DNA of 64,000 bases from contig NC_088297.1 of NCBI RefSeq assembly GCF_032854445.1, positions 10,564,163 through 10,628,162 on the forward strand, written 5' to 3'. Of this stretch, positions 1 through 64,000 are shown piece by piece. The notes beneath the pieces were generated by a model. The model ran no database searches. It had not been told where the DNA came from and worked only from the letters and a program-made list of their open reading frames with translations. The position numbers and the translations under genes were made by a program. The number at the start of each line of letters is the position of its first letter. The first letter of the stretch is position 1. This DNA is from Liolophura sinensis (lineage: Eukaryota; Mollusca; Polyplacophora; Chitonida; Chitonidae).

Positions 1-95
1 ACATACGTAAGAAAAGAAGCCACCATGAGCTGGACTTGAACTCACATCAATCACATGGGTGAGAGGCTTCTTTGGGATAGTGCTGTAATATAGCG
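1..95 (-). mobile_element. SINE-A fragment (head region)
   Basis: Reads catgagctggacttgaact, then the degraded tRNA-like head, reverse orientation. SINE-A here is a ~250 bp tRNA-headed family seen many times in this window; its plus form begins ggggcctccgtggctcag and ends caccaatcaaataaata. Confidence 0.65.
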
Positions 96-105
96 TTATA
101 ATTAA

Positions 106-301
106 TCTAGATGTGGGCCATGAAGACCCCCAGTAATAGGTACATATTAATTAGTCTAGATGTGGGCCACGAAGACCCCCAGTAATAGGTACATATTAAT
201 TAATCTAGATGTGGGCCACGAAGACCCCCAGTAATAGGTACATATTAATTAATTTAGATGTGGGCCACGAAGACCCCCAGTAATAGGTACATATCAACAC
301 C
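106..301. repeat. 49-bp tandem repeat, 4 copies
   Basis: Copies start at 106, 155, 204 and 253 with the core tctagatgtgggcca and gaagacccccagtaatagg. Nearly identical copies mean recent expansion. Lies in the PTDSS1 intron upstream of exon a, just after a SINE fragment (1-95). Confidence 0.9.
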
Positions 302-574
302 TACATGTACTCTGCAAAGATGGATGATTTTTAGTCCTGCTTTTGTTTTCCTTTCCTTCACACTTAAACTTGGTCACCACCATTATCATGATTAAATTGA
401 TTAAACCCGTGAAACACCTACATGGATATTCAGTACTTTTGTGGTTTCGTTCCAGTCAGTTTCCTTTATGTTATGCATCAGCAACCTATGGATGGTTATT
501 GGACCATAGTTTTGTATTCGTGAGTATGACAAATAAATTTAGGGGCACTCAGACCACTGTGTTTATTTTCTCAG

Positions 575-733
575 GAATACGCTGTGAACTGTTCTCACAT
601 CACATTGGCACGATTCTGGGCATCATTCGATTTCTTTGCCTTCTCACATTTTTGGGGCTGGGCACTGAAGGCACTACTGATCCGGCACTATGGCATCTGC
701 TGGACCATCAGTATCATGTGGGAGATTACAGAG
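575..733 (+). CDS. PTDSS1: PTDSS1 exon a (first in window)
   Basis: Acceptor ttttctcag, donor gag|gtgagt. Reads [15 protein letters not shown] to ISIMWEITE, phase 0 at both ends. It carries the catalytic-core His (HFWGW) and the two Glu of WEITE. The donor region is repeated twice just downstream. Confidence 0.93.
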
Positions 734-3700
734 GTGAGTTTTTTGCACTGTTGCACTAACTGAACTATTGATTTTCTGTTGGAGGCTACAGAGGTGAGTT
801 TTTGGCACGAAGGTACTAACTGAACTGTTGATATTCTGCTGGAGATTGGTGAGTAAAATTTGTGGCACTATTTTGTCCGGTATGAACACATTTTATTCTA
901 CATATAACAAGAAGACTTTTTTTGGTACAAATTTCTGAAATTTAGCTGATAAACCATTAAGTACTTTTTGCGTGTTTGTGTTTCTTCAAGCATTTTTGAA
1001 GGCATTGTTTCTGTGTTGACTGATAAAATTATACTTTTTCTGAAGCCCTGAAACTGGCCAATCCAACCAATGTAGTTTTGTTTTCGAAATGAAATCAAAA
1101 ATGTGCATAAATTGTTGTCTTTCATATGCAACAAGGTTGGGGAATTAGGATATGTGAATACTGTTGAGCATATTTGATAGAAACACTCTTGAAAAGCTGC
1201 CATACTTTCATATCATTCATATTCACGTACGTTCAGTTTTCTCTTTTCGATTACAGATGGCATTTGCACATTTACTGCCAAACTTCGCAGAGTGCTGGTG
1301 GGATGCGATCGTCCTTGACGTGTTGATCTGTAACGGACTGGGCATCTGGCTGGGGATGTATATCTGTAACAAACTGGAGATGAGGAACTACCACTGGGAG
1401 AGTATCAGGTGTGTGGGGGATGTGTAACAGGCTGGGCATCTGGCTGGGGATGTATATCTGTAACAAACTGGAGATGAGGAACTACCACTGGGAGAGTATC
1501 AGGTGGGTGGGGGATGTGTAACAGGCTGGGCATCTGGCTGGGGATGTATATCTGTAACAAACTGGAGATGAGGAACTACCACTGGGAGAGTATCAGGTGG
1601 GTGGGGGATGTGTAACAGGCTGGGCATCTGGCTGGGGATGTATATCTGTAACAAACTGGAGATGAGGAACTACCACTGGGAGAGTATCAGGTGGGTGGGG
1701 GATGTGTAACAGGCTGGGCATCTGGCTGGGGATGTATATCTGTAACAAACTGGAGATGAGGAACTACCACTGGGAGAGTATCAGGTGGGTGGGGGATGTG
1801 TAACAGGCTGGGCATCTGGCTGGGGATGTATATCTGTAACAAACTGGAGATGAGGAACTACCACTGGGAGAGTATCAGGTGGGTGGGGGGATGTGTAACA
1901 GGATGGGCAACTGACTGTGAATATGTATCTGCAAAAAACTGGAGATGAGAAACTACCAATGGGTTGGTGGGGTGTGTGTAACAAGCTGGGCATCTGACTG
2001 TGGATGTATATCTGTGACAAACTGGAGATAAGGTGTACAACAGGTTGGGGATGAACTATTACTGGGAGAGTATAAAGGTGGGTGGGAGGTGTGTAACAAG
2101 CTGAGCATCTGACTGGATGTATATCTGTGACAAACTGGAGATAAGGTGTACAACAGGTTGGGGATGAACTATTACTGGGAGAGTATAAAGGTGGGTGGGG
2201 GATGTGTAACAAGGTGGGCATCTGACTGTGGATGTATATCTGTGACAAACTGGAGATAAGGTGTACAACAGGTTGGGGATGAACTATTACTGGGAGAGTA
2301 TAAAGGTGGGTGGGGGATGTGTAACAAGCTGGGCATCTGACTGTGGATGTATATCTGTGACAAACTGGAGATAAGGTGTACAACAGGTTGGGGATGAACT
2401 ATTACTGGGAGAGTATAAAGGTGGGTGGGGGATGTGTAACAAGCTGGGCATCTGACTGTGGATGTATATCTGTGACAAACTGGAGATAAGGTGTACAACA
2501 GGTTGGGGATGAACTATTACTGGGAGAGTATAAAGGTGGGTGGGGGATGTGTAACAAGCTGAGCATCTGACTGTGGATGTATATCTGTGACAAACTGGAG
2601 ATAAAGTGTACAACAGGTTGGGGATGAACTATTACTGGGAGAGTATAAAGGTGGGTGGGGGATGTGTAACAAGCTGGGCATCTGACTGTGGATGTATATC
2701 TGTGACAAACTGGAGATAAGGTGTACAACAGGTTGGGGGTGAACTATTACCGGGAGAGTATAAAGGTGGGTGGGGGATGTGTAACAAGCTGAGCATCTGA
2801 CTGTGGATGTATATCTGTGACAAACTGGAGATAAGGTGTACAACAGGTTGGGGATGAACTATTACTGGTAGAGTATAAAGGTGGGTGGGGGATGTGTAAC
2901 AAGCTGGGCATCTGACTGTGGATGTATATCTGTGACAAACTGGAGATAAAGTGTACAACAGGTTGGGGGTGAACTATTACTGGGAGAGTATAAAGGTGGG
3001 TGGGGGATGTGTAACAAGCTGAGCATCTGACTGTGGATGTATATCTGTGACAAACTGGAGATAAGGTGTACAACAGGTTGGGGATGAACTATTACTGGGA
3101 GAGTATAAAGGTGGGTGGGGGATGTGTAACAAGCTGGGCATCTGACTGTGGATGTATATCTGTGACAAACTGGAGATAAAGTGTACAACAGGTTGGGGGT
3201 GAACTATTACTGGGAGAGTATAAAGGTGGGTGGGGGATGTGTAACAAGCTGGGCATCTGACTGTGGATGTATATCTGTGACAAACTGGAGATAAGGTGTA
3301 CAACAGGTTGGGGATGAACTATTACTGGGAGAGTATAAAGGTGGGTGGGGGATGTGTAACAAGCTGAGCATCTGACTGTGGATGTATATCTGTGACAAAC
3401 TGGAGATAAGGTGTACAACAGGTTGGGGATGAACTATTACTGGGAGAGTATAAAGGTGGGTGGGGGATGTGTAACAAGCTGGGCATCTGACTGTGGATGT
3501 ATATCTGTGACAAACTGGAGATAAAGTGTACAACAGGTTGGGGGTGAACTATTACTGGGAGAGTATAAAGGTGGGTGGGGGATGTGTAACAAGCTGAGCA
3601 TCTGACTGTGGATGTATATCTGTGACAAACTGGAGATAAGGTGTACAACAGGTTGGGGATGAACTATTACTGGGAGAGTATAAAGGTGGGTGGGGGATGT

Positions 3701-6700
3701 GTAACAAGCTGGGCATCTGACTGTGGATGTATATCTGTGACAAACTGGAGATAAGGTGTACAACAGGTTGGGGATGAACTATTACTGGGAGAGTATAAAG
3801 GTGGGTGGGGGATGTGTAACAAGCTGAGCATCTGACTGTGGATGTATATCTGTGACAAACTGGAGATAAGGTGTACAACAGGTTGGGGATGAACTATTAC
3901 TGGGAGAGTATAAAGGTGGGTGGGGGATGTGTAACAAGCTGAGCATCTGACTGGATGTATATCTGTGACAAACTGGGGATAAGGTGTACAACAGGTTGGG
4001 GATGAACTATTACTGGGAGAGTATAAAGGTGGGTGGGGGATGTGTAACAAGCTGGGCATCTGACTGTGGATGTATATCTGTGACAAACTGGAGATAAGGT
4101 GTACAACAGGTTGGGGGTGAACTATTACTGGGAGAGTATAAAGGTGGGTGGGGTGGGGGGTGTAACAAGCTGGTGTGTCTAGGAATGAACTACCACTGGA
4201 AGAGTGTCAGGTGGGTGGGTGGGTGGGGGCTGGGGGTGTACAACAGGTTGGGGATGAACTAGTGGGAGAGTATAAAGGTGGGTGGGGGTGTGTAACAGGC
4301 TTGGCATTTGACTGGTGATGAACTGCAGTTGGAAGGGGATGTCAATTTAGACGTGGGTGTTAGGATTTAAATGAATGAATGATCCTTAAAAGACATTTGG
4401 GGACCTCAGTGGCTGAGGGGCTAGCACGACAGCACAGTGCAATGACCCTGGGCCTCTTACCAATGCGACTCATGCTAGCTTCCTCTCCGGCTGTACATGA
4501 GAATGTCTTCCAGCAATCTGCGGATGGTCGTGGGTTTCCCTCGGGCTCTGCCGGGTTTCCTCCCACCACAGTGCTGGCCACCATCGTATGAGTGAAATAT
4601 TTTTTAGTACAGCGTAAAACACCAATCAAATAAATAAATAATTGAATTAAAAGGCATTCTTTGTTCCAACTCTATCCCAATAGGAAATTTATGGACGGGC
4701 TACACAAAAGGGTCCAGTTATCAGTAGAACATATCGTTTTGTGCTGTGACACTGCGGTGCTTGTGTACTACCTAGGTGTTTTACGAGCAGACATACACTG
4801 ATAAGTGTGACAGAATAAAAGAATGAATGAAGGATTTCATAGCTTCTGACTGCTATGGTGCAGGCTTGCATGAAGATGTTTTCGAGTTCCCCATTATTTA
4901 AGTCTTTTAAGCCAGATGGGTTTCGGTGACCCCAGACATAAGTTGTTATTCTAAAGCACTTTTGAAATAAGATGTTATTCCATGGTCTTGTGTTTGTGTT
5001 TTAGAGATATTCACTCTACCCCAGGGAAAATCAGACGAGCTGTGTTACAGTTCACACCTGCCAGGTGAGTGCTTACTAATCTATACAGGTAGAAGCTCTT
5101 GGCAAACCAGGGTTCGGGTGATTGTAAGCAGAAACAGCTGTGGTTTAGGGTTATAGAAATAGCATGCACCTGATTGGTTAAAACTGATAAGATGGGGGCG
5201 CTTTCCATTTTCTAAGTGATTGCAAATTTTTTTCTTTGAACTGCGATATCTCAGTCGTGCAACGTGACCAAGGCTAAAAAAATGTATGCTTGTTACAAAA
5301 CTTTCTGAGGGATACTCTTGATGGATACATATATTTGGTTTAGTTTTTTTTTTTTCTTTTAAAACTGTCTTATAAACAGCCTGCTTGGAAGAGAGACACT
5401 GACAGCTCACGTGCAAAACATGCCTTCTAGTTGAGATTAAATCTAGTTATTGGCAGCTGTTCATTAAAATACAATGTGTACACTTAAAGAAAAAGTGAAA
5501 ATGAAAGAAGCTGACATAAATGTTTGTTGTTTTTTTATGTATTCGTTCAGTTGGACACATGTTCGCTGGTTGGACCCCAACTCTTCCTACATGCGTGTCG
5601 TTGCTGTTGCAATACTAGTAGTCATATTTCAGGTAAGTTTAATCTCGGCAGGTCCTCTAACGAGAGTCGATTAAGGTACGTGTACATGCTTACCAGGTGT
5701 AATAGGTCTCCTATAAGTACATAGAGTTGTGTGGCTAGTGACGAAGAGTTATATAGCCACAAGGTTTTGACAGTAAAAATTTAATCAAATTTACCTTTAA
5801 TCAAATTCGATCAGCAAAGTGTAACATTTAGATGCAGTTTGAAAACATAATTCGTGTCATGTAGAAGGTTGAGGCGTATTGCCCAGATGGGGAGTGAGTA
5901 AACTTCACAGAAATCATGCCATAATGTGTCCAGGTTGGAAAACGTTCCTCTAATACGCCAATACCGGCCCCGATAGCACAGTTGGTAGAGCGTCCGCTTC
6001 GGGAGCGGTAGATCCAGGGTCAATCCTGGGTCGAGTGACCCCTAAGACTTTAAAAGAGGAAGTGGTAACTTCTTCGCTTGGCATTCAGAATGAAGGGGAT
6101 AGTTCAACAACTGGTTGACCCGTATCAGTATAGTGGCTCGGGCGTGCGGCTAACTTGCCTCTGGTAAGGCATCTCAGTGAAGCAGCACTAGATAAAAGAG
6201 CTGTGGAAATCCGCCCTACAACAAAGAGGCACATTACATACACTCTAAGGATTCGCCCTACAACAAAGAGGCACATTACATACACTCTAAGGATTCCTTC
6301 GTCATCATATGACTGAAAAATTGTTAAGTACGATGTTAAACCCCTAGTGACTCACTCACTCTAATACACCAAAACATGCACTATGTTGCATGTTTTGTGG
6401 AGGATTTAAATTATCTCTGTTATTATCAGTCTGATTCACAAGGCTAATTTGAGGTGAGCTCCACTTCTGTCAGATTTTAACCTCTGCTGTAATATGCAAA
6501 AGTCATACTACCCTAATTCCTCGACCTTTTCTAATATGAAAGAGCAACTTTCAGTGCAGTTTATGCACATTTTTAATTTGCTTTTTGGGGCCTCCGTGGC
6601 TCAGTCGGCTAGCGCTCTAGCGCAGCGTAATGACCCAAAAGCCTCTCACCAATGCGGTCGCTGTGAGTTCAAGACCAGCTCATGCTGCCTTCCTCTCCGG

Positions 6701-9700
6701 CCGTACGTGGGAAGGTCTGCCAGCAACCTGTGGATGGTCGTGGGTTTCCCCCGGGCTCTGCCCGGTTTCCACCCACCATAATGCTGGCTGCCATTGTATA
6801 AGTGAAATATTCTTGAGTACGGCGTAAAACACCAATCAAAAAAAAAAAAAAAAAAAAAATAATTTGCTTTTTTGTTTGTATTGGTCATTTTCAGGGCTTT
6901 ACAAAAAGTATAAATTTATCAGTCAGCACAGAATAATGCCTTCAGAATAGACTTGAATAAACACCTTGCAACATGTGAAAAAAGGCTGAGGAATGGAGTA
7001 CACATGTATACGCCACAACGATTCTTCATTGGTTATTTGCATGGCATTAACCGATGCCTGGCTGATATTATCTGTATTGTATTGTTTTGCATTTTAGTGA
7101 CCAGCAATCGGCAAGGGGATTTGTATGACTTCGTGATACCTTATTCATAACAACTGTAATTTGTCACCATTTTTGCATGTTTGTCACAAGCCTGTCATTA
7201 AGCAATAGGACATTTTATTTATTACTTTAAGTGGAGTTTTACGCCGTACTCAAGAATTTTTCACTTATACGACGGCGGCCAGCATTATGGTGGGAGAAGA
7301 CTGGGCAGAGCCCGGTAGAAAACCCACGACCATCAACAGGTTGCTGGCAGACCGTCCCACTTATGGCTGGAGAGGAAGCCACATGGACTTGAACTCACGG
7401 TGACCTCATTGAGCAACAGGAAAAGGATAACTGCCTGCACCAAATAGGGCTTTGACAGGGGGCCTATTGTATGGTTCTGGACAAAACTACCACATAAAAA
7501 ATATTGTAACTTTTGAAGTAAAGTAAAAAAAAGTGTATAGTCTGTCATTTATGTAGTTCAACTTAAACATTGTTTACAGGTTTGTGCAAGGTGTTTATTT
7601 AAACTTATTCTGAGGGCATGCTCTTCTGTAGACTGATAAAATTATATGTTTTGTCAAGCCCTGAAGTTGACCAACCCATTTGATGTAATTTTGTCTGCAA
7701 AATCAAACTAAGAAAGTCCTAAAATGTCACGGAAACTTGCTTTTTAATATGTGAAAAGGTTGAGGAACTAAAGTAGTCATGCTAAAGTGATTACATGTAG
7801 TTGTTAAAATTAGCAGGCTGTACCTGCCGAAAGGTTGAGCACCTGATTCTGTGTTGAGGGGTCACTTGTTGAGGGTCACTTAGCTTCATCAGAAAAAAAT
7901 AGGGGAGAGCAGGAGGGAAAATTTAATTTGTTACTGTTTTTTTTTTTTGATTTTGGCTAATGAAAGAGATAGGGAATTCAAAGAAACAGAGAGAGAAATA
8001 TAAAAGAAGAAAATCTATCAAAATGCCAACAAAGAGTAGGGCCAGTAGGGTTACCCTCAACAAACATGTTTTTCATGATGGCCTTAACTCTTAACAAGCT
8101 CTTGTGGGGGGCAGGACTCCCCACAAGTTTGTGTGCTGACTCAATAAGCCTTATCAATACCCCCTGGGGGAAATACAGGCTGAGTTTGTCTTTATTGGCA
8201 GGGATAATGACATCTCCTGGTTAAGAAGACTTTTACCTGTCTTGTTTGCTAACTTTGTAGCGATTCCTCGTATTGATCCGGTGGCTGGAAGCAACGCTGA
8301 GAAGCCGACAAAGAGCAGATTGTGTAAATTGATTGCTTCTGGTGGACAAGTTTTTGTCATTGTCTAGGGCTGTGTAAATAGGCAGATCACCAGTCATGGT
8401 CTGCAATTAGACACGTCTTACTCAGTGATTCGTGTGGCGGTCGTGGTTTTAATAAGCCTTGGGTGTTTGACAGGTGTTTTACCTCTTGTGAATTGATTAG
8501 GTTTTTATGCCTAGGCCTTACTGTTTATAGTGTATGTCATAAACAGACAAGAGTGAGTGAGTGAGTGAGTGCTTGGGGTTTAACATCGTACTTAACAATT
8601 AACTTAACAGTCATATGACGACGAAGGAATCCTTGAGTAAGCAGACAAGATGAGCAGCAATTGATTATCGGCTGAACAGTATTACGTTACACATGCATCT
8701 AAGGCTAAAATGATGACAGGCTCAATGGAAGTCGGCAGTTAGATAGACCTTGCCTGCGACTGCTCGATCTTGGTTTAATTAGCTGAGATTGTTTGACATG
8801 TGCTTTTCCTCTTGTGAATTGATCTGTTTTATATGGATATGTTTTCACAGTGCACTGCTGACCTGGGAACAGGGAATTTGTAGACTTGCCCACTCCCACA
8901 GCAGCCTGTGTGGAGTAGCTGTTTGCATTTCTAACATTGGTTGAAGACCACTTATCTTCCATCATAATAGTGTTCATGTCTGTATACGTCACACGTGGGA
9001 AAATTGCCATAGGTCGCTGGTTTATGCCAGGTGCACAACTTTCCTCTGTATACAGATAAAACTGATCACCATTGTGTGCATAAAAAATTCTTGATCATGA
9101 TGGTAAACCACAGTTAAATTAATAAATAAATGACTGTACCCTACAGGTATGTTCACTGTACCCCACAGGTATATTCACTGTACCCTACAGGTACATTCAC
9201 TGTACCCTGCAGGTATATTCACTATACACTGCAGGTATATTCACTGTACCCTACAGGTATTTTCACTGTACCCTACAGGTATATTCACTGTACCCTACAG
9301 GTACATTCACTGTACCCTGCAGGTATATTCACTATACACTGCAGGTATATTCACTGTACCCTGCAGGTATATTCACTGTTCACTGCAGGTATATTCACTG
9401 TACCCTACAGGTATATTCACCGTACCCTGCAGGTATATTCACTGTACACTGCAGGTATATTCACTGTACCCTACAGGTATATTCACCGTACCCTGCAGAT
9501 ATATTCACTGTACCCTGCAGGTATTTTTGGATGCTTATAATCAGACAACACAACCAATATGCCATACTTGTGAACATCAAAAGCACGCAGAGTTTATGAT
9601 TGACGTGCCATGAAATGTTTTTTTTTTAATTGTAAAATTGTAAACTTGTTTATGTCCAAAAGTAAGAGGATTTATTCTTTCTAGAATGTAGTAGCATTTT

Positions 9701-12700
9701 TAAAATGTCACAAAAAATTAAAAATGTGAACCAGGGAGATCCGCTAGATTTAAAAAAAAAAGTTTGTGATGGAAAACAACTGCTTTCTTTCACATTGCTG
9801 TAGTTATTAGTTTATGTAAGCATAAATTTACATATACATGTATGGTTTTTGTCTGTTTACAGTTGGCAGAACTGAACACGTTTTTCCTGAAGCACATATT
9901 TATTATACCTGAGAGTCACACGCTGAATGTGATCCGTATTTTACTGATCGCGGGCACCTCCGCTCCGGCCATACGGTGAGTGAAACCAGTCAGCAGAGTT
10001 CTGCATACACTCTTCTCTCATCTACAGATACTGATATATTAGGTCTGTTTGTGAAAAAACAGATTTGTGAAAATTACGCTTTTGTAAAAGCATATGCCAG
10101 GAAAGTTTATATTTTGCGTCTATGGAAAGGTGTTTATAAAGATAATCATAATATCATTTCTCTGCAGTCCTCAGTTAATGTTTCAGTTCGTTGTTTTTTT
10201 TTTGTTTGTTGCAGTGGTGTTAATAAAAAATCTAGTTCTTTCTCTCATTATCACTCTTGTACAGAGGATGTTTTAAAGAATGTAGGATGTTAAATGTTAA
10301 AGAATGTAGGATGTTAAATGTTAATGAATGCAGGATGTTAAATGTTAATGAATGCAGGATGTTAAATGTTAAAGAATGTAGGATGTTAAATGTTAAAGAA
10401 TGTAGGATGTTAAATGTTAATGAATGTAGGATGTTAAATGTTAATGAATGTAGGATGTTAAATGTTAAAGAATGTAGGATGTTAAATGTTAAAGAATGTA
10501 GGATGTTAAATGTTAATGAATGTAGGATGTTAAACTTCATTGAATCAGTCAATTGCCTATATTAGTTGATCTTTAACACCAATAAAGTCAATGAATTAAA
10601 TCTTAGTATTCACCGACCATAACTTTTCAGTTTGTTGCACAAAGGCAGCATGTGTTAATGATGACTGTAGTCAGAATGAAAATCACAACGTTTTAAACGA
10701 GCAAAGCCAGGAATGTGCAAGGCGTGTGCAGTGTGAAATTCCTTCTTTATGTTCTCCCTTCATGTAACTCTCTCTGTTTTTCTTACAGACAGTATTATGG
10801 CTATGTGACAGATCCCCAATGTAGGAGAGTGGGCACACAGTGCTGGGTGTTTTGGTAAGATTACAGTGAACAGAATGTTAATCCAATGGCATTGGTGGTG
10901 CACTGCGCTTTGTGGGACAGGATACCATTTAATACAGGGGTCAAAATGTTTAGTCTTTCATTCAGTTTTAAAGATTGTAAAAAATTAAAATGAGTGCTTC
11001 TAGGTTAACGTCGTACTTAACAATTTTTCAGTCATATGATGACGAAGGAATAATTAGTGTGCATGTAATGTGCCTCCTTGTTGCAGGACGGATTTCCACC
11101 GCTCTTTTATCTAGTACTGCTTCACTGAGACGCCTCACCAAAGGAAAGTATTCCGCCCCGCCCGAGCCATTATACTGATACAGGTCAACCAGTTGTTGCA
11201 CTATCCCCTTCATGCTGAACGCCAAGCGAGGAAGTTACAACTTCCTCTTTTAAAGTCTTAGGTGTGACTCGACACAGGATTGACCCAGGATCTGCGGCTC
11301 CCGAAGCGAACGCTCTACCAACTGTGCTATCGGGGCCGGTCAAAAAAATAAAATGAATTTATTGAATCATGCAAATATTCATAATTTCACACATATATTG
11401 ATTGTTGTATTTTATGCACTTCGTTAAGGCGTCTGAGTGAAGCAGCACTAGAGAAAAGAGCGGTGGAAATCTGTCCTGCAACAAGGACATTACATACACT
11501 CTAAGGATTCCTTCGTCGTCACATGACTGAAAAATTGTTAAGTACAGCGTTAAACCCCAAGCACTCACTCACTCTCTGTCTGTCAGTCTAATTTTAACAT
11601 TCCATCTTTTCACATCTGCCATTCATTTGTGGGATGTTACTGTGAATCTGAGTTCATTGTTATTTTTTTCCGTTGTGTTAGTTGTCTCTTTGTCACACTT
11701 ACATCTAGTCGTTGACGTTAACATCCCTTTGTCTCTCTGTTTCAGTGCAATATCTATCATAGAAGCCATCATCTGTGTGAAGTTTGGGTTAGAGTTGTTC
11801 AAGCAGACAGAGGTTACGTACATTGTCATGTGGCTCTGGGTTAATGTAAGTACACCATCGATTTCGGGGGACCCTATGGGTCAAAGTCCGGAAAGCTGGG
11901 ATCAAATCTGGGTAGGGTCATACCAAATACTTATAAAATGGCACTTGTTGTTGCCTTGCCTGGCATTTAGCACTGAGAGTTTAGAGCAAGGAAACATGAC
12001 TGGTTGTCCTGGTGTCCATATAATGTGACTGGGTGGGGTGTCTTGTTTGGTGTCTTTGACATGATACTTTAGTGGCCGCATGGACAACAAGATACTTTAT
12101 ATGTACGCACAGCTAATGACTCCTCGTCCTGTGACTGGGAGCCTCCATGGACGACGAGGCTAACACGTCAGCCCGGCGTTATGACCCAGGAGCCTCCCAC
12201 TTATGCAGTCGCTGTGGTTCAAGGACAGCTCATGCTTGCTTTGGGTACGTGGGAAGATCTGCCAGTCACCTGCAGATGATCATGGGTTTCCCTTGGCTCT
12301 GCCCGGTTTCCTGTTTTCTCCCACCATAATGTTGGCTGTCATCGTAGAAGTGAAATATTCTTGAGTACAGCTTTTATACTTGTCAAATAAAAAACTAAAT
12401 AATGTGATGACTCAGCTGAGTGAAGTGTTGCAGGCTAAGGCCACACCAATACTATTTCGTGTTTTACCACGTTTACGGGAACTGATTGTTAAAAGTACCA
12501 AAATGAAATAAAAATAAAACTAAAATCCACCTTTTGATTTGTCCAGTCTTAATTGTATTTTTTGATTTTCCTGTTTTTCAACACTTTCTGTTCATGTAAA
12601 TTTGTCATCAGCTGACAAAAGGGAAAATCACTAATATAGTCCACATTTTCCACAAATTTGATGATTTTGAAGCTTTAGTTTTAATTTGTTACCCTGTTTC

Positions 12701-14884
12701 TCCGTCAGTTGATTTAAAAACAGTGTTATGGCCATGAGTTAATAAACTCCGGTGTTGATATCCATAAAGCTGCCTATGTTCTTCTGTCACCTCCTAAATG
12801 CCTCTGACTGAAGCTACCCGTGTTCATCTGTCACCTCCTAAATGCCTCTGATTGAATCTGTCTGTGTTCTTCTGTCACCTCCTAAATGCCTCTGACTGAA
12901 GCTGCCTGTGTTCCTCTGTCACCTCCTAAATGCCTCTGACTGAAGCTACCCGTGTTCTTCTGTCACCTCCTAAATGCCTCTGACTGAAGCTGCCTGTGTT
13001 CTTCTGTCACCTCCTAAATGCCTCTGATTGAATCTGTCTGTGTTCTTCTGTCACCTCCTAAATGCCTCTGACTGAAGCTACCCGTGTTCTTCTGTCACCT
13101 CCTAAATGCCTCTGACTGAAGCTGCCTATGTTCTTCTGTCACCTCCTAAATGCCTCTGACTGAAGCTACCCGTTTTCTTCTGTCACCTCCTAAATGCCTC
13201 TGACTGAAGCTGCCTGTGTTCCTCTGTCACCTCCTAAATGCCTCTGACTGAAGCTACCCGTGTTCTTCTGTCACCTCCTAAATGCCTCTGACTGAAGCTG
13301 CCTGTGTTCCTCTGTCACCTCCTAAATGCCTCTAACTGAAGCTGTCTGTGTTCTTCTGTCACCTCCTAAATGCCTCTGATTGAAGCTGTCTGTGTTCCTC
13401 TGTCACCTCCTAAATGCCTCTGACTGAAGCTACCTGTGTTCTTCTGTCACCTCCTAAATGCCTCTGACTGAAGCTGCCTGTGTTCCTCTGTCACCTCCTA
13501 AATGCCTCTGACTGAAGCTGTCTGTGTTCTGTTTGCAGATGCTGAGCAGTGTAGTGTGTATCTACTTATGTGCCCTGATCGCTAAGAAATGGAAGGTTAG
13601 TGGTCAGCATTGGAAAGTAACGTAGCAATGGTAATTTAGATTTCCAATTAACAGTTTGCGACTCCATAATGTGAAAGACGGCAAATAGTGTTTGTTACAT
13701 AGGTTCAAGGTGATGGAATATGGAAGAATGTAGTGTTTTGGTAACCCTTGAATTCCGCTACCAATTTGAGCGTTACTGTCAAAGGGAGATAACCTTGTCA
13801 GGGGACACATATGGCATCGGCTGCAGGATACGGGAATATTCATGTCCCCCACATGATTTGCTGTCCAATGAAAATAAGAGAATAATTTCTGATGCGTGAT
13901 AATTAAATCATACAATATATCCCACTGCATTCACTATTCAAAACGTACTAGCTATGACATTTTCTGTCTTTGCTTCATGAAGAAACACAGACACACACAA
14001 GCAGAATACCAGTGGCTATGTAAAGTAATATTTAAGTGTTCAGTGTTACAATTCCAGTGTAGTAGTAAATAGAACATATATTCCTTTTTTTTTAAATTTT
14101 TTTTTTGACAGGGTAAGGGAAGCAGGATACTAAAATTCTGCAGTCCACATTTTGTGGTCTAATCAAAAAAGACCACAATAATACTTTCTTATTAAATATT
14201 CATGACCTTTTGCATGTGTGAATGTAGAGAATTTAACGTTCCCAAGTTTTTGCTTATGTCAGTAAAATTTACAAAAAGCAAAACCTTTTTTGACCATCCT
14301 TTAGTGTTGATATTTTGGTTTTGAATTTTTTCATTTATTCATTGTCCAGGGTAAAGTGTTAAGACTTTAGTGCACACTTTGATAGATTTAGCTTGAATGA
14401 TGTTTTTCAAGTGAAGATAATTTCTGACATTTACCCTATTGTGTTAAAAATTACAAACTCTGTAATAGTATCTAATTCAAAAAAAAATTCCATGAACAAT
14501 GGATGGCATTCAAATATTATAATCACATCATCTGAGATTTGAATTTATGTATGCTGGTTTTGAAAGTTGAGTGAGATTCATTGTAAATTGGTTTTAACAA
14601 ACCAAGAACAGATTTTGACACTTTTAAAATAACCAAAAAAAGCCCATGATTTTTTAAAAAAAAATATTGGTAATGTCTTTGATTTATTGCAGTTGTTTGA
14701 GGAACTCATAGAGGAGGTTGTACCAAAAATCAAACAGAAAATCCATGAGAAGGCCAAAAGGTCACCAGTTCGTACAGCAAAATATGTTGTCAACGGCAAT
14801 GCGGAGGAGATGAACAGAAGGTACAATTTGCGGCGACGTGAGATATCGATAGCGACAAAACTCGCAAATGGTCATCACTTGTGA
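575..14884 (+). CDS. PTDSS1: Phosphatidylserine synthase 1 (C-terminal part, 9 exons)
   Basis: Exons 575-733, 1257-1408, 5005-5064, 5551-5632, 9863-9975, 10789-10854, 11746-11845, 13539-13595 and 14693-14884 join in one frame: 981 nt, 326 codons plus TGA. The enzyme makes phosphatidylserine by exchanging serine for the head group of phosphatidylcholine; it is a multi-pass ER/MAM membrane protein. The core [40 protein letters not shown] and the block [11 protein letters not shown] favour PSS1 over PSS2. By alignment from memory to human PSS1, all eight residues known to be essential (H172, E197, E200, N209, E212, D216, D221, N226) are present. About 147 N-terminal residues are missing because earlier exons lie upstream of the window. 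The C-terminus is basic and ends NGHHL. Several introns hold minisatellites, two of them copied from exon ends. Identification is secure; only the last exon is weakly conserved. Confidence 0.93.
722..876. repeat. 60-bp tandem copies of PTDSS1 exon a end plus donor
   Basis: Copies begin at 722 (gagattacagag|gtgagt, the true exon end), 782 (gaggctacagag|gtgagt) and 842 (gagattg|gtgagt, truncated). Each retains a donor-like gtgagt followed by the same intron sequence (gcactaactgaact). Confidence 0.85.
970..1155. mobile_element. MITE-D copy (diverged)
   Basis: Shares gttgactgataaaattata, ccaaccaatgtagttttg and the right end aaggttggggaattagg with the other copies of this ~225 bp inverted-terminal-repeat family. 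Confidence 0.75.
1257..1408 (+). CDS. PTDSS1: PTDSS1 exon b (active-site exon)
   Basis: Acceptor gattacag, donor atcag|gtgtgt. Reads [16 protein letters not shown], then [15 protein letters not shown] and [10 protein letters not shown], ending in phase 2. It holds the essential Asn, Glu and Asp cluster. Its last ~79 bases with the donor are the founder of the satellite at 1330-4330. Confidence 0.93.
1330..4330. repeat. Exon-derived satellite in PTDSS1 intron (94-bp then 115-bp units)
   Basis: The founder is coding: exon b from 1330 to its donor at 1408. Units of 94 bases start at 1330, 1424, 1518, 1612, 1706 and 1800. After a transitional stretch (1894-2040) the unit becomes 115 bases for about 18-20 copies, gaining a gtgtacaacaggttgggg insert. 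Each unit keeps a donor-like site (atcag|gtgggt or aaag|gtgggt). Two 115-base variants (ctgggcat and ctgagcat) alternate over much of the array, a higher-order arrangement. The reverse-strand ORFs are by-products. Confidence 0.95.
4398..4646 (+). mobile_element. SINE-A, full length with target-site duplication
   Basis: tRNA-like head, 3' module gtaaaacaccaatcaaa and (aaat)n tail. Flanked by ttaaaagacatt (4386-4397) and ttaaaaggcatt (4647-4658), a 12-base duplication with one mismatch. In PTDSS1 intron b. Confidence 0.9.
5005..5064 (+). CDS. PTDSS1: PTDSS1 exon c
   Basis: Acceptor gtgttttag, donor gccag|gtgagt. Reads [20 protein letters not shown], matching the family block [16 protein letters not shown]. 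Enters after two bases of a split Arg codon and leaves in phase 2. Confidence 0.9.
5551..5632 (+). CDS. PTDSS1: PTDSS1 exon d
   Basis: Acceptor attcgttcag, donor tttcag|gtaagt. Reads [18 protein letters not shown] followed by a hydrophobic membrane stretch [10 protein letters not shown]. Phase 0 at its end. Confidence 0.92.
5963..6362 (+). mobile_element. SINE-B, full length
   Basis: Head ggccccgatagcacagttgg, then cgcttcgggagcgg, looks like a tRNA-Pro derivative with A and B boxes. Ends in tgaaaaattgttaagtac and cactcactcact. Contains a 45-base internal duplication (around 6210-6295). Confidence 0.9.
6506..6992. mobile_element. MITE-D copy interrupted by SINE-A
   Basis: Left end taccctaattcctcgacctt, right end ...aaaggctgaggaatgg. 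A SINE-A (6587-6860, plus, poly-A tail) is inserted, duplicating aatttgcttttt (6575 and 6861). The nesting shows SINE-A moved after MITE-D. Confidence 0.85.
6587..6860 (+). mobile_element. SINE-A, full length, inside a MITE
   Basis: Starts ggggcctccgtggctcag with B-box-like gagttcaagacc, and ends caccaatc followed by about 20 A. The poly-A and clear target-site duplication mean a relatively young insertion. Confidence 0.92.
7212..7412 (-). mobile_element. SINE-A, reverse, head truncated
   Basis: Reads the 3' module first (ttttacgccgtactcaag) and continues to cttgaactcacggtgacc. Confidence 0.85.
7570..7785. mobile_element. MITE-D copy
   Basis: Contains gactgataaaattatatg, caagccctgaagttgacc and right end aaaaggttgaggaacta. 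Confidence 0.75.
8555..8640 (-). mobile_element. SINE-B 3' tail fragment
   Basis: (gagt)n followed by gcttggggtttaacatcg and cagtcatatgacgacgaag, the reverse complement of the SINE-B tail. Confidence 0.75.
9130..9525. repeat. 20-bp minisatellite, about 20 copies
   Basis: Unit tattcactgtaccctgcagg with variants (cctacagg, acactgcagg). Ends 340 bases before PTDSS1 exon e. The period of 20 leaves overlapping open frames that are not genes. Confidence 0.93.
9863..9975 (+). CDS. PTDSS1: PTDSS1 exon e
   Basis: Acceptor tgtttacag, donor atacg|gtgagt. Reads [19 protein letters not shown] then a membrane segment [17 protein letters not shown]. The [10 protein letters not shown] block is the PSS1 signature used to separate it from PSS2. 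Confidence 0.93.
10262..10540. repeat. 24-bp minisatellite, about 11 copies
   Basis: Unit gaatgtaggatgttaaatgt plus taaa or taat. A period divisible by three leaves open frames on both strands. Lies in PTDSS1 intron e. Confidence 0.93.
10789..10854 (+). CDS. PTDSS1: PTDSS1 exon f
   Basis: Acceptor tttcttacag, donor ttttg|gtaaga. Reads [20 protein letters not shown], matching the family block [20 protein letters not shown]. Leaves in phase 2. Confidence 0.93.
10991..11340 (-). mobile_element. SINE-B, near full length, reverse
   Basis: Starts with the tail complement (acttaacaatttttcagtca) and ends with the tRNA-Pro-like head (cgaacgctctaccaactg, tatcggggccgg). Confidence 0.92.
11423..11575 (+). 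mobile_element. SINE-B 3' half
   Basis: From aaggcgtctgagtgaagc through gattccttcgtcgtcaca to the (cact)n tail; the tRNA head is missing. Confidence 0.85.
11746..11845 (+). CDS. PTDSS1: PTDSS1 exon g
   Basis: Acceptor ctctgtttcag, donor gttaat|gtaagt. Reads [20 protein letters not shown] then [13 protein letters not shown], matching the family EAIVCIKFG region and the start of the last membrane segment. Confidence 0.92.
11862..12112 (+). mobile_element. SINE-C copy
   Basis: Third family, ~280 bp: gggatcaaatctgggt (B-box-like), agagcaaggaaacatgact, gggtggggtgtcttg, tgatactttagtgg and atgactcctcgtcct. Other copies at 30212, 37026 and 63697. Confidence 0.8.
12127..12395 (+). mobile_element. 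SINE-A copy
   Basis: Head diverged (cctccatggacgacgaggct), body cagatgatcatgggtttccc, tail agtgaaatattcttgagtac and cttgtcaaataaaa. Confidence 0.85.
12770..13537. repeat. 44-bp minisatellite flush with a splice acceptor, about 17 copies
   Basis: Unit cttctgtcacctcctaaatg then cctctgactgaagctgcctg and tgtt. The last unit runs into the acceptor of PTDSS1 exon h (gtctgtgttctgtttgcag). Each unit carries a branch-site-like ctgac and a pyrimidine run. Confidence 0.93.
13539..13595 (+). CDS. PTDSS1: PTDSS1 exon h
   Basis: Acceptor ctgtttgcag, donor tggaag|gttagt. Nineteen codons, [19 protein letters not shown]: the rest of the last membrane helix and a basic edge. A 44-base minisatellite runs up to the acceptor. 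Confidence 0.85.
14693..14884 (+). CDS. PTDSS1: PTDSS1 terminal coding exon
   Basis: Acceptor gatttattgcag, stop TGA at 14882-14884. Reads [20 protein letters not shown], then a basic tail with RRYNLRRRE and end NGHHL. Poorly conserved, as expected for the cytosolic tail; phase 0 entry supports it. Confidence 0.82.
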   Translation: MFEELIEEVVPKIKQKIHEKAKRSPVRTAKYVVNGNAEEMNRRYNLRRREISIATKLANGHHL

Positions 14885-16390
14885 TGGGTGTAGGGCAGAA
14901 AACGAGTCCGTTTTGCGGTTGGCATGGTAACTACACATGCGGGATCAGTCTTGTACGTCTGATTATTAAGGTGTACAATTTATTCGCAGCACTTGGTGCT
15001 GAGCAGCAGTAAAAGTAATAGTCACCAGATAGCAAGGAGGAGTTATTTCCCCTTAGTATAGATGATATTAAGGACATACTTACATGTATACATTGAGATT
15101 TTCAGAATGGGCATATTTGTGATTGTGAAGGGTAGTTTGGTATGTGTAAAGTAGAGCATGAAACTTAAAAACAGAAAATATCAATCTTTCTTCCTGTATT
15201 TCACTTGAAATTTCGTCCATGACTATTTTCCTAAGTCACTCATATGCCTGATTTTTTTAGTGTTTTTGGAAGGTAGGATGATATCCTATTGGAAAACTGA
15301 GAGCTTCAACACCAAAATTGATGTTTTATGTCCATTATTTGTTTCTTTAAAATGCGTTTTTTTTTTTTTTTTTTTTGGTTTTTTTTTTTAGGGCAAAGCT
15401 TTAAGGCAAATTCAGTTGGTCTAGTCTTAATCAGGATATGTGTGTGTACATGTCGTCCTTGCACTGCTTTGTGTGCATCAGCCGTAGTATTGCATATGGC
15501 TCTCAGTTACAAAGACAGTCATTTTTTTCTCAGTGAATTTATTATTTTTGTTTTGGCAATATGTTACATTTTAGTATTGTTTGACATTTTAACACAATTT
15601 GATTGTCTACATGTCCACACAGGATTTTGTTAGTATTTAATACCTGAGAGTGAATGCTAGGCGTACACGTATATTTCTTGTGTTTGCAGTACCTCCTACT
15701 TTGTAGCTGCAGAAAAAAGGAGTATGGCTGGATGGGAGATGTAACCATTTCGTTTTTTTTGCACTTTATTTTCTTGATTCTCAGTCCAGAAGTAAAACAG
15801 AACGATTTTCTGAGGTCGTATATTTATTGTCTACGTCCTCACTTTTATCAACACTTGCATTCTCGAGAAGATGAAAGACATACCTGAATATTTAAGTGCC
15901 ACTGACACAGATTTTAGAATACCAGAAGAACATTATTCCACATCAGATAAAATACTCCGGTTTTCATTGGACAGCTGGATGGGGGGGGGGGGGATATTAT
16001 ATTCCTTTGTCGTGCAGCCAAATCTGTGTTCATCTATTGACTGATGTTATCTTCCTTTTTTTTAAGCTATGAAAACAATGACATCGCTGAAGCGATTTGC
16101 TGATAGATAAGCCCTCTGTGCTTCGGTTATTCTGTGACGAGATATGGGAATATATGGTGTCAGTAACCCCATGTTACTGTTAATTAATCAATTACTGTCA
16201 CATTTGGGGAAAAATGCATGCTGCTTAACAAGGATGCATAAAATGATGACGCATTCATGCATCATTCATATCTTGAACATATCCGCAATGTTGAGAAACT
16301 TCCCCATAGGTGAATGAACTGTTTGTAAATCCTTGCTGAAGTCCCATGTGCATGTAGAAAGAGGAATCGTTAGAGTGTACATGTCATTGT
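14885..16390. other. PTDSS1: PTDSS1 3' flank and probable 3' UTR
   Basis: No gene seen. Contains a T-rich run at 15357-15390 and a G run at 15980. No convincing AATAAA close to the stop, so the transcript end cannot be placed. Confidence 0.4.
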
Positions 16391-16398
16391 GCCAAATG

Positions 16399-16541
16399 AT
16401 TTATTTGTTTGATTGGTGTTTCATGCAGTACTTAAGAATATTTCACTTATACGACGGAGGCCAGCATTATGATGGGAGGAAACTGGGCTCGGAAACCCGT
16501 GAACATCTGCAGGTTGCTGGCAGACCTTTCCACTTACGTGT
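16399..16541 (-). mobile_element. SINE-A fragment
   Basis: tttgattggtgtttcatgc, then cacttatacgacggaggcca and gcaggttgctggcagacc. Confidence 0.85.
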
Positions 16542-16715
16542 GCCAAATGAAAAATGCCATTTGTTTTTTAGTAGTGTAGTTGTGCCTAGCCGTGTTCATT
16601 TCACAGTTCTGCATAAAACAATACATACAAGAACCACCTTAGTAATCTATATGTAGGAGTGAGTATGATTAGTCGTGGATGCCATAGAGTTAGTGTCATT
16701 TATCCACCCTTAAAC

Positions 16716-16797
16716 CAACAGCCATTGTAAAAGTGAAAAATTCTTGAATATGGTGTTAAAAAACAATTGAATAAACAAATAAATAAATGAATAATAA
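16716..16797 (+). mobile_element. SINE-A 3' tail fragment
   Basis: gtgaaaaattcttgaatat, ggtgttaaaaaacaattg and (aaat)n. Confidence 0.65.
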
Positions 16798-16929
16798 AGA
16801 TAACTATACAAGCCCTACTTTTACTTAACCACAAGTAGATATTAACACCTATGTTTAGAGTGTACAAGGGTTAGGTTTGTTGACTGTGAGAACAATAACA
16901 AGCTTCAGGGTTCTCGTGCATTTGTACAC

Positions 16930-17205
16930 TACAGGGTACTGTTCTAATAGTAGTGTACAGGGCAGTAGAGTTCAGTGCCAGGCACTATAGAACACTACAG
17001 GGCACTGTTATAATAGTAGTGTACAGGGCAGTAGATTCCAGTGCTATGCACTATAGAACACTACAGGGCACTGTTATAATAGTAGTGTACAGGGCAGTAG
17101 ATTCCAGTGCCAGGCACTATAGAACAATACAGGGCACTGTTATAATAGTAGTGTACCAGGCAGTAGAGTCCAGTGCCAGGCACTATAGAACAATACAGGA
17201 TTCTA
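16930..17205. repeat. 66-bp minisatellite, about 4 copies
   Basis: Unit contains gggcactgttataatagtag, gtgtacagggcagtagat and actatagaacactaca. Being 22 codons long it gives spurious open frames on both strands. Confidence 0.9.
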
Positions 17206-17454
17206 TAGTACAGCACCAAAGTGTCGTCAGTAATGTGGTTCAGGTGGGTCGCCAGTTGGTCGCCAGCCAACACTTCAGACTTCATTCCATCTCAATATTT
17301 TGGAGCACACCCATCCCCAATCCACCATGTTCATGAATGAGCGTGCTGGTTTCCATGGTTACGTCTGAGTATACATAAATCCATGAATATATTTGCACCT
17401 ACCAGTTTCTATGGTTACAGTTAAGCAGGCCCATATCCGTGTTTACGTTGAATG

Positions 17455-17725
17455 CACAACATTTAGCACCATCATTTTTCTATCACATTACTGTTCATTG
17501 TACCCTATTTCTTCTAAAATTTGGGACACCTGGTCTTCTCATTTTAGCCAATGTATGTGTAATTCTAGCAGGAATATTGGGTTTCTTGTTTCTCACGTGA
17601 TTAGACCATCTAATGAACAACATGCTCGTGTCCTTACATTTCTAAAAGGCTTGTAAAGAAATGTAATATTGTATTTTCAACGCTACTAATATCTGTCCCA
17701 AATTTTTGAAGAATTAAGTTATGCA
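17455..17725 (+). repeat. Dispersed repeat E, copy 1
   Basis: Shared blocks: cattttagccaatgtat, accatctaatgaacaacat, tactaatatctgtccc. Reappears reversed at 23565-23765 and forward at 53425-53665. No ends or coding sequence recognised. Confidence 0.7.
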
Positions 17726-18891
17726 TTAATTAGCCCTAACTTCCATAGATGAGATTCACTTGCACTCATCCTCGTATTTAAGTGCTTCCAAGCTTATCTT
17801 GCATACTTGAATATTTTCTTTCCAGTTTTTATTCAGTTATTTACTGGAAAAGTTAACCCCTGCTCAATTCTGGTATAGTTTAATTTCAGCTTGATATGTT
17901 ATTTTTGACTATATTTACAACAGTTGACATCTATAAACTCAGTTGTATTGTTAAATTTTACTTTAAAGCCTGTAAAACTGCTAGTGTTACAAAGGCATGA
18001 TACGAGTTTACTGGAAAGGGACAACCCCTATCGATGAGTATAGTACCATCAGTGAGTGTGGGCCCCTTGAGTGAATTTGCCCCTCTTCAGACAGTTTACT
18101 GTGCTTATCTGAGGAAGACCCCTTTTAGTGAGTATGGCCGACTTCATTGAATTTGAGTATAGGGTCCTTGATTTGTCGGATCCTGTCATTCATTTGTGGG
18201 GTCCTGTCATTGATTGTGGGGTTCTGTCATTGAGTGTGGGAGCTTCAATGATACCGGAAAGTCACACATCTCAGCGGTAAACTGTCATTCACAGAAAGTA
18301 ACAGCTAACACAAGTTGCAAATTCAAAGGCTAATTCTAAACATTGGCGGTCATGCTTTCATTATCAGTTATGGTTCGTTTTACAAAGCCGTTGCAACGAT
18401 ACCAGGACAATTTATTGTACCTCGGTGATGTATCACTGTACAATATATATTTGTCATGGACAAATTGCGAATGGTTTACAAAATGGACCTTTCAAAGAAA
18501 AACCTCTAGTAGTCTTTGTTTGCAGTAAAAGCACTTTTTGTTTCAGTTTGAGAAGTTATTCTGCTGTATTAGTTTGTATTGTATCTCAGTTTGAGTATAG
18601 ATTACCTGCTCACAGTGACAAAATCTCATCCACAATGCCCTCATATCATCTTACTCTATTGATTATTATTTCAGTTTAAATCTGTCTTGAACACCGAACA
18701 AAAGCTGTCACTGAAGTCTGATATTACAATCACATGTCTCTTTGATCTGTGCCATATACATATGTATATATATATACAAACATACATATTTGTTGTCATG
18801 GTTACCTCAATTCAGGTAGTTAGGAAAAGTCTCTGATATTAAGAAGGTATAAATAACACGAATACTGAGCTTGCACTAAACAAATGTCAGC

Positions 18892-19040
18892 GATTGTTTC
18901 GTCGTCATATGACTGAAAAATTGTTGAGTACGATGTTAAAACCCCAAGCGCTCATTCACTTAGTGATTGTTTTGTCGTCATATGACTGAAAAATTGTTGA
19001 GTACGACGTTAAAACTCCAAGCACTCACTCACTCAGCGAT
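18892..19040 (+). mobile_element. Two tandem SINE-B tail fragments
   Basis: The block gattgtttcgtcgtcatat, gactgaaaaattgttgag and (cact)n occurs twice in a row (18892 and 18962), each ending with its tail repeat. Confidence 0.85.
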
Positions 19041-20119
19041 TGCTTCAGGTGTGAATTACCTTAAAGTGTCCAGCCCATAGACTCCAGTGCATATGTGTAG
19101 ATGCTAAACATGTTCCCAGATTCATGTCATAATGCATGTTTGTTCGTTCAGTATGCAAGACAACATGTAAATGTACATGTCAGTGCGCTTTCAGATCTGT
19201 ACTTCCCCAGCTATCTATGCTTATATTCAGAATCTACCTAGAGTACTGTATCAACCTTTGCTACAGGAAAATTTAACTCCATATGAATATGGATGTGTTT
19301 GTAAGCTGTTTAAGGTTTCAGTGTTGTGTGATCGCTTGCTTGTAATATGGAAACAGCTGTACTCTATTACTCAGATTTTAAATGTCATGTATATGTGCAT
19401 CAAGTGCAGGATGTTGATGTTGATATAATGTATGAATATGTAGATGTTCACACCACTTCTCCACATGCTTTTCCTGTGACTATTTGTATGCTTTAAGACA
19501 ATGCCTTACAGCCACACTCTGTGTGTAGGTCAAATTCACAGCATCATAAAAAAAAATTAAAAAAAAAAATAAACCACAGATTTGCAATGCTGTATCTATG
19601 ACTTTTATCACGAAAAGTCTGTCTGCTCGAACTATGTCACCTTGTTAAAGTGAATGACAATGTTAAAATATTGATCTGAATGTCAACCTATTGACCAATC
19701 AGCTGACTTCATACAGCTTTTTGTCACCACTGCAGACACATGTATAAATAGTTATATCATAATTGTATAGTTCCATATGTTGTATAGCTACAGTATGTAT
19801 GTAGTTCCTATCAGGCTGTGTTAGTGGGCTAATCAGTGTTTGGTATTATTAAGAATCCAAAGGCCAGTGGTTCAAATCCACTCTTGTCTCACTGGTCACA
19901 TATTTTGTGTTTTGCTGCACCACTTATAAGACTGTAGTGCAGGTACATATATATTCAATTGTTGTTTATGTATAATTAATCAGTATTTCATATTAAGATT
20001 CAACTAAACTTTGTCACAGTGTGTATTAACGAAGAAAATGTTCAAGGATGCTCAAAATTTTTTCTATTGTGTGGAATGTCGTGGAACATTGAAGTATTGT
20101 ATGAAAATGTAAATTACTG

Positions 20120-20322
20120 TAATTCTTCAAGCTTTTCACAAGTTTGCAAGCTTGTTCTGAAGGCATTCTGTGTTGACTGATAAAATTAATGTATACTTTT
20201 TATGAAACCCTGACTCTAGTTAATCCAACAAATGTAGTTTTGCCTCCAAAATCATAGTAAAAATGTGCATAGATTGCGCTGAAAGTTGATCTTTCATATG
20301 TGAAAATGTTGACAAATTAGAG
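20120..20322. mobile_element. MITE-D copy
   Basis: Left end attcttcaagcttttcac, core gttgactgataaaatta, right end gtgaaaatgttgacaaatt. Confidence 0.75.
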
Positions 20323-21059
20323 TAGGCGTATTAAAAAAAAACCTTGTCAGTGTAAAAGTATTTATTAATTTTTTTAGCAGGCATTTAATTCGACTAAAAT
20401 ATGAATACATTTCATCCATTCTATATCTCAGTTTACTTTTATTATTATAGAGATTTGTACATATTTTGAGGAGCACAAAAGTATTCAACCAAGAACCTGT
20501 AATATGATCTGTTTTCTTTAGCTTTGTAAGCTGACCAGTCACGTTGATAAAAGCCTTCTTTATGTGTGTAATCTGGAGTACATCAGGGTTGTGCTCTCTG
20601 CCCACTCATGTTATATATTTATTTCAAGTGCACTATGTACACTGTATGTTGCTGTTATTTATCAAAGTCATATTAATGCAATTGTGTTTTATTGCTGTCA
20701 ATGAATAATGTATAATCATGGATTTCAAGGTATTAATATCAATGGACTTTGTGTGCTTTGGTTACAATCATGTGTTTGTTTTTGTACCGTTTTGTGACAT
20801 TGGTCAGTTTGGACACAAACTTTTAATGCTCATTGGGCATTGTAAAAACTATGTACATGTATATTCGGATAGAAGAGTTGCTGACCAAAAGGAAATCACA
20901 GAACTAAACTTTGTCAGTATTATGTTTGATTTTTTTTTTTTCTGAGTGCATTTGTTTGTATTTATTACTAAGCAGCAGAAACCAGATATGTGTGTATTTG
21001 GTTTCCCTCTTATAGTATGTATGTATTGATTTGGGACACATGAAGCACTAAACAGTGGT

Positions 21060-21700
21060 GCTTTAGCGAAATATTGTTCAAGGAAGAGCTACAAGTCATG
21101 CCATCTGAACTGAACAGAACTGTGTGCCACAGCAAAATATATGATTAAAACTCTGCCAAAGCAAAGTATTGTGCCATTGTTATCTGAACAATACTTTGCC
21201 AAAATAAAGTGTATGCTAGTCTTATATCTGACCAGAACTAAGCTCTGCAGGAAAGCATATGCCATTCTTTTCTGACCAGATCAGCACCACAACAAAGTGT
21301 ATGCCATTCTGATCTGACCAGATCTCTGTGCCAACGCAAAGCATCTGCCATTCTTATCTGACCAGAACTCTACCCACAGCAAGGCCTTTGCTAATCTGAT
21401 GTGGCCAGGACAGTACCACAGCAAAACGTATGCCTTTTTTTTTCTGTCCAGAACTCTGTGCCACAGCAAGGCATTTGCCATTCTGATGTGGCCGGAAAAG
21501 TACCACAGCAAAGTGTATGCCATTTTTTTCTGACCAGAACTGTATGCCACGGCAAACCTTGTGCCATTCTTTTCTAAGTGTATGCAATTCGTATCTGACC
21601 ACAACTCCAAAGTTCCATAGCAAAGCGTATGCTGTGTTTATCTTACCTGAACTCTGTGGCACAACCAAGAGTATGCCAACCTTATCTGCTCTGCCAGCAG
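21060..21700. repeat. Diverged ~58-bp tandem repeat
   Basis: Repeated blocks ctgaccagaactctgtgcc, acagcaaagtgtatgcc and attctgatctgacc. Copies differ by point changes and short indels; older than the PTDSS1 arrays. Confidence 0.8.
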
Positions 21701-22182
21701 GCCCTCTGACACCACTGACATGACTGACACCACTGGTGGCTTTTGCAGAAAAGTACATGTAGATAACTGTCAAGTCCGCATGACTGGGAGATCTTTGCTG
21801 CCACTATACAGCCGAAATATGGAAGATGTCATGGGTGTTAAGCCATAATCGTTCATTCTTGTATAGACAGCTGGTCAGACATCACGCTGTAGTTCAGAGG
21901 GGTTGACTGATGGACACAAGAGATTTGTATAAGGTGCATACTATACAAAGAATATGGTGATTCATTACAGTTCAGACATTGTAAAGTGCGGTTGGTCCCT
22001 GTAGCCATTTTTTTTTTTTTGTATGTTACAGGTGACCCCTTAGAAGCTGCAAATCTGCTGGATGTTTAATAGAAAACCTGTACATGTAATCAGGGTTGAG
22101 CTGTGTTGATGGACATTGTGCTTGTATAAATTCATCAGAATGCGTTAAAGTGCTTTCATTGAATGATGTGGTTGTATTTATT

Positions 22183-22184
22183 GT

Positions 22185-22219
<35 letters not shown>
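22183..22219. repeat. TA microsatellite
   Basis: (ta)n run with a few substitutions. Confidence 0.9.
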
Positions 22220-22221
<2 letters not shown>

Positions 22222-22846
22222 GGTCAGTTTTTCATTACCAGTCACGTAAGTTTCTATGGGGGGACCATTTAAAGGTTTCAAGCAGTTGAGGTATATGTTT
22301 GTCATTTTTGTGTGTGTGTGTATATGGGAACATTATCCTACTGATAATCAATATGAAGACCCAGTTTTGTAGTCACAGGTAAGTTATTGAGGTTGGATGC
22401 AAGTTTCTAAACCTGATCTTAAAGAACATAATTTTTTTCTTTTCTTTTTGCTTAAATAACTAGTTATGTTTCTATGTAACTCTTTTAAGTGCCATATTAC
22501 ATATACTATGGTTGCTGGTCTGTCTTCATGCTCTCAGTCTGAGAGCTGAGCACGAGTTTGACCTTGGCAGACTCACCCTCTGCTTTTACAGGGCGCCATA
22601 AAGGTGGGCACATCGAGAGAATGTTGTCATGGGAAAGCTTCGCCATACCCTTTTGTGACAGAATCGTTTCAAATGGCCATCACATAACTGTTCTACAGTA
22701 TGAAGCAGCAGTCAAGCCACTTTCACAAAGCTTTGTCAATTTCTTGTAACTTTAAAAAACACGTCTAGGTTATAGTGCCATAAGTTTTCTCGTCATTTGT
22801 GAGAACAGTTAGGAAAAACAGATTTATGAAGTTCTGTGAAGTGAGC

Positions 22847-22867
22847 CCCCCCCCCCCCCCCCCCCCA
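22847..22867. repeat. Poly-C tract
   Basis: About 19 consecutive C. Confidence 0.9.
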
Positions 22868-23564
22868 CCAAACCTTTAGAAACAGTCAATTGTTGTTCAG
22901 TATTCAAGCTTAACTTGATTCCATATTACATGATTAATGCAGATCTTCAGTAACTTGTATCTTCCAACTACAATTAGGTTACCTGTCCAAGTTACAAGTT
23001 GAATTGCAACTTCTAACTAAATGTCTGTATTAATTGTATTTTATGTCCTTGCCAGTGGTCTTTATCGGCTTGTGCAGTTGAATGAGAAAGTCCAGTTCAA
23101 AGGGATACAGGATTGACGCTGATTGGCTGAAGGTGGAGATAGTGTTTCTTGGGTTAAACCCTGCAGCTTTGGTCACGTTTGATGAAATCCACCACCCCCT
23201 AAAATTCAGCTTCAGAGGCTAGGTATAACCTGGACTTGCCTATCTCTCACGTTAACCAATCAGAATTGATTCTCTATCCTTTTAAATGAGGTACCTGTTC
23301 CAGTGCAACAGACACTCTGGACCAAACTGAATTGATCTACTGATCATTGGTCTATTGCAAAGACAGAGTAATACTTAACCCGTTCACCCATAAATGTCGG
23401 TGCAAATGTAGGAATGAACAATTAGACTACTCCATCAGCTTAGGCCTGAGTTTGTTTTTATAATATGCAGTGAAGGTTCTCTGATACAGTTTAATAGACT
23501 TTCCCGCTGTTGACAGGTGAACGTAATACGGCTAGTGAAGAAGCTGAATGCAGATACCCCAATT

Positions 23565-23765
23565 CTTCTCAAATTTGGGAATTTTTTGTGGGAAAATATT
23601 AGTAGTGTTGAAAGTAGAATATTACATTTCCTTACAAGATTTTCACAAAAGTAAAGATGAGAAACAAGAAACTCAATATTTCAGCTAGAATTACATATAT
23701 ATTGGCTAAAAATGAACACACCAGGTGTCCCAGATTTTAGAAGAAGTAGGGTAAGGCAGTAATTG
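23565..23765 (-). repeat. Dispersed repeat E, copy 2 (reverse)
   Basis: gggaaaatattagtagtg, atattggctaaaaatga and cccagattttagaagaa are the reverse complement of the copy at 17455. Confidence 0.7.
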
Positions 23766-24169
23766 TAAGAATTGTTAACTTAAACAGCTTTTGATCACTC
23801 AATGACTTACACTTACATGTACATGATCGCACGCCACGCAGAACGTAACATACGTACAGGTTACAAGTTCAAAACAAGTTATGTCGTATTTGTTTTTTAA
23901 TTTTTTTCTTTTTTAAACTTTTGTCAAAGGTATATACCTGTTTATGTGACTGTCTTCATTAATTAGAGGTTATCCATTTAAATAATTGGAAGATAGGAAT
24001 AGAAATCTTTTATGACCTATAATAAAGAGTTTTTATGAATTATTTGAAGTGCCATTCAGAGACTTGTGTTGTTTTTACTGCTGCAAAGGTGGCTCGTGTT
24101 TCTACCACTACCGTTTTTGAGGGAATTCAACCTTGTTTGCAGACTTAACCTGTAGGCCTCCAAGATCTG

Positions 24170-25470
24170 TAACCACTTACCATGTTGTCATTTCAATCCC
24201 ATCATGATCTGTAGCTGCATGTCCGAAGTTTCAGTTCAATCCGGTCATGATTTTCTTATTTATTTGATTGGAGTTTTATGCTGCACTCACGAACATATTT
24301 CACATAAATCTGATCATTTGTACCTGCATAACAAGTTTTAGGTCAATTTAATCATGGTTTCAATGAACTGAAACAGGACATGCAGTTACAAATCATGATC
24401 TGTAACTGTATATCAAGTTTCAGTTCAATCCGATCATGATCTGTATATCAAGTTTCAGTTCAATGAAATGACATGTAACTGTATATCAAGTTTCAGTTCA
24501 ATCCAATCATGATCTGTATATCAAGTTTCAGGTCAATGAAATGACATGTAACTGTATATCAAGTTTCAGTTCAATGAAATGACATGTAACTGTATACCAA
24601 GTTTCAGTTCAATCCGATCATGATCTGTTTATACTGCATATCACTTTTCAGTTCAATCAGATCATGCTAAGTAACTGCATATCATGCTTGAGTTAGATCT
24701 GGTCATGAGCTGTAACTGCATATCATGCTTGAGTTAGATCTGGTCATGAGCTGTAACTGCATATCATGCTTCTGTTAGATCTGATCATAAGCTGGAGCTG
24801 CATGTCCAAAGTTTCAGTTCAATCCGATCATGATTTTCTTATTTATTTGATTGGAGTTTTATGCTGCACTCATGAACATATTTCACATAAATCTGATCAT
24901 TTGTACCTGCATAACAAGTTTCAGGTCAGTTTGATCATGGTTTATAACTGCATGTCCTGTTTCAGTTCATTGAAATCATGATCTGTAACTGTATATCAAG
25001 TTTCAGTTCAATCCGATCATGATCTGTATATCAAGTATCAGTTCAATGAAATGACATGTAACTGTATATCAAGTTTTAGTTCAATCCGATCATGATCTGT
25101 ATATCAAGTTTCAGTTCAATGAAATGACATGTAACTGCATATCATCTTCTGTTAGATCTGATCATGAGCTGTAGCTGCATGTTATATTTCAGTTAGATGT
25201 GATCAAGAGCTGTAGCTGCATGTTATAGTTCAGTTAGATGTGATCACGAGCTGTAGCTGCATGTTATAGTTCAGTTAGATGTGATCACGAGCTGTAGCTG
25301 CATGTTATATTTCAGTTAGATGTGATCACGAGCTGTAGCTGCATGTTATATTTCAGTTAGATGTGATCATGAGCTGTAACTGCATATCATGCTTCAGTTA
25401 GATCTGATCATGAGCTGTATCTGCGTATCGTGCTTCAGTTAGATCTGATCATGAGCTGTAACTGCATTTC
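24170..25470. repeat. ~41-bp tandem repeat with captured SINE-A piece
   Basis: Unit ctgtaactgtatatcaagtt plus tcagttcaatccgatcatga. Variant units dominate from 25140 (gagctgtagctgcatgtta). A SINE-A end (gattggagttttatgctgca) sits at 24263 and again at 24845 in otherwise matching contexts, showing a ~580 bp segmental duplication inside the array. Confidence 0.9.
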
Positions 25471-25833
25471 AGTCCAATTTGATAAAGCTAAGGCTGTAAA
25501 GTCTGACTTAAATGTAAGAGTGCTTACTTGGGACTATTGTTTCAGCATGCTCATAAGTTCAGCTAAAGGGACAGAATTCACTCAGAATGAACTCATAAAC
25601 AGATATTGGTCAAAAATATCATGGACATTTATTGCATAGCACTGGATCAGTAAAATACCCGAGTATCGCTCAACTCACCACTATCACATCTCTGTTTACA
25701 AAATAATACATACATACGATTAGAATTAAGAGTGAATAGTGAATAAATGTACAACCGTATTTACTGTATTGCAAACATGACATATTTCAAAACCATACAT
25801 ATATGTTGTGTATGTACTGCTGGTTTAATTAAT

Positions 25834-25925
25834 TTATTTATTTCACTGGTGTTTTATGCCGTACTCAAGAATATTTGGCTTAAATGAAGGCGGCCAGCAT
25901 TATGGTGGGAGGAAACAGGGCTGCT
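25834..25925 (-). mobile_element. SINE-A fragment
   Basis: ggtgttttatgccgtactca to cagcattatggtgggagg. Confidence 0.85.
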
Positions 25926-26639
25926 GGTTTAAAGTGGGAGGGGCGTGCAGCGGAAATGGGCCTTTAACAGTTTTGAAATATCTCTGAAAGGAAAGGATTA
26001 GTAATATACTATGTGGAATGTATTCTTGAGTAAAACATATCGTATGTATTATTTAATAACACAAAGTAAATGGAGCACAAAGATCATTCATTTATTCATT
26101 CAGTCAGTCAGTATTTGACAAAATCACCAACTTAAATTACACGTAAACAACACACCTTTCAACAACCATGAGAATTTCCCATAAAATTTGTGTGTTAAGG
26201 TTAAAACAGCATTTCTAACATCATTTTAGGTCTCGGCAAGCTTGTGCCTCTAATGTGCTGCTAAAATACCATGCTGATGACACCAGCACCAAGTGAGGAA
26301 ACAAATGAAGCTCAAGGAAAAGAAGCTGAAGATGATAAATTATCAATTGCAACAAGGTACGCTACATTGTGAAATGATTATGTGAATGTTAAATTATCAG
26401 TTGACGTCACTGAAGCCAAGGATGATTAATTATTGAAACCAGCTAAAAATGTCACTAAAATTTATCACTAAGGTTAAAAAAAAAGAATAAAATAAATTAT
26501 CTCCGTTTCAATCCTTTGAAAACACACATGATAAATTATTATTTGAAAAGAAGTATGACAAATTCTCAACATCTAAAAACAACATCTAATACATCATGAT
26601 CTCAATGAAAACCAATGAACTTGTCTTTAATGCCATCAC

Positions 26640-27070
26640 ATACATGCAAAATTCTTTTCAACACCTGCTCTATGTTCTCAGCACAGAGCAGGTGTTCGCA
26701 TAAACATCTGATTTATGTTCTCATCACCCAGCCTTATGTTCTCAGTACATTAGATGTTCTCATCAACACCACCTTTATGTTCTCAGCACCCAGCAGGCAT
26801 TCTCATCAATACCAGATTTGTATTCTGAGTACACAGATTCTTTTATCAACACAACCTTTATATTCTCAGCACCCAGAAGGCGTTTTAATCACACCTGCTC
26901 TATGTTCTCAGCACAGAACATGCATTCTCATCGACACCTGCTGAACATTATCATCACACAGTAGACCTTCCCACCAACACCTGGTCAATGTTCTCAGCAC
27001 ACAGCAGGCATTCTCATCAACACCTGGTCTATGTTCTCAGCACACAGCAGGCGTTCTCATCAACACCTGG
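26640..27070. repeat. 43-bp array derived from the PRKCSH-like stop region, about 10 copies
   Basis: The unit, on the minus strand ccaggtgttgatgagaac then gcctgctgtgtgctga, is the end of the terminal exon (codons for [10 protein letters not shown] and the stop) plus 12-13 bases of 3' UTR. Copies closest to the gene are almost identical; distal ones are diverged. Confidence 0.9.
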
Positions 27071-27135
27071 TACCTGCACTTCTCTTGTTCGTTAAGCTGA
27101 ACAACCTCATCTTTGGTGCCACAGTGAAACTCAAT
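27037..27135 (-). CDS. PRKCSH-like terminal exon (end of MRH domain)
   Basis: Acceptor tatgttccag, 32 codons and TGA. Reads [20 protein letters not shown] then [12 protein letters not shown]. It supplies the Glu and Tyr of the MRH pocket and the last cysteine (TPAxC as in PRKCSH). It is too short for routine ORF calling. Its last codons are the founder of the array at 26640-27070. Confidence 0.87.
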   Translation of the reverse strand: MEFHCGTKDEVVQLNEQEKCRYQVLMRTPAVC

Positions 27136-30100
27136 CTGGAACATAAAATCATAAATCAGCTTGTGTGAGACTTTATCTTTTTTTATGTCCTATGATTTCA
27201 GTACACATGACCCATAAAATCACATTTGAACTCAATTTCAACCAGAAAATCATAGTTCAAGGCGAGAATGGTGTGGCAATTCAATTACAATTACATGCAT
27301 ATAATGTTCCTTATCCGATAATTTTAAAATACAAGACCCATATGCCTGATCTTCACCAACAGCTAGGTCAGCTGACTATTATTTGTTTATTTTATTATTT
27401 ATTACGCAGATCACATGTACCGGTAGAGAAAAACTCGACTAACCCAATGACCTTTGGTAAGTCACTGAAGAACATTCTAACGTACTGATATTCTCACCAT
27501 ATTGGTGGAAGACAAGTGATCTTCAACAAACTCAGCCGCACACAGCATCTTCCACTATTTTTTTGTCACCAAGGCCCCACAAACAGTGGGAGGAGGGTGA
27601 ATCTACAATTGACTGCCTAAAGCTGGCTTTGAACCCACAACTCATATGGCCTAGCAACTGAAAGGAGAACGCCTTAACCACTCTACTCCACAGCATACTC
27701 CCTGGTTTGTGGATTCAGAAATCTCCAAAGAAAAACATTTACCACCATTTTCAATTTAAGTACACTTTAAGGTTTAAAATTTCAAGGATTTTCCAGGCCC
27801 CAAATTGATATTTTTCCGGCGTCTTAGAGTAAATATTCTACCCTTATACAAGCTTAAACTAATGTCCTCAATTACTTGATCTATCACAATCTTTCAAAGA
27901 CGTTGGTGGGAAAAAAAAAACACACACACACACACAGCAGTTCAAGTAGTTCAGTTGTTTCAATTCCCAGGCTTTTCCAGGTCCAATAACAGTCTCTTCC
28001 ACTCTCACCTCGATTTTCCAGGCTATTCAAGGCCTGGAAGACTTATCATCAAATTTCAGGCTTTTCAAGGCCTGGAAGACTTATCGTCAAATTCCAGGCT
28101 TTTCAAGGCCTGGAAGACTTGTCATAGAATTCCAGGATTTTCAAGGTTTTCAACGCCCTGTACAAACTCTGTATTTTCCATACTGCTGTCCATGTAACAG
28201 ATTGAAGACGTACATGTGTAATGTACCAGGCTTCCCCAGACACTTACCACAACCTCTCTATGGACACCCCCGGGGCACAGGTCCCTGTCCCCATCCTCCA
28301 ACCTTAGCTGCCACACCCCGTGTGACCCACGGCTCACCCAAACTGGGCTGCGGCCGAGGATCTTGGAAGCCTTGGGGAAGACTTGTTGATGGACGGACTG
28401 GAATGGGCAGATGTTGTACTCAAACTCCCCAGCGGTATAGTCCAGACAGAGTGACTCTAACTTGTAGAACTCGCCGTTCTCTCCATACATCTGTGACAAC
28501 AATGATCGATTAATTATACGGATTGATTGATTATTTGACAGATTGAGCACATGCAGCTGATTCAGAATAAATGAAAATTTTTGTTCATTTTAATTTATTT
28601 GAATGCTGTTTCTTGTCATGCTAAAAATATTTTGTATGTACACATTGGCAGTCAGTTCTACATCTGGAGAGGCCAGGCAAAACCACTGACCTTTTGGCAA
28701 GGATATGAAGAACTTGTGAATGATTAATTTAGTGTACATATTTCATTCAGAATAAATAGAAGTTGCTGTTTGCATTGAGTTTCAGTACTGTTTAATTGAC
28801 TTTGATTGATTTATCTGCCACATTAAGAATTTTCTATTTAGTCATATTTATGGGTGCAGGAAACTTGAGTGGTTGGGTTAAACCAACAAGCCTTGGCAAA
28901 GTACTGACAGACTTTTCCATTTGTGTAATTGACAATTTTTCAGCCATATGAAGATGAGGAGTCATTACCACTTGTGATGTACAGGTACATGCAAACTTTA
29001 TTTGTGGAGGACAAGTGACCTTTGATATATACAGTGCATCAAAAGTAAGTTTCCCCCCCAAACTCTGTTTGACCTTTACAAATCGTTGTGAAATTTTGTG
29101 CACAGCATTTCAGTAATCAAGTCAACACACTGCAAGAAGTACCCTGTATATACACTGTACAGAAGTGTTGCACAGAGCATGCGCAAATACATTATTGGTC
29201 GGATTTTGAAAATTTAACAGGTTCAAGATGGCAATGGATTTCTTTTTATGGACTACAATGCTCGTCCACATCGTGCCATGTCTTCTTTGAATATAAAGGC
29301 TTTGAGCACGTGCAATGACCCACCAAATCCTCGGATCTCAATCCCACTGAACGTTTATGCAGCCAGTTGAAACAAGCGGCGTATCGCTCTGTTACGATGG
29401 TGTTCGATTTTGATGACGCTAGACATCTGTTTCAGGAGGAGTGGTTAGTCTTCCCTCAAAATCGGATCACGTGCCTCATTAACACGATGCGAGCTTCCTG
29501 TCTCAGTGTGATACAAAAGCACGGTGATTATACCAGATCTTAACATTATCTGGGCGTACAGGTAGTCAAAATTATCTTCTGAAAATCATCTAAAATTTTC
29601 AAAATCTGACCGACAATGTGTTTGCACATGATCAATTTATTTATTTATTTATTTGATTGGTGTTTTACGCCATACTCAGAAATATTTTGCTTTCACGACC
29701 CCGGCCAGCATTATGGTGGGAGAAAACCGGGCAGAACCCGAGGGAAACCCACGACCATCCGCACGTTGCTGACAGTCCTTCCCACTTATGACCGGAGAGG
29801 AAGCCAGCAAGAGCTGGACTCGCAGCGACCCCATTAGTGAAAGACTCCTGGGTCATTATGCTGTGCTAGCACGCTAACTTATTGAGCCACAGAGGCCCCA
29901 CATGCTCAATGGAGCACAACTGTATGTACAGGGTAATCCTTACTACAATGTGTTGACTTGATTACTGAAACACTGTGTATATAATTTCACAGTGACTGGG
30001 CAAATAACTTGGTAAATGTCAAACATTGTTACTGGGGGAACTTACTTTTGATGCACTGTTTACATTATGATTGCACAAATGGCATCAGAAGCACGACAGT

Positions 30101-30136
30101 GACTACAGTGCCCGTCATGGTGGTCACCTTTCACAT

Positions 30137-30191
<55 letters not shown>

Positions 30192-33100
30192 AAGTATGTA
30201 TGTATGTATGCTTCCGATTTTACACTGTACTTCACAATGTTTCAGTCATATGATGACGAGGAGCCATTAGGTGTGTGTTCATGTACTGCGTCCTGTTGTC
30301 ACAGAGAGAGTCCATGTCGCCAAAGTGCTGCCACCACTGAAGCATCATGCCAAAGACACCCAATATGACATACCACTCACTGACATTATACTGACACCAG
30401 GCCAACCACCCCCGTTCCCTTGCCCTAACTTCTCAGTGCTGAGTGCCAAGCGAGACTGCAAAAAGTACCATTTTAAAGTTTTTGGTCTGACCCAACCTGG
30501 GTTTGATCCCAGCTTTTCCGACTTCCATATACATGTACTGTATGTACGCACCTGATTAGGATTGGGTTTGTCTGCACCATACTCTATGTATGTTTGTTTG
30601 ATTCGTCGTCCCTCTGCAATCATCATCTGTCTGCGCAGTTTGCTCTCGCGGAGTTCATCACAGAGGTCGTAGCATGGTGCATAGACGTCCCAAAATCGCC
30701 TTTGTGCGCTATCTGTAAAGTAACCGTCAAACAGTATACCAAAAGGTGCAAACACAAACAAATCAATTTCAGTTTTTCATTTTGAATCAGATTAAATTTT
30801 GTACTCACATCATGTTGATAGGAATGTAGCCATATGAAGACAGGTGTTAAAAAAAGTCTATTACAAATTTGGAAGAGCAAATGCAAATTTATCAAAAAAG
30901 TAAAAAAGATTGAAAATTTCATTTTTTTAAATGTCTTGGCATGAATAACATTTATCTGCTTTTCTGCCCGAACTCTTCATATAAATACATAGTATATGCG
31001 ACTGCTTCCGAGGGCCCGATTTTAAAAAAATTTTAGTAGAAAGTAAAAAATTTTGATAAACCACTCTTCCATAACTTTTGTCGTAAATCACTATCACAAT
31101 CTAGCAAAATAAACCCGCAGACATCAACCATGGGAACTTCACACAACTTCAAACAAATCTGATTTACAGCTGTGGGATTCCCCTGTGCACTTTATTCGCA
31201 GAATGAGGCCTCTCCCCATAATGCTGGCTGTTGTCGTATAAGTAAAATATTCTTGAGTATGGCCTAAAACACCACTCAAATAAATATAGAAGCAATGAAG
31301 AAGATTATGAGGTTTTAAAAAAATGGGCCGTGTTTGCATACATTTACATGTTGCTTACTCACTATAAGCCTAAGCGGCATTTTTAGGGTTCTCACGAGTT
31401 CACGCAGATATTGGAGAGAGAGGTGGACGCTGTCGCAAAATACCACAGCCAAAAAACATGATTTTACATTAAGTGCCAACGACGCCATCGAGTCAACGGA
31501 CAGATGTGTAAAATAATTTTTTTCATTTTCATCTACGTTATTTTGCTAGAGCTTTCACCTGTTTAGCTGATATCTGCGTGAACTCGCAGCCACCCTGAAA
31601 TGCCGATTGGGTTAATTGTTTTACCTTGACCTACCAATTAGAAAACAGCACATTGACTGATTCTCTAAATGTCACAGTAGAGTATTAGCGCTACGCATGT
31701 TTTTTTTTTTCAAACTTGGCTTTATCTTTGACCTTTAACCTTTGACTGACCTTTAACCTTTGACTGGGGAGGGACCCGGGCATCTCCCCACTCGTCACTA
31801 CCATCACAACAGTCACATATGCCATCATTCACTCTGGTGGTGGATATCACAAGGGGCTCAGTTTCCGACACCTGGAAGCTGCAGTAAAACCTATAACAAA
31901 ATTTCACGACAAAAGGGTTTATCAATCAACAGGTGTATCTAGAAGAATTTTTATACGCAAAGAGCATTTCACCCATCACCATGCCAATCAGATGTCTGTT
32001 CCTATTTATTTCTTTATTTCATTGGAGTATTACTCAAGAATATTTCATTTATATGATGATGGCCAGCATTATAGAGGGAGGAAACCAGGAGAAACCCACA
32101 GCCATCAGCAGGTTGCTGTCAGACAAATTTTATTTTATTTATTTATTTGATTCGTGTTTTACGCCGTACTCAAGAATATTTCACTTATATGACGGCGGCC
32201 AGCATTATGATGGGTGGAAACCGGGCACAGCCCATTGTAACATTGTACTTAACAATTTTTCAGTCATATGATGATGAAGGAATACTTAGAGTGCATGTAA
32301 TGTGCCTCCCTGTCTCAGGACGGATTTCCACCGCTCTTTTATCTAGTGCTGCTTCACTGAAAAGACTTACTGAAGGCAAGTAAGCTGCCCCGCCCGAGCC
32401 AATATACTGATACGGGTCAACAAGTCGTTGCACTATCCACTTCATGCTGAACGCCAAGTGAGGAAATTACAACTTCCTCTTTTAAGGTCTTAGGTGTGAC
32501 TCGACCCAGAATCGATCCTGGATCTACTGCTCCTGAAGCAGACGCTCTACCAACTGTGCTATCCGGGGCAGTGGTGGGAGAGAAGTGGTCTTTGTTGAAC
32601 ATCAGACTGCATGTCACAAGAGCTGTCGACCGTCCCAGGGTGACTCCACAAAATCCAAAACATGATCATTTTTACAGTCTTCATGTGAAAGTATGTTTTA
32701 CATACCAGCTTTTGGAATGTATGTATGTATGCTTTGTACCTGACAATTTTTCAATCCAAAGGATGTTCCAGCCTTTGGCTTAAATACAGTTCTTCCATTT
32801 ATACATACATATCTGGTCAGGCTAGTGGCAAATTCAGATATATATCTGTTGACATATTCAAAAGGCCTAGTCCTAGGAACTAAAGCACGTTCCCTGGCGC
32901 AGAAAAAAACGCTGAAAAATATTTTAGTACATAAATAAAATATGTTCATCACCAAATTTTCTGGTGACAGATACTGGAATTTGACTTTTAATTTTCTCTA
33001 TGATTCAGTTCCATTGATCTCATGTTATATGTTTTTAGGTTCACTTGGAAGGTAAGATGATATCCTACTGCGAAAAATGTAAATTTCAACGTCATCAATA

Positions 33101-36100
33101 ATATTTTATTACCTTCATTTTCCTTTTTTTAGAAAATGTTTAGTTCAAATACAGTTATGTATATTAGACTTTACCTTCCTTTTGGGACTTCGTACTGCAT
33201 CCCCCTAGCACCCACGCACCCAAAACACACCTCTACCCCCAGGAGTTCCTGAGCACGAGACTCACCTGGTGTTAGTATCGTGGGAGCAGGCTGCTGTCCC
33301 AGGTTCATCAGATGAATCCTTACAGTCACAGTAATCATCATTCACTTTTGAAAACAGCACTTTCTCCTGCGATAAGAAATCATTGATCAAAGAGAGGCCA
33401 AAGATGCGGATAACTGAAACAAGATAATAAATGCCATCAGGCTTTGTACCTGTACTGCTCGAGATTGTCTTATTTAAAACTCTACAACGATGCAGTTCTT
33501 CAAATACAGTGTTGATATGTACAACCAAAACATCACATGTACAACCAAAACGTCACATGTACGACCAAAACGTCACATGTGTAACCAAAATGTCACAACC
33601 AAAACATCACGTGTAACCAAAGTGTCACAACCAAAACGTCACATGTGCAACCAAAACGTCACAACCAAAACGCCACATGTGCAACCAAAACGCCACAAAC
33701 AAAACGTCACATGTGCAACCAAAACGCCACAACCAAAACGCCACATGTGCAACCAAAATGCCACATGTGCAACCAAAACGTCACAACGAATACGTCACAT
33801 GTGCAACCAAAACGCCACAACCAAAACGCCACATGTGCAACCAAAACGTCACATGTGCAACCAAAACGCCACAACAAACACGCCACATGTGCAACCAAAA
33901 CGCCACATGTGCAACCAAAACGCCACATGTGCAACCAAAACGCCACAACCAAAACGTCACATGTGCAACCAAAACGGCACAACCAAAACGCCACATGTGC
34001 AACCAAAACGGCACAACCAAAACGTCACATGTGCAACCAAAACGTCACATTTGCAACCAAAACGTCACATGTGCAACCAAAATGTCACATGTACAACCAA
34101 AACCTGGAATCAACCAAAACGTCACATGTACAACCAAAACGTGGAATCAACCAAAACGTCACATGTACAACCAAAACATTACATGTACAACCAAAACGTC
34201 ACAAAAAGGATGATATAATTTTCACACGATGCGACACACTTTCAATCTAATTTAACTCTAGTGATTGGAAAAAAAAAATGAGCAAATATCATAGCAATGT
34301 TTATAAAGTGACAATAAAAACTTTGTACTAAAAGGACTCCAAAACTGATGGACAAACAATGTTACACCATTATACGATCCACAATACAGGAGCATAAAAA
34401 CTCCTTTGTCAGTGACTATGATTTCAGTTTGATGTTTGGTTAGATGCTCTGCCACTGACGATACAACCACCCAAATATACAATCTGAAATTCTGCCCTTT
34501 ATTGGTATTCCACAGAATGTGCATGTACCTGTTCAAATAAAGAACAAATGCTATTGCACATCGCCTGTTTGTGCAGAACACGGATTCAATCAGCCAACTT
34601 TTTCTTTTTTTTTTTAACAGACATCTATAAGACTGCACTCCTTGAAATATTTATTTATTTGATTGGTGTTTTACATCGTACTCAAGAATATTTCACTTAC
34701 ACGACGGTGGCCAGCATCATGGTGGGAGGAAAACGGGCAGAGCCCGGGGGAAACCCACAACCATCTACAAACCATCTCCATCTGCTGAGAGACCTTCCCA
34801 CTTATGACCAGAGAGGAAGCCAGCATGAGCTGGACTTGAACTCACAGCGACTGCACTGATGAGAGACTCTTGGGTTATTACGCTGTGCTAGCGTGCTACT
34901 CCTTGAAATATATTTTCTGTAAGACATACTGGGTACAAATTTCCCTCTTGCAACAAATTTGAGCACCCTAATTCCTCAACCTTTTCACATATGAAAGATC
35001 AGCTTTTAGTGCAATTTGTGCACATTTTTGATTTCATTTTAGAAACAAAACTACAATGCCTGGGACAGGCCAGTTTCAGGGTTTTGTATAATTTTGTCTG
35101 TCAACACAGAAAAATGCTTTCAGAATATGCTTGAATAAAAAAGCCTTGCAAACAATGGAAAAGCTTCAACAACTACAGTAGGTGTCACGTTATGAAACAA
35201 AAACAAGTCTTATTAGGTTTATAAAACAAATACATTAACTACCCTATGGAAGTTATCAATGTCATTTTACGAACTTACATCCTCAAGAATTCAACTTTAA
35301 TCATACATTTGTGGAGCCTTGGGGACAATAAACAGTCCTTTTATACAAGAAAAGACAAGGTATTTGCACAATCTGATGCTTGTTGAAGGCCACTTGTGAG
35401 AAAGTTTGTCGGCAACTTGCCACAAGTCAGTGGTTTAACACTGAGGACCTCAGTTTTCTCCACACAAAAAACTGACTGCCATCATGTAAAAATGGACTTG
35501 AAGATATAAAGATACTTTTGAGGAAAACTTTAAAGATTTTCTGATAAGAATTCAATTACTGGTATTTCGAACTTCAAGAAAACAAAAACTCTTTAGATGC
35601 CCTATCAGGGGAATGAATCGATTGAAACAAAAGCTGAACTTTAGGATAAAGACAGTCGAAAGTCAGCTCAGTGGCTAGCTGAGCACTGCAAAGGTAGGAG
35701 CTGGCTGTTAGAAATCTAGATAATTCACCACAAAGTCAACTGACCAGAGTGCCCTTACATATACATTTGAAGGAACAAAAAACCCAAAATATAAAACACA
35801 CTCTCAGCAAAAAATCTTTCCTTGTGAAGAAATTTTAGAGCTGCCATATTGTATTTTACCATAACTTAGCAGAAGTTCAAATTCAAAACATGGCGGGCAT
35901 TATTTTGACTTCCTCAGTTTGAAAGTTCAAACAGATTTAAATGGGTTACTGTTACAACAAGGCTTACTGATGCTGGCTGTGCTGTGCCACTTTCAGATGA
36001 CTCAGTTTATACCAAATATATGGATAGGTAAAGATCAGTGAAAGTTTATGCGTGAGGTCAAAGGATAGTGGTTGGATAGCGCACTAGTGCAGCGTGATGA

Positions 36101-36721
36101 CCCAGAAGCCTCTCACCAATGCAGTCGGTGTGAGTTTAAGTCCAGGTCATGCTGGCTTCCTCTCCGGTCGTACGTGGGAGGTCTGCCAGCAACCTGCGGA
36201 CGGTCGTGGGTTACCACTGGGCCCTGCCGGGTTTCCTCCCACCATAATGCTGCCCACCGTCGTTTAAGTGAAATATTCTTGAGTACAGCCTAAAACACCA
36301 TTCAAAAAAATAAATAAATAAATCAAAGGATAGTGATACCTAGCCTTGAAGTTAGAAAAAGGTTCACTACCTTTGTCTTCAGACAGGTGAACATGCCCTC
36401 ACTATCTGCAACATACAGGTGTCTTAGGGAGGGTTTCACACCTGTTGTTCTTGTTAGCTTCACCAGTGCCAGCTGTCTTGTTCTCTGGATCTTGGACCCT
36501 ATCAGTTTCTGATAGCCATTCTTCAACTCAGCAATGCTCTTTGCTAAGCTGTCCTCTACTTCAGCAAGGCCCGAGGGAAACCTGCCCCTTCCCAGCCCTC
36601 TGGCGCCTCGTGACAAGACTTTGAAAGAGAAGATTTGTAAGAACAAGAAAATAACGATCGCTAAAAGTGCTATCACCAACAGAAGTCTTCTTCCTCGCAG
36701 CTTTCCAAGAAATGTTGCCAT
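27037..36721 (-). CDS. Type II membrane glucosidase II beta (PRKCSH)-like protein with MRH domain
   Basis: Coding exons, 5' to 3': 36721-36371, 33366-33266, 31890-31751, 30712-30552, 28490-28248, 27135-27037; 1095 nt, 364 aa plus TGA, all phases matching. Residues 1-12 are basic ([12 protein letters not shown]), ~13-32 form one hydrophobic anchor ([19 protein letters not shown]), so the protein should be type II with a luminal body. Residues ~109-180 hold two LDL-A-like GII-beta repeats ([20 protein letters not shown] and [16 protein letters not shown]). Then come CYDLC and a charged, probably helical stretch ~208-240. The MRH lectin domain (252-364) ends at RTPAVC. PRKCSH proteins recruit glucosidase II alpha and bind high-mannose glycans in the ER. 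Unlike PRKCSH, this protein has no cleavable signal, acidic middle region or HDEL-type end. Similar short proteins occur in invertebrates (I recall fly CG7685). Actual substrate and partner are unknown. Confidence 0.85.
27960..28150. repeat. ~50-bp tandem repeat, about 4 copies
   Basis: Blocks caggcttttcaaggcctgg and aagacttatcatcaaatt. Related words (ggaactccttgaaaa, ccaggccttgacatt) recur at 48665-48770 and 55335-55390. Confidence 0.8.
28248..28490 (-). CDS. PRKCSH-like coding exon 5 (MRH domain, main part)
   Basis: Acceptor tgttgtcacag, donor gttgtg|gtaagt, 81 codons, phase 0 both sides. Reads [28 protein letters not shown] and [12 protein letters not shown]. Cysteines and the Arg of the mannose pocket align with PRKCSH; the pocket Gln position appears to be Leu. 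Confidence 0.88.
28918..28985 (-). mobile_element. SINE-C tail fragment
   Basis: gacaatttttcagccatatg then gatgaggagtcattacc, the reverse complement of the SINE-C 3' end. Confidence 0.6.
29031..30059. mobile_element. Tc1/mariner relic with internal deletion and nested SINE-A
   Basis: Ends are inverted copies: cagtgcatcaaaagtaag at 29032 and its complement cttacttttgatgcactg at 30041, next to TA. A second inverted pair lies inside (29177-29216 and 29600-29640). The remaining plus-strand transposase end reads [14 protein letters not shown] and, after a frameshift, [15 protein letters not shown]. The first two thirds of the transposase are gone and the second catalytic Asp appears to be Tyr. 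A SINE-A is inserted at 29637-29898. Confidence 0.88.
29637..29899 (-). mobile_element. SINE-A, full length, inside the Tc1 relic
   Basis: From (attt)n gattggtgttttacgcc to ttgagccacagaggcccc. Target-site duplication cacatgatcaat / cacatgctcaat at 29625 and 29899. Confidence 0.9.
30138..30190. repeat. TA microsatellite
   Basis: About 25 uninterrupted at dinucleotides. Confidence 0.95.
30212..30536 (-). mobile_element. SINE-C, reverse, next to a splice donor
   Basis: Tail first (caatgtttcagtcatatg, gatgacgaggagccatta), then ccaaagtgctgccacc and finally aacctgggtttgatccc. Its end is about 16 bases from the exon 4 donor of the PRKCSH-like gene. Confidence 0.88.
30552..30712 (-). CDS. PRKCSH-like coding exon 4
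   Basis: Acceptor ggttactttacag, donor aatcag|gtgcgt. Reads [20 protein letters not shown] then [19 protein letters not shown] and [13 protein letters not shown], a charged stretch like the one after the second LDL-A-like repeat of PRKCSH. A SINE begins about 16 bases beyond the donor. Confidence 0.8.
31195..31290 (+). mobile_element. SINE-A 3' fragment
   Basis: ccataatgctggctgttgtc, aagtaaaatattcttgag, caccactcaaataaata. Confidence 0.85.
31366..31616. mobile_element. MITE-F: ~250 bp element with ~40-bp inverted ends
   Basis: Left end cggcatttttagggt followed by gagttcacgcagatat. The right end atatctgcgtgaactcgc then accctgaaatgccg is its inverse. No coding content. Single copy here. Confidence 0.75.
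31729..31764. repeat. 18-bp direct duplication at the PRKCSH-like exon 3 donor
   Basis: tgacctttaacctttgac occurs twice back to back (31729-31746, 31747-31764). One copy straddles the exon end, so coding and intron bases were duplicated together. Confidence 0.9.
31751..31890 (-). CDS. PRKCSH-like coding exon 3 (second LDL-A-like repeat)
   Basis: Acceptor tttgttatag, donor taaag|gtcagt. Reads [19 protein letters not shown] then [17 protein letters not shown]. The donor choice is inferred from phase: it lies in an 18-base direct duplication that offers several gt sites, so the last ~8 residues are uncertain. Confidence 0.75.
32007..32118 (-). mobile_element. SINE-A fragment
   Basis: tttatttcattggagtatta, caagaatatttcatttatat, cagcaggttgctgtcagac. 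Confidence 0.8.
32131..32232 (-). mobile_element. SINE-A 3' half, truncated by SINE-B
   Basis: gattcgtgttttacgccgta to ggtggaaaccgggcacagcc; then the sequence switches abruptly to the SINE-B tail. Confidence 0.88.
32233..32572 (-). mobile_element. SINE-B, near full length, reverse
   Basis: acttaacaatttttcagtca to gctctaccaactgtgctatc, ending at the tRNA-Pro-like head. Confidence 0.92.
33266..33366 (-). CDS. PRKCSH-like coding exon 2 (first LDL-A-like repeat)
   Basis: Acceptor gatttcttatcgcag|gag, donor accag|gtgag. Reads [20 protein letters not shown] then [12 protein letters not shown]. An earlier cag (tgtttcag) is out of phase with exon 1; the chosen one keeps frame. Confidence 0.87.
33510..34205. 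repeat. 20/14-bp composite minisatellite (caaccaaaacgtcac)
   Basis: Two unit lengths alternate irregularly: a 20-mer caaccaaaacgtcacatgtg and a 14-mer lacking atgtgc. Lies in PRKCSH-like intron 1, 140 bases upstream of exon 2. The long open frames inside are artefacts of the repeat. Confidence 0.95.
34651..34897 (-). mobile_element. SINE-A, full length, perfect target-site duplication
   Basis: Flanked by actccttgaaatat at 34637-34650 and 34898-34911. Body from ttgattggtgttttacatcg to cattacgctgtgctagcg-type head (ttattacgctgtgctagcg). Confidence 0.95.
34966..35182. mobile_element. MITE-D copy
   Basis: Left end caccctaattcctcaacc, core cagtttcagggttttgta and tgtctgtcaacacag, right end ggaaaagcttcaacaacta. 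Confidence 0.8.
36071..36322 (+). mobile_element. SINE-A with target-site duplication
   Basis: Target-site duplication tcaaaggatagtg at 36058-36070 and 36323-36335. The element lies just downstream of the donor of PRKCSH-like coding exon 1 (36371). Confidence 0.93.
36371..36721 (-). CDS. PRKCSH-like coding exon 1 (membrane anchor)
   Basis: ATG at 36721 in a good context (G at -3, G at +4); donor ctgaagacaaag|gtagtg. 117 codons, phase 0, ending GMFTCLKTK, where family members start the first LDL-A-like repeat. The exon probably extends upstream to an acceptor (tttttctttttcag) at 36795 and then contains upstream ATGs. Confidence 0.85.
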
Positions 36722-37025
36722 AACAACACAGTGCTTTGGGTCATCCTTAGATCAAGTGGAAACCGTTCTTTCCGAAGCTTGAGGACATGGTCATCTGAAA
36801 AAGAAAAAATGAAGGTATTTAACTGGGTAAAATTGGTAAGGCTTGGATTCCATGCTGTGGAAAAGAGGAAAAGGGAAATTTCAGACTGAAAAATCAGCGT
36901 GTCTAAAATTAAAGTGTTTGCACTGTCAATGCACAAGTTCACAGTGTTGTGGTTGGAATATGAACTGAAGTTAAGGCTGAATGGCCAAAAGTACTATATT
37001 TGCATACTAGCATACCCTAATTCTT

Positions 37026-37311
37026 CAACCTTTTGACCTGGGGTCAAACCTGGGTCTGGTCATACCAAAGACTTTAAAGATGGTACATGTTGCTGCCTCG
37101 CTTCACACTCTACAGCGCTGAGAGATTAGAGCAAGGAAAAAGGACTGGTTGGCCCGGGGTCGGTATAATGTGGCTAGGTGGGGTGTCATGTCTGGTGTCT
37201 TCGGCATGATACTTCAGTGGCGGCAGCACTTTGGTGGCATGGACTCGCCCTGCCACAAGAAGACACATTGTATCTACACACACTTAATGACTCCTCGTCA
37301 TCATAAGAAAA
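37026..37311 (+). mobile_element. SINE-C copy next to a MITE-D end
   Basis: Preceded by the MITE-D left end taccctaattcttcaacc (37012). SINE-C body ggtcaaacctgggtctggt to actcctcgtcatcataag. Confidence 0.85.
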
Positions 37312-37869
37312 AATTGTTACAGGAGAAGAAAACTTAAATATCAAACAAATGCCACTGAAAAGAATATACATTTTCTCGCAGGTGCATGCCATAAAAAAAT
37401 TGTGCATGTACCTCAAATTGATAAATTATAAATAAAGTCAGCGCTAAAATCCGCTGTGGGTGACTCCATTTTGCCTAAGAACTAGTCCTGAAGTCTTCTG
37501 TGTTAGGAAGAGTATTGCCGTCGGAAACCGCTGAACTGCAGTTCATACATTTCCGGTAGAACTCTTCTAGCCAGAAGGTAGCGAACAGTACGGTTTGTCT
37601 TCCACTTGACGATTGGGACACCGGAACGTTGGACATAGGTTCTGAGCTTACACAAACAAGCCGGCAGTTTTAACGACTCTCATTGGCTGAGAGGCAACCC
37701 CCCCCCCCCCCTCCACCACCCAGCATAAATTACAGGGTGTTAAAGATGGAGGACGCGATGGTCTCAGCAATTTATGCCAGCTTTGCCGTTTTCAGGCTTT
37801 ACATGTATGGCGAGGAAAAATCGCAAAATTATGCAGCAGGCATCCCCAGATAGAAAAAAATGTGCTCTT

Positions 37870-37960
37870 TTCAGCCTATAGTGTCATAATTTTAAGTTTT
37901 CTTCTCCTTTAGGTATGACCTTAAACCACAAGCATTCATTCAATCATTCTTCAACCTTTT
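37870..37960 (+). mobile_element. SINE-type tail fragment
   Basis: gtcataattttaagtttt, ggtatgaccttaaaccac and (attc)n: an eroded copy of the shared SINE 3' module. Confidence 0.45.
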
Positions 37961-38523
37961 CACCTGCCTCTGCAGCCCATATTTTGAAACATTCTGAGAC
38001 AACTACATGTTGGGGTGTAGAGAAATAATTTGCATAGTTTTATGAAGCTTGCATCTTTAATGACACAAGCAAATCGTTGTGCTGCTGAGGCTGCAGTGGA
38101 ATGTCCAGCATCATCGAAATGAGATGATATATCCTACTTCAGACTTCTGCCAATAGCCCATTACATGTACGTCTTCAAACTGCATCTAAAGTTTCACTTT
38201 GCTGAGCAAGTTTTATGAGGGTTTAGGGAAGGAACATTTTTTTTTATGACATTTCATCACACACGTCACTGACGGGGCACTGTGCCTTGTGTATGCAAAC
38301 ATTTTAGGTGTATTTTAGAATTCTGAGGTTCACTGTAACACTAAGTCCATCCCTGTCTCTCAAATATCATAGCGTGGATTTCAAACTCCCCCATTCTTCA
38401 CACTCATGGTAATCAAACTCACATGTTTTGCTTAATCCTATGTCATTTTCTGGCTGAATTTCTAATATCATCTTCTTAATTCATTACCCTCACAGGTGAA
38501 ACTAAGTAACTGACTCACAGCTG

Positions 38524-38697
38524 TTTTATTAATTTGATTGGTGTTTTATGTCGTACTCAAAAGTATTTCGCTTATACGACGGCAGCCAGCATTATAGTGG
38601 GTTGGAAACCAGGCAGAGCCTGGGGCAAACCCACGACCATCCGCAGGCTGCTGACAGACCTTCCCATGTATAGCTGCAGAAGAAGCCAGCATAAGAG
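38524..38697 (-). mobile_element. SINE-A, truncated
   Basis: ttgattggtgttttatgtcg to gcagaagaagccagcata. Confidence 0.88.
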
Positions 38698-39613
38698 AGC
38701 ACAGCTGTTTTATGGCCACATTAACTACCATCTAACTGCATCACTCTGAAGGTGACTGACAGGGTTTGTTGCGCACAGCCATTTTTAAAAGTTACTTACA
38801 CGGCCTACCTGTGATTCTGAAATGGCATTCTGAAAACATTTTGAAAACTACAGGTATGATATTTTCATATAGACCAGTTTATGTTTGCAAGGTGAAGCAT
38901 ATCACTAAACTGACATACCTCAGACATGTACACAAAATGGACTGGGATTGCATACGATATCATACAATGGTCAACATCAGTACCTCGAGGACAGTACACC
39001 CAGATCCTAGTCCATTTAGGTAGACTCAAGTGTGCTATTTTAAAATTCTGACACTCAACTAACACTGAGCCCATCAACACCTCTCAAAAAAATTGATGGG
39101 AATGATCTCAATGAGGTCTGCGATGGGAGTTTGAAATCTGCACCATTTATTTTTACTTTTAGAGGCGGGGATGAACTTTGTGGTACAATGAATGTCAGAA
39201 TTTTAGAATAGCACATTGAGTCCAAGATGGACTAACTGAGAACCAAGGAGTACTGGGGTAAATCAGTGCTTGCATATATAGGGCTGTGTTTGTACATAAA
39301 CATAATCCCACAGAGCTGGCAAATGTCCTGTTCTGTCCTGTTATGACAGGACACATCAGTGTCAAACTAGCTGCAGAAGTATAACCGGTTGACTTACTCA
39401 AGCTAGAAGAGTACAAAGTCGGCCAGGGGTAGACAACTCAGTTATCAATCACCATAAAATAAACCCCAAACAAACTGAAATTTCGACTTTAACTCTCAAA
39501 GCACGGATTGCACTAACTTGACAGTGACATATTTCAATCACAGTTAGCTGAAATTCAATTCTTACATGCTCAAATGGTTAATTGTTAATAAAAAAAATAA
39601 CGCCAAAACTTAC

Positions 39614-39715
39614 ACTAGAGGTACTTCTTTTCCACAGCCACTGATTTTCGCGGGCGCAGCCATTGCTGCATTGCTGGCGAAAGCCAATCTCATTCAATCG
39701 AGATTTGGTGTAATT
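39614..39715 (-). other. Candidate 5' UTR exon of the PRKCSH-like gene
   Basis: On the minus strand a stretch of higher GC (GGCTGCGCCCGCGAAAATC) ends in a strong donor ctagt|gtaagt at 39613. The next candidate acceptor on this strand before the coding ATG is at 36795. Start coordinate and expression are guesses. Confidence 0.3.
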
Positions 39716-39993
39716 TGTAAAATGCGAATTTTTTTTTAAAACAAGAGCTGTCCTTTGTGAATATTTTATTTGAAAATCGCTGTAGTATCCTATAAATATA
39801 CATTTTAGTTTGAAGTTTTGACGGATGTAAAATTTCTCGAACTTGCTTCTGGGATTGGATACTGTCCTCCATTTGTGTTTGGGTGGTGCTGAGAAGTTGT
39901 CGATGTTGTCTCGTTTTATAACTATTTTGTGTGGATGTTTTTGCCACTAGACTGTGACATGGATTATATGTTTTATGTTATATTTCCTTAAAG
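39700..39993. promoter_or_regulatory. Candidate bidirectional promoter region between PRKCSH-like gene and RNF19
   Basis: The two genes diverge. Candidate noncoding first exons face away from this stretch: minus donor at 39613, and plus donor taaag|gtaagt at 39993-39994. The flank contains gcgggcgcagcc and an inverted-orientation CCAAT (gccaatct). A second CCAAT (cattggctgag, 37681) with TTCCGG-type ETS sites near 37550-37625 is an alternative promoter for the PRKCSH-like gene. Confidence 0.25.
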
Positions 39994-40829
39994 GTAAGTC
40001 GAAGTGTTGTACTTTCACCGAATTGGTTTGATTGAGCAGTTTGGTGATACACTGATTTTGCTTGTCAATGTCATGTTATCAACAACAATGCAGACGCGGA
40101 CATATAAAATGTTTTCGTGATTTCGCAACAAGAAATGTTCTCAGTAAACTAATCGTAGGTATTAGTGATGCGTAAGGAAGTACCCGATTGCGTGGTTATG
40201 TTACTGAGAAGATTGTCTGACGTGAATCGGGCAGGTGAATATTTGATTTTGGTTTCGTTTTTGTTATTTTGGTTCCTCACTGCTCGTGCGCAGTTTACTA
40301 ATTGGCCGGTTGGATTATTATTTGGTTACGCCCTATAGAAGGTCTCCGGAGCATTATGGAAGAGGACTTACAGACTTACTTTAGTGTATGTCATTAGTGA
40401 TTTTCCGGTGATGTAGTTTTATTAATTAGGCCTAAGTGAATCCTTTAGTGGTTTTATTTCACTCGAGGTAAACAGTAAAGGGATTGGGGATAGTCCGAGT
40501 ACACTGACTGTGGGTTGAAAAATAGTTGGATACGCCATATTCGTGGCTGCTCAACCACAGTCAGAGTCGAGCAAGATTGTCTGAATGGTGTGACATGGGT
40601 AGCGGCCCCATTAACCACTCCACCTACCTCAGGCTGCTTAAATCCACATCGTAACATCTCCCCTTCCATTTGCCACACAAATTTTTTGAATGATAATCCA
40701 GCAAAGTATCGTTTCATGAGTAAAATGCCCCAGGCCATGACCTACTGTCTGTCATAGTGTCTTATGTGTAGAGCAGTAATGTGCATTTAACTGTCACAGC
40801 TGATTTGGAGTACATGTATATATGCTTGG

Positions 40830-41020
40830 TGGGGTCTCCTTGGCTGAGGTGGTTAGCAAACCAGCATGGTGCAGTGACCTAGGAGCCTCTCATCGATATG
40901 GTCAGTGTGAGTTCAAGTCCAGCTCATACCAACCTGCGGATGACCTTAATTCTGACTGCGGTTGTTTAAGTGAAATAATCTTGAGTACGGTGGAAACAAC
41001 CCATCAAATGAATAAATAAA
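40830..41020 (+). mobile_element. SINE-A with internal deletion
   Basis: Head ggtctccttggctgaggtgg and gtgagttcaagtccagct, then a jump to caacctgcggatgacc and the tail catcaaatgaataaat. Confidence 0.85.
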
Positions 41021-42327
41021 AATGATAGCCATGATAAGCGTATACATTTAGATGACATGCAGTATGTAGTAATTATTGTCACAGCGTCTTACATATGTAC
41101 AGCAATATTAAAGTGACTGAGCAGGAAATATGGATAATGCTCTGTGATAACAGTGTATACTGTGAAGTACTGAATTTTTGCGTGGAAATAATGTTTCGCG
41201 GATTTCGCAGTCAATAATTTATAGCGAAGAACAATTCCAGTGAAAAAAATATCCAAGATTGAATCATACATTGCAAGTAGTAGTAATAATGAAGTGAAAT
41301 CTTTGCCATGGTGACGGGAGTTGTGCTAAGAAAGCTCGACTGGCCATCTAAATTTTTTAACAGCAGGGAAGGTAAATTATGGCTTAAATATATACAAACT
41401 CTGGTGGGGGTTTATTCGTCTTTAGTTTGATCAGTCTTGAAAAGTGAAAAGAAAAGTAGATACCAGCACGTGCTGGCTTCTAATTAGTGTTGCTCTGATA
41501 CACGCTATCCCATTGGTAATGTCTCTCCTGTGGTCCAATGAGTGAGCTTCTAACAAACTGTGAAGTGTGTGCAACAAAACAATGACCGTTTGACAGCTAT
41601 GGCAAAGTTTGCCGTTTTTCTGCCCTTCTACAGAGGATGATTAAAACTGAAAACAATTTAAAGCTTGATAAAGAATGAGTGACTGGTGCAATAATGGTAA
41701 ATTCATATGTTTTGCGTTGAACTGCTCTAAAGGTGACAGGTCTCTTTGCCAGGTGTTTAAAAGTGCTGATCAGTGATTAGAAAAAAAGTGACACCTGTTT
41801 GAGTACTGCTCACGGTAGGTGCGAAAGTAATCTTCTTACATAGTTATTATCCATCCCCCATTGTTTAACCTGTGATCCAGATCACGAGGATTAGCGACAT
41901 CGCAGGAAGAAAAGGAGGATTAGAGCCACCGATGAAGACGCCTGTTTTATATACTTGAATAATTTCGACCATATTATATCTTCGAAAATTTTAAGATCTG
42001 TGTTTCAGTATTCTCTTAAATATGCCAAAATTAATTCCCGTAAACATATTTTTGGAGAAAATTCGCGAAAATAAATTCCAGCGAGTGATAAGTACTTTAC
42101 AGTATGACATGTGGCTCATACTAAATATTGTCCCACTGACGGACATTACCATATGTATAACAGGATATTGACAGGGTCTGAGGTAACGGGATAAGTTTAG
42201 GTAGGTGTGTGTCTCGGTGTCTTTGGGATGAGACACCGTATTAGGTAAAAATTAACAAAGTACATTTCCATTTACAGTAGAGGGAAAATGAGACAAAAAC
42301 AGATGATGAGACATCCTGATTTCAGAT

Positions 42328-42535
42328 TCTGGCTACATTTATTTCTTTATTTCATTGGTGTTTTTTATGCCTTACTCAAGAATATTTCATTTACACAACT
42401 GCGGTTGACATTATGTTGGGAAGAAACAGGGCAGAGCCCAGGGAAAACCTTTTCCAGCTGTAGGTTGTTGCCTGACCTTCCCATGTATGGCTAGAGATGA
42501 AGCCGGCATAAACTGGACTTGAACTCACAACGACG
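42328..42535 (-). mobile_element. SINE-A copy (diverged)
   Basis: tttcattggtgttttttatg to taaactggacttgaactcac. Confidence 0.85.
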
Positions 42536-42685
42536 GCGTTCTGGCTGTATCTATTGATAGCAGTATAGATGACACGGTAGTAAAGATGATCATTAAATGC
42601 CTGCCTGATCTGTATGGAATAATGTGACCAAGCAAGGGACGTGCATTTTGATAGTGGTATATATGTATTGTACAGTACTACATAC

Positions 42686-42915
42686 TGTTGTTCTTCAACC
42701 TTTTTGTATCTTTGTAAGCTGTTTGTTTAAGCATATTCTGAAGGCATTTTATGTGTTGACTGATAAAATTATACTTTCTGTGTAGCTCTGAAATTGGCCC
42801 AACCAACCAAAAACCAATGTTATTTTGACCCCAGAATCTAATTAAATATGTGCCAAAATTGCACTGAAAGTTCCTTTTGTACTTGCGAAAAGGTTGAGAA
42901 ATTAGGGTAGATGAT
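42686..42915. mobile_element. MITE-D copy
   Basis: Left end gttcttcaaccttttt, core gttgactgataaaattata, right end cgaaaaggttgagaaatta; the two ends are inverted repeats. Confidence 0.85.
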
Positions 42916-45827
42916 ATGTGGTAACATGTACACAGTAACATGACATATGGAGTGAAGCTGAATAGATTACATGGGTAAAAATTACTGTCATAGTGTCACT
43001 AACTGTATTACGTGTACAGCCTGGATGTCTTGTGTATACAACTGCAGGCCTCGACATAAGAGTATTACCACTAAGACCTTTCTGTATTCATAATGTAATA
43101 TGTGAGTGTGGGGTTCCCACGCACCTTTCTACAGATTGATTTCCCTGGAAATACAGAAATGTCGTCGAAAAGAACGACCTTGACCTATATAGGGGTGATC
43201 AGACTTTCGATCTCCTGGCTGAGAATTCAGGAGAACGATTTTCCGATCCCCTTGTTCATCTTTATATCAAGGCCTGTAACAGCAGTAACATGGCTGATGC
43301 AACAGAAAAGGGCGTTACGCTTTGTGATTGCAGTTGTTCCGAGGTGCATGGCGTTGAACATTGTAGAGTTTATTTCCTTGTTGAATTACATGCAAGTCAC
43401 ATGCAAGGTTTATAGACATAGTTATATGACTAAGATAGGTACATGCCATCATGAGTGTCAAGAGCATGATATGTTTTTTTGTTTGTTTGTTTTTTTTTTA
43501 AGGAAATAAGGACATTCTTACCCAGTGGGTGTTTAGGACTACTTCTTGGTATATATTGGTTTCGTGTGATTGTAGTCTAAATGAGGAAGTGACGCATTTT
43601 CCGTCTGAAGTTTACATCATTTCTATGGCCTGTCATAATACCTAAAGTTGTTGTGCAGTATGTTCAGGCTGTCATATCAATTTACATACACGTATGTTCG
43701 GTGTGTAAAGAAATTAATACATTAAAATGAGGATGTCAGTAATGAAGTCAGTCATGCAAATTGCTTTGAAGAAAGTTTCTTTGCATGAAGATGTCTTGGC
43801 AATTTCTTGAATTTAACTGCTTTTATTCTTTCGAAAGGCTTTACCTACATGTTCGTGCATACTTACACATTTTAATGTATTTAAATGTGTAGGGAAACAA
43901 TTTTGCGTGTATGTTTTATGTACGCAGGGGTCAAAATCATTCAGTAGGATTTAAAGGAGGTTAGGCATGAAATGTATTAGTCTAGATTCCATTTAGAAAT
44001 ATTCTGAAACAATGTTGTTTTTGGAAGCTGGGACTAATGCAACTGTTATATTAGTCTCAGATGAAATGTTATGGTCTCAATTTGAGGTCATCGGTTTTAT
44101 GTTGAACTCTCGAAAAGTAAGGGAATGGACAAACATTTTGACCCCTGATATGTACATAGAGTAATGTGGTAAGTGTAAAACACATCTGATCTTCTGCGGC
44201 TTATGTTCTATCACGTATTGTCATGATTGTATAGTATCTGGCATCAGATCTGATGAGAGAGAGAATTATATTAATAATAATAATAATAATATCTGTACTT
44301 TTCAGAGGGTAACAAACTCCGTCAATATGACAGTATTGGTCTTCCCTGAGGCCCTCCGCTCACTCACACAACCACTCAGCAGTCACAAGGGTTATTAACA
44401 AAAAATAAATGAATAAATAAAATGACACAAAGCATTTAATCAGTTCAAAGTTATACATATATATATATAGATACAAATATAGAGATACAAAGCTTTGCTA
44501 TGCTATGTGTTTGACACTTTCTGCCACTTTTGGTGCAAATTTTTAAACAATTTAACTAATTTGTTTTTCTAACTGCATTTATCTCAAATCATGACCTGTA
44601 ACTTTGTCAGGACTCTCTTGCAAAATATGAACAATCTTCAGAAAGCGTTAATGGGTACATGAACACAGAAATATTGGTAAATTTAAGGTACGTGTATTTT
44701 CAGGGACTGACCTCGGTACAAGCCATTGAAATGTTCAGTGTCCTAGCGGAATCTGATTCATACATGTGTCAATCTGTTTGAGAAAATTTTAATAGGGCAA
44801 GTCATTGAACCTTAACATTGTCTAAAGCTTGGCCCAACGAAGAAAGAACACCAAGAGCAATCCTGACGTACTGGACTGGTACATATACATGACTAAAATA
44901 TCAAGCATTTATGATTATACTGTAACATTTACAACGTGAGTCATGTCATCTTGCAGTACCTGTGTGTCTCTGTTTTTACACCTGAGTCACAGAATACTCA
45001 TCACCATTGACCTACTTCCTTGTGTAAATGGTGAATGTAAATACAAAATTACGCCCAAGATTTGGGATGTTCCATGTCAAAGTATGTACGTGTACAAGTA
45101 GATCAATATTTAACATCATTTCACCCCCCCCCCCACTTTTTTGGTTTTTGTTTTGTTGTTCCTACAGTCATAGCAGTGCTGCATGAACATTACATAGTGA
45201 TGATGTACATGTTATATGCACCTGTGGCGACAGGTGTTGTGTTAATTGTAAATTTACTGTCTGTGTTCGTGCTAAATTTCTTGTTAGATGAAATGAATAT
45301 AGATGCGCATGAAATCTTTATTTCACAGAATTTTTCGTCCAATTATCATGTTGCTCTACCGTGAAAATGAAGGCACGCCTCACATAAATCACATAAAGCT
45401 TCACTGTTACATGATTGTTCATCCAACAAATCACCACGCCTTCTTTACTACATGTTTATAGTCAAACAGCTGAGCAATTAGTTGGTATTGGTGTAGATCA
45501 CTTGTGTGAAAGAGTCAGGACTTACACTGTATGTTATTAATAGATCTACCCGGTAAAAGCTGAAAGCCATTGAGAAAGACTAAAAATTATCATTGGTAGA
45601 GGTGGAAGTTTGTCTTCATTTTTATCCATAATTAATCCAGAAGTAAGGCCTTGACGGCTGAAGATGAAACAATGAAGATGAAGCAATCTTAGATTTGAGT
45701 CAATAATTCAATCTGTAAATTTGGCGCTCCTTTCTGTGATTTTAGCTGAAATTCTTTGTGCATTGACATTCCCAGAATTGTTGTCTAGCAATATTTTGAC
45801 CTTGTTACATTAGAAGTAAATCACTCC

Positions 45828-46215
45828 AACTGTTTTCTGTATAGAGTTTTAATTTTTGGTGGATATCTTCTTACACACATGACGATGATTTCACATTTGT
45901 TCATTTCTGTGGTTGTCATGTTTACCAGTTTCCCTACCTATACTATATAAATAGGTATAAGTTCTTGTAATAACACCAACAGTTTTTTGTTTAGAGTTTT
46001 CATTTTTGGTGGATACATACATACACAGATGATGTGTAGTGACTCACGTTTGCCCATTTGTGCAGTTGTCACTCCAGATAGCCATTTTCCTTATGAATAT
46101 GTACTGTATAAATAGTTATGGTATTATGTCCGAGCTATACCTCAAACTGTTTTCATTTTTGGTGGACGCATTTGCCCATTTGCGCAGTTGTCATGGTAAC
46201 CACGTACCTATCATC
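45828..46215. repeat. ~140-bp tandem triplicate upstream of RNF19 first coding exon
   Basis: Three copies share tagagttttaatttttgg, tggatac, gtttgcccatttgtgcag and tactatataaatag-like words. Copies are diverged; each holds a tataaata-like box. Confidence 0.75.
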
Positions 46216-46411
46216 AACACTCATGAAAATTCTCCTTAGTGGTTGACTTACACTCACCACAATACTGCTGGTATTTTATACATGTCAAACAATGCATTTG
46301 TTGAGGCGTATGTTGTGTTCACCTGAACTCCTGTTGATTTGTGTTTTCCAGTTATGTTGAAGGGCCTTTGTAAGTGCATCGTTGACTTTTGTGCTGTTGT
46401 TGATGTTGCAG

Positions 46412-47026
46412 TGACGTGTAGGATTGAGGTAGCTGCCTGATGATGAGGCGAGAGCGAAACACCACTGTGAAGACACGGAAGGATGGGAGGAAAGATGTGG
46501 ACAAAGCATCCACGGTCTCTGTAAATTCACGCAACTCCATTGAGCGGCAACGCTCACTCATCTCACGTTTCTCACTCAGAAGACTTTTCACGCCTCGAAG
46601 ATACCGGATCAAGTCCAAATCCACTGCAGAGACAGAATACTTTCCGGACAGTGTCATACCTCCACTGGACAATGATGGCCAGTCGTTGCCGTCAACACCA
46701 CGCGGCGAGCTTATTGAGAGGAAAAAGTCGCTGACGGAGCGAGAGTGCCCATTATGTCTCTCAGAGCAGCCCATTGAAAACTTTCCAGACATCATCACGT
46801 GTCACCACCGGTCATGCCGTGAATGCCTGCGGCAGTACTTGAAAATTGAGATCACGGAGAGTCGTGTGAACATAGCTTGTCCTGAGTGCTCAGAGAAATT
46901 CCACCCCAATGACATTAAGATGGTGCTACAGGACGAGGCGCTAATGCAGAAGTATGAGGATTTCATGGTTCGCCGAGTGCTTGTGTCTGACCCAGATTCC
47001 AGGTGGTGCCCAGCACCGGACTGTGG
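46412..47026 (+). CDS. RNF19: RNF19 first coding exon (RING1)
   Basis: Acceptor gatgttgcag; 28 bases of 5' UTR, then ATG ATG at 46440. Met2 has the better context (A at -3). The exon encodes a basic, Ser-rich N-terminus, RING1, and ends WCPAPDCG in phase 2 at donor gtaagt. Confidence 0.92.
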
Positions 47027-50000
47027 GTAAGTGGATGTCATTGAGAAATGTATGCCTAGAAAACCAGACTAAAATTAGTATCAAAAATATTGTTGTTTTT
47101 TGGAACTTCCAAATAGAAGTGCCGATTTGTGTTGTCACAGTAGTTTTACAACAGCATGCCCCAGCTTACGATGGTACTTCTGTTTCTGTTGGTCCCAACT
47201 GTATGAGATTTGTGTGCTTTGTCAGCAAAGGTACATGTACAGTGATGTCGTAGACGGAAGGCTACGAGCCTCTGCAAGAGGAAGAACAATATACGGATTG
47301 ATGTGACTTGTTGTGTTTAATGTTTGTATAGTGTCCCAAGATACATATGAGCACCCAAACTTGGCTGTGGATATCACTGACTATAAAACGTTGTGTCTTC
47401 GTTACAGGTATGTAGTTATAGCATCAGGTTGTGCGGGCTGCCCCAAGATAAAATGTGAGCGCCCAGGCTGTGATACTTACTTCTGTTACCACTGTAAACA
47501 ACATTGGCATCCGAACCAGACATGCGATGCGGCACGGGCAAAGCGCTCCCCCAACATCAGATCAGCCTCGTTGAGCTATGAGGGTGGACAGTCAAGTAAG
47601 TCTAAGAATGTGACTACATTGTGGTGGATGGGAATTTTGTACGTTAACAGTGACTTAGAGTGGGGGGAATTTCACATTTCACAAGACAATATGGACTGTC
47701 AGTAAGATTCAGTTTGTTTACTTTTAATGAGCTTTACTTTATAGAGAGTTATACTTTCCGTCAATTACTGTTTCTTTCAATTACATGTGTGGTTTCACAA
47801 CCCTTGTGGAATATCAAGGAGAAAGTTTAAAAAATAAAATGTTTCAGTGTATTTGTTGCACTTCATATCAAAATGAAAATGAAATGTCTCCTACATATGT
47901 ATAAGCCTGTTTGACAAATTTGTGGTAAACATCCGTAAAGTTGAATCTCTGTACTGATGTGGTTTTAGATGACATCAAGCCCTGCCCTAGATGTGGAGCT
48001 TTCATCATCAAAATGAATGATGGCTCATGTAATCACATGACTTGTGCTGTGTGCGGGGCAGAGTTCTGCTGGCTGTGCATGAAAGAGATTTCAGATCTCC
48101 ACTATCTCAGGTAATATTAAATACATATACTAAAAGAACTAATGACTGGCCTACATGTATATGTACAGTGTATGCGTGCCCCTTAGTGAGAGCCTTAATT
48201 ATGTTGATCAGGTGTTTGGTAAACCTCTCTCACTACAGACATCAGATGTTGTCAGGCTGTCACCACGGGGTTTAAGATGCGTGTCTTTGAGTTGTAAGGA
48301 CACATAAGATGTCGGTTTAATATGCAATTTTCTATTTTTTTTCCCATCATAATGCAGCCGCCGTGGTATACTCTGATTCTTCAACCTTTTCGCACGTGCA
48401 CGTGCAACTTTCAGTGCAATTTATGCATGTTTTTAATTCGATTTTGGAGACAAAACTACACTGGTTGGAACAGCCAATTTCAGGGCTTCACATAAAGTGT
48501 AAATTTATCAGTTTACACAGAATAATGCCTTCAAAATGTGCTTAAATAAACACCTTGCAAAGATGCTAAAAGGATGAAGAATTACAGTCAGTGAAATATT
48601 CTTGTATGGCTTTGATTGATAACACCAGTCAAATAAGTAAATGAATAAATCAATATGCATGGTGCACACAGTCCTTGGAACTCCTTGAAAAGTACAATTT
48701 CATTTTCAAACACTTGAAATTCCTTAAAAAATACAAATACTCCTGGAAACTCCTTGAAAATCTTAGTTTGTCCCAAACTTAAATATTGTCTGCTGACCGC
48801 CGAGTCTGTATATCGTGAGCTCGCTGATAATTCTCCCATAATCAGGGCTTCTGCTGGCACTCTGTCCTAATTTCTTTCTGGGGTTTTTAGCAGTTTTTTG
48901 CAATTTTTCCTATGAAAATAATCCATTTATTTCATGTCAAACAGCCTTATCTCAGCGAAACAACAACAACACAGTTGTATGGCGATTATTTGACAGAAAT
49001 CTGCAAAGGGGGTTCAGCATTGTTGCATGTTGACTTCCATTGAATAACGCTTGAAATCATTTTTGTTAAATAACGAATGAGTATCATGGCATTTTGGGCT
49101 GATACTTTTCAATGTCTATTGTAAAACAAAAAAAAAATTATCAAGGGAAATAAGTCAAGGTAGAGTTACACCTGTAAATGAAGTTACCTACCATGAAAAA
49201 TTTAAACTTTCCACTTAATAAACTATTTTTTTTTTTGGATCTGAAGTAAATTAAATGTTTCAGAATATGTGCCGATGTATAAATGTGTACGCCGTATGGT
49301 TTTTCTCCTGTCAGACTCCAATGTTGCTCCAATGTACTGATCATGATGATCTATTTAAATAACTGAATTTACAAATTAATTTCGTAATAAATTTTTCTGA
49401 TAGAGGAAATTACATTTTACTAGGATCCTACAGATAGGCTGAAAAAACGGATTGATTTTTTTTTTCAAAAAACGAAAACATGCTGCCAAGCATTGGCCCA
49501 TTATTTTGAGGGCAATTGTTCTAAATGTAACGTTTGATAAACTCCAGATATAGCTGGAAGAGACCAAACTGATTCTAGCAGCTACACCAAGGCAGATAAA
49601 AACGAATTACAGAAGGAGACCTACAATAGTCATGTCTACTAAGGAAGTATGGCTAAAGAAAAATGGTATTTACTACAAAATCTGATGAGTGGCTAAAGTG
49701 ACTGGCTAAAAAAATATTCACCCAGAGGAAGCCCTGCATAATTACAAATGGCGTTCATTTTTTTTTACTGAGCCCTGCCCGGATTAAAGAATGTGTCACA
49801 CTACACAAGTTAAGGGCAGATATTTGTTGCAAAAACAAGCGTACTATTCAATATATATGCATGCAAATTAAAACATCTATAATTCAGACTTAAAATATAG
49901 TCTATAATTTGCACCATAGTATGTTTAAACCAGCCTTGAAAAGGACAAAAAACTACTGGAAAACTCCTGAAAGCCCCTTGAAAACTCGTTAAATTTCATT

Positions 50001-53000
50001 TTCATATACCTGTACGAACCCTGACATTTCAGTGTGAAAATAGTTGTTAATCACAGGTCACAGCACTCAGTACCGTGTGTGTCCACCGTTAGCATCACGA
50101 TGAGCGGGAACTGGTATTAGTGACCACACTGTTTTCACGCTGCCATAGCTTCTGAATTTCTGTTCTAAAATGTGAAAATCTGGCGAAAATTGAAGCCACA
50201 ATTGATATAAAGAATACTTACCCTAATTGTTGCGTTAACAAGCTATGTAATACTGGGACAAAAACAATAAATAAACAAAATAAAATTACTTCATGTGTTT
50301 ATATTCTTATTGACTACATATGTTTTTCTGCTTTCTTTGGTTACAGTCCATCAGGGTGTACATTTTGGGGGAAAAAACCTTGGAGTAGAAAGAAAAAGAT
50401 TTTGTGGCAGTTGGGAACTCTTGTAGGAGCTCCTATAGGGATCAGTTTGGTGGCTGGTATAGCTGTACCTGCGCTAATCATAGGAATACCTGTCTGGGTG
50501 TTCAGAAAGGTGAGCTATTCATCATCCTGCAGGTGTGCCTGCTTTCTTTAGCTTGTGCAGGATTCGAATTTGGGTTCCCTTTTGCACCCACATTTTACAA
50601 AATGGCTTCAAAGGTGAAAGTTTTTGGGTGTACTGGTATTTAACCCATGCACCCTTAATTCCAAACCCTTTTGTGTGGTCTTTCTGTAGACATATCTGGA
50701 ATATCAGAATTATGTCATCTAGAAGTCCTGCAGCAGGTACTGTTTACTTCTTCAACTTTCTCACATTTTGGTGTTTAATGAGGCTGGTTTTAGGCCATTA
50801 TTCTGTTTAGTCTGAAACCTGAATACCTGGTTGAGGACATTCTCAGTCGTGTCAGTTATAGTGACATGTAATTTGAAATATTAAATTGTTGACGTGTTAA
50901 AACGTTAGTGGAACATAGGAGAGAAATGAGTGGGACAATTTTGAAAAAAAAACTTTTATTAAAAACATACAGGACTGTGATTGGTTTTCACCCTTCATTA
51001 CATGTATTGTCCCAAATGTGTGACAGTTGATTAGGACAAGATGTATTTGGTTTTGTTTCAGATTAACAACCGTTATGAACATTCATCCAAGCACAAGCGT
51101 AACATCGCCATCACAGGAGGGGTCTCTGCCTCTATCATCGTCTCCCCCATCATTGCTGGGCTCGCTGTTGGTAAGATAGCAGTAGAATGGATATACATTA
51201 CACACATTCATGTAAAAATGTGTGTATTTTCAGTGGCAGTGATCATAATTCACGCCGTCCTCGTATAAGTGAAATATTCTTGAGTGTATCGTAAAACTCC
51301 AGTCAACTCCAGTACATCACAATTCATGATCAGCACTTTAGGTTTCTGAGGAAGTCATGTTGGATTTGTTCACCTAAACACTCCAGTGTGTCCAGGAAGA
51401 CATTTTTAGCTGAAAAGAAAGTGATGATATACAGTACTAGCAAGTTTCAGAATAAAATTTACGTGGAGGAAATTCCACACTGGAGTGACAATTTAAGTGT
51501 ACATTAAATCAGTTTACCTGTCAATTTGATGACTCATTTGGGAAAGTTTGCTCTATTTGGGAAAGTCTTTTTCAGTAACTTGCAGAAGCTTGTCTTTCCA
51601 CCAACTGTAAAAGTGACTGCCATTGTATAACTGAAAAATTTTTATTTACGTGTTTAAACCACAAACACCATTCAGATAAATATTTTGAAAAAAATATAAA
51701 TTGCATGCCATGTAATAATCGTGCATTGCAAAATATTTGTATGTATTGTGTATTTTTGCATTGCATTGTGCATTTTTGCATTGTGGATTTTTGCATCGCA
51801 CGTGCCCTCACTTTGCTTCGTGTTCTCTCAGGTATCGGTGTACCAGTGTTGCTGGCCTACGTGTATGGGGTGGTGCCCATTTCTCTGTGCCGCAGTGGGG
51901 GCTGTGGGGTCACCACCACTGAGGCAGGTGGGGTCAGGTTTGAGTTTGACGAGAATCAGGAAGGAAATGGAGCAAACGGTGCTTATGGTGGTGAGTCCAG
52001 CTTCAGCTACATGCACCTGTGTTTTATCAAAACATTAAAGAAAAATGAAATTGGAAATCCATCTTGTTTTTTTTGTCTGATTTTCTTTAGGAACAATTGC
52101 TGGGTCAGTCCACATTTCCCTCATATTAGGTGATTTTCAGTTTTATGTTTTTTTTTTGTTATACCCTCCAATCCAGCAACCTTAAGAGAAGATTTATTCT
52201 GCCCATGAAACAAAAATTTTCATTGGTGCAGCTTTACGTGTACATTGGGAAATCACAGTATCATTCATTTTGTCTTGTATATCTTTGTTTAGGTGACAAC
52301 CAGAGTGTTGAGACAGCCCAGAATGTGGCTAACCCCAGCATTGCACCCAGCATTGGCGAGGCCTCTGTGGGGATGACCAACAGCTTGAGCGCCAGCGGAA
52401 GTCACCTGGATCGTGTTGGTATTTTGAGAGATGAGAGCGACCACGAGTCTGCCAGCAACCGGGCCATCGCTGGCTCAAGTCTCAACGGCAGTATATGTGA
52501 TAGTACCTTAGGGGCTACCAGTGCTTTATACCACAACAAGTAAGTTTTGTGCCTCTGTGTATGTGATAGTACTACTTGTGCTTTATACCGAAACAAGTAA
52601 GTTTTGTGCCTCTGCATATGTGATAGTACTACCAGTGCTTTATACCGCAACAAGTAAGTTTGTACCACAGTGTATGTGGTAGTGCCTTAGATGCCACCAG
52701 TGCTTTATACCACAACAAGTAAGTTTTGTATGACAGTACATGTGATAGTACAGTACCTCAGGGTCTGCCAGTGCTTTATACCACAACAAGTAAGTTTTGT
52801 ATGACAGTATAAGTGATAGCACCGTAGGGGCTACGAGTGCTTTATACCACAAGTAAACTTTGTATTAGAGTGTATGTGATAGTGATTTCTTCTTAGATGA
52901 GAATTGAAGGCCTTTATTTCAATGAGACAAAGTCTTTTTACAACATGGTACCAATATCAACAGTGGTCTTCCCTTTATTGAAAGTGAAAATGAAACTGGA

Positions 53001-53473
53001 AGCAATTCTGTTGCAGGATGGAGGTGCAGGCTGATGTGTCCACTAATCCTCAAATGTCAAAGCGAGCCAGTCTCAGTAGCGAGTCGGCTAACTTCAGTAT
53101 CGGGGAGAAGTCGATGACTGTCTCATTCAGCGACGACGCCAGTACCCGAGCTCTTGCTGGCTCTATTGCTGGAAACAGGTATTAAAGCTTCAAGAATATT
53201 TGTGGGCCACAGTAAGGGCAGAATAGAAAAATCAGTTAGGAGCTGGTTGTTTTGAAATCAGAATAGGTTTGTGTCACCTGGATGATTTGGAGGGGCTTTT
53301 GAAGTTCATAGCACTTCTGCCAGGAAACACTCTTTGTATGTTCAGTGGGATGTGATGTTGACAGCGAATGTGGTGCTGTCCTTCTCCATTCTGTCCTATA
53401 GGGAAAGAAAAGATTAAAGTGAAACCCTATTTGTTCTAATTTGTGTGACACATGGTCTGCTCATTTTAGCCAA

Positions 53474-53515
<42 letters not shown>

Positions 53516-55198
53516 ATTGTAGCAGGACTATTTAGTTGCTTTTTTTTCCAACATGGTTAAACCATCTAATGAACAACATAATCATATCATTACTTTTCTG
53601 GTAAACAAAAGTAATATTCTAATTTCAACACTACTAATATCTGTCCCAAAAATTAGAATTAGGGTATGCATGGGTACAAAGACTGAAACTATCTGAAAAT
53701 ATTTTTAACTTTTTCATCATGAAATTTAAATTAAATGTTAAATGCTTGGATGGCAAGGTTTCCTACACCTTTATGTTTACATGTAGCTGTGAATAAAATT
53801 TTGTGATGTGGGAAGGTTTGCCAGCAAACCTGTGGATGATCATGGGTTTTACCAGCCTGGTTTCTTCCCACCATAATGGTGGCCACTGTCATAGTAGTGA
53901 AATATTCTTGAGTATGACATAAAACACCAATCAAATAAATAAATAAAAATCTGACGTCAAGCATGACCAAACACAAAATTTTCTCCTTTTTCATTCCGAA
54001 TATTGTTTCTTCTGCTTGTTTGACAGAGACAAGGACAGCCTGTCACTTATCTCCCCTTCATTTGAAGTCCAGGTGGATATTGTGACAGGTTCCCGTGGCC
54101 GCAATAACAGCGGGAGCAGTTACGCTGCAGTGGCTGACAAAGCCCACCAGAAGGTGCTGTGTGACCAGAGTTCGCCTACTTCTACGCGTAGCGTGAACTT
54201 TGCCGTGGATGATGTGAGGACGCCCCATGATCGCTGCAGGAAGTGCAAGCGCTTCAGCGTTAGCGTGGGGGAGCGCATCAATGAGCACACAGACAAGGGT
54301 CAATCTGACAGCATCAGCATGCAGAGCTTTCCCGGCTCCTGTCTCAAGAAGCGCCACCCCTTTGACAATGTCAGTCTGCCGTCGTCGTATGATGGCGCTG
54401 CGACAACGGACAGCAGTCACAAGGCCACGCCACGCACCAGCCCTTCGTGTGACAGCATGGACTGTGCTGATGGAGCGGTGGCGACACCCTCAAGCCTGAC
54501 GCAGGTCGAGAGTGACCGACCCATCATCGGGTCATCGGTGAACGCACGCGGCTTCACAAATGACACACTGACGATTGACGAGAGCGTGGAGATGGGTTTG
54601 GGAAGACACACCGAGGAGGACGACGGAGGCTGTAGACCTTCACCGTTACGCCGACGCAGCTGCGAACTGGCCATGCAGCAAGGTCGCCTGTCACCACACA
54701 TGTTGGAACAGAAGGTCAGTCCTAACGCCATCCATGTACTGACACTCCACCCCTTTCTGTCCCCTTCCCCAGCCCCTATTCCTACTCTCCTCTGCACACA
54801 TTGCCTTGTGATTATATTTTTGGAACGTTGTAAATTTTTCTAAAAGCAAGACGTATTTTTACCCATTTCTTACATATCATATAAAATGTGTGTGTTTGAT
54901 ATATAAGCCTATTTCCAGTTCGCCCATATACATATATGTGTGTGTATATGTGTATCCAAGGCACAGACTGCATTCATTGGACCCTTCAATCAATGTTAAT
55001 GTATGTGTAGTACTGTCAGGGAATTGGTTTTTGAACGGGGCAACACGTGATTTTTGTGAACGGGTAAATTCTGATGTAGAGCTATAGTTGTCACAGCTGC
55101 AGTGCCACAAGGGCAGCACAACCCCCAGGGCGACACTACCCATGACAGGCACCACTCAGACCTCTGCACACCATCTAAGGGCCACACAGTCTCAGTAA
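46440..55198 (+). CDS. RNF19: RNF19A/B-type RBR E3 ubiquitin ligase (complete, 10 coding exons)
   Basis: Coding exons 46440-47026, 47408-47595, 47969-48110, 50347-50509, 51062-51170, 51832-51990, 52293-52539, 53017-53178, 54027-54714 and 55097-55198: 2547 nt, 848 aa, close to human RNF19A (838). RING1 spans ~103-150 (CPLC to CPEC), IBR ~190-245 ([23 protein letters not shown]), RING2 264-295 (CPRC to CWLC). The probable catalytic cysteine is C279 in GSCNHMTC. Two hydrophobic regions follow at ~328-357 and ~375-415, with near-invariant family blocks [18 protein letters not shown] and [20 protein letters not shown] Ser-rich tail contains [20 protein letters not shown] and EVQAD. The enzyme relays ubiquitin through the RING2 cysteine at membranes. 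An in-frame TGA at 46425 precedes the ATG. Vertebrate RNF19A and B are both co-orthologues, so I do not choose between them. The last exon is the least certain. Confidence 0.94.
47331..47378 (+). pseudogene. Possible partial relic of RNF19 exon 2
   Basis: tgtcccaagatacatatgag and cacccaaacttggctgtgg resemble the exon word tgccccaagataaaatgtga and gcgcccaggctgtg (47441). Located 30-80 bases upstream of the real exon. Short and diverged, so chance is possible. Confidence 0.35.
47408..47595 (+). CDS. RNF19: RNF19 exon 2 (IBR)
   Basis: Acceptor tcgttacag, donor agtcaa|gtaagt. Reads [35 protein letters not shown], then [10 protein letters not shown]. All IBR zinc ligands are visible. Confidence 0.95.
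47969..48110 (+). CDS. RNF19: RNF19 exon 3 (RING2, catalytic)
   Basis: Acceptor gtggttttag, donor ctcag|gtaata. Reads [36 protein letters not shown] and [10 protein letters not shown]. The cysteine of GSCNHM is the expected thioester site. Confidence 0.95.
48372..48585. mobile_element. MITE-D copy
   Basis: Left end gattcttcaacctttt, core aaaactacactggttgg and gaataatgccttcaaaat, right end aaaaggatgaagaattac. Confidence 0.85.
48588..48650 (+). mobile_element. SINE-A 3' tail fragment
   Basis: agtgaaatattcttgtatg, taacaccagtcaaataag. It starts right at the end of a MITE-D copy. Confidence 0.75.
50347..50509 (+). CDS. RNF19: RNF19 exon 4 (membrane region 1)
   Basis: Acceptor tttggttacag, donor agaaag|gtgagc. 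Reads [18 protein letters not shown] followed by hydrophobic [19 protein letters not shown]. Confidence 0.95.
51062..51170 (+). CDS. RNF19: RNF19 exon 5
   Basis: Acceptor ttttgtttcag, donor ctgttg|gtaaga. Reads [20 protein letters not shown] then [14 protein letters not shown], the start of the second membrane region. Ends in phase 1. Confidence 0.94.
51250..51312 (+). mobile_element. SINE-A 3' tail fragment
   Basis: cctcgtataagtgaaatatt, cttgagtgtatcgtaaaac. In RNF19 intron 5. Confidence 0.8.
51595..51680 (+). mobile_element. SINE-type tail fragment
   Basis: gccattgtataactgaaaaa, cgtgtttaaaccacaaacac, ttcagataaata. Confidence 0.6.
51832..51990 (+). CDS. RNF19: RNF19 exon 6
   Basis: Acceptor gttctctcag, donor tatggtg|gtgagt. 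Reads [39 protein letters not shown], then a Gly/Asn-rich end. Ends in phase 1. Confidence 0.95.
52293..52539 (+). CDS. RNF19: RNF19 exon 7
   Basis: Acceptor tctttgtttag, donor aacaa|gtaagt. Reads [37 protein letters not shown] and [12 protein letters not shown]. The exon end and donor are repeated five more times downstream. Confidence 0.93.
52480..52870. repeat. Tandem copies of RNF19 exon 7 end plus donor, six in all
   Basis: The donor word caagtaag occurs at 52537 (the true exon end), 52594, 52651, 52716, 52787 and 52850. Each is preceded by accagtgctttatacc-like coding sequence and tgatagtac. Spacing varies from 57 to 71, so the copies are imperfect. Confidence 0.92.
53017..53178 (+). 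CDS. RNF19: RNF19 exon 8
   Basis: Acceptor attctgttgcag, donor aacag|gtatta. Reads [20 protein letters not shown], then SVSF-like [20 protein letters not shown], matching the family EVQADV and DNASTKAMAGSI blocks. Confidence 0.93.
53425..53665 (+). repeat. Dispersed repeat E, copy 3, with AT microsatellite
   Basis: Shares cattttagccaatatat, accatctaatgaacaacat and actactaatatctgtccc with the copy at 17455. An (at)n run of about 40 bases (53475-53514) replaces a short tatatt of the other copies. Confidence 0.75.
53805..53948 (+). mobile_element. SINE-A, head missing
   Basis: tgtgggaaggtttgccagca to caccaatcaaataaataaa. Confidence 0.88.
54027..54714 (+). CDS. RNF19: RNF19 exon 9 (long Ser-rich tail)
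   Basis: Acceptor gtttgacag, donor gaacagaag|gtcagt. Begins [19 protein letters not shown] (family EVQVDI), then low-complexity Ser/Asp/His-rich tail with a CRKCKR motif. 229 full codons; base composition is visibly GC-richer than flanking introns. Confidence 0.92.
55097..55198 (+). CDS. RNF19: RNF19 probable terminal exon
   Basis: Acceptor tagttgtcacag in the correct phase; 33 codons [18 protein letters not shown] to HLRATQSQ, stop TAA at 55196. No recognisable conservation. The stop overlaps a good donor (ca|gtaagg), so the gene could continue, or intron 9 could be retained with a stop at 54841. Confidence 0.45.
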   Translation: MQCHKGSTTPRATLPMTGTTQTSAHHLRATQSQ

Positions 55199-57307
55199 GG
55201 ACTTTGTATCATACTAAAACGTTCATAGATGGTTTTGTTCCAACTATGAACCCATGGCTAGTCTGTTAGCTGAAGCAGGGCTGATGGAACCCCAGAGAAT
55301 CATTGAAAGTCATGGAAGTTTAAAATTAACATTTCCAGGCCTTGACATTTTCGTGCAGGGCCTTGAATTTCTTTGGATGTCCTGGAAATTGGTTAAAATA
55401 ACAAAAATACGTTCCAAACTGTTTGTAGATAGCTTGTTTTAGCTTTGGAATTCTTGACATTCAATCCCAGCAAGATTTAAACCAGTTATGTCGGTTACAC
55501 ATCATAGAACTGAAAACTTCTGAGAAATGGACAAGTGGTTAAATGTCCACCAAAAAGTTTGAAGCACCACACTGTGCTGAGTGCCAATTCACCCTGGTAG
55601 AAAAAGGTTTGGGAAAAGTCATGGAGTTCTATCAAGAAAAAGATCCCTTATTTTGATGGATTTTTTTACGGTATTTGGTACAAATGAGACCATGTACATC
55701 TGGTTCTGTCTGCACCGATATGTCATGTGGACTGACGTGAGCCACATGTATAACAGTTATGTCTTTTATTTGCAGCTTTTAGTGATGCGTTAAGTCGATT
55801 GCAGATGAACTTTTGTTGAACTGACAAAACAAAGCAGTTCGAAATAATAATTCCATTTATCTTGTTGGTTTAAGGGTATTGTATTTCTAATGCTTTTAAT
55901 GATATTCCCGAAAGGTCAAAACTGATTTCTTGATGTGTGCATATATCCATATAACTGCGCAGAAGAGGAAAGTACAAATGATCGTGAGCGTTCTCCTGAT
56001 AGTTTATACATGTACATTCAAACACACTGTACTCGGTGTAAGCTGACACAAAACTTTCCTGTTGAGATGCCTTCAAGCCATGTAATTTCCAAGAGAGATT
56101 AGGTATCATTGAAATCTTGATCATGTGCTTCGGGTCAGTCTGTGTAAACTGTACTTCACAAGTCCTAAAACCAGTGCTGATTTCTTTTAATCTTATATTA
56201 TTATTTTATTATTCACAGTTAATTCATTCAAATGTACAGTTACAAAGAGAGGATAGAAGTCAACAAAGTCACTTGGAGGCAACCGGTTCCAGTTTTTCAA
56301 GTTGTATAAAGAAGTTACATTGTAAGCCAGGCTTAAATCTTAATATTAGTATCTTCATAATGCAAAGCCCTGATTGTTCAAAATTATATTGAGATTTCCA
56401 TGTAATACCAGATTTAATTTTATGGCAATTCTTCAGTTTTGTACTTGGCACAAAAATAATTATGTAACAGTATATTTATTGTGAACTAAATCTGCTGCTA
56501 CTCCATTTTGGTCTCTGTATTGTACCGGTATTGGTTGCTGGGTTTTGTCAAAATCATAAATATATAATATGACTTAATACCGTTATCAGTAGTACACATG
56601 GGAGCAACCGGTCCCTGTGCAACAGTTATTATCGGGCTTAAATCTTAGTACCCTTTCCAAGGCACACTGTTCACGTGAATTATTGAGTGTTTTGAGTGGT
56701 TTTTCAGGCTGAATGTGCGCCTAAGTTAATACTCGGATTCTGCTTCTGTATGTGTGAAGCAATTTCTGGTGCAAATGTTTGAAGCCAAGGGAGGTAACCA
56801 CACTTTCTGGAGATGCTTAATTTGTACTTGTGCCTTGTCCCAGTAATGCATCCATTAACATTCTTCATTAAAGGCCTAACTGCTTGTCCATTTAATTATA
56901 GTTATGAAACATTTTGCACATGTACAGAAGCTACTCCCACTTAAGCTAATTCTCAAACAGTCTTTGTGTTCGAGGAACAATACTTGGATGTTTGTTCCGG
57001 TTGAGACTTCACAAATTTGAAAAAAAAAATGGGAACTGTATCTCTCCTGACAGGCTAATACTTGTGAAGTACATGTAAGTGTGTTTCCACGTTATTAACA
57101 AGTGAACACACTAAACCCCGGAAAAAGTAAGCATCATATACACAGTTTAGCTTTCATGTTAAATATCCAAATGCTACATGGGTTGGAACATAAAATTGAC
57201 AGAAAGCTAAGCAAAAAAAAAACAGGAAGTAAGGTTCATGAGACACACACTTGAAAACTAGTGTATTTTCTTTCTAAAGTGGGTTAAATGCATGTAAACG
57301 TTTATTA

Positions 57308-57412
57308 TTTCCTCCCAGCATAATGCTGGCGGCCATAGTAGACGTAAGTGAAATACATGTATTTTTAAGTACGGCGTGAGACACCAATCAGATAAATAAA
57401 TAAATGAATACT
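57308..57412 (+). mobile_element. SINE-A 3' fragment
   Basis: cagcataatgctggcggcca to caccaatcagataaataaa. Confidence 0.85.
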
Positions 57413-57604
57413 TGAAGTGAACTACCTGTCAAAGTGAGATTTTAAATAATTTTTCCTGTAATGTGAACAGCTTCCATGATAGGAGTGGAGATGACAGAAG
57501 GCAGCTCTTGAACAGCTATAGGCTTGTTGTTCATGGTTATTTTATGTTTATATGATATTGGTCCACATTGGTCGGGATTTTATTACAAAGGCGGTACTTA
57601 TTAC

Positions 57605-57804
57605 NNNNNNNNNNNNNNNNNNNNNNNNNNNNNNNNNNNNNNNNNNNNNNNNNNNNNNNNNNNNNNNNNNNNNNNNNNNNNNNNNNNNNNNNNNNNNNNN
57701 NNNNNNNNNNNNNNNNNNNNNNNNNNNNNNNNNNNNNNNNNNNNNNNNNNNNNNNNNNNNNNNNNNNNNNNNNNNNNNNNNNNNNNNNNNNNNNNNNNNN
57801 NNNN
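57605..57804. other. Assembly gap, 200 N
   Basis: Exactly 200 unknown bases, probably a scaffolding placeholder. It abuts a SINE-B head, so a repeat may have broken the assembly. Confidence 0.99.
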
Positions 57805-58170
57805 ACCAGCCCCGAGAGCACAGTCGGTAAGGTGTCCGCTTCGGGAACTGTAGATCCAGGGTTATTCCAGTGTAGAGGTCACACCTAAGACTTTGAAAAA
57901 GGAAGTTGTAACTTCCTAGCTTGGCATTCAGCATGAAGCGGATAGTGCAATGACTGGTTGACTCGTATCAGTATAATGGCTCGGGCGGGGCGGCTTACTT
58001 GCCTTCGGTAAGTCGTCTAGTGAAGCAGCACTAGATAAAAGAGTCGTGGAAATCCCGTCCTGCAAAAAGAGGCACAGTACATGCACTCTAAGGATGCCTT
58101 CGTCGTCATATAACTGAAAAATTGTTGAGAACGACATTAAACCCGAAGCACTCACTCACTCACTCACTAT
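57805..58170 (+). mobile_element. SINE-B, near full length
   Basis: Starts at the gap edge with ccagccccgagagcacagtc, ends with aaattgttgagaacgac and (cact)n. Confidence 0.92.
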
Positions 58171-58499
58171 TGTGTCCACTCTGAGACACCAGTCCACAAT
58201 TCCATAACCGACGTAATGCTGAGACATCAGGCCTCAAGGTCTGCACTTCTTGGAGATAGTTAAAGTGACCAAAAACAGCAGTGTATCGGACCAGTCCAGT
58301 AAACACATCGTGAAAACATGATTTTATGACTTTAAATCAAACCAGAATAATGCCAACCAAAGCATATTTAAGACATTTATCCTTGTTGAGTTGAAATGGC
58401 CATAAGAAGAGTCACATCCACTGTCAGCTATTTTTCTTTACTGGATAAAATGGAAACAAAAAATAACTAGTACAAAAACATCTTTATCACAGATAACTT

Positions 58500-59104
58500 T
58501 ACGTTTATTGTTTCCATAAGAATGCCGAGCATTAAAACAAATCAATATATATGTATAACTGTGTAAAAATTTACTGTGGATAGAAAATCTATCAACTGTA
58601 GATCAAAATATACTTATGTATCCAAAATTCCCTACATGACAACTAATACTTGTAGATATCTAGCTTTGATATAAATAGTATAGTATATACGCACAGGTAG
58701 AATGCATAAATTTAATTATGGAGACTATTTCATGAACATTCCTTTTTCAAACAGCATAAGCATAAAGTGCAATAACAAAAATACACACATAACAGTGTAA
58801 TTAAGTGTAATTAAAAAGTGTAATTTTGGAAGCTACTAGTCAACAATCTAAATTTTTCATTGATAAACTACTAAAATACACAAAATCACTCGTATCCATT
58901 GAAAATACATGTAATAAAAACCGTATACATCTATATCGAACATACTTCTAACATTTTAATGAATGATTTTCAAAGTTCTACCATATCATACTGCATGGCA
59001 TTAACTTGATGATGACAGATGAAAAATATACCTCTAATAAATAAGAGAAATCGTTTAAACCTTAAATTGGTTTGTCAGTCTGGAGTGATCTCCCCTTCAA
59101 TGGA
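58500..59104 (-). other. SGPL1: Probable SGPL1 3' UTR
   Basis: AT-rich DNA with no gene downstream of the SGPL1 stop. A candidate polyadenylation hexamer on the minus strand (AATAAA, forward tttatt) is at about 58504-58509. No transcript evidence is available; the end is inferred. Confidence 0.4.
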
Positions 59105-59230
59105 TTAATTGCACTTGTACACCTCGCTGAAAAACTCCACGATAAAGTCGTTAATGATGGCTTTGTCAGGTATCGTGGCGACCATACCATACATGGCCGC
59201 ACTCCCCTTCTTGGCTAATGTTTTGTTTGC
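59105..59230 (-). CDS. SGPL1: SGPL1 terminal coding exon
   Basis: Acceptor gcttttgcag, stop TAA at 59107-59105. Reads [20 protein letters not shown] then [14 protein letters not shown]. The 3' UTR follows towards 58500, where a minus-strand AATAAA sits at about 58505. Confidence 0.95.
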   Translation of the reverse strand, partial: ANKTLAKKGSAAMYGMVATIPDKAIINDFIVEFFSEVYKCN

Positions 59231-62200
59231 CTGCAAAAGCAGATAAGGAAAAAACAAATAACACTTGGTTCTGTGTGAGTTTGACTCAAGTCTGTGAAAG
59301 TTTTGTTAAAAAGGAGTGAATGAATGAGTGATTGTGGTTTAACCCCACATCTGCAATTTTACAGCCATATAGTGCTAACTGATTAAAGGACAGTGCCAGA
59401 GCTTGATGGAACGGGTCACTCAGTGCAAAGTTACTGAGAAGGTTAAGGTACACAGTCATATTGGTGTAGGTTGTGTATAAAAAAAAGGAAACTTTCGTTT
59501 TAAACTAGCTGTAACATGAAAACTTGGCTGTGCTCTCAACCAAAGTTAGTTGTGTCATTAAAAAGGAGAAATTTAAGGTTTCTTTGAATCATGAAAACTT
59601 GGTTAAAGTTAGCTGATGTATACAAAAGAGAAGAATCATAAAACCAACATCAGCGAGAGATAGAAAACAGGGAAGTTTGGTTACTTTGTAACATGAAAAA
59701 TATTCAATCAGAGTTGAAAATTAAGCACTAAACCAAAGATATTTGTGGCATAACGAAGAAAAACAAGATTACTTGAATCACGAAAATTTGATGTATACTG
59801 AACCAAAGTTGGTTGAGACATAAATAAAGGGACATAAATTTTACCTACTGGTATCATCAAACAAAAAGAAAAAAAAAAAAAACTGCTGTTTACTCAAAAC
59901 ATAAAAAGGTAAATTAGTTTAACTGTGTCCTGAAATTTGTTTACATTAATCATGGATTAATTACTCTTTTGTGCACTGACCTTGACCTCATCACAGCTTT
60001 TGGCCAGATCCTGTAGCAGAGGCTCTACAAACGGAACATGGTGGGGAAGTATGGAGAAGTGGAGGGAGCTGGGCTTCTGTTGCTTCTCCATTTTATAACC
60101 TGTAATGGTAATATTCCATTTATTATGTCTCTAATAAGGCTTGAGCTATTATTTAATTACTGAGTTCCTTCCCCTCACTCAAAAACTCCATGACAGAGTC
60201 GTTAATGTCAACTCTTTGCAGCCAACACACATAACTGTAACTGCAGCAGGTATACACAGTTTCTCTTTTCTTACACTGTTAGTCTGTCTTGTAAACAATG
60301 TCAAAAACCTGAGAGGGACATACATTTTTTTTTTAGCTTTCAGCACTAGCAACATCTGCCATACTTCCACTTCTAAAGTTAAGCAAGCATCCAAAAAAAT
60401 AAGTGATACTAACTGTTCCACCTTGTACATCAGCTATAAACCTTTTGCTGGCCGGATTCTGGATTATAGGAAAATGTAACAGTTGTGTCTGTTACACCAC
60501 TACATTTCACATCCTGGATTCAAAAAGTGGATTGCTGACTACGTTACCTTTGGTTTCCATGACATCAGAGACAGCCAGAATATCCACCTCAGGGTCTGTT
60601 GATTGGGCTGCAAAACAGGTCATACAGGGCTCTCCAATGATCTCCAGGGCCTGTTAAACAGAAAACAGGAAGATAGAATACATTTGTGGATTTATGAAAT
60701 ATGTGATTTCTGAGAAACGGAAAACACATAACACACTAAGTCAGTTCTTACTTTTCAAGGTATTTATATACTGCACATGAATTTCGCCTTAAGTCTTGGC
60801 TTAAGTTCAGAAACCTTACTAAGCTCTTTGAAAGTTGTTCTACAAAATCTGACATCAGCTTTGCATTACAAGTACACGTGTACTCAGAACTGGCTGGCAT
60901 TTAGTCCATTTATGTACTGTTACCCTAATTCCTCAACTCTTTTGCGTATGACAGAGCAACTTTCAGTGTAATTTATGCACATTTTTAATTTGATTTTGGA
61001 CATAAAACTACATTGGTTGGATTCGCCAGTGTCAGGGCTTCACAAAAAGTATAATTTTATAAGTCAACACAGAATAATGCCTTCACAATATGCTTGAATA
61101 AACACCTTGCAAACATTCAAAAAGGTTGAAGAATTACAGCACAGCTATTTGCACACTAAAACCCTAAAAGCATTTTCTAGTCAATTAGAATACTTACAGG
61201 TCAAATGTGCCCGTGATAAAATTTACACGGTCTTAATAAGGACCTACAGATATTTTTAATACACTAGGACTTACAGGTATTTTCCTGATACCATCTTTCA
61301 GCTTGATCGTGGCCTCCATCAGCTCCTTGGCCTTGGACATGTAGCCCTCTTCTCCCAGAGCCCTCATGGCTGCCCACGATGCTGCAATGTTTCCTCCTGT
61401 GTGGGCGATAAGAGACAAAGACAGTTCACTGATTTACCTGTGGTTCATGTTTAATTAATTATTCCAAATTTAAATATGCCATACAAAAATATATAGCTGA
61501 ATTGTGTATTCCAATACTTGCTGTAGCGAGCTGAACTCATGGGCTTCAATACAAGTCAAATGTGCTCTGTTACATAACTTAATACAAATGTAGCAAAATA
61601 TACACCTTGTTGTGCAAGGTCAAATGTGCTCTGTTACACAACTTAATACAAATGTAGCAAAATACACACCTTGTTGTGCAAGGTCAAATGTGCTCTGTTT
61701 GACAACTTAATACATATGAAGCAAAATACACACCTTGTTGTGCAAGGTCAAATGTGCTCTGTTACACCACTTAATACAAATGTAGCAAAATACACACTTC
61801 GTTCTGCAAGGTCAAATGTGCACCATGATAAAATTCACAAGGTCAAATGTGCTTTGTATAAATAACAGTCCAAACCCAATAGCTGTCATACAAGGTCAAA
61901 CATGCTCCACGATAAAATGTACAAGGTCAAACGTGCTCATGACAACATTTACACAGGCAAATGTGCTCTCTGATACAACTTACAAGATAAAAAATAAATA
62001 ACTATCCACATGAGCGTCATAATACAAGGTCAAAGGTGACCACACAACATGTGGAAATACAATATAGAAATTTCACCCCACAGAAAGTATCCTACAGACT
62101 TAGAGATGCAACACATTCCCCTCCTTTCCCTTCCTCTCTCCATGTCACCCTCAGCACTGAAGTATTTGCATACCTGGTCGAGTTCCCGCCATGCTGGGGG

Positions 62201-64000
62201 AGCCATACAATCCACCTGGCCATTCTGCATAGGTAAAGATTTGGTGCTTTCTGAGCTCTTCATTTCGGTACATGACAACACTGGCTCCCTGCAACACAAT
62301 GATTTGCTGACTTGAACTGGAAGGCTATCGATTAACATGGCAGCAAGAAACTGGATAGAGCTTGGATAAGGCTATGATAAAATAATACAAGGTCACAGGT
62401 CAGCTTCCATGGGCACAACGGTGTCTTTATATCATATCCATCTTGCAAAGTATGGGGTTTCCCCAGTGTGAAACAGCTTGAATCGAATGAATGAATAAAT
62501 AAACAAACGAGTTGTAAAAAATACTATCACACCCTTCTCATTTTATAATATTCTAAAATTTGGATCATGGGTCCTTGAGCAATCATTTTATCACAGAGAT
62601 CATCAATTTATTTATCTGAATGGTGCTTTACACCGTACTCAAAAATATTTCACTTATACAATGACTATCAGCACTGTGGTGGGTGGAAACCAGGCAGAGC
62701 CAGGGGGAAACCAGGTAGAGCCAGGGAGAAACAAGACAGAGGCAGGGGGAAACCAGGCCAAGCCAAGGGAAATCCACAACCAACTGCAAACATGAGCTTG
62801 ACTTTAATTCACAAAGATACCATTGGATAGACATAATCAAAATCTTTACTTTGTAATGCTCTAGTGTGAATTTAAAGGGTTACCTTGACAACATATCCGT
62901 ATTTGTGAATATCCGCTGATATTGAGGTGACCCCGGGCACACGGAAGTCCCAGTCTGGAACTGAGTAACCTAACTTTTCTACCCTGAAATTCATAGCACA
63001 CAAACTTTAAAGGGGCAAGCAAAAAAAAAAAAAATTCATGTTAATTTACAAGACTGAAAAGAATTTAAAAAGCAAATTAAAATGTTTGGAATGTGGTACA
63101 CATGTAGACGGCTATGATCTATTGCTGTATGCACTTTGTCAAAGTGCGCTTAAGAAAATTGATAAATACCTGTATTTCAAAAAATAAATTCAATAAAACA
63201 TTGCCTGCAGCTAATTTCTGTTCACTGAGGTATGAACGGAAAAAAACCCCAAAACAACAAACACTGAGCAAACTGTAGGAGATTGCTTTGCGGCTCACAC
63301 AAAAGTAAAAGAACAAATTAAAATGTGTGTGACATGGAGTGTGATATGGATGTGCCCCGTGGCTATGAGTTATTGCTACAGGTAATTTGTCTAAGTGATC
63401 AGCCACAAGTAGGCTTAACAATGGAACAAATACATGCATTTCAAATAAATAAATAAATAAGGAAGGAAGGAAAGAAAGAAGAAAGCAAAAAAAGAAACAA
63501 AAGTATAAAGAAATAATATGGCACTGAGCAGAACTGAAGGGTTGACATGCGTACATGCACATCAGCATACACATTGCACCCACGCTGATGAAAAAAACCA
63601 AGTCACAAGATATACTTCTGACCCTGAAGACAATGAAATAGTCTATGATAAATGTTATCATCAACATGAACCTAGTACATTAATGTACACATACTGTACA
63701 CATACAATAATTTTTCCGTCATATGACAGTGAGGAGTCATTAAGTGTTTTTACCAATATTGTTTCTACTTGTGGCAGGGCAAGTGCATGTCGCCAAAGTG
63801 CTGCAGACACTGAAGAAACCAGACATGACACCCCACCCGGTCACATTATGCTGAAACTGGGCCAACCAGCCTTGCTTCCTTGCCCTAATCTCTTAGTGCT
63901 CGGCAACAATGTGTATTTTTGCCATCTTTGATATCATGTCAAATGCAATGTACATACCACGGCAGCATGAATCCCCCAAAACAGGCGTCGATGTGAAGTG
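59105..64000 (-). CDS. SGPL1: Sphingosine-1-phosphate lyase (C-terminal part, 7 exons)
   Basis: Exons, 5' to 3': 64000-63958 (cut by window edge), 62983-62884, 62288-62174, 61396-61275, 60650-60548, 60099-59981, 59230-59105; 241 codons plus TAA in one frame. The PLP enzyme cleaves sphingosine-1-phosphate to phosphoethanolamine and hexadecenal on the ER membrane. Seen: [14 protein letters not shown] with the Asp that contacts the PLP ring, [17 protein letters not shown] with the PLP-binding Lys (K353 in human), then [18 protein letters not shown] and [11 protein letters not shown]. Length from the HIDAC motif is 241 residues against about 257 in human; the human C-terminal tail is absent. The N-terminal membrane anchor and first half lie beyond 64000. 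One intron contains a relic of the terminal exon. Confidence 0.95.
59316..59375 (-). mobile_element. SINE-B-like tail fragment
   Basis: gaatgagtgattgtggttta, then tttacagccatatagtg: an eroded reverse-complement SINE tail. Confidence 0.45.
59470..59860. repeat. Diverged ~100-bp tandem repeat
   Basis: Words such as taacatgaaaacttgg, accaaagttagttg and gaatcatgaaaacttgg recur about four times. In the last SGPL1 intron. Confidence 0.6.
59981..60099 (-). CDS. SGPL1: SGPL1 exon
   Basis: Acceptor taccattacag, donor gtcaag|gtcagt. Reads [20 protein letters not shown] then [16 protein letters not shown], matching the PSSIHFCITLLH region. Confidence 0.93.
60152..60218 (-). pseudogene. Relic copy of the SGPL1 terminal exon
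   Basis: On the minus strand it reads [19 protein letters not shown] and stop, against the true exon's [18 protein letters not shown] and stop. The word gtcgttaatg and cctca/gctca/gaaaaactcca are shared with the forward sequence of the real exon. It sits in the intron between the exons at 60548 and 60099 and is out of phase with the upstream exon, so probably not used. Confidence 0.75.
60548..60650 (-). CDS. SGPL1: SGPL1 exon
   Basis: Acceptor tctgtttaacag, donor accaaag|gtaacg. Reads [19 protein letters not shown] then [14 protein letters not shown], matching the family ...[23 protein letters not shown] region in outline. Confidence 0.92.
60921..61137. mobile_element. MITE-D copy, well preserved
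   Basis: ttaccctaattcctcaact at the left and aaaaaggttgaagaattac at the right are inverted. Core gcaactttcagtgtaattta and aacaccttgcaaacatt. In an SGPL1 intron. Confidence 0.9.
61275..61396 (-). CDS. SGPL1: SGPL1 exon
   Basis: Acceptor gcccacacag, donor atacct|gtaagt. Reads [19 protein letters not shown] then [19 protein letters not shown]. Confidence 0.95.
61560..62040. repeat. ~64-bp minisatellite, then shorter diverged units
   Basis: Unit caaggtcaaatgtgctctgt, tacacaacttaatacaaatg and tagcaaaatacacaccttgt; three or four close copies, then shorter units keeping caaggtcaaatgtgc. A related word (acaggtcaaatgtgcccgtg) occurs near the SGPL1 donor at 61197. Confidence 0.9.
62174..62288 (-). 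CDS. SGPL1: SGPL1 exon
   Basis: Acceptor gtgttgcag, donor cgaccag|gtatgc. Reads [20 protein letters not shown] then [17 protein letters not shown], near-identical in plan to the family YASPTIAGSRPG block. Phase 1 at its end. Confidence 0.96.
62603..62830 (-). mobile_element. SINE-A with internal 20-bp expansion
   Basis: Begins ggtgctttacaccgtactc. The block gggaaaccaggcagagcca, present once in other copies, is repeated four times here (62687-62770). Confidence 0.88.
62884..62983 (-). CDS. SGPL1: SGPL1 PLP-lysine exon
   Basis: Acceptor gaatttcag, donor gtcaag|gtaacc. Reads [20 protein letters not shown] then [13 protein letters not shown]; the Lys of HKYG is the Schiff-base lysine. Confidence 0.96.
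63448..63500. repeat. Purine-rich microsatellite
   Basis: (aaat)n passing into (ggaa)n and (gaaa)n. Confidence 0.85.
63697..63936 (-). mobile_element. SINE-C, reverse
   Basis: aatttttccgtcatatgac, gtgaggagtcattaagtg, gcatgtcgccaaagtgctgc, ccttgccctaatctcttag. Lies close to the SGPL1 donor at 63958. Confidence 0.85.
63958..64000 (-). CDS. SGPL1: SGPL1 partial exon at window edge
   Basis: Reads [13 protein letters not shown] to a split Trp codon, donor ccgtg|gtatgt. The 5' boundary is outside the window. The Asp is the PLP-pyridine-binding residue of fold-type I enzymes. Confidence 0.92.

Follow-up and report, generated by a model that had tools for sequence, protein, structure and literature searches.

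Tandem arrays founded on exon 3' ends and their splice donors in the chiton Liolophura sinensis

Arrays in three neighbouring genes

The window, a stretch of 64,000 nucleotides from Liolophura sinensis, includes genes for PTDSS1 and for a glucosidase II beta-like (PRKCSH-like) protein, both identified by Pfam and PDB comparisons, and a gene for an RNF19-type RBR protein identified by its Pfam IBR domains. After merging, arrays with a period of at least 6 number 23 and cover 13.5% of the sequence, and five of these 23 lie at an exon junction or a stop codon. All five had been reported in a preliminary description; all are real, and both Tandem Repeats Finder (TRF) and reading of the sequence place each of them near the position reported. 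Four contain an exon 3' end together with its splice donor, two of these having only about two copies, and the fifth contains a stop codon. Units, periods and genes differ among the arrays, and the earlier claim that no single repeat family has spread thus stands.

Coding exon a of PTDSS1 (575..733, + strand), delimited by its acceptor and donor and by alignment to PDB 9b4e, ends in ..GATTACAGAG/GTGAGT with the junction at 733/734. A 60-bp array of about 2-2.4 copies (727..868, +; TRF and sequence) carries the last exon bases and the donor in its first copy. Coding exon b (1257..1408, +), for which the splice sites were read and the same PDB alignment was used, ends in ..GAGTATCAG/GTGTGT with the junction at 1408/1409. 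Its array (1325..4330, +) corresponds to the TRF rows 1325-2033 and 1962-4153 and a degenerate tail to about 4330, and consists of 94-bp units followed by about 19 units of 115 bp. The founder is the last 84 bp or so of the exon plus the donor. GT is kept in 6/6 of the junction copies recognised at 16/22 bases, and the 115-bp units have a similarity below this recognition rule. The next PTDSS1 exon was found near 5550, beyond the end of the array.

The PRKCSH-like gene lies on the - strand. Its exon 3 (31751..31890, -, the 5' boundary being uncertain between 31878 and 31890) has the donor AAAG/GTCAGT by our own assignment, with which the phase of the next exon (GAT AGC GCA) agrees. A direct repeat of 18 bp x 2.1 (31729..31766, -; TRF and sequence) spans the exon end and the donor; with only 2.1 copies it is weak, though perfect by TRF, and splicing at its second donor would lengthen the coding sequence in frame by six codons. 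The alignment of the protein with glucosidase II beta reaches as far as ..RTPAVC, and the TGA stop codon (27037..27039, -, from the translation) lies inside an array of 43 bp x 7.4 (26757..27071, -; TRF and sequence), which begins in the last coding bases and extends into the 3' flank, with weaker copies to about 26640. The RNF19-type exon, exon 7 of the preliminary description (52293..52539, +, the start inferred from the acceptor), ends in ..ACCACAACAA/GTAAGT (CACAACAA/GTAAGT) with the junction at 52539/52540. An array with units of 57-71 bp (52515..52883, +; TRF) covers the exon end and the donor; four further junction copies were recognised, and GT is kept in 4/4.

Exon ends in an independent sample

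An independent sample was taken from the same genome, for which 28,010 protein-coding genes have been published (PMC11068029). It comprises 250 exon matches to kinesin, myosin and ABC-transporter domains (292,744 bases); a further 57 UCH and 18 AMP-binding matches lie outside this sample. Under visual, unblinded curation of the junction arrays, the 3' end of an exon founds an array together with its donor in 18/250 cases, while an exon 5' end with its acceptor is held in an array in 5/250 (Fisher p 0.009). The excess of 3' over 5' ends, which the preliminary description had proposed as a check for the whole genome, therefore holds in a sample of 250 matches. Since the sampled exons match kinesin, myosin and ABC domains, the exon is likely to be the source and the intron copies derived.

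Several cases had to be decided individually. Left out of the 3' count were L044, which duplicates the L043 exon and carries a 3' array of its own, L095 (array within the intron), L171 (a 26-base echo) and L007 at 601-705, a whole-exon duplicate. The 5' count excludes the left array of L044, the whole-exon duplicate of L007 at 1697, L153 (an echo reaching into the exon), L040 (a single acceptor echo), and L027 and L001, in which the array stops short of the acceptor. When L040 and L153 are admitted on the 5' side, the comparison becomes 18 v 7 (sign test p 0.043). The 18 include L035 and L163, in which the exonic copy and the array remain separate in the TRF output, and L130, of which only 6 exon bases lie in the array and which falls outside a strict rule. 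This rule gives 15 donor-side arrays (11 with four or more copies and 4 shorter), and replaces the preliminary counts of 16 or 18, 13 and 3. Alignment of exon ends with the flanking intron reached a score of 36 or more in 15/18 cases on the 3' side and 5/5 on the 5' side (15 v 5, sign test p 0.041), against maxima of 28 (3') and 30 (5') in the reverse-complement control; L104, L135 and L035 are based on TRF or reading and not on the alignment score. The asymmetry was repeated in the ABC set, which was picked after the first two families (4 v 0 in 40).

Such arrays occur across the genome. Those of the sample come from three gene families and 17 genes by position on nine contigs, with differing units, and exon-end amplification is not special to the 64,000-nucleotide window but touches a fair share of the sampled coding exons. 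By our count a junction array is present at 4 of about 18-19 placeable donors in the window. The window is rich in them but not far out compared with the sample (4/19 v 18/250, binomial p 0.044, for a window that was picked for its junction arrays). The same diversity makes an assembly artefact very improbable: units vary by array, the copies have distinct substitutions, and the longest array in the window, about 3 kb, compares with a mean HiFi read of 8.3 kb (PMC11068029). What speaks for an artefact is the HiFi coverage of only 14x (PMC11068029), and that many sampled arrays overrun the cut ends, so that the lengths seen there are minima.

Exon 3' ends compared with intron positions

Arrays make up 12-15% of the sampled sequence, and chance overlap in an array-rich genome, trimmed by purifying selection, might account for the donor-side arrays with no true 3' excess. 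Measured as plain coverage there is indeed no excess, since 18/250 exon 3' ends (7%) compare with 14.7% of intron bases in arrays. An ungapped 35-bp profile of 150 stop-free matches was likewise flat, with no donor peak and 5/150, about the intron level; the stop-codon filter loses array-bearing exons whose matches extend into the copies, for which reason the test was repeated on all 250 matches with curated junctions, but the profile still counts against an excess. Matching for composition and repeats also raised the expected donor-side count from 3.3 to 5.6. The initial reasoning from coverage, in which 13.5% of the window would imply chance overlap, was dropped as the main test because only an array starting nearby can cover an exon end, and the fairer count of array starts does show an excess. 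Against composition-matched intron positions, 15 donor-side arrays were observed v 5.6 expected (p 7e-4), or 13 v 5.6 without the two weakest (p 0.005); a second method gave 15 v 7.0 (p 0.005), and 14 v 7.0 (p 0.012) without the one of the 15 that is false. On the acceptor side, the 5' ends of the 250 matches showed no excess over composition-matched intron positions. With an excess by two methods and the asymmetry recurring in the later ABC set, we regard chance without a true excess as unlikely, although it overlaps with the explanation preferred below, which adds the excess.

According to the preliminary description, tandem duplications appear to be seeded across exon 3' boundaries by a process of their own; the candidate mechanisms at donors are R-loops, break repair and stalled forks. 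One part of this stands, in that exon-founded arrays exceed both intron positions and 5' ends. Array starts also speak for it, with 0.64-0.80 per kb between -50 and +99 of the match end; the next two bins, +100 and +150, have 0.16 and 0.65 per kb, and beyond these, from +200, the density is 0.09-0.33 per kb. A special process at donors is less well supported, given that the last 50 bases of the match and the first 100 past its end are equally rich in array starts, and that 5' ends are amplified too. Moreover, the excess resides in arrays with four or more copies (11 v 3.0 expected), whereas those under four copies, the youngest class, have no clear excess (4 v 2.6, p 0.26, on small numbers). 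Mildly in favour, unanchored intron arrays hold 10 sense donor-like sites v 4.2 expected from the rest of the intron sequence (p 0.010), but these occur in just 7/95 arrays (antisense 4/95; p 0.13 when arrays are counted) and may have been left over from arrays that were once anchored. The signal for donor-motif seeding of intron arrays generally is thus only mild, and seeding at donors appears to us rather improbable. A paired donor-motif pattern search was uninformative, with 18 matches in all compared with 67 for the reversed control.

Donor copies and reading frame

Selection might instead keep the arrays, if repeated donors aided U1 recruitment or exon definition or provided alternative donors. 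Each of -1 G, +1 G and +2 T is retained in 97% of 153 recognised junction copies, and in the human IFI6 gene repeat donors are reported to be used. However, two further positions are conserved as well, and the copies are non-independent within an array, similarity at the junction having been the very criterion for recognising them. In none of 17 sampled arrays is the median donor of the copies stronger than the founder (weaker in 10, equal in 7). Continuing to the next recognised donor copy meets an in-frame stop in 17/21 arrays and shifts the frame in 16/21; the extension is open and in frame in only 1/21, and alternative protein isoforms via downstream donors are thus unsupported. Maintenance of the arrays for their donors is accordingly a quite improbable reading.

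In line with the origin proposed below, as are the stops and frame shifts just described, founder donors have a median score of 9.7 compared with 8.3 for the donors of other exons (n 18 and 112, p 0.005), in a comparison that mixes curated and automatic calls and takes its 112 other donors from kinesin and myosin only. The copies at PTDSS1 exon b have donors slightly stronger than the founder's, which counts against the explanation we prefer. Also against it, L104 keeps GT in 0/3 recognised copies, no copy of L135 reached the similarity rule, and similarity showed no consistent fall with distance from the exon.

Comparison with known systems

The kind of array described here is already known from the splice-donor minisatellite of IFI6 (G1P3, 6-16), which supplies multiple splice donors (Turri et al. 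1995, as cited in a passage of PMC4526556); here it is found in many genes with unrelated units. Like the chiton arrays, that of IFI6 lies at the 3' end of an exon and has donor-carrying units, and units of exon end plus donor were found in the chiton arrays except for the copies of L104, which have lost GT. IFI6 is, however, one human gene in which the repeat donors are reported to be used, whereas the chiton copies are putative donors. Introns can also be gained when an exon segment that bears AGGT undergoes tandem genomic duplication, as outlined in the review PMC3443670; this process shares with the chiton arrays the tandem duplication of exon sequence that makes new splice-site copies. 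In that account an exon segment becomes the new intron, while the chiton unit already has intron sequence from beyond the donor, rather than being an exonic segment with an acceptor in its second copy, and the extra copies are intronic.

Ordinary intronic minisatellites (VNTRs) are similar to the chiton arrays in unit length, copy number and divergence of copies, and the arrays consist of head-to-tail units with periods of 18 to about 180 and 2 to about 27 copies (TRF), minisatellite units being roughly 10-100 bp or a little longer. They differ in that the chiton founder unit takes in a donor or a stop codon along with conserved coding sequence. In tandem exon duplication and mutually exclusive exons, exon sequence is likewise repeated in the adjoining intron. 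The chiton copies are partial, with 6-115 bases of the exon 3' end in the 16 TRF-covered arrays, and not complete exons with an acceptor; the exception, L044, was not counted.

Proposed origin and significance

We propose, with a probability of roughly 0.7, that the junction arrays are ordinary minisatellites which were founded on exon ends, tolerated and then grown. The initial event would be a short tandem duplication across the exon 3' boundary, including the exon end, the donor and a little of the intron. It could survive if copy 1 still closes the exon at a working donor, presumably the one used, and further copies are intronic and spliced out; growth may then have followed by the usual minisatellite slippage or unequal exchange. 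Because the genome is so rich in arrays, about 7% of the sampled exon 3' ends are caught up. On the acceptor side a duplication would be tolerated less often, since branch point, pyrimidine tract and first AG are needed over a longer distance. Array coverage comes near its plateau about 100-150 bases past the exon 3' end and about 250-300 before the 5' end, the faster rise after 3' ends being as splicing constraint predicts.

Simple tolerance does not predict the excess of long arrays, and therefore something beyond it is needed. Perhaps an array can expand or last longer when selection keeps its exonic founder unchanged. Tentatively, the conserved exon end might act as a permanent master from which an array re-expands, because selection holds the exonic copy constant, with exon 3' ends carrying several-fold more long arrays than neutral intron sequence as a result; we consider this possible but on balance doubtful.

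The chiton arrays show how genes tolerate runs of decoy splice signals. If tandem copies of themselves follow about 7% of the exon 3' ends in a genome, often with donors that match the first in quality, the selection of the first among several nearly identical 5' splice sites must be an everyday event there. The arrays also offer a route to intron lengthening, and the asymmetry between 3' and 5' ends gauges the sequence needed at each end of an intron. Caution is warranted in gene annotation because homology matches, including several of the Pfam matches in our sample, extend beyond the exon into array copies. Should anchoring on the exon end prove true, introns would grow from exon ends and, with the 7% extrapolated to all exons, thousands of introns would open with a run of decoy donors, providing a natural test of the spliceosome's choice of the first donor.

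Genes and arrays of the window

The chiton assembly, which comprises 632 contigs, was published under the name Liolophura japonica (PMC11068029), and the animal was later renamed Liolophura sinensis (correction, PMC12441733). In this assembly the window occupies C3:10564163-10628162. Both PTDSS1 and the glucosidase II beta-like (PRKCSH-like) gene of the window are backed by Pfam and by solved structures, while the RNF19-type RBR gene is backed by Pfam IBR domains. At approximately 59–61 kb lies a gene that we take to be sphingosine-phosphate-lyase-like; a Pfam search with its 46-residue exon returned no match. A run of 200 consecutive N at positions 57605–57804 represents either an assembly gap or a withheld stretch.

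All five arrays reported at exon ends in the preliminary description were found to be present, both by TRF and by reading of the sequence. In PTDSS1 exon b, the repeat unit includes approximately 84 coding bases together with the splice donor, and the array totals nearly 3 kb. The arrays at PTDSS1 exon a and the RNF19-type exon are built in the same way but contain fewer copies. The weakest of the five is PRKCSH-like exon 3, with only 2.1 copies of an 18 bp unit, and the fifth array contains the PRKCSH-like stop codon and extends into the 3' flank. Since the coding parts of the PTDSS1 and PRKCSH-like genes align to known proteins, the exons are likely to be the source and the intron copies derived.

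The PRKCSH-like gene is itself probably a diverged copy, because further matches to PF13015 are located on contigs C8 and C7. Over 27037–27140 (minus strand), its protein stops at RTPAVC, whereas the aligned glucosidase II beta chain continues for another 16 residues. There the chain carries an ER-retention tail, which may have been lost in the window copy, the stop codon being within the array.

Sampling of exons from the genome

Exons were located by Pfam family, a search that yields the best candidates rather than every member. The first sample included every listed match to kinesin (132) and myosin (78) with 600 flanking bases at either end, 245,937 bases in total. The second comprised all 40 listed matches to the ABC-transporter membrane domain with flanks of 500 bases, 46,807 bases in total. 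Array coverage was 12.1%, 12.2%, and 13.5% in the first sample, the second sample, and the window, respectively. Not every one of the 250 matches represents an independent exon or gene; they fall into about 76 clusters. Junction arrays, i.e., those founded on an exon 3' end with its donor or holding an exon 5' end with its acceptor, were called by reading arrays at most about 115 bases from the match end, and by alignment of the exon end with the flanking intron, for which the reverse complement served as control.

Excess of arrays at exon 3' ends in the sample

In the first sample, 14 of 210 exon 3' ends carried a junction array, and in the second, 4 of 40 did. Together these are 18 of 250 (7.2%; interval 4.3–11.1%), two of which (matches L047 and L048) share one gene by position. 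Exon 5' ends gave 5 of 210 in the first sample and none of 40 in the second. The excess of 3' over 5' ends expected in the preliminary description is thus borne out in the sample (18 versus 5 of 250; Fisher p 0.009, sign test p 0.011), with p 0.064 for the first sample by itself (14 versus 5) and p 0.041 when restricted to an echo score of at least 36 (15 versus 5).

Measured by plain coverage, there is no enrichment at exon 3' ends, with 7% against the 14.7% of sampled intron bases that lie within arrays. An exon end can, however, be covered only by an array starting nearby, since coding sequence would otherwise be destroyed, and intron positions inside the first unit of an array (1.3%) are therefore the fairer comparison. 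Once the intron positions had been matched for composition and cleared of array bodies and interspersed repeats, 5.6 cases per 250 were expected, and under the same rule 15 were observed (p 7e-4), so that the excess over intron positions also holds in the sample; without the two weakest cases (L104 and L135), 13 remain versus 5.6 (p 0.005). An independent ungapped first-copy test gave 15 versus 7.0 expected (p 0.005), or 14 versus 7.0 (p 0.012) without the false case L095. At exon 5' ends there was no excess in either the matched intron comparison (5 versus 7.0 expected) or the ungapped test (4 versus 7.7). An earlier version of the test, on 150 stop-codon-free matches, gave 5 of 150 and no peak at exon 3' ends; this filter drops array-bearing exons whose matches continue into the copies.

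Array coverage nears its plateau 100–150 bases past the exon 3' end, but not until a distance of 250–300 bases ahead of the exon 5' end, as expected if splicing tolerates arrays at a much shorter distance on the donor side than on the acceptor side. Arrays with a repeated acceptor directly before the exon were seen in L053 (1–605; about 19 units) and L132 (first 613 bases in gene orientation; 11–18 units); this mirror case is rarer in the sample than the donor case.

Donor copies and array growth

In the mechanism we propose, the exon and its donor would stay intact in the first copy and the remaining copies would be intron, the first donor presumably being the one used in splicing. If the exon were extended as far as the next donor copy that was recognised, it would meet a stop codon in frame in 17 of 21 arrays and a change of frame in 16 of 21. 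PRKCSH-like exon 3 does not belong to this set; there, the 18 bp would lengthen the exon by six codons. Founder donors, i.e., those of the exonic first copies, have a median strength of 9.7 versus 8.3 for other exons (p 0.005), in a comparison combining curated and automatic donor calls. In none of 17 arrays is the median copy donor stronger than the founder; it is weaker in 10 and matches it in 7. Among 153 recognised copies from the sample and the window, GT is kept in 97% at +1 and 97% at +2, which is not evidence of function because copies within an array are non-independent and were recognised by similarity.

The preliminary description had tentatively attributed such arrays to a process seeding tandem duplications across exon 3' boundaries. 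While the excess itself holds in the sample, it is found among junction arrays of at least 4 copies (11 versus 3.0 expected, p 3e-4) and not among shorter ones (4 versus 2.6, p 0.26), copy number being taken from the best TRF row and the numbers being small. Because the excess sits in grown arrays and not in new duplications, these counts favour the view that arrays founded on exons grow or survive better, over that of a duplication hotspot. A mild signal points the opposite way, toward a hotspot: unanchored intron arrays contain 10 sense donor-like sites (8-bit threshold), where the rate in other intron sequence predicts 4.2 (p 0.010). Of 95 such arrays, 7 hold these sense sites (p 0.13) and 4 hold antisense ones.

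Relation to known systems and to annotation

In human IFI6, a minisatellite provides several splice donors (Turri et al. 1995, as cited in a passage of PMC4526556). Intron gain via tandem duplication, as presented in the available passages of PMC3443670, is a different process from the founding of arrays on exon ends. Arrays of that origin are not treated in the available passages of a comparative study of chitons (PMC12005716). Among the papers listed by literature searches, with most subscription journals outside their coverage, there was no genome-wide account of exon-end-founded arrays, which is weak evidence for their novelty.

Molluscan myosin heavy chain has mutually exclusive exons. 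Two similar exons lie in tandem in the myosin head gene of L007 (601–705 and 1697–1792; C1:26641595-26648269), an arrangement that resembles theirs. In L043/L044 (C11:27412383-27415430), the end of a kinesin exon occurs once more beyond the exon's 3' array, again with an array on its 3' side, as though the amplification had taken in a larger piece of the exon. Several profile matches that contain stop codons, among the kinesin, myosin, and ABC exons carrying an array on the 3' side, continue beyond the probable donor and into copies of the exon end within the intron. In genomes with such arrays, automatic annotation may misplace exon ends.
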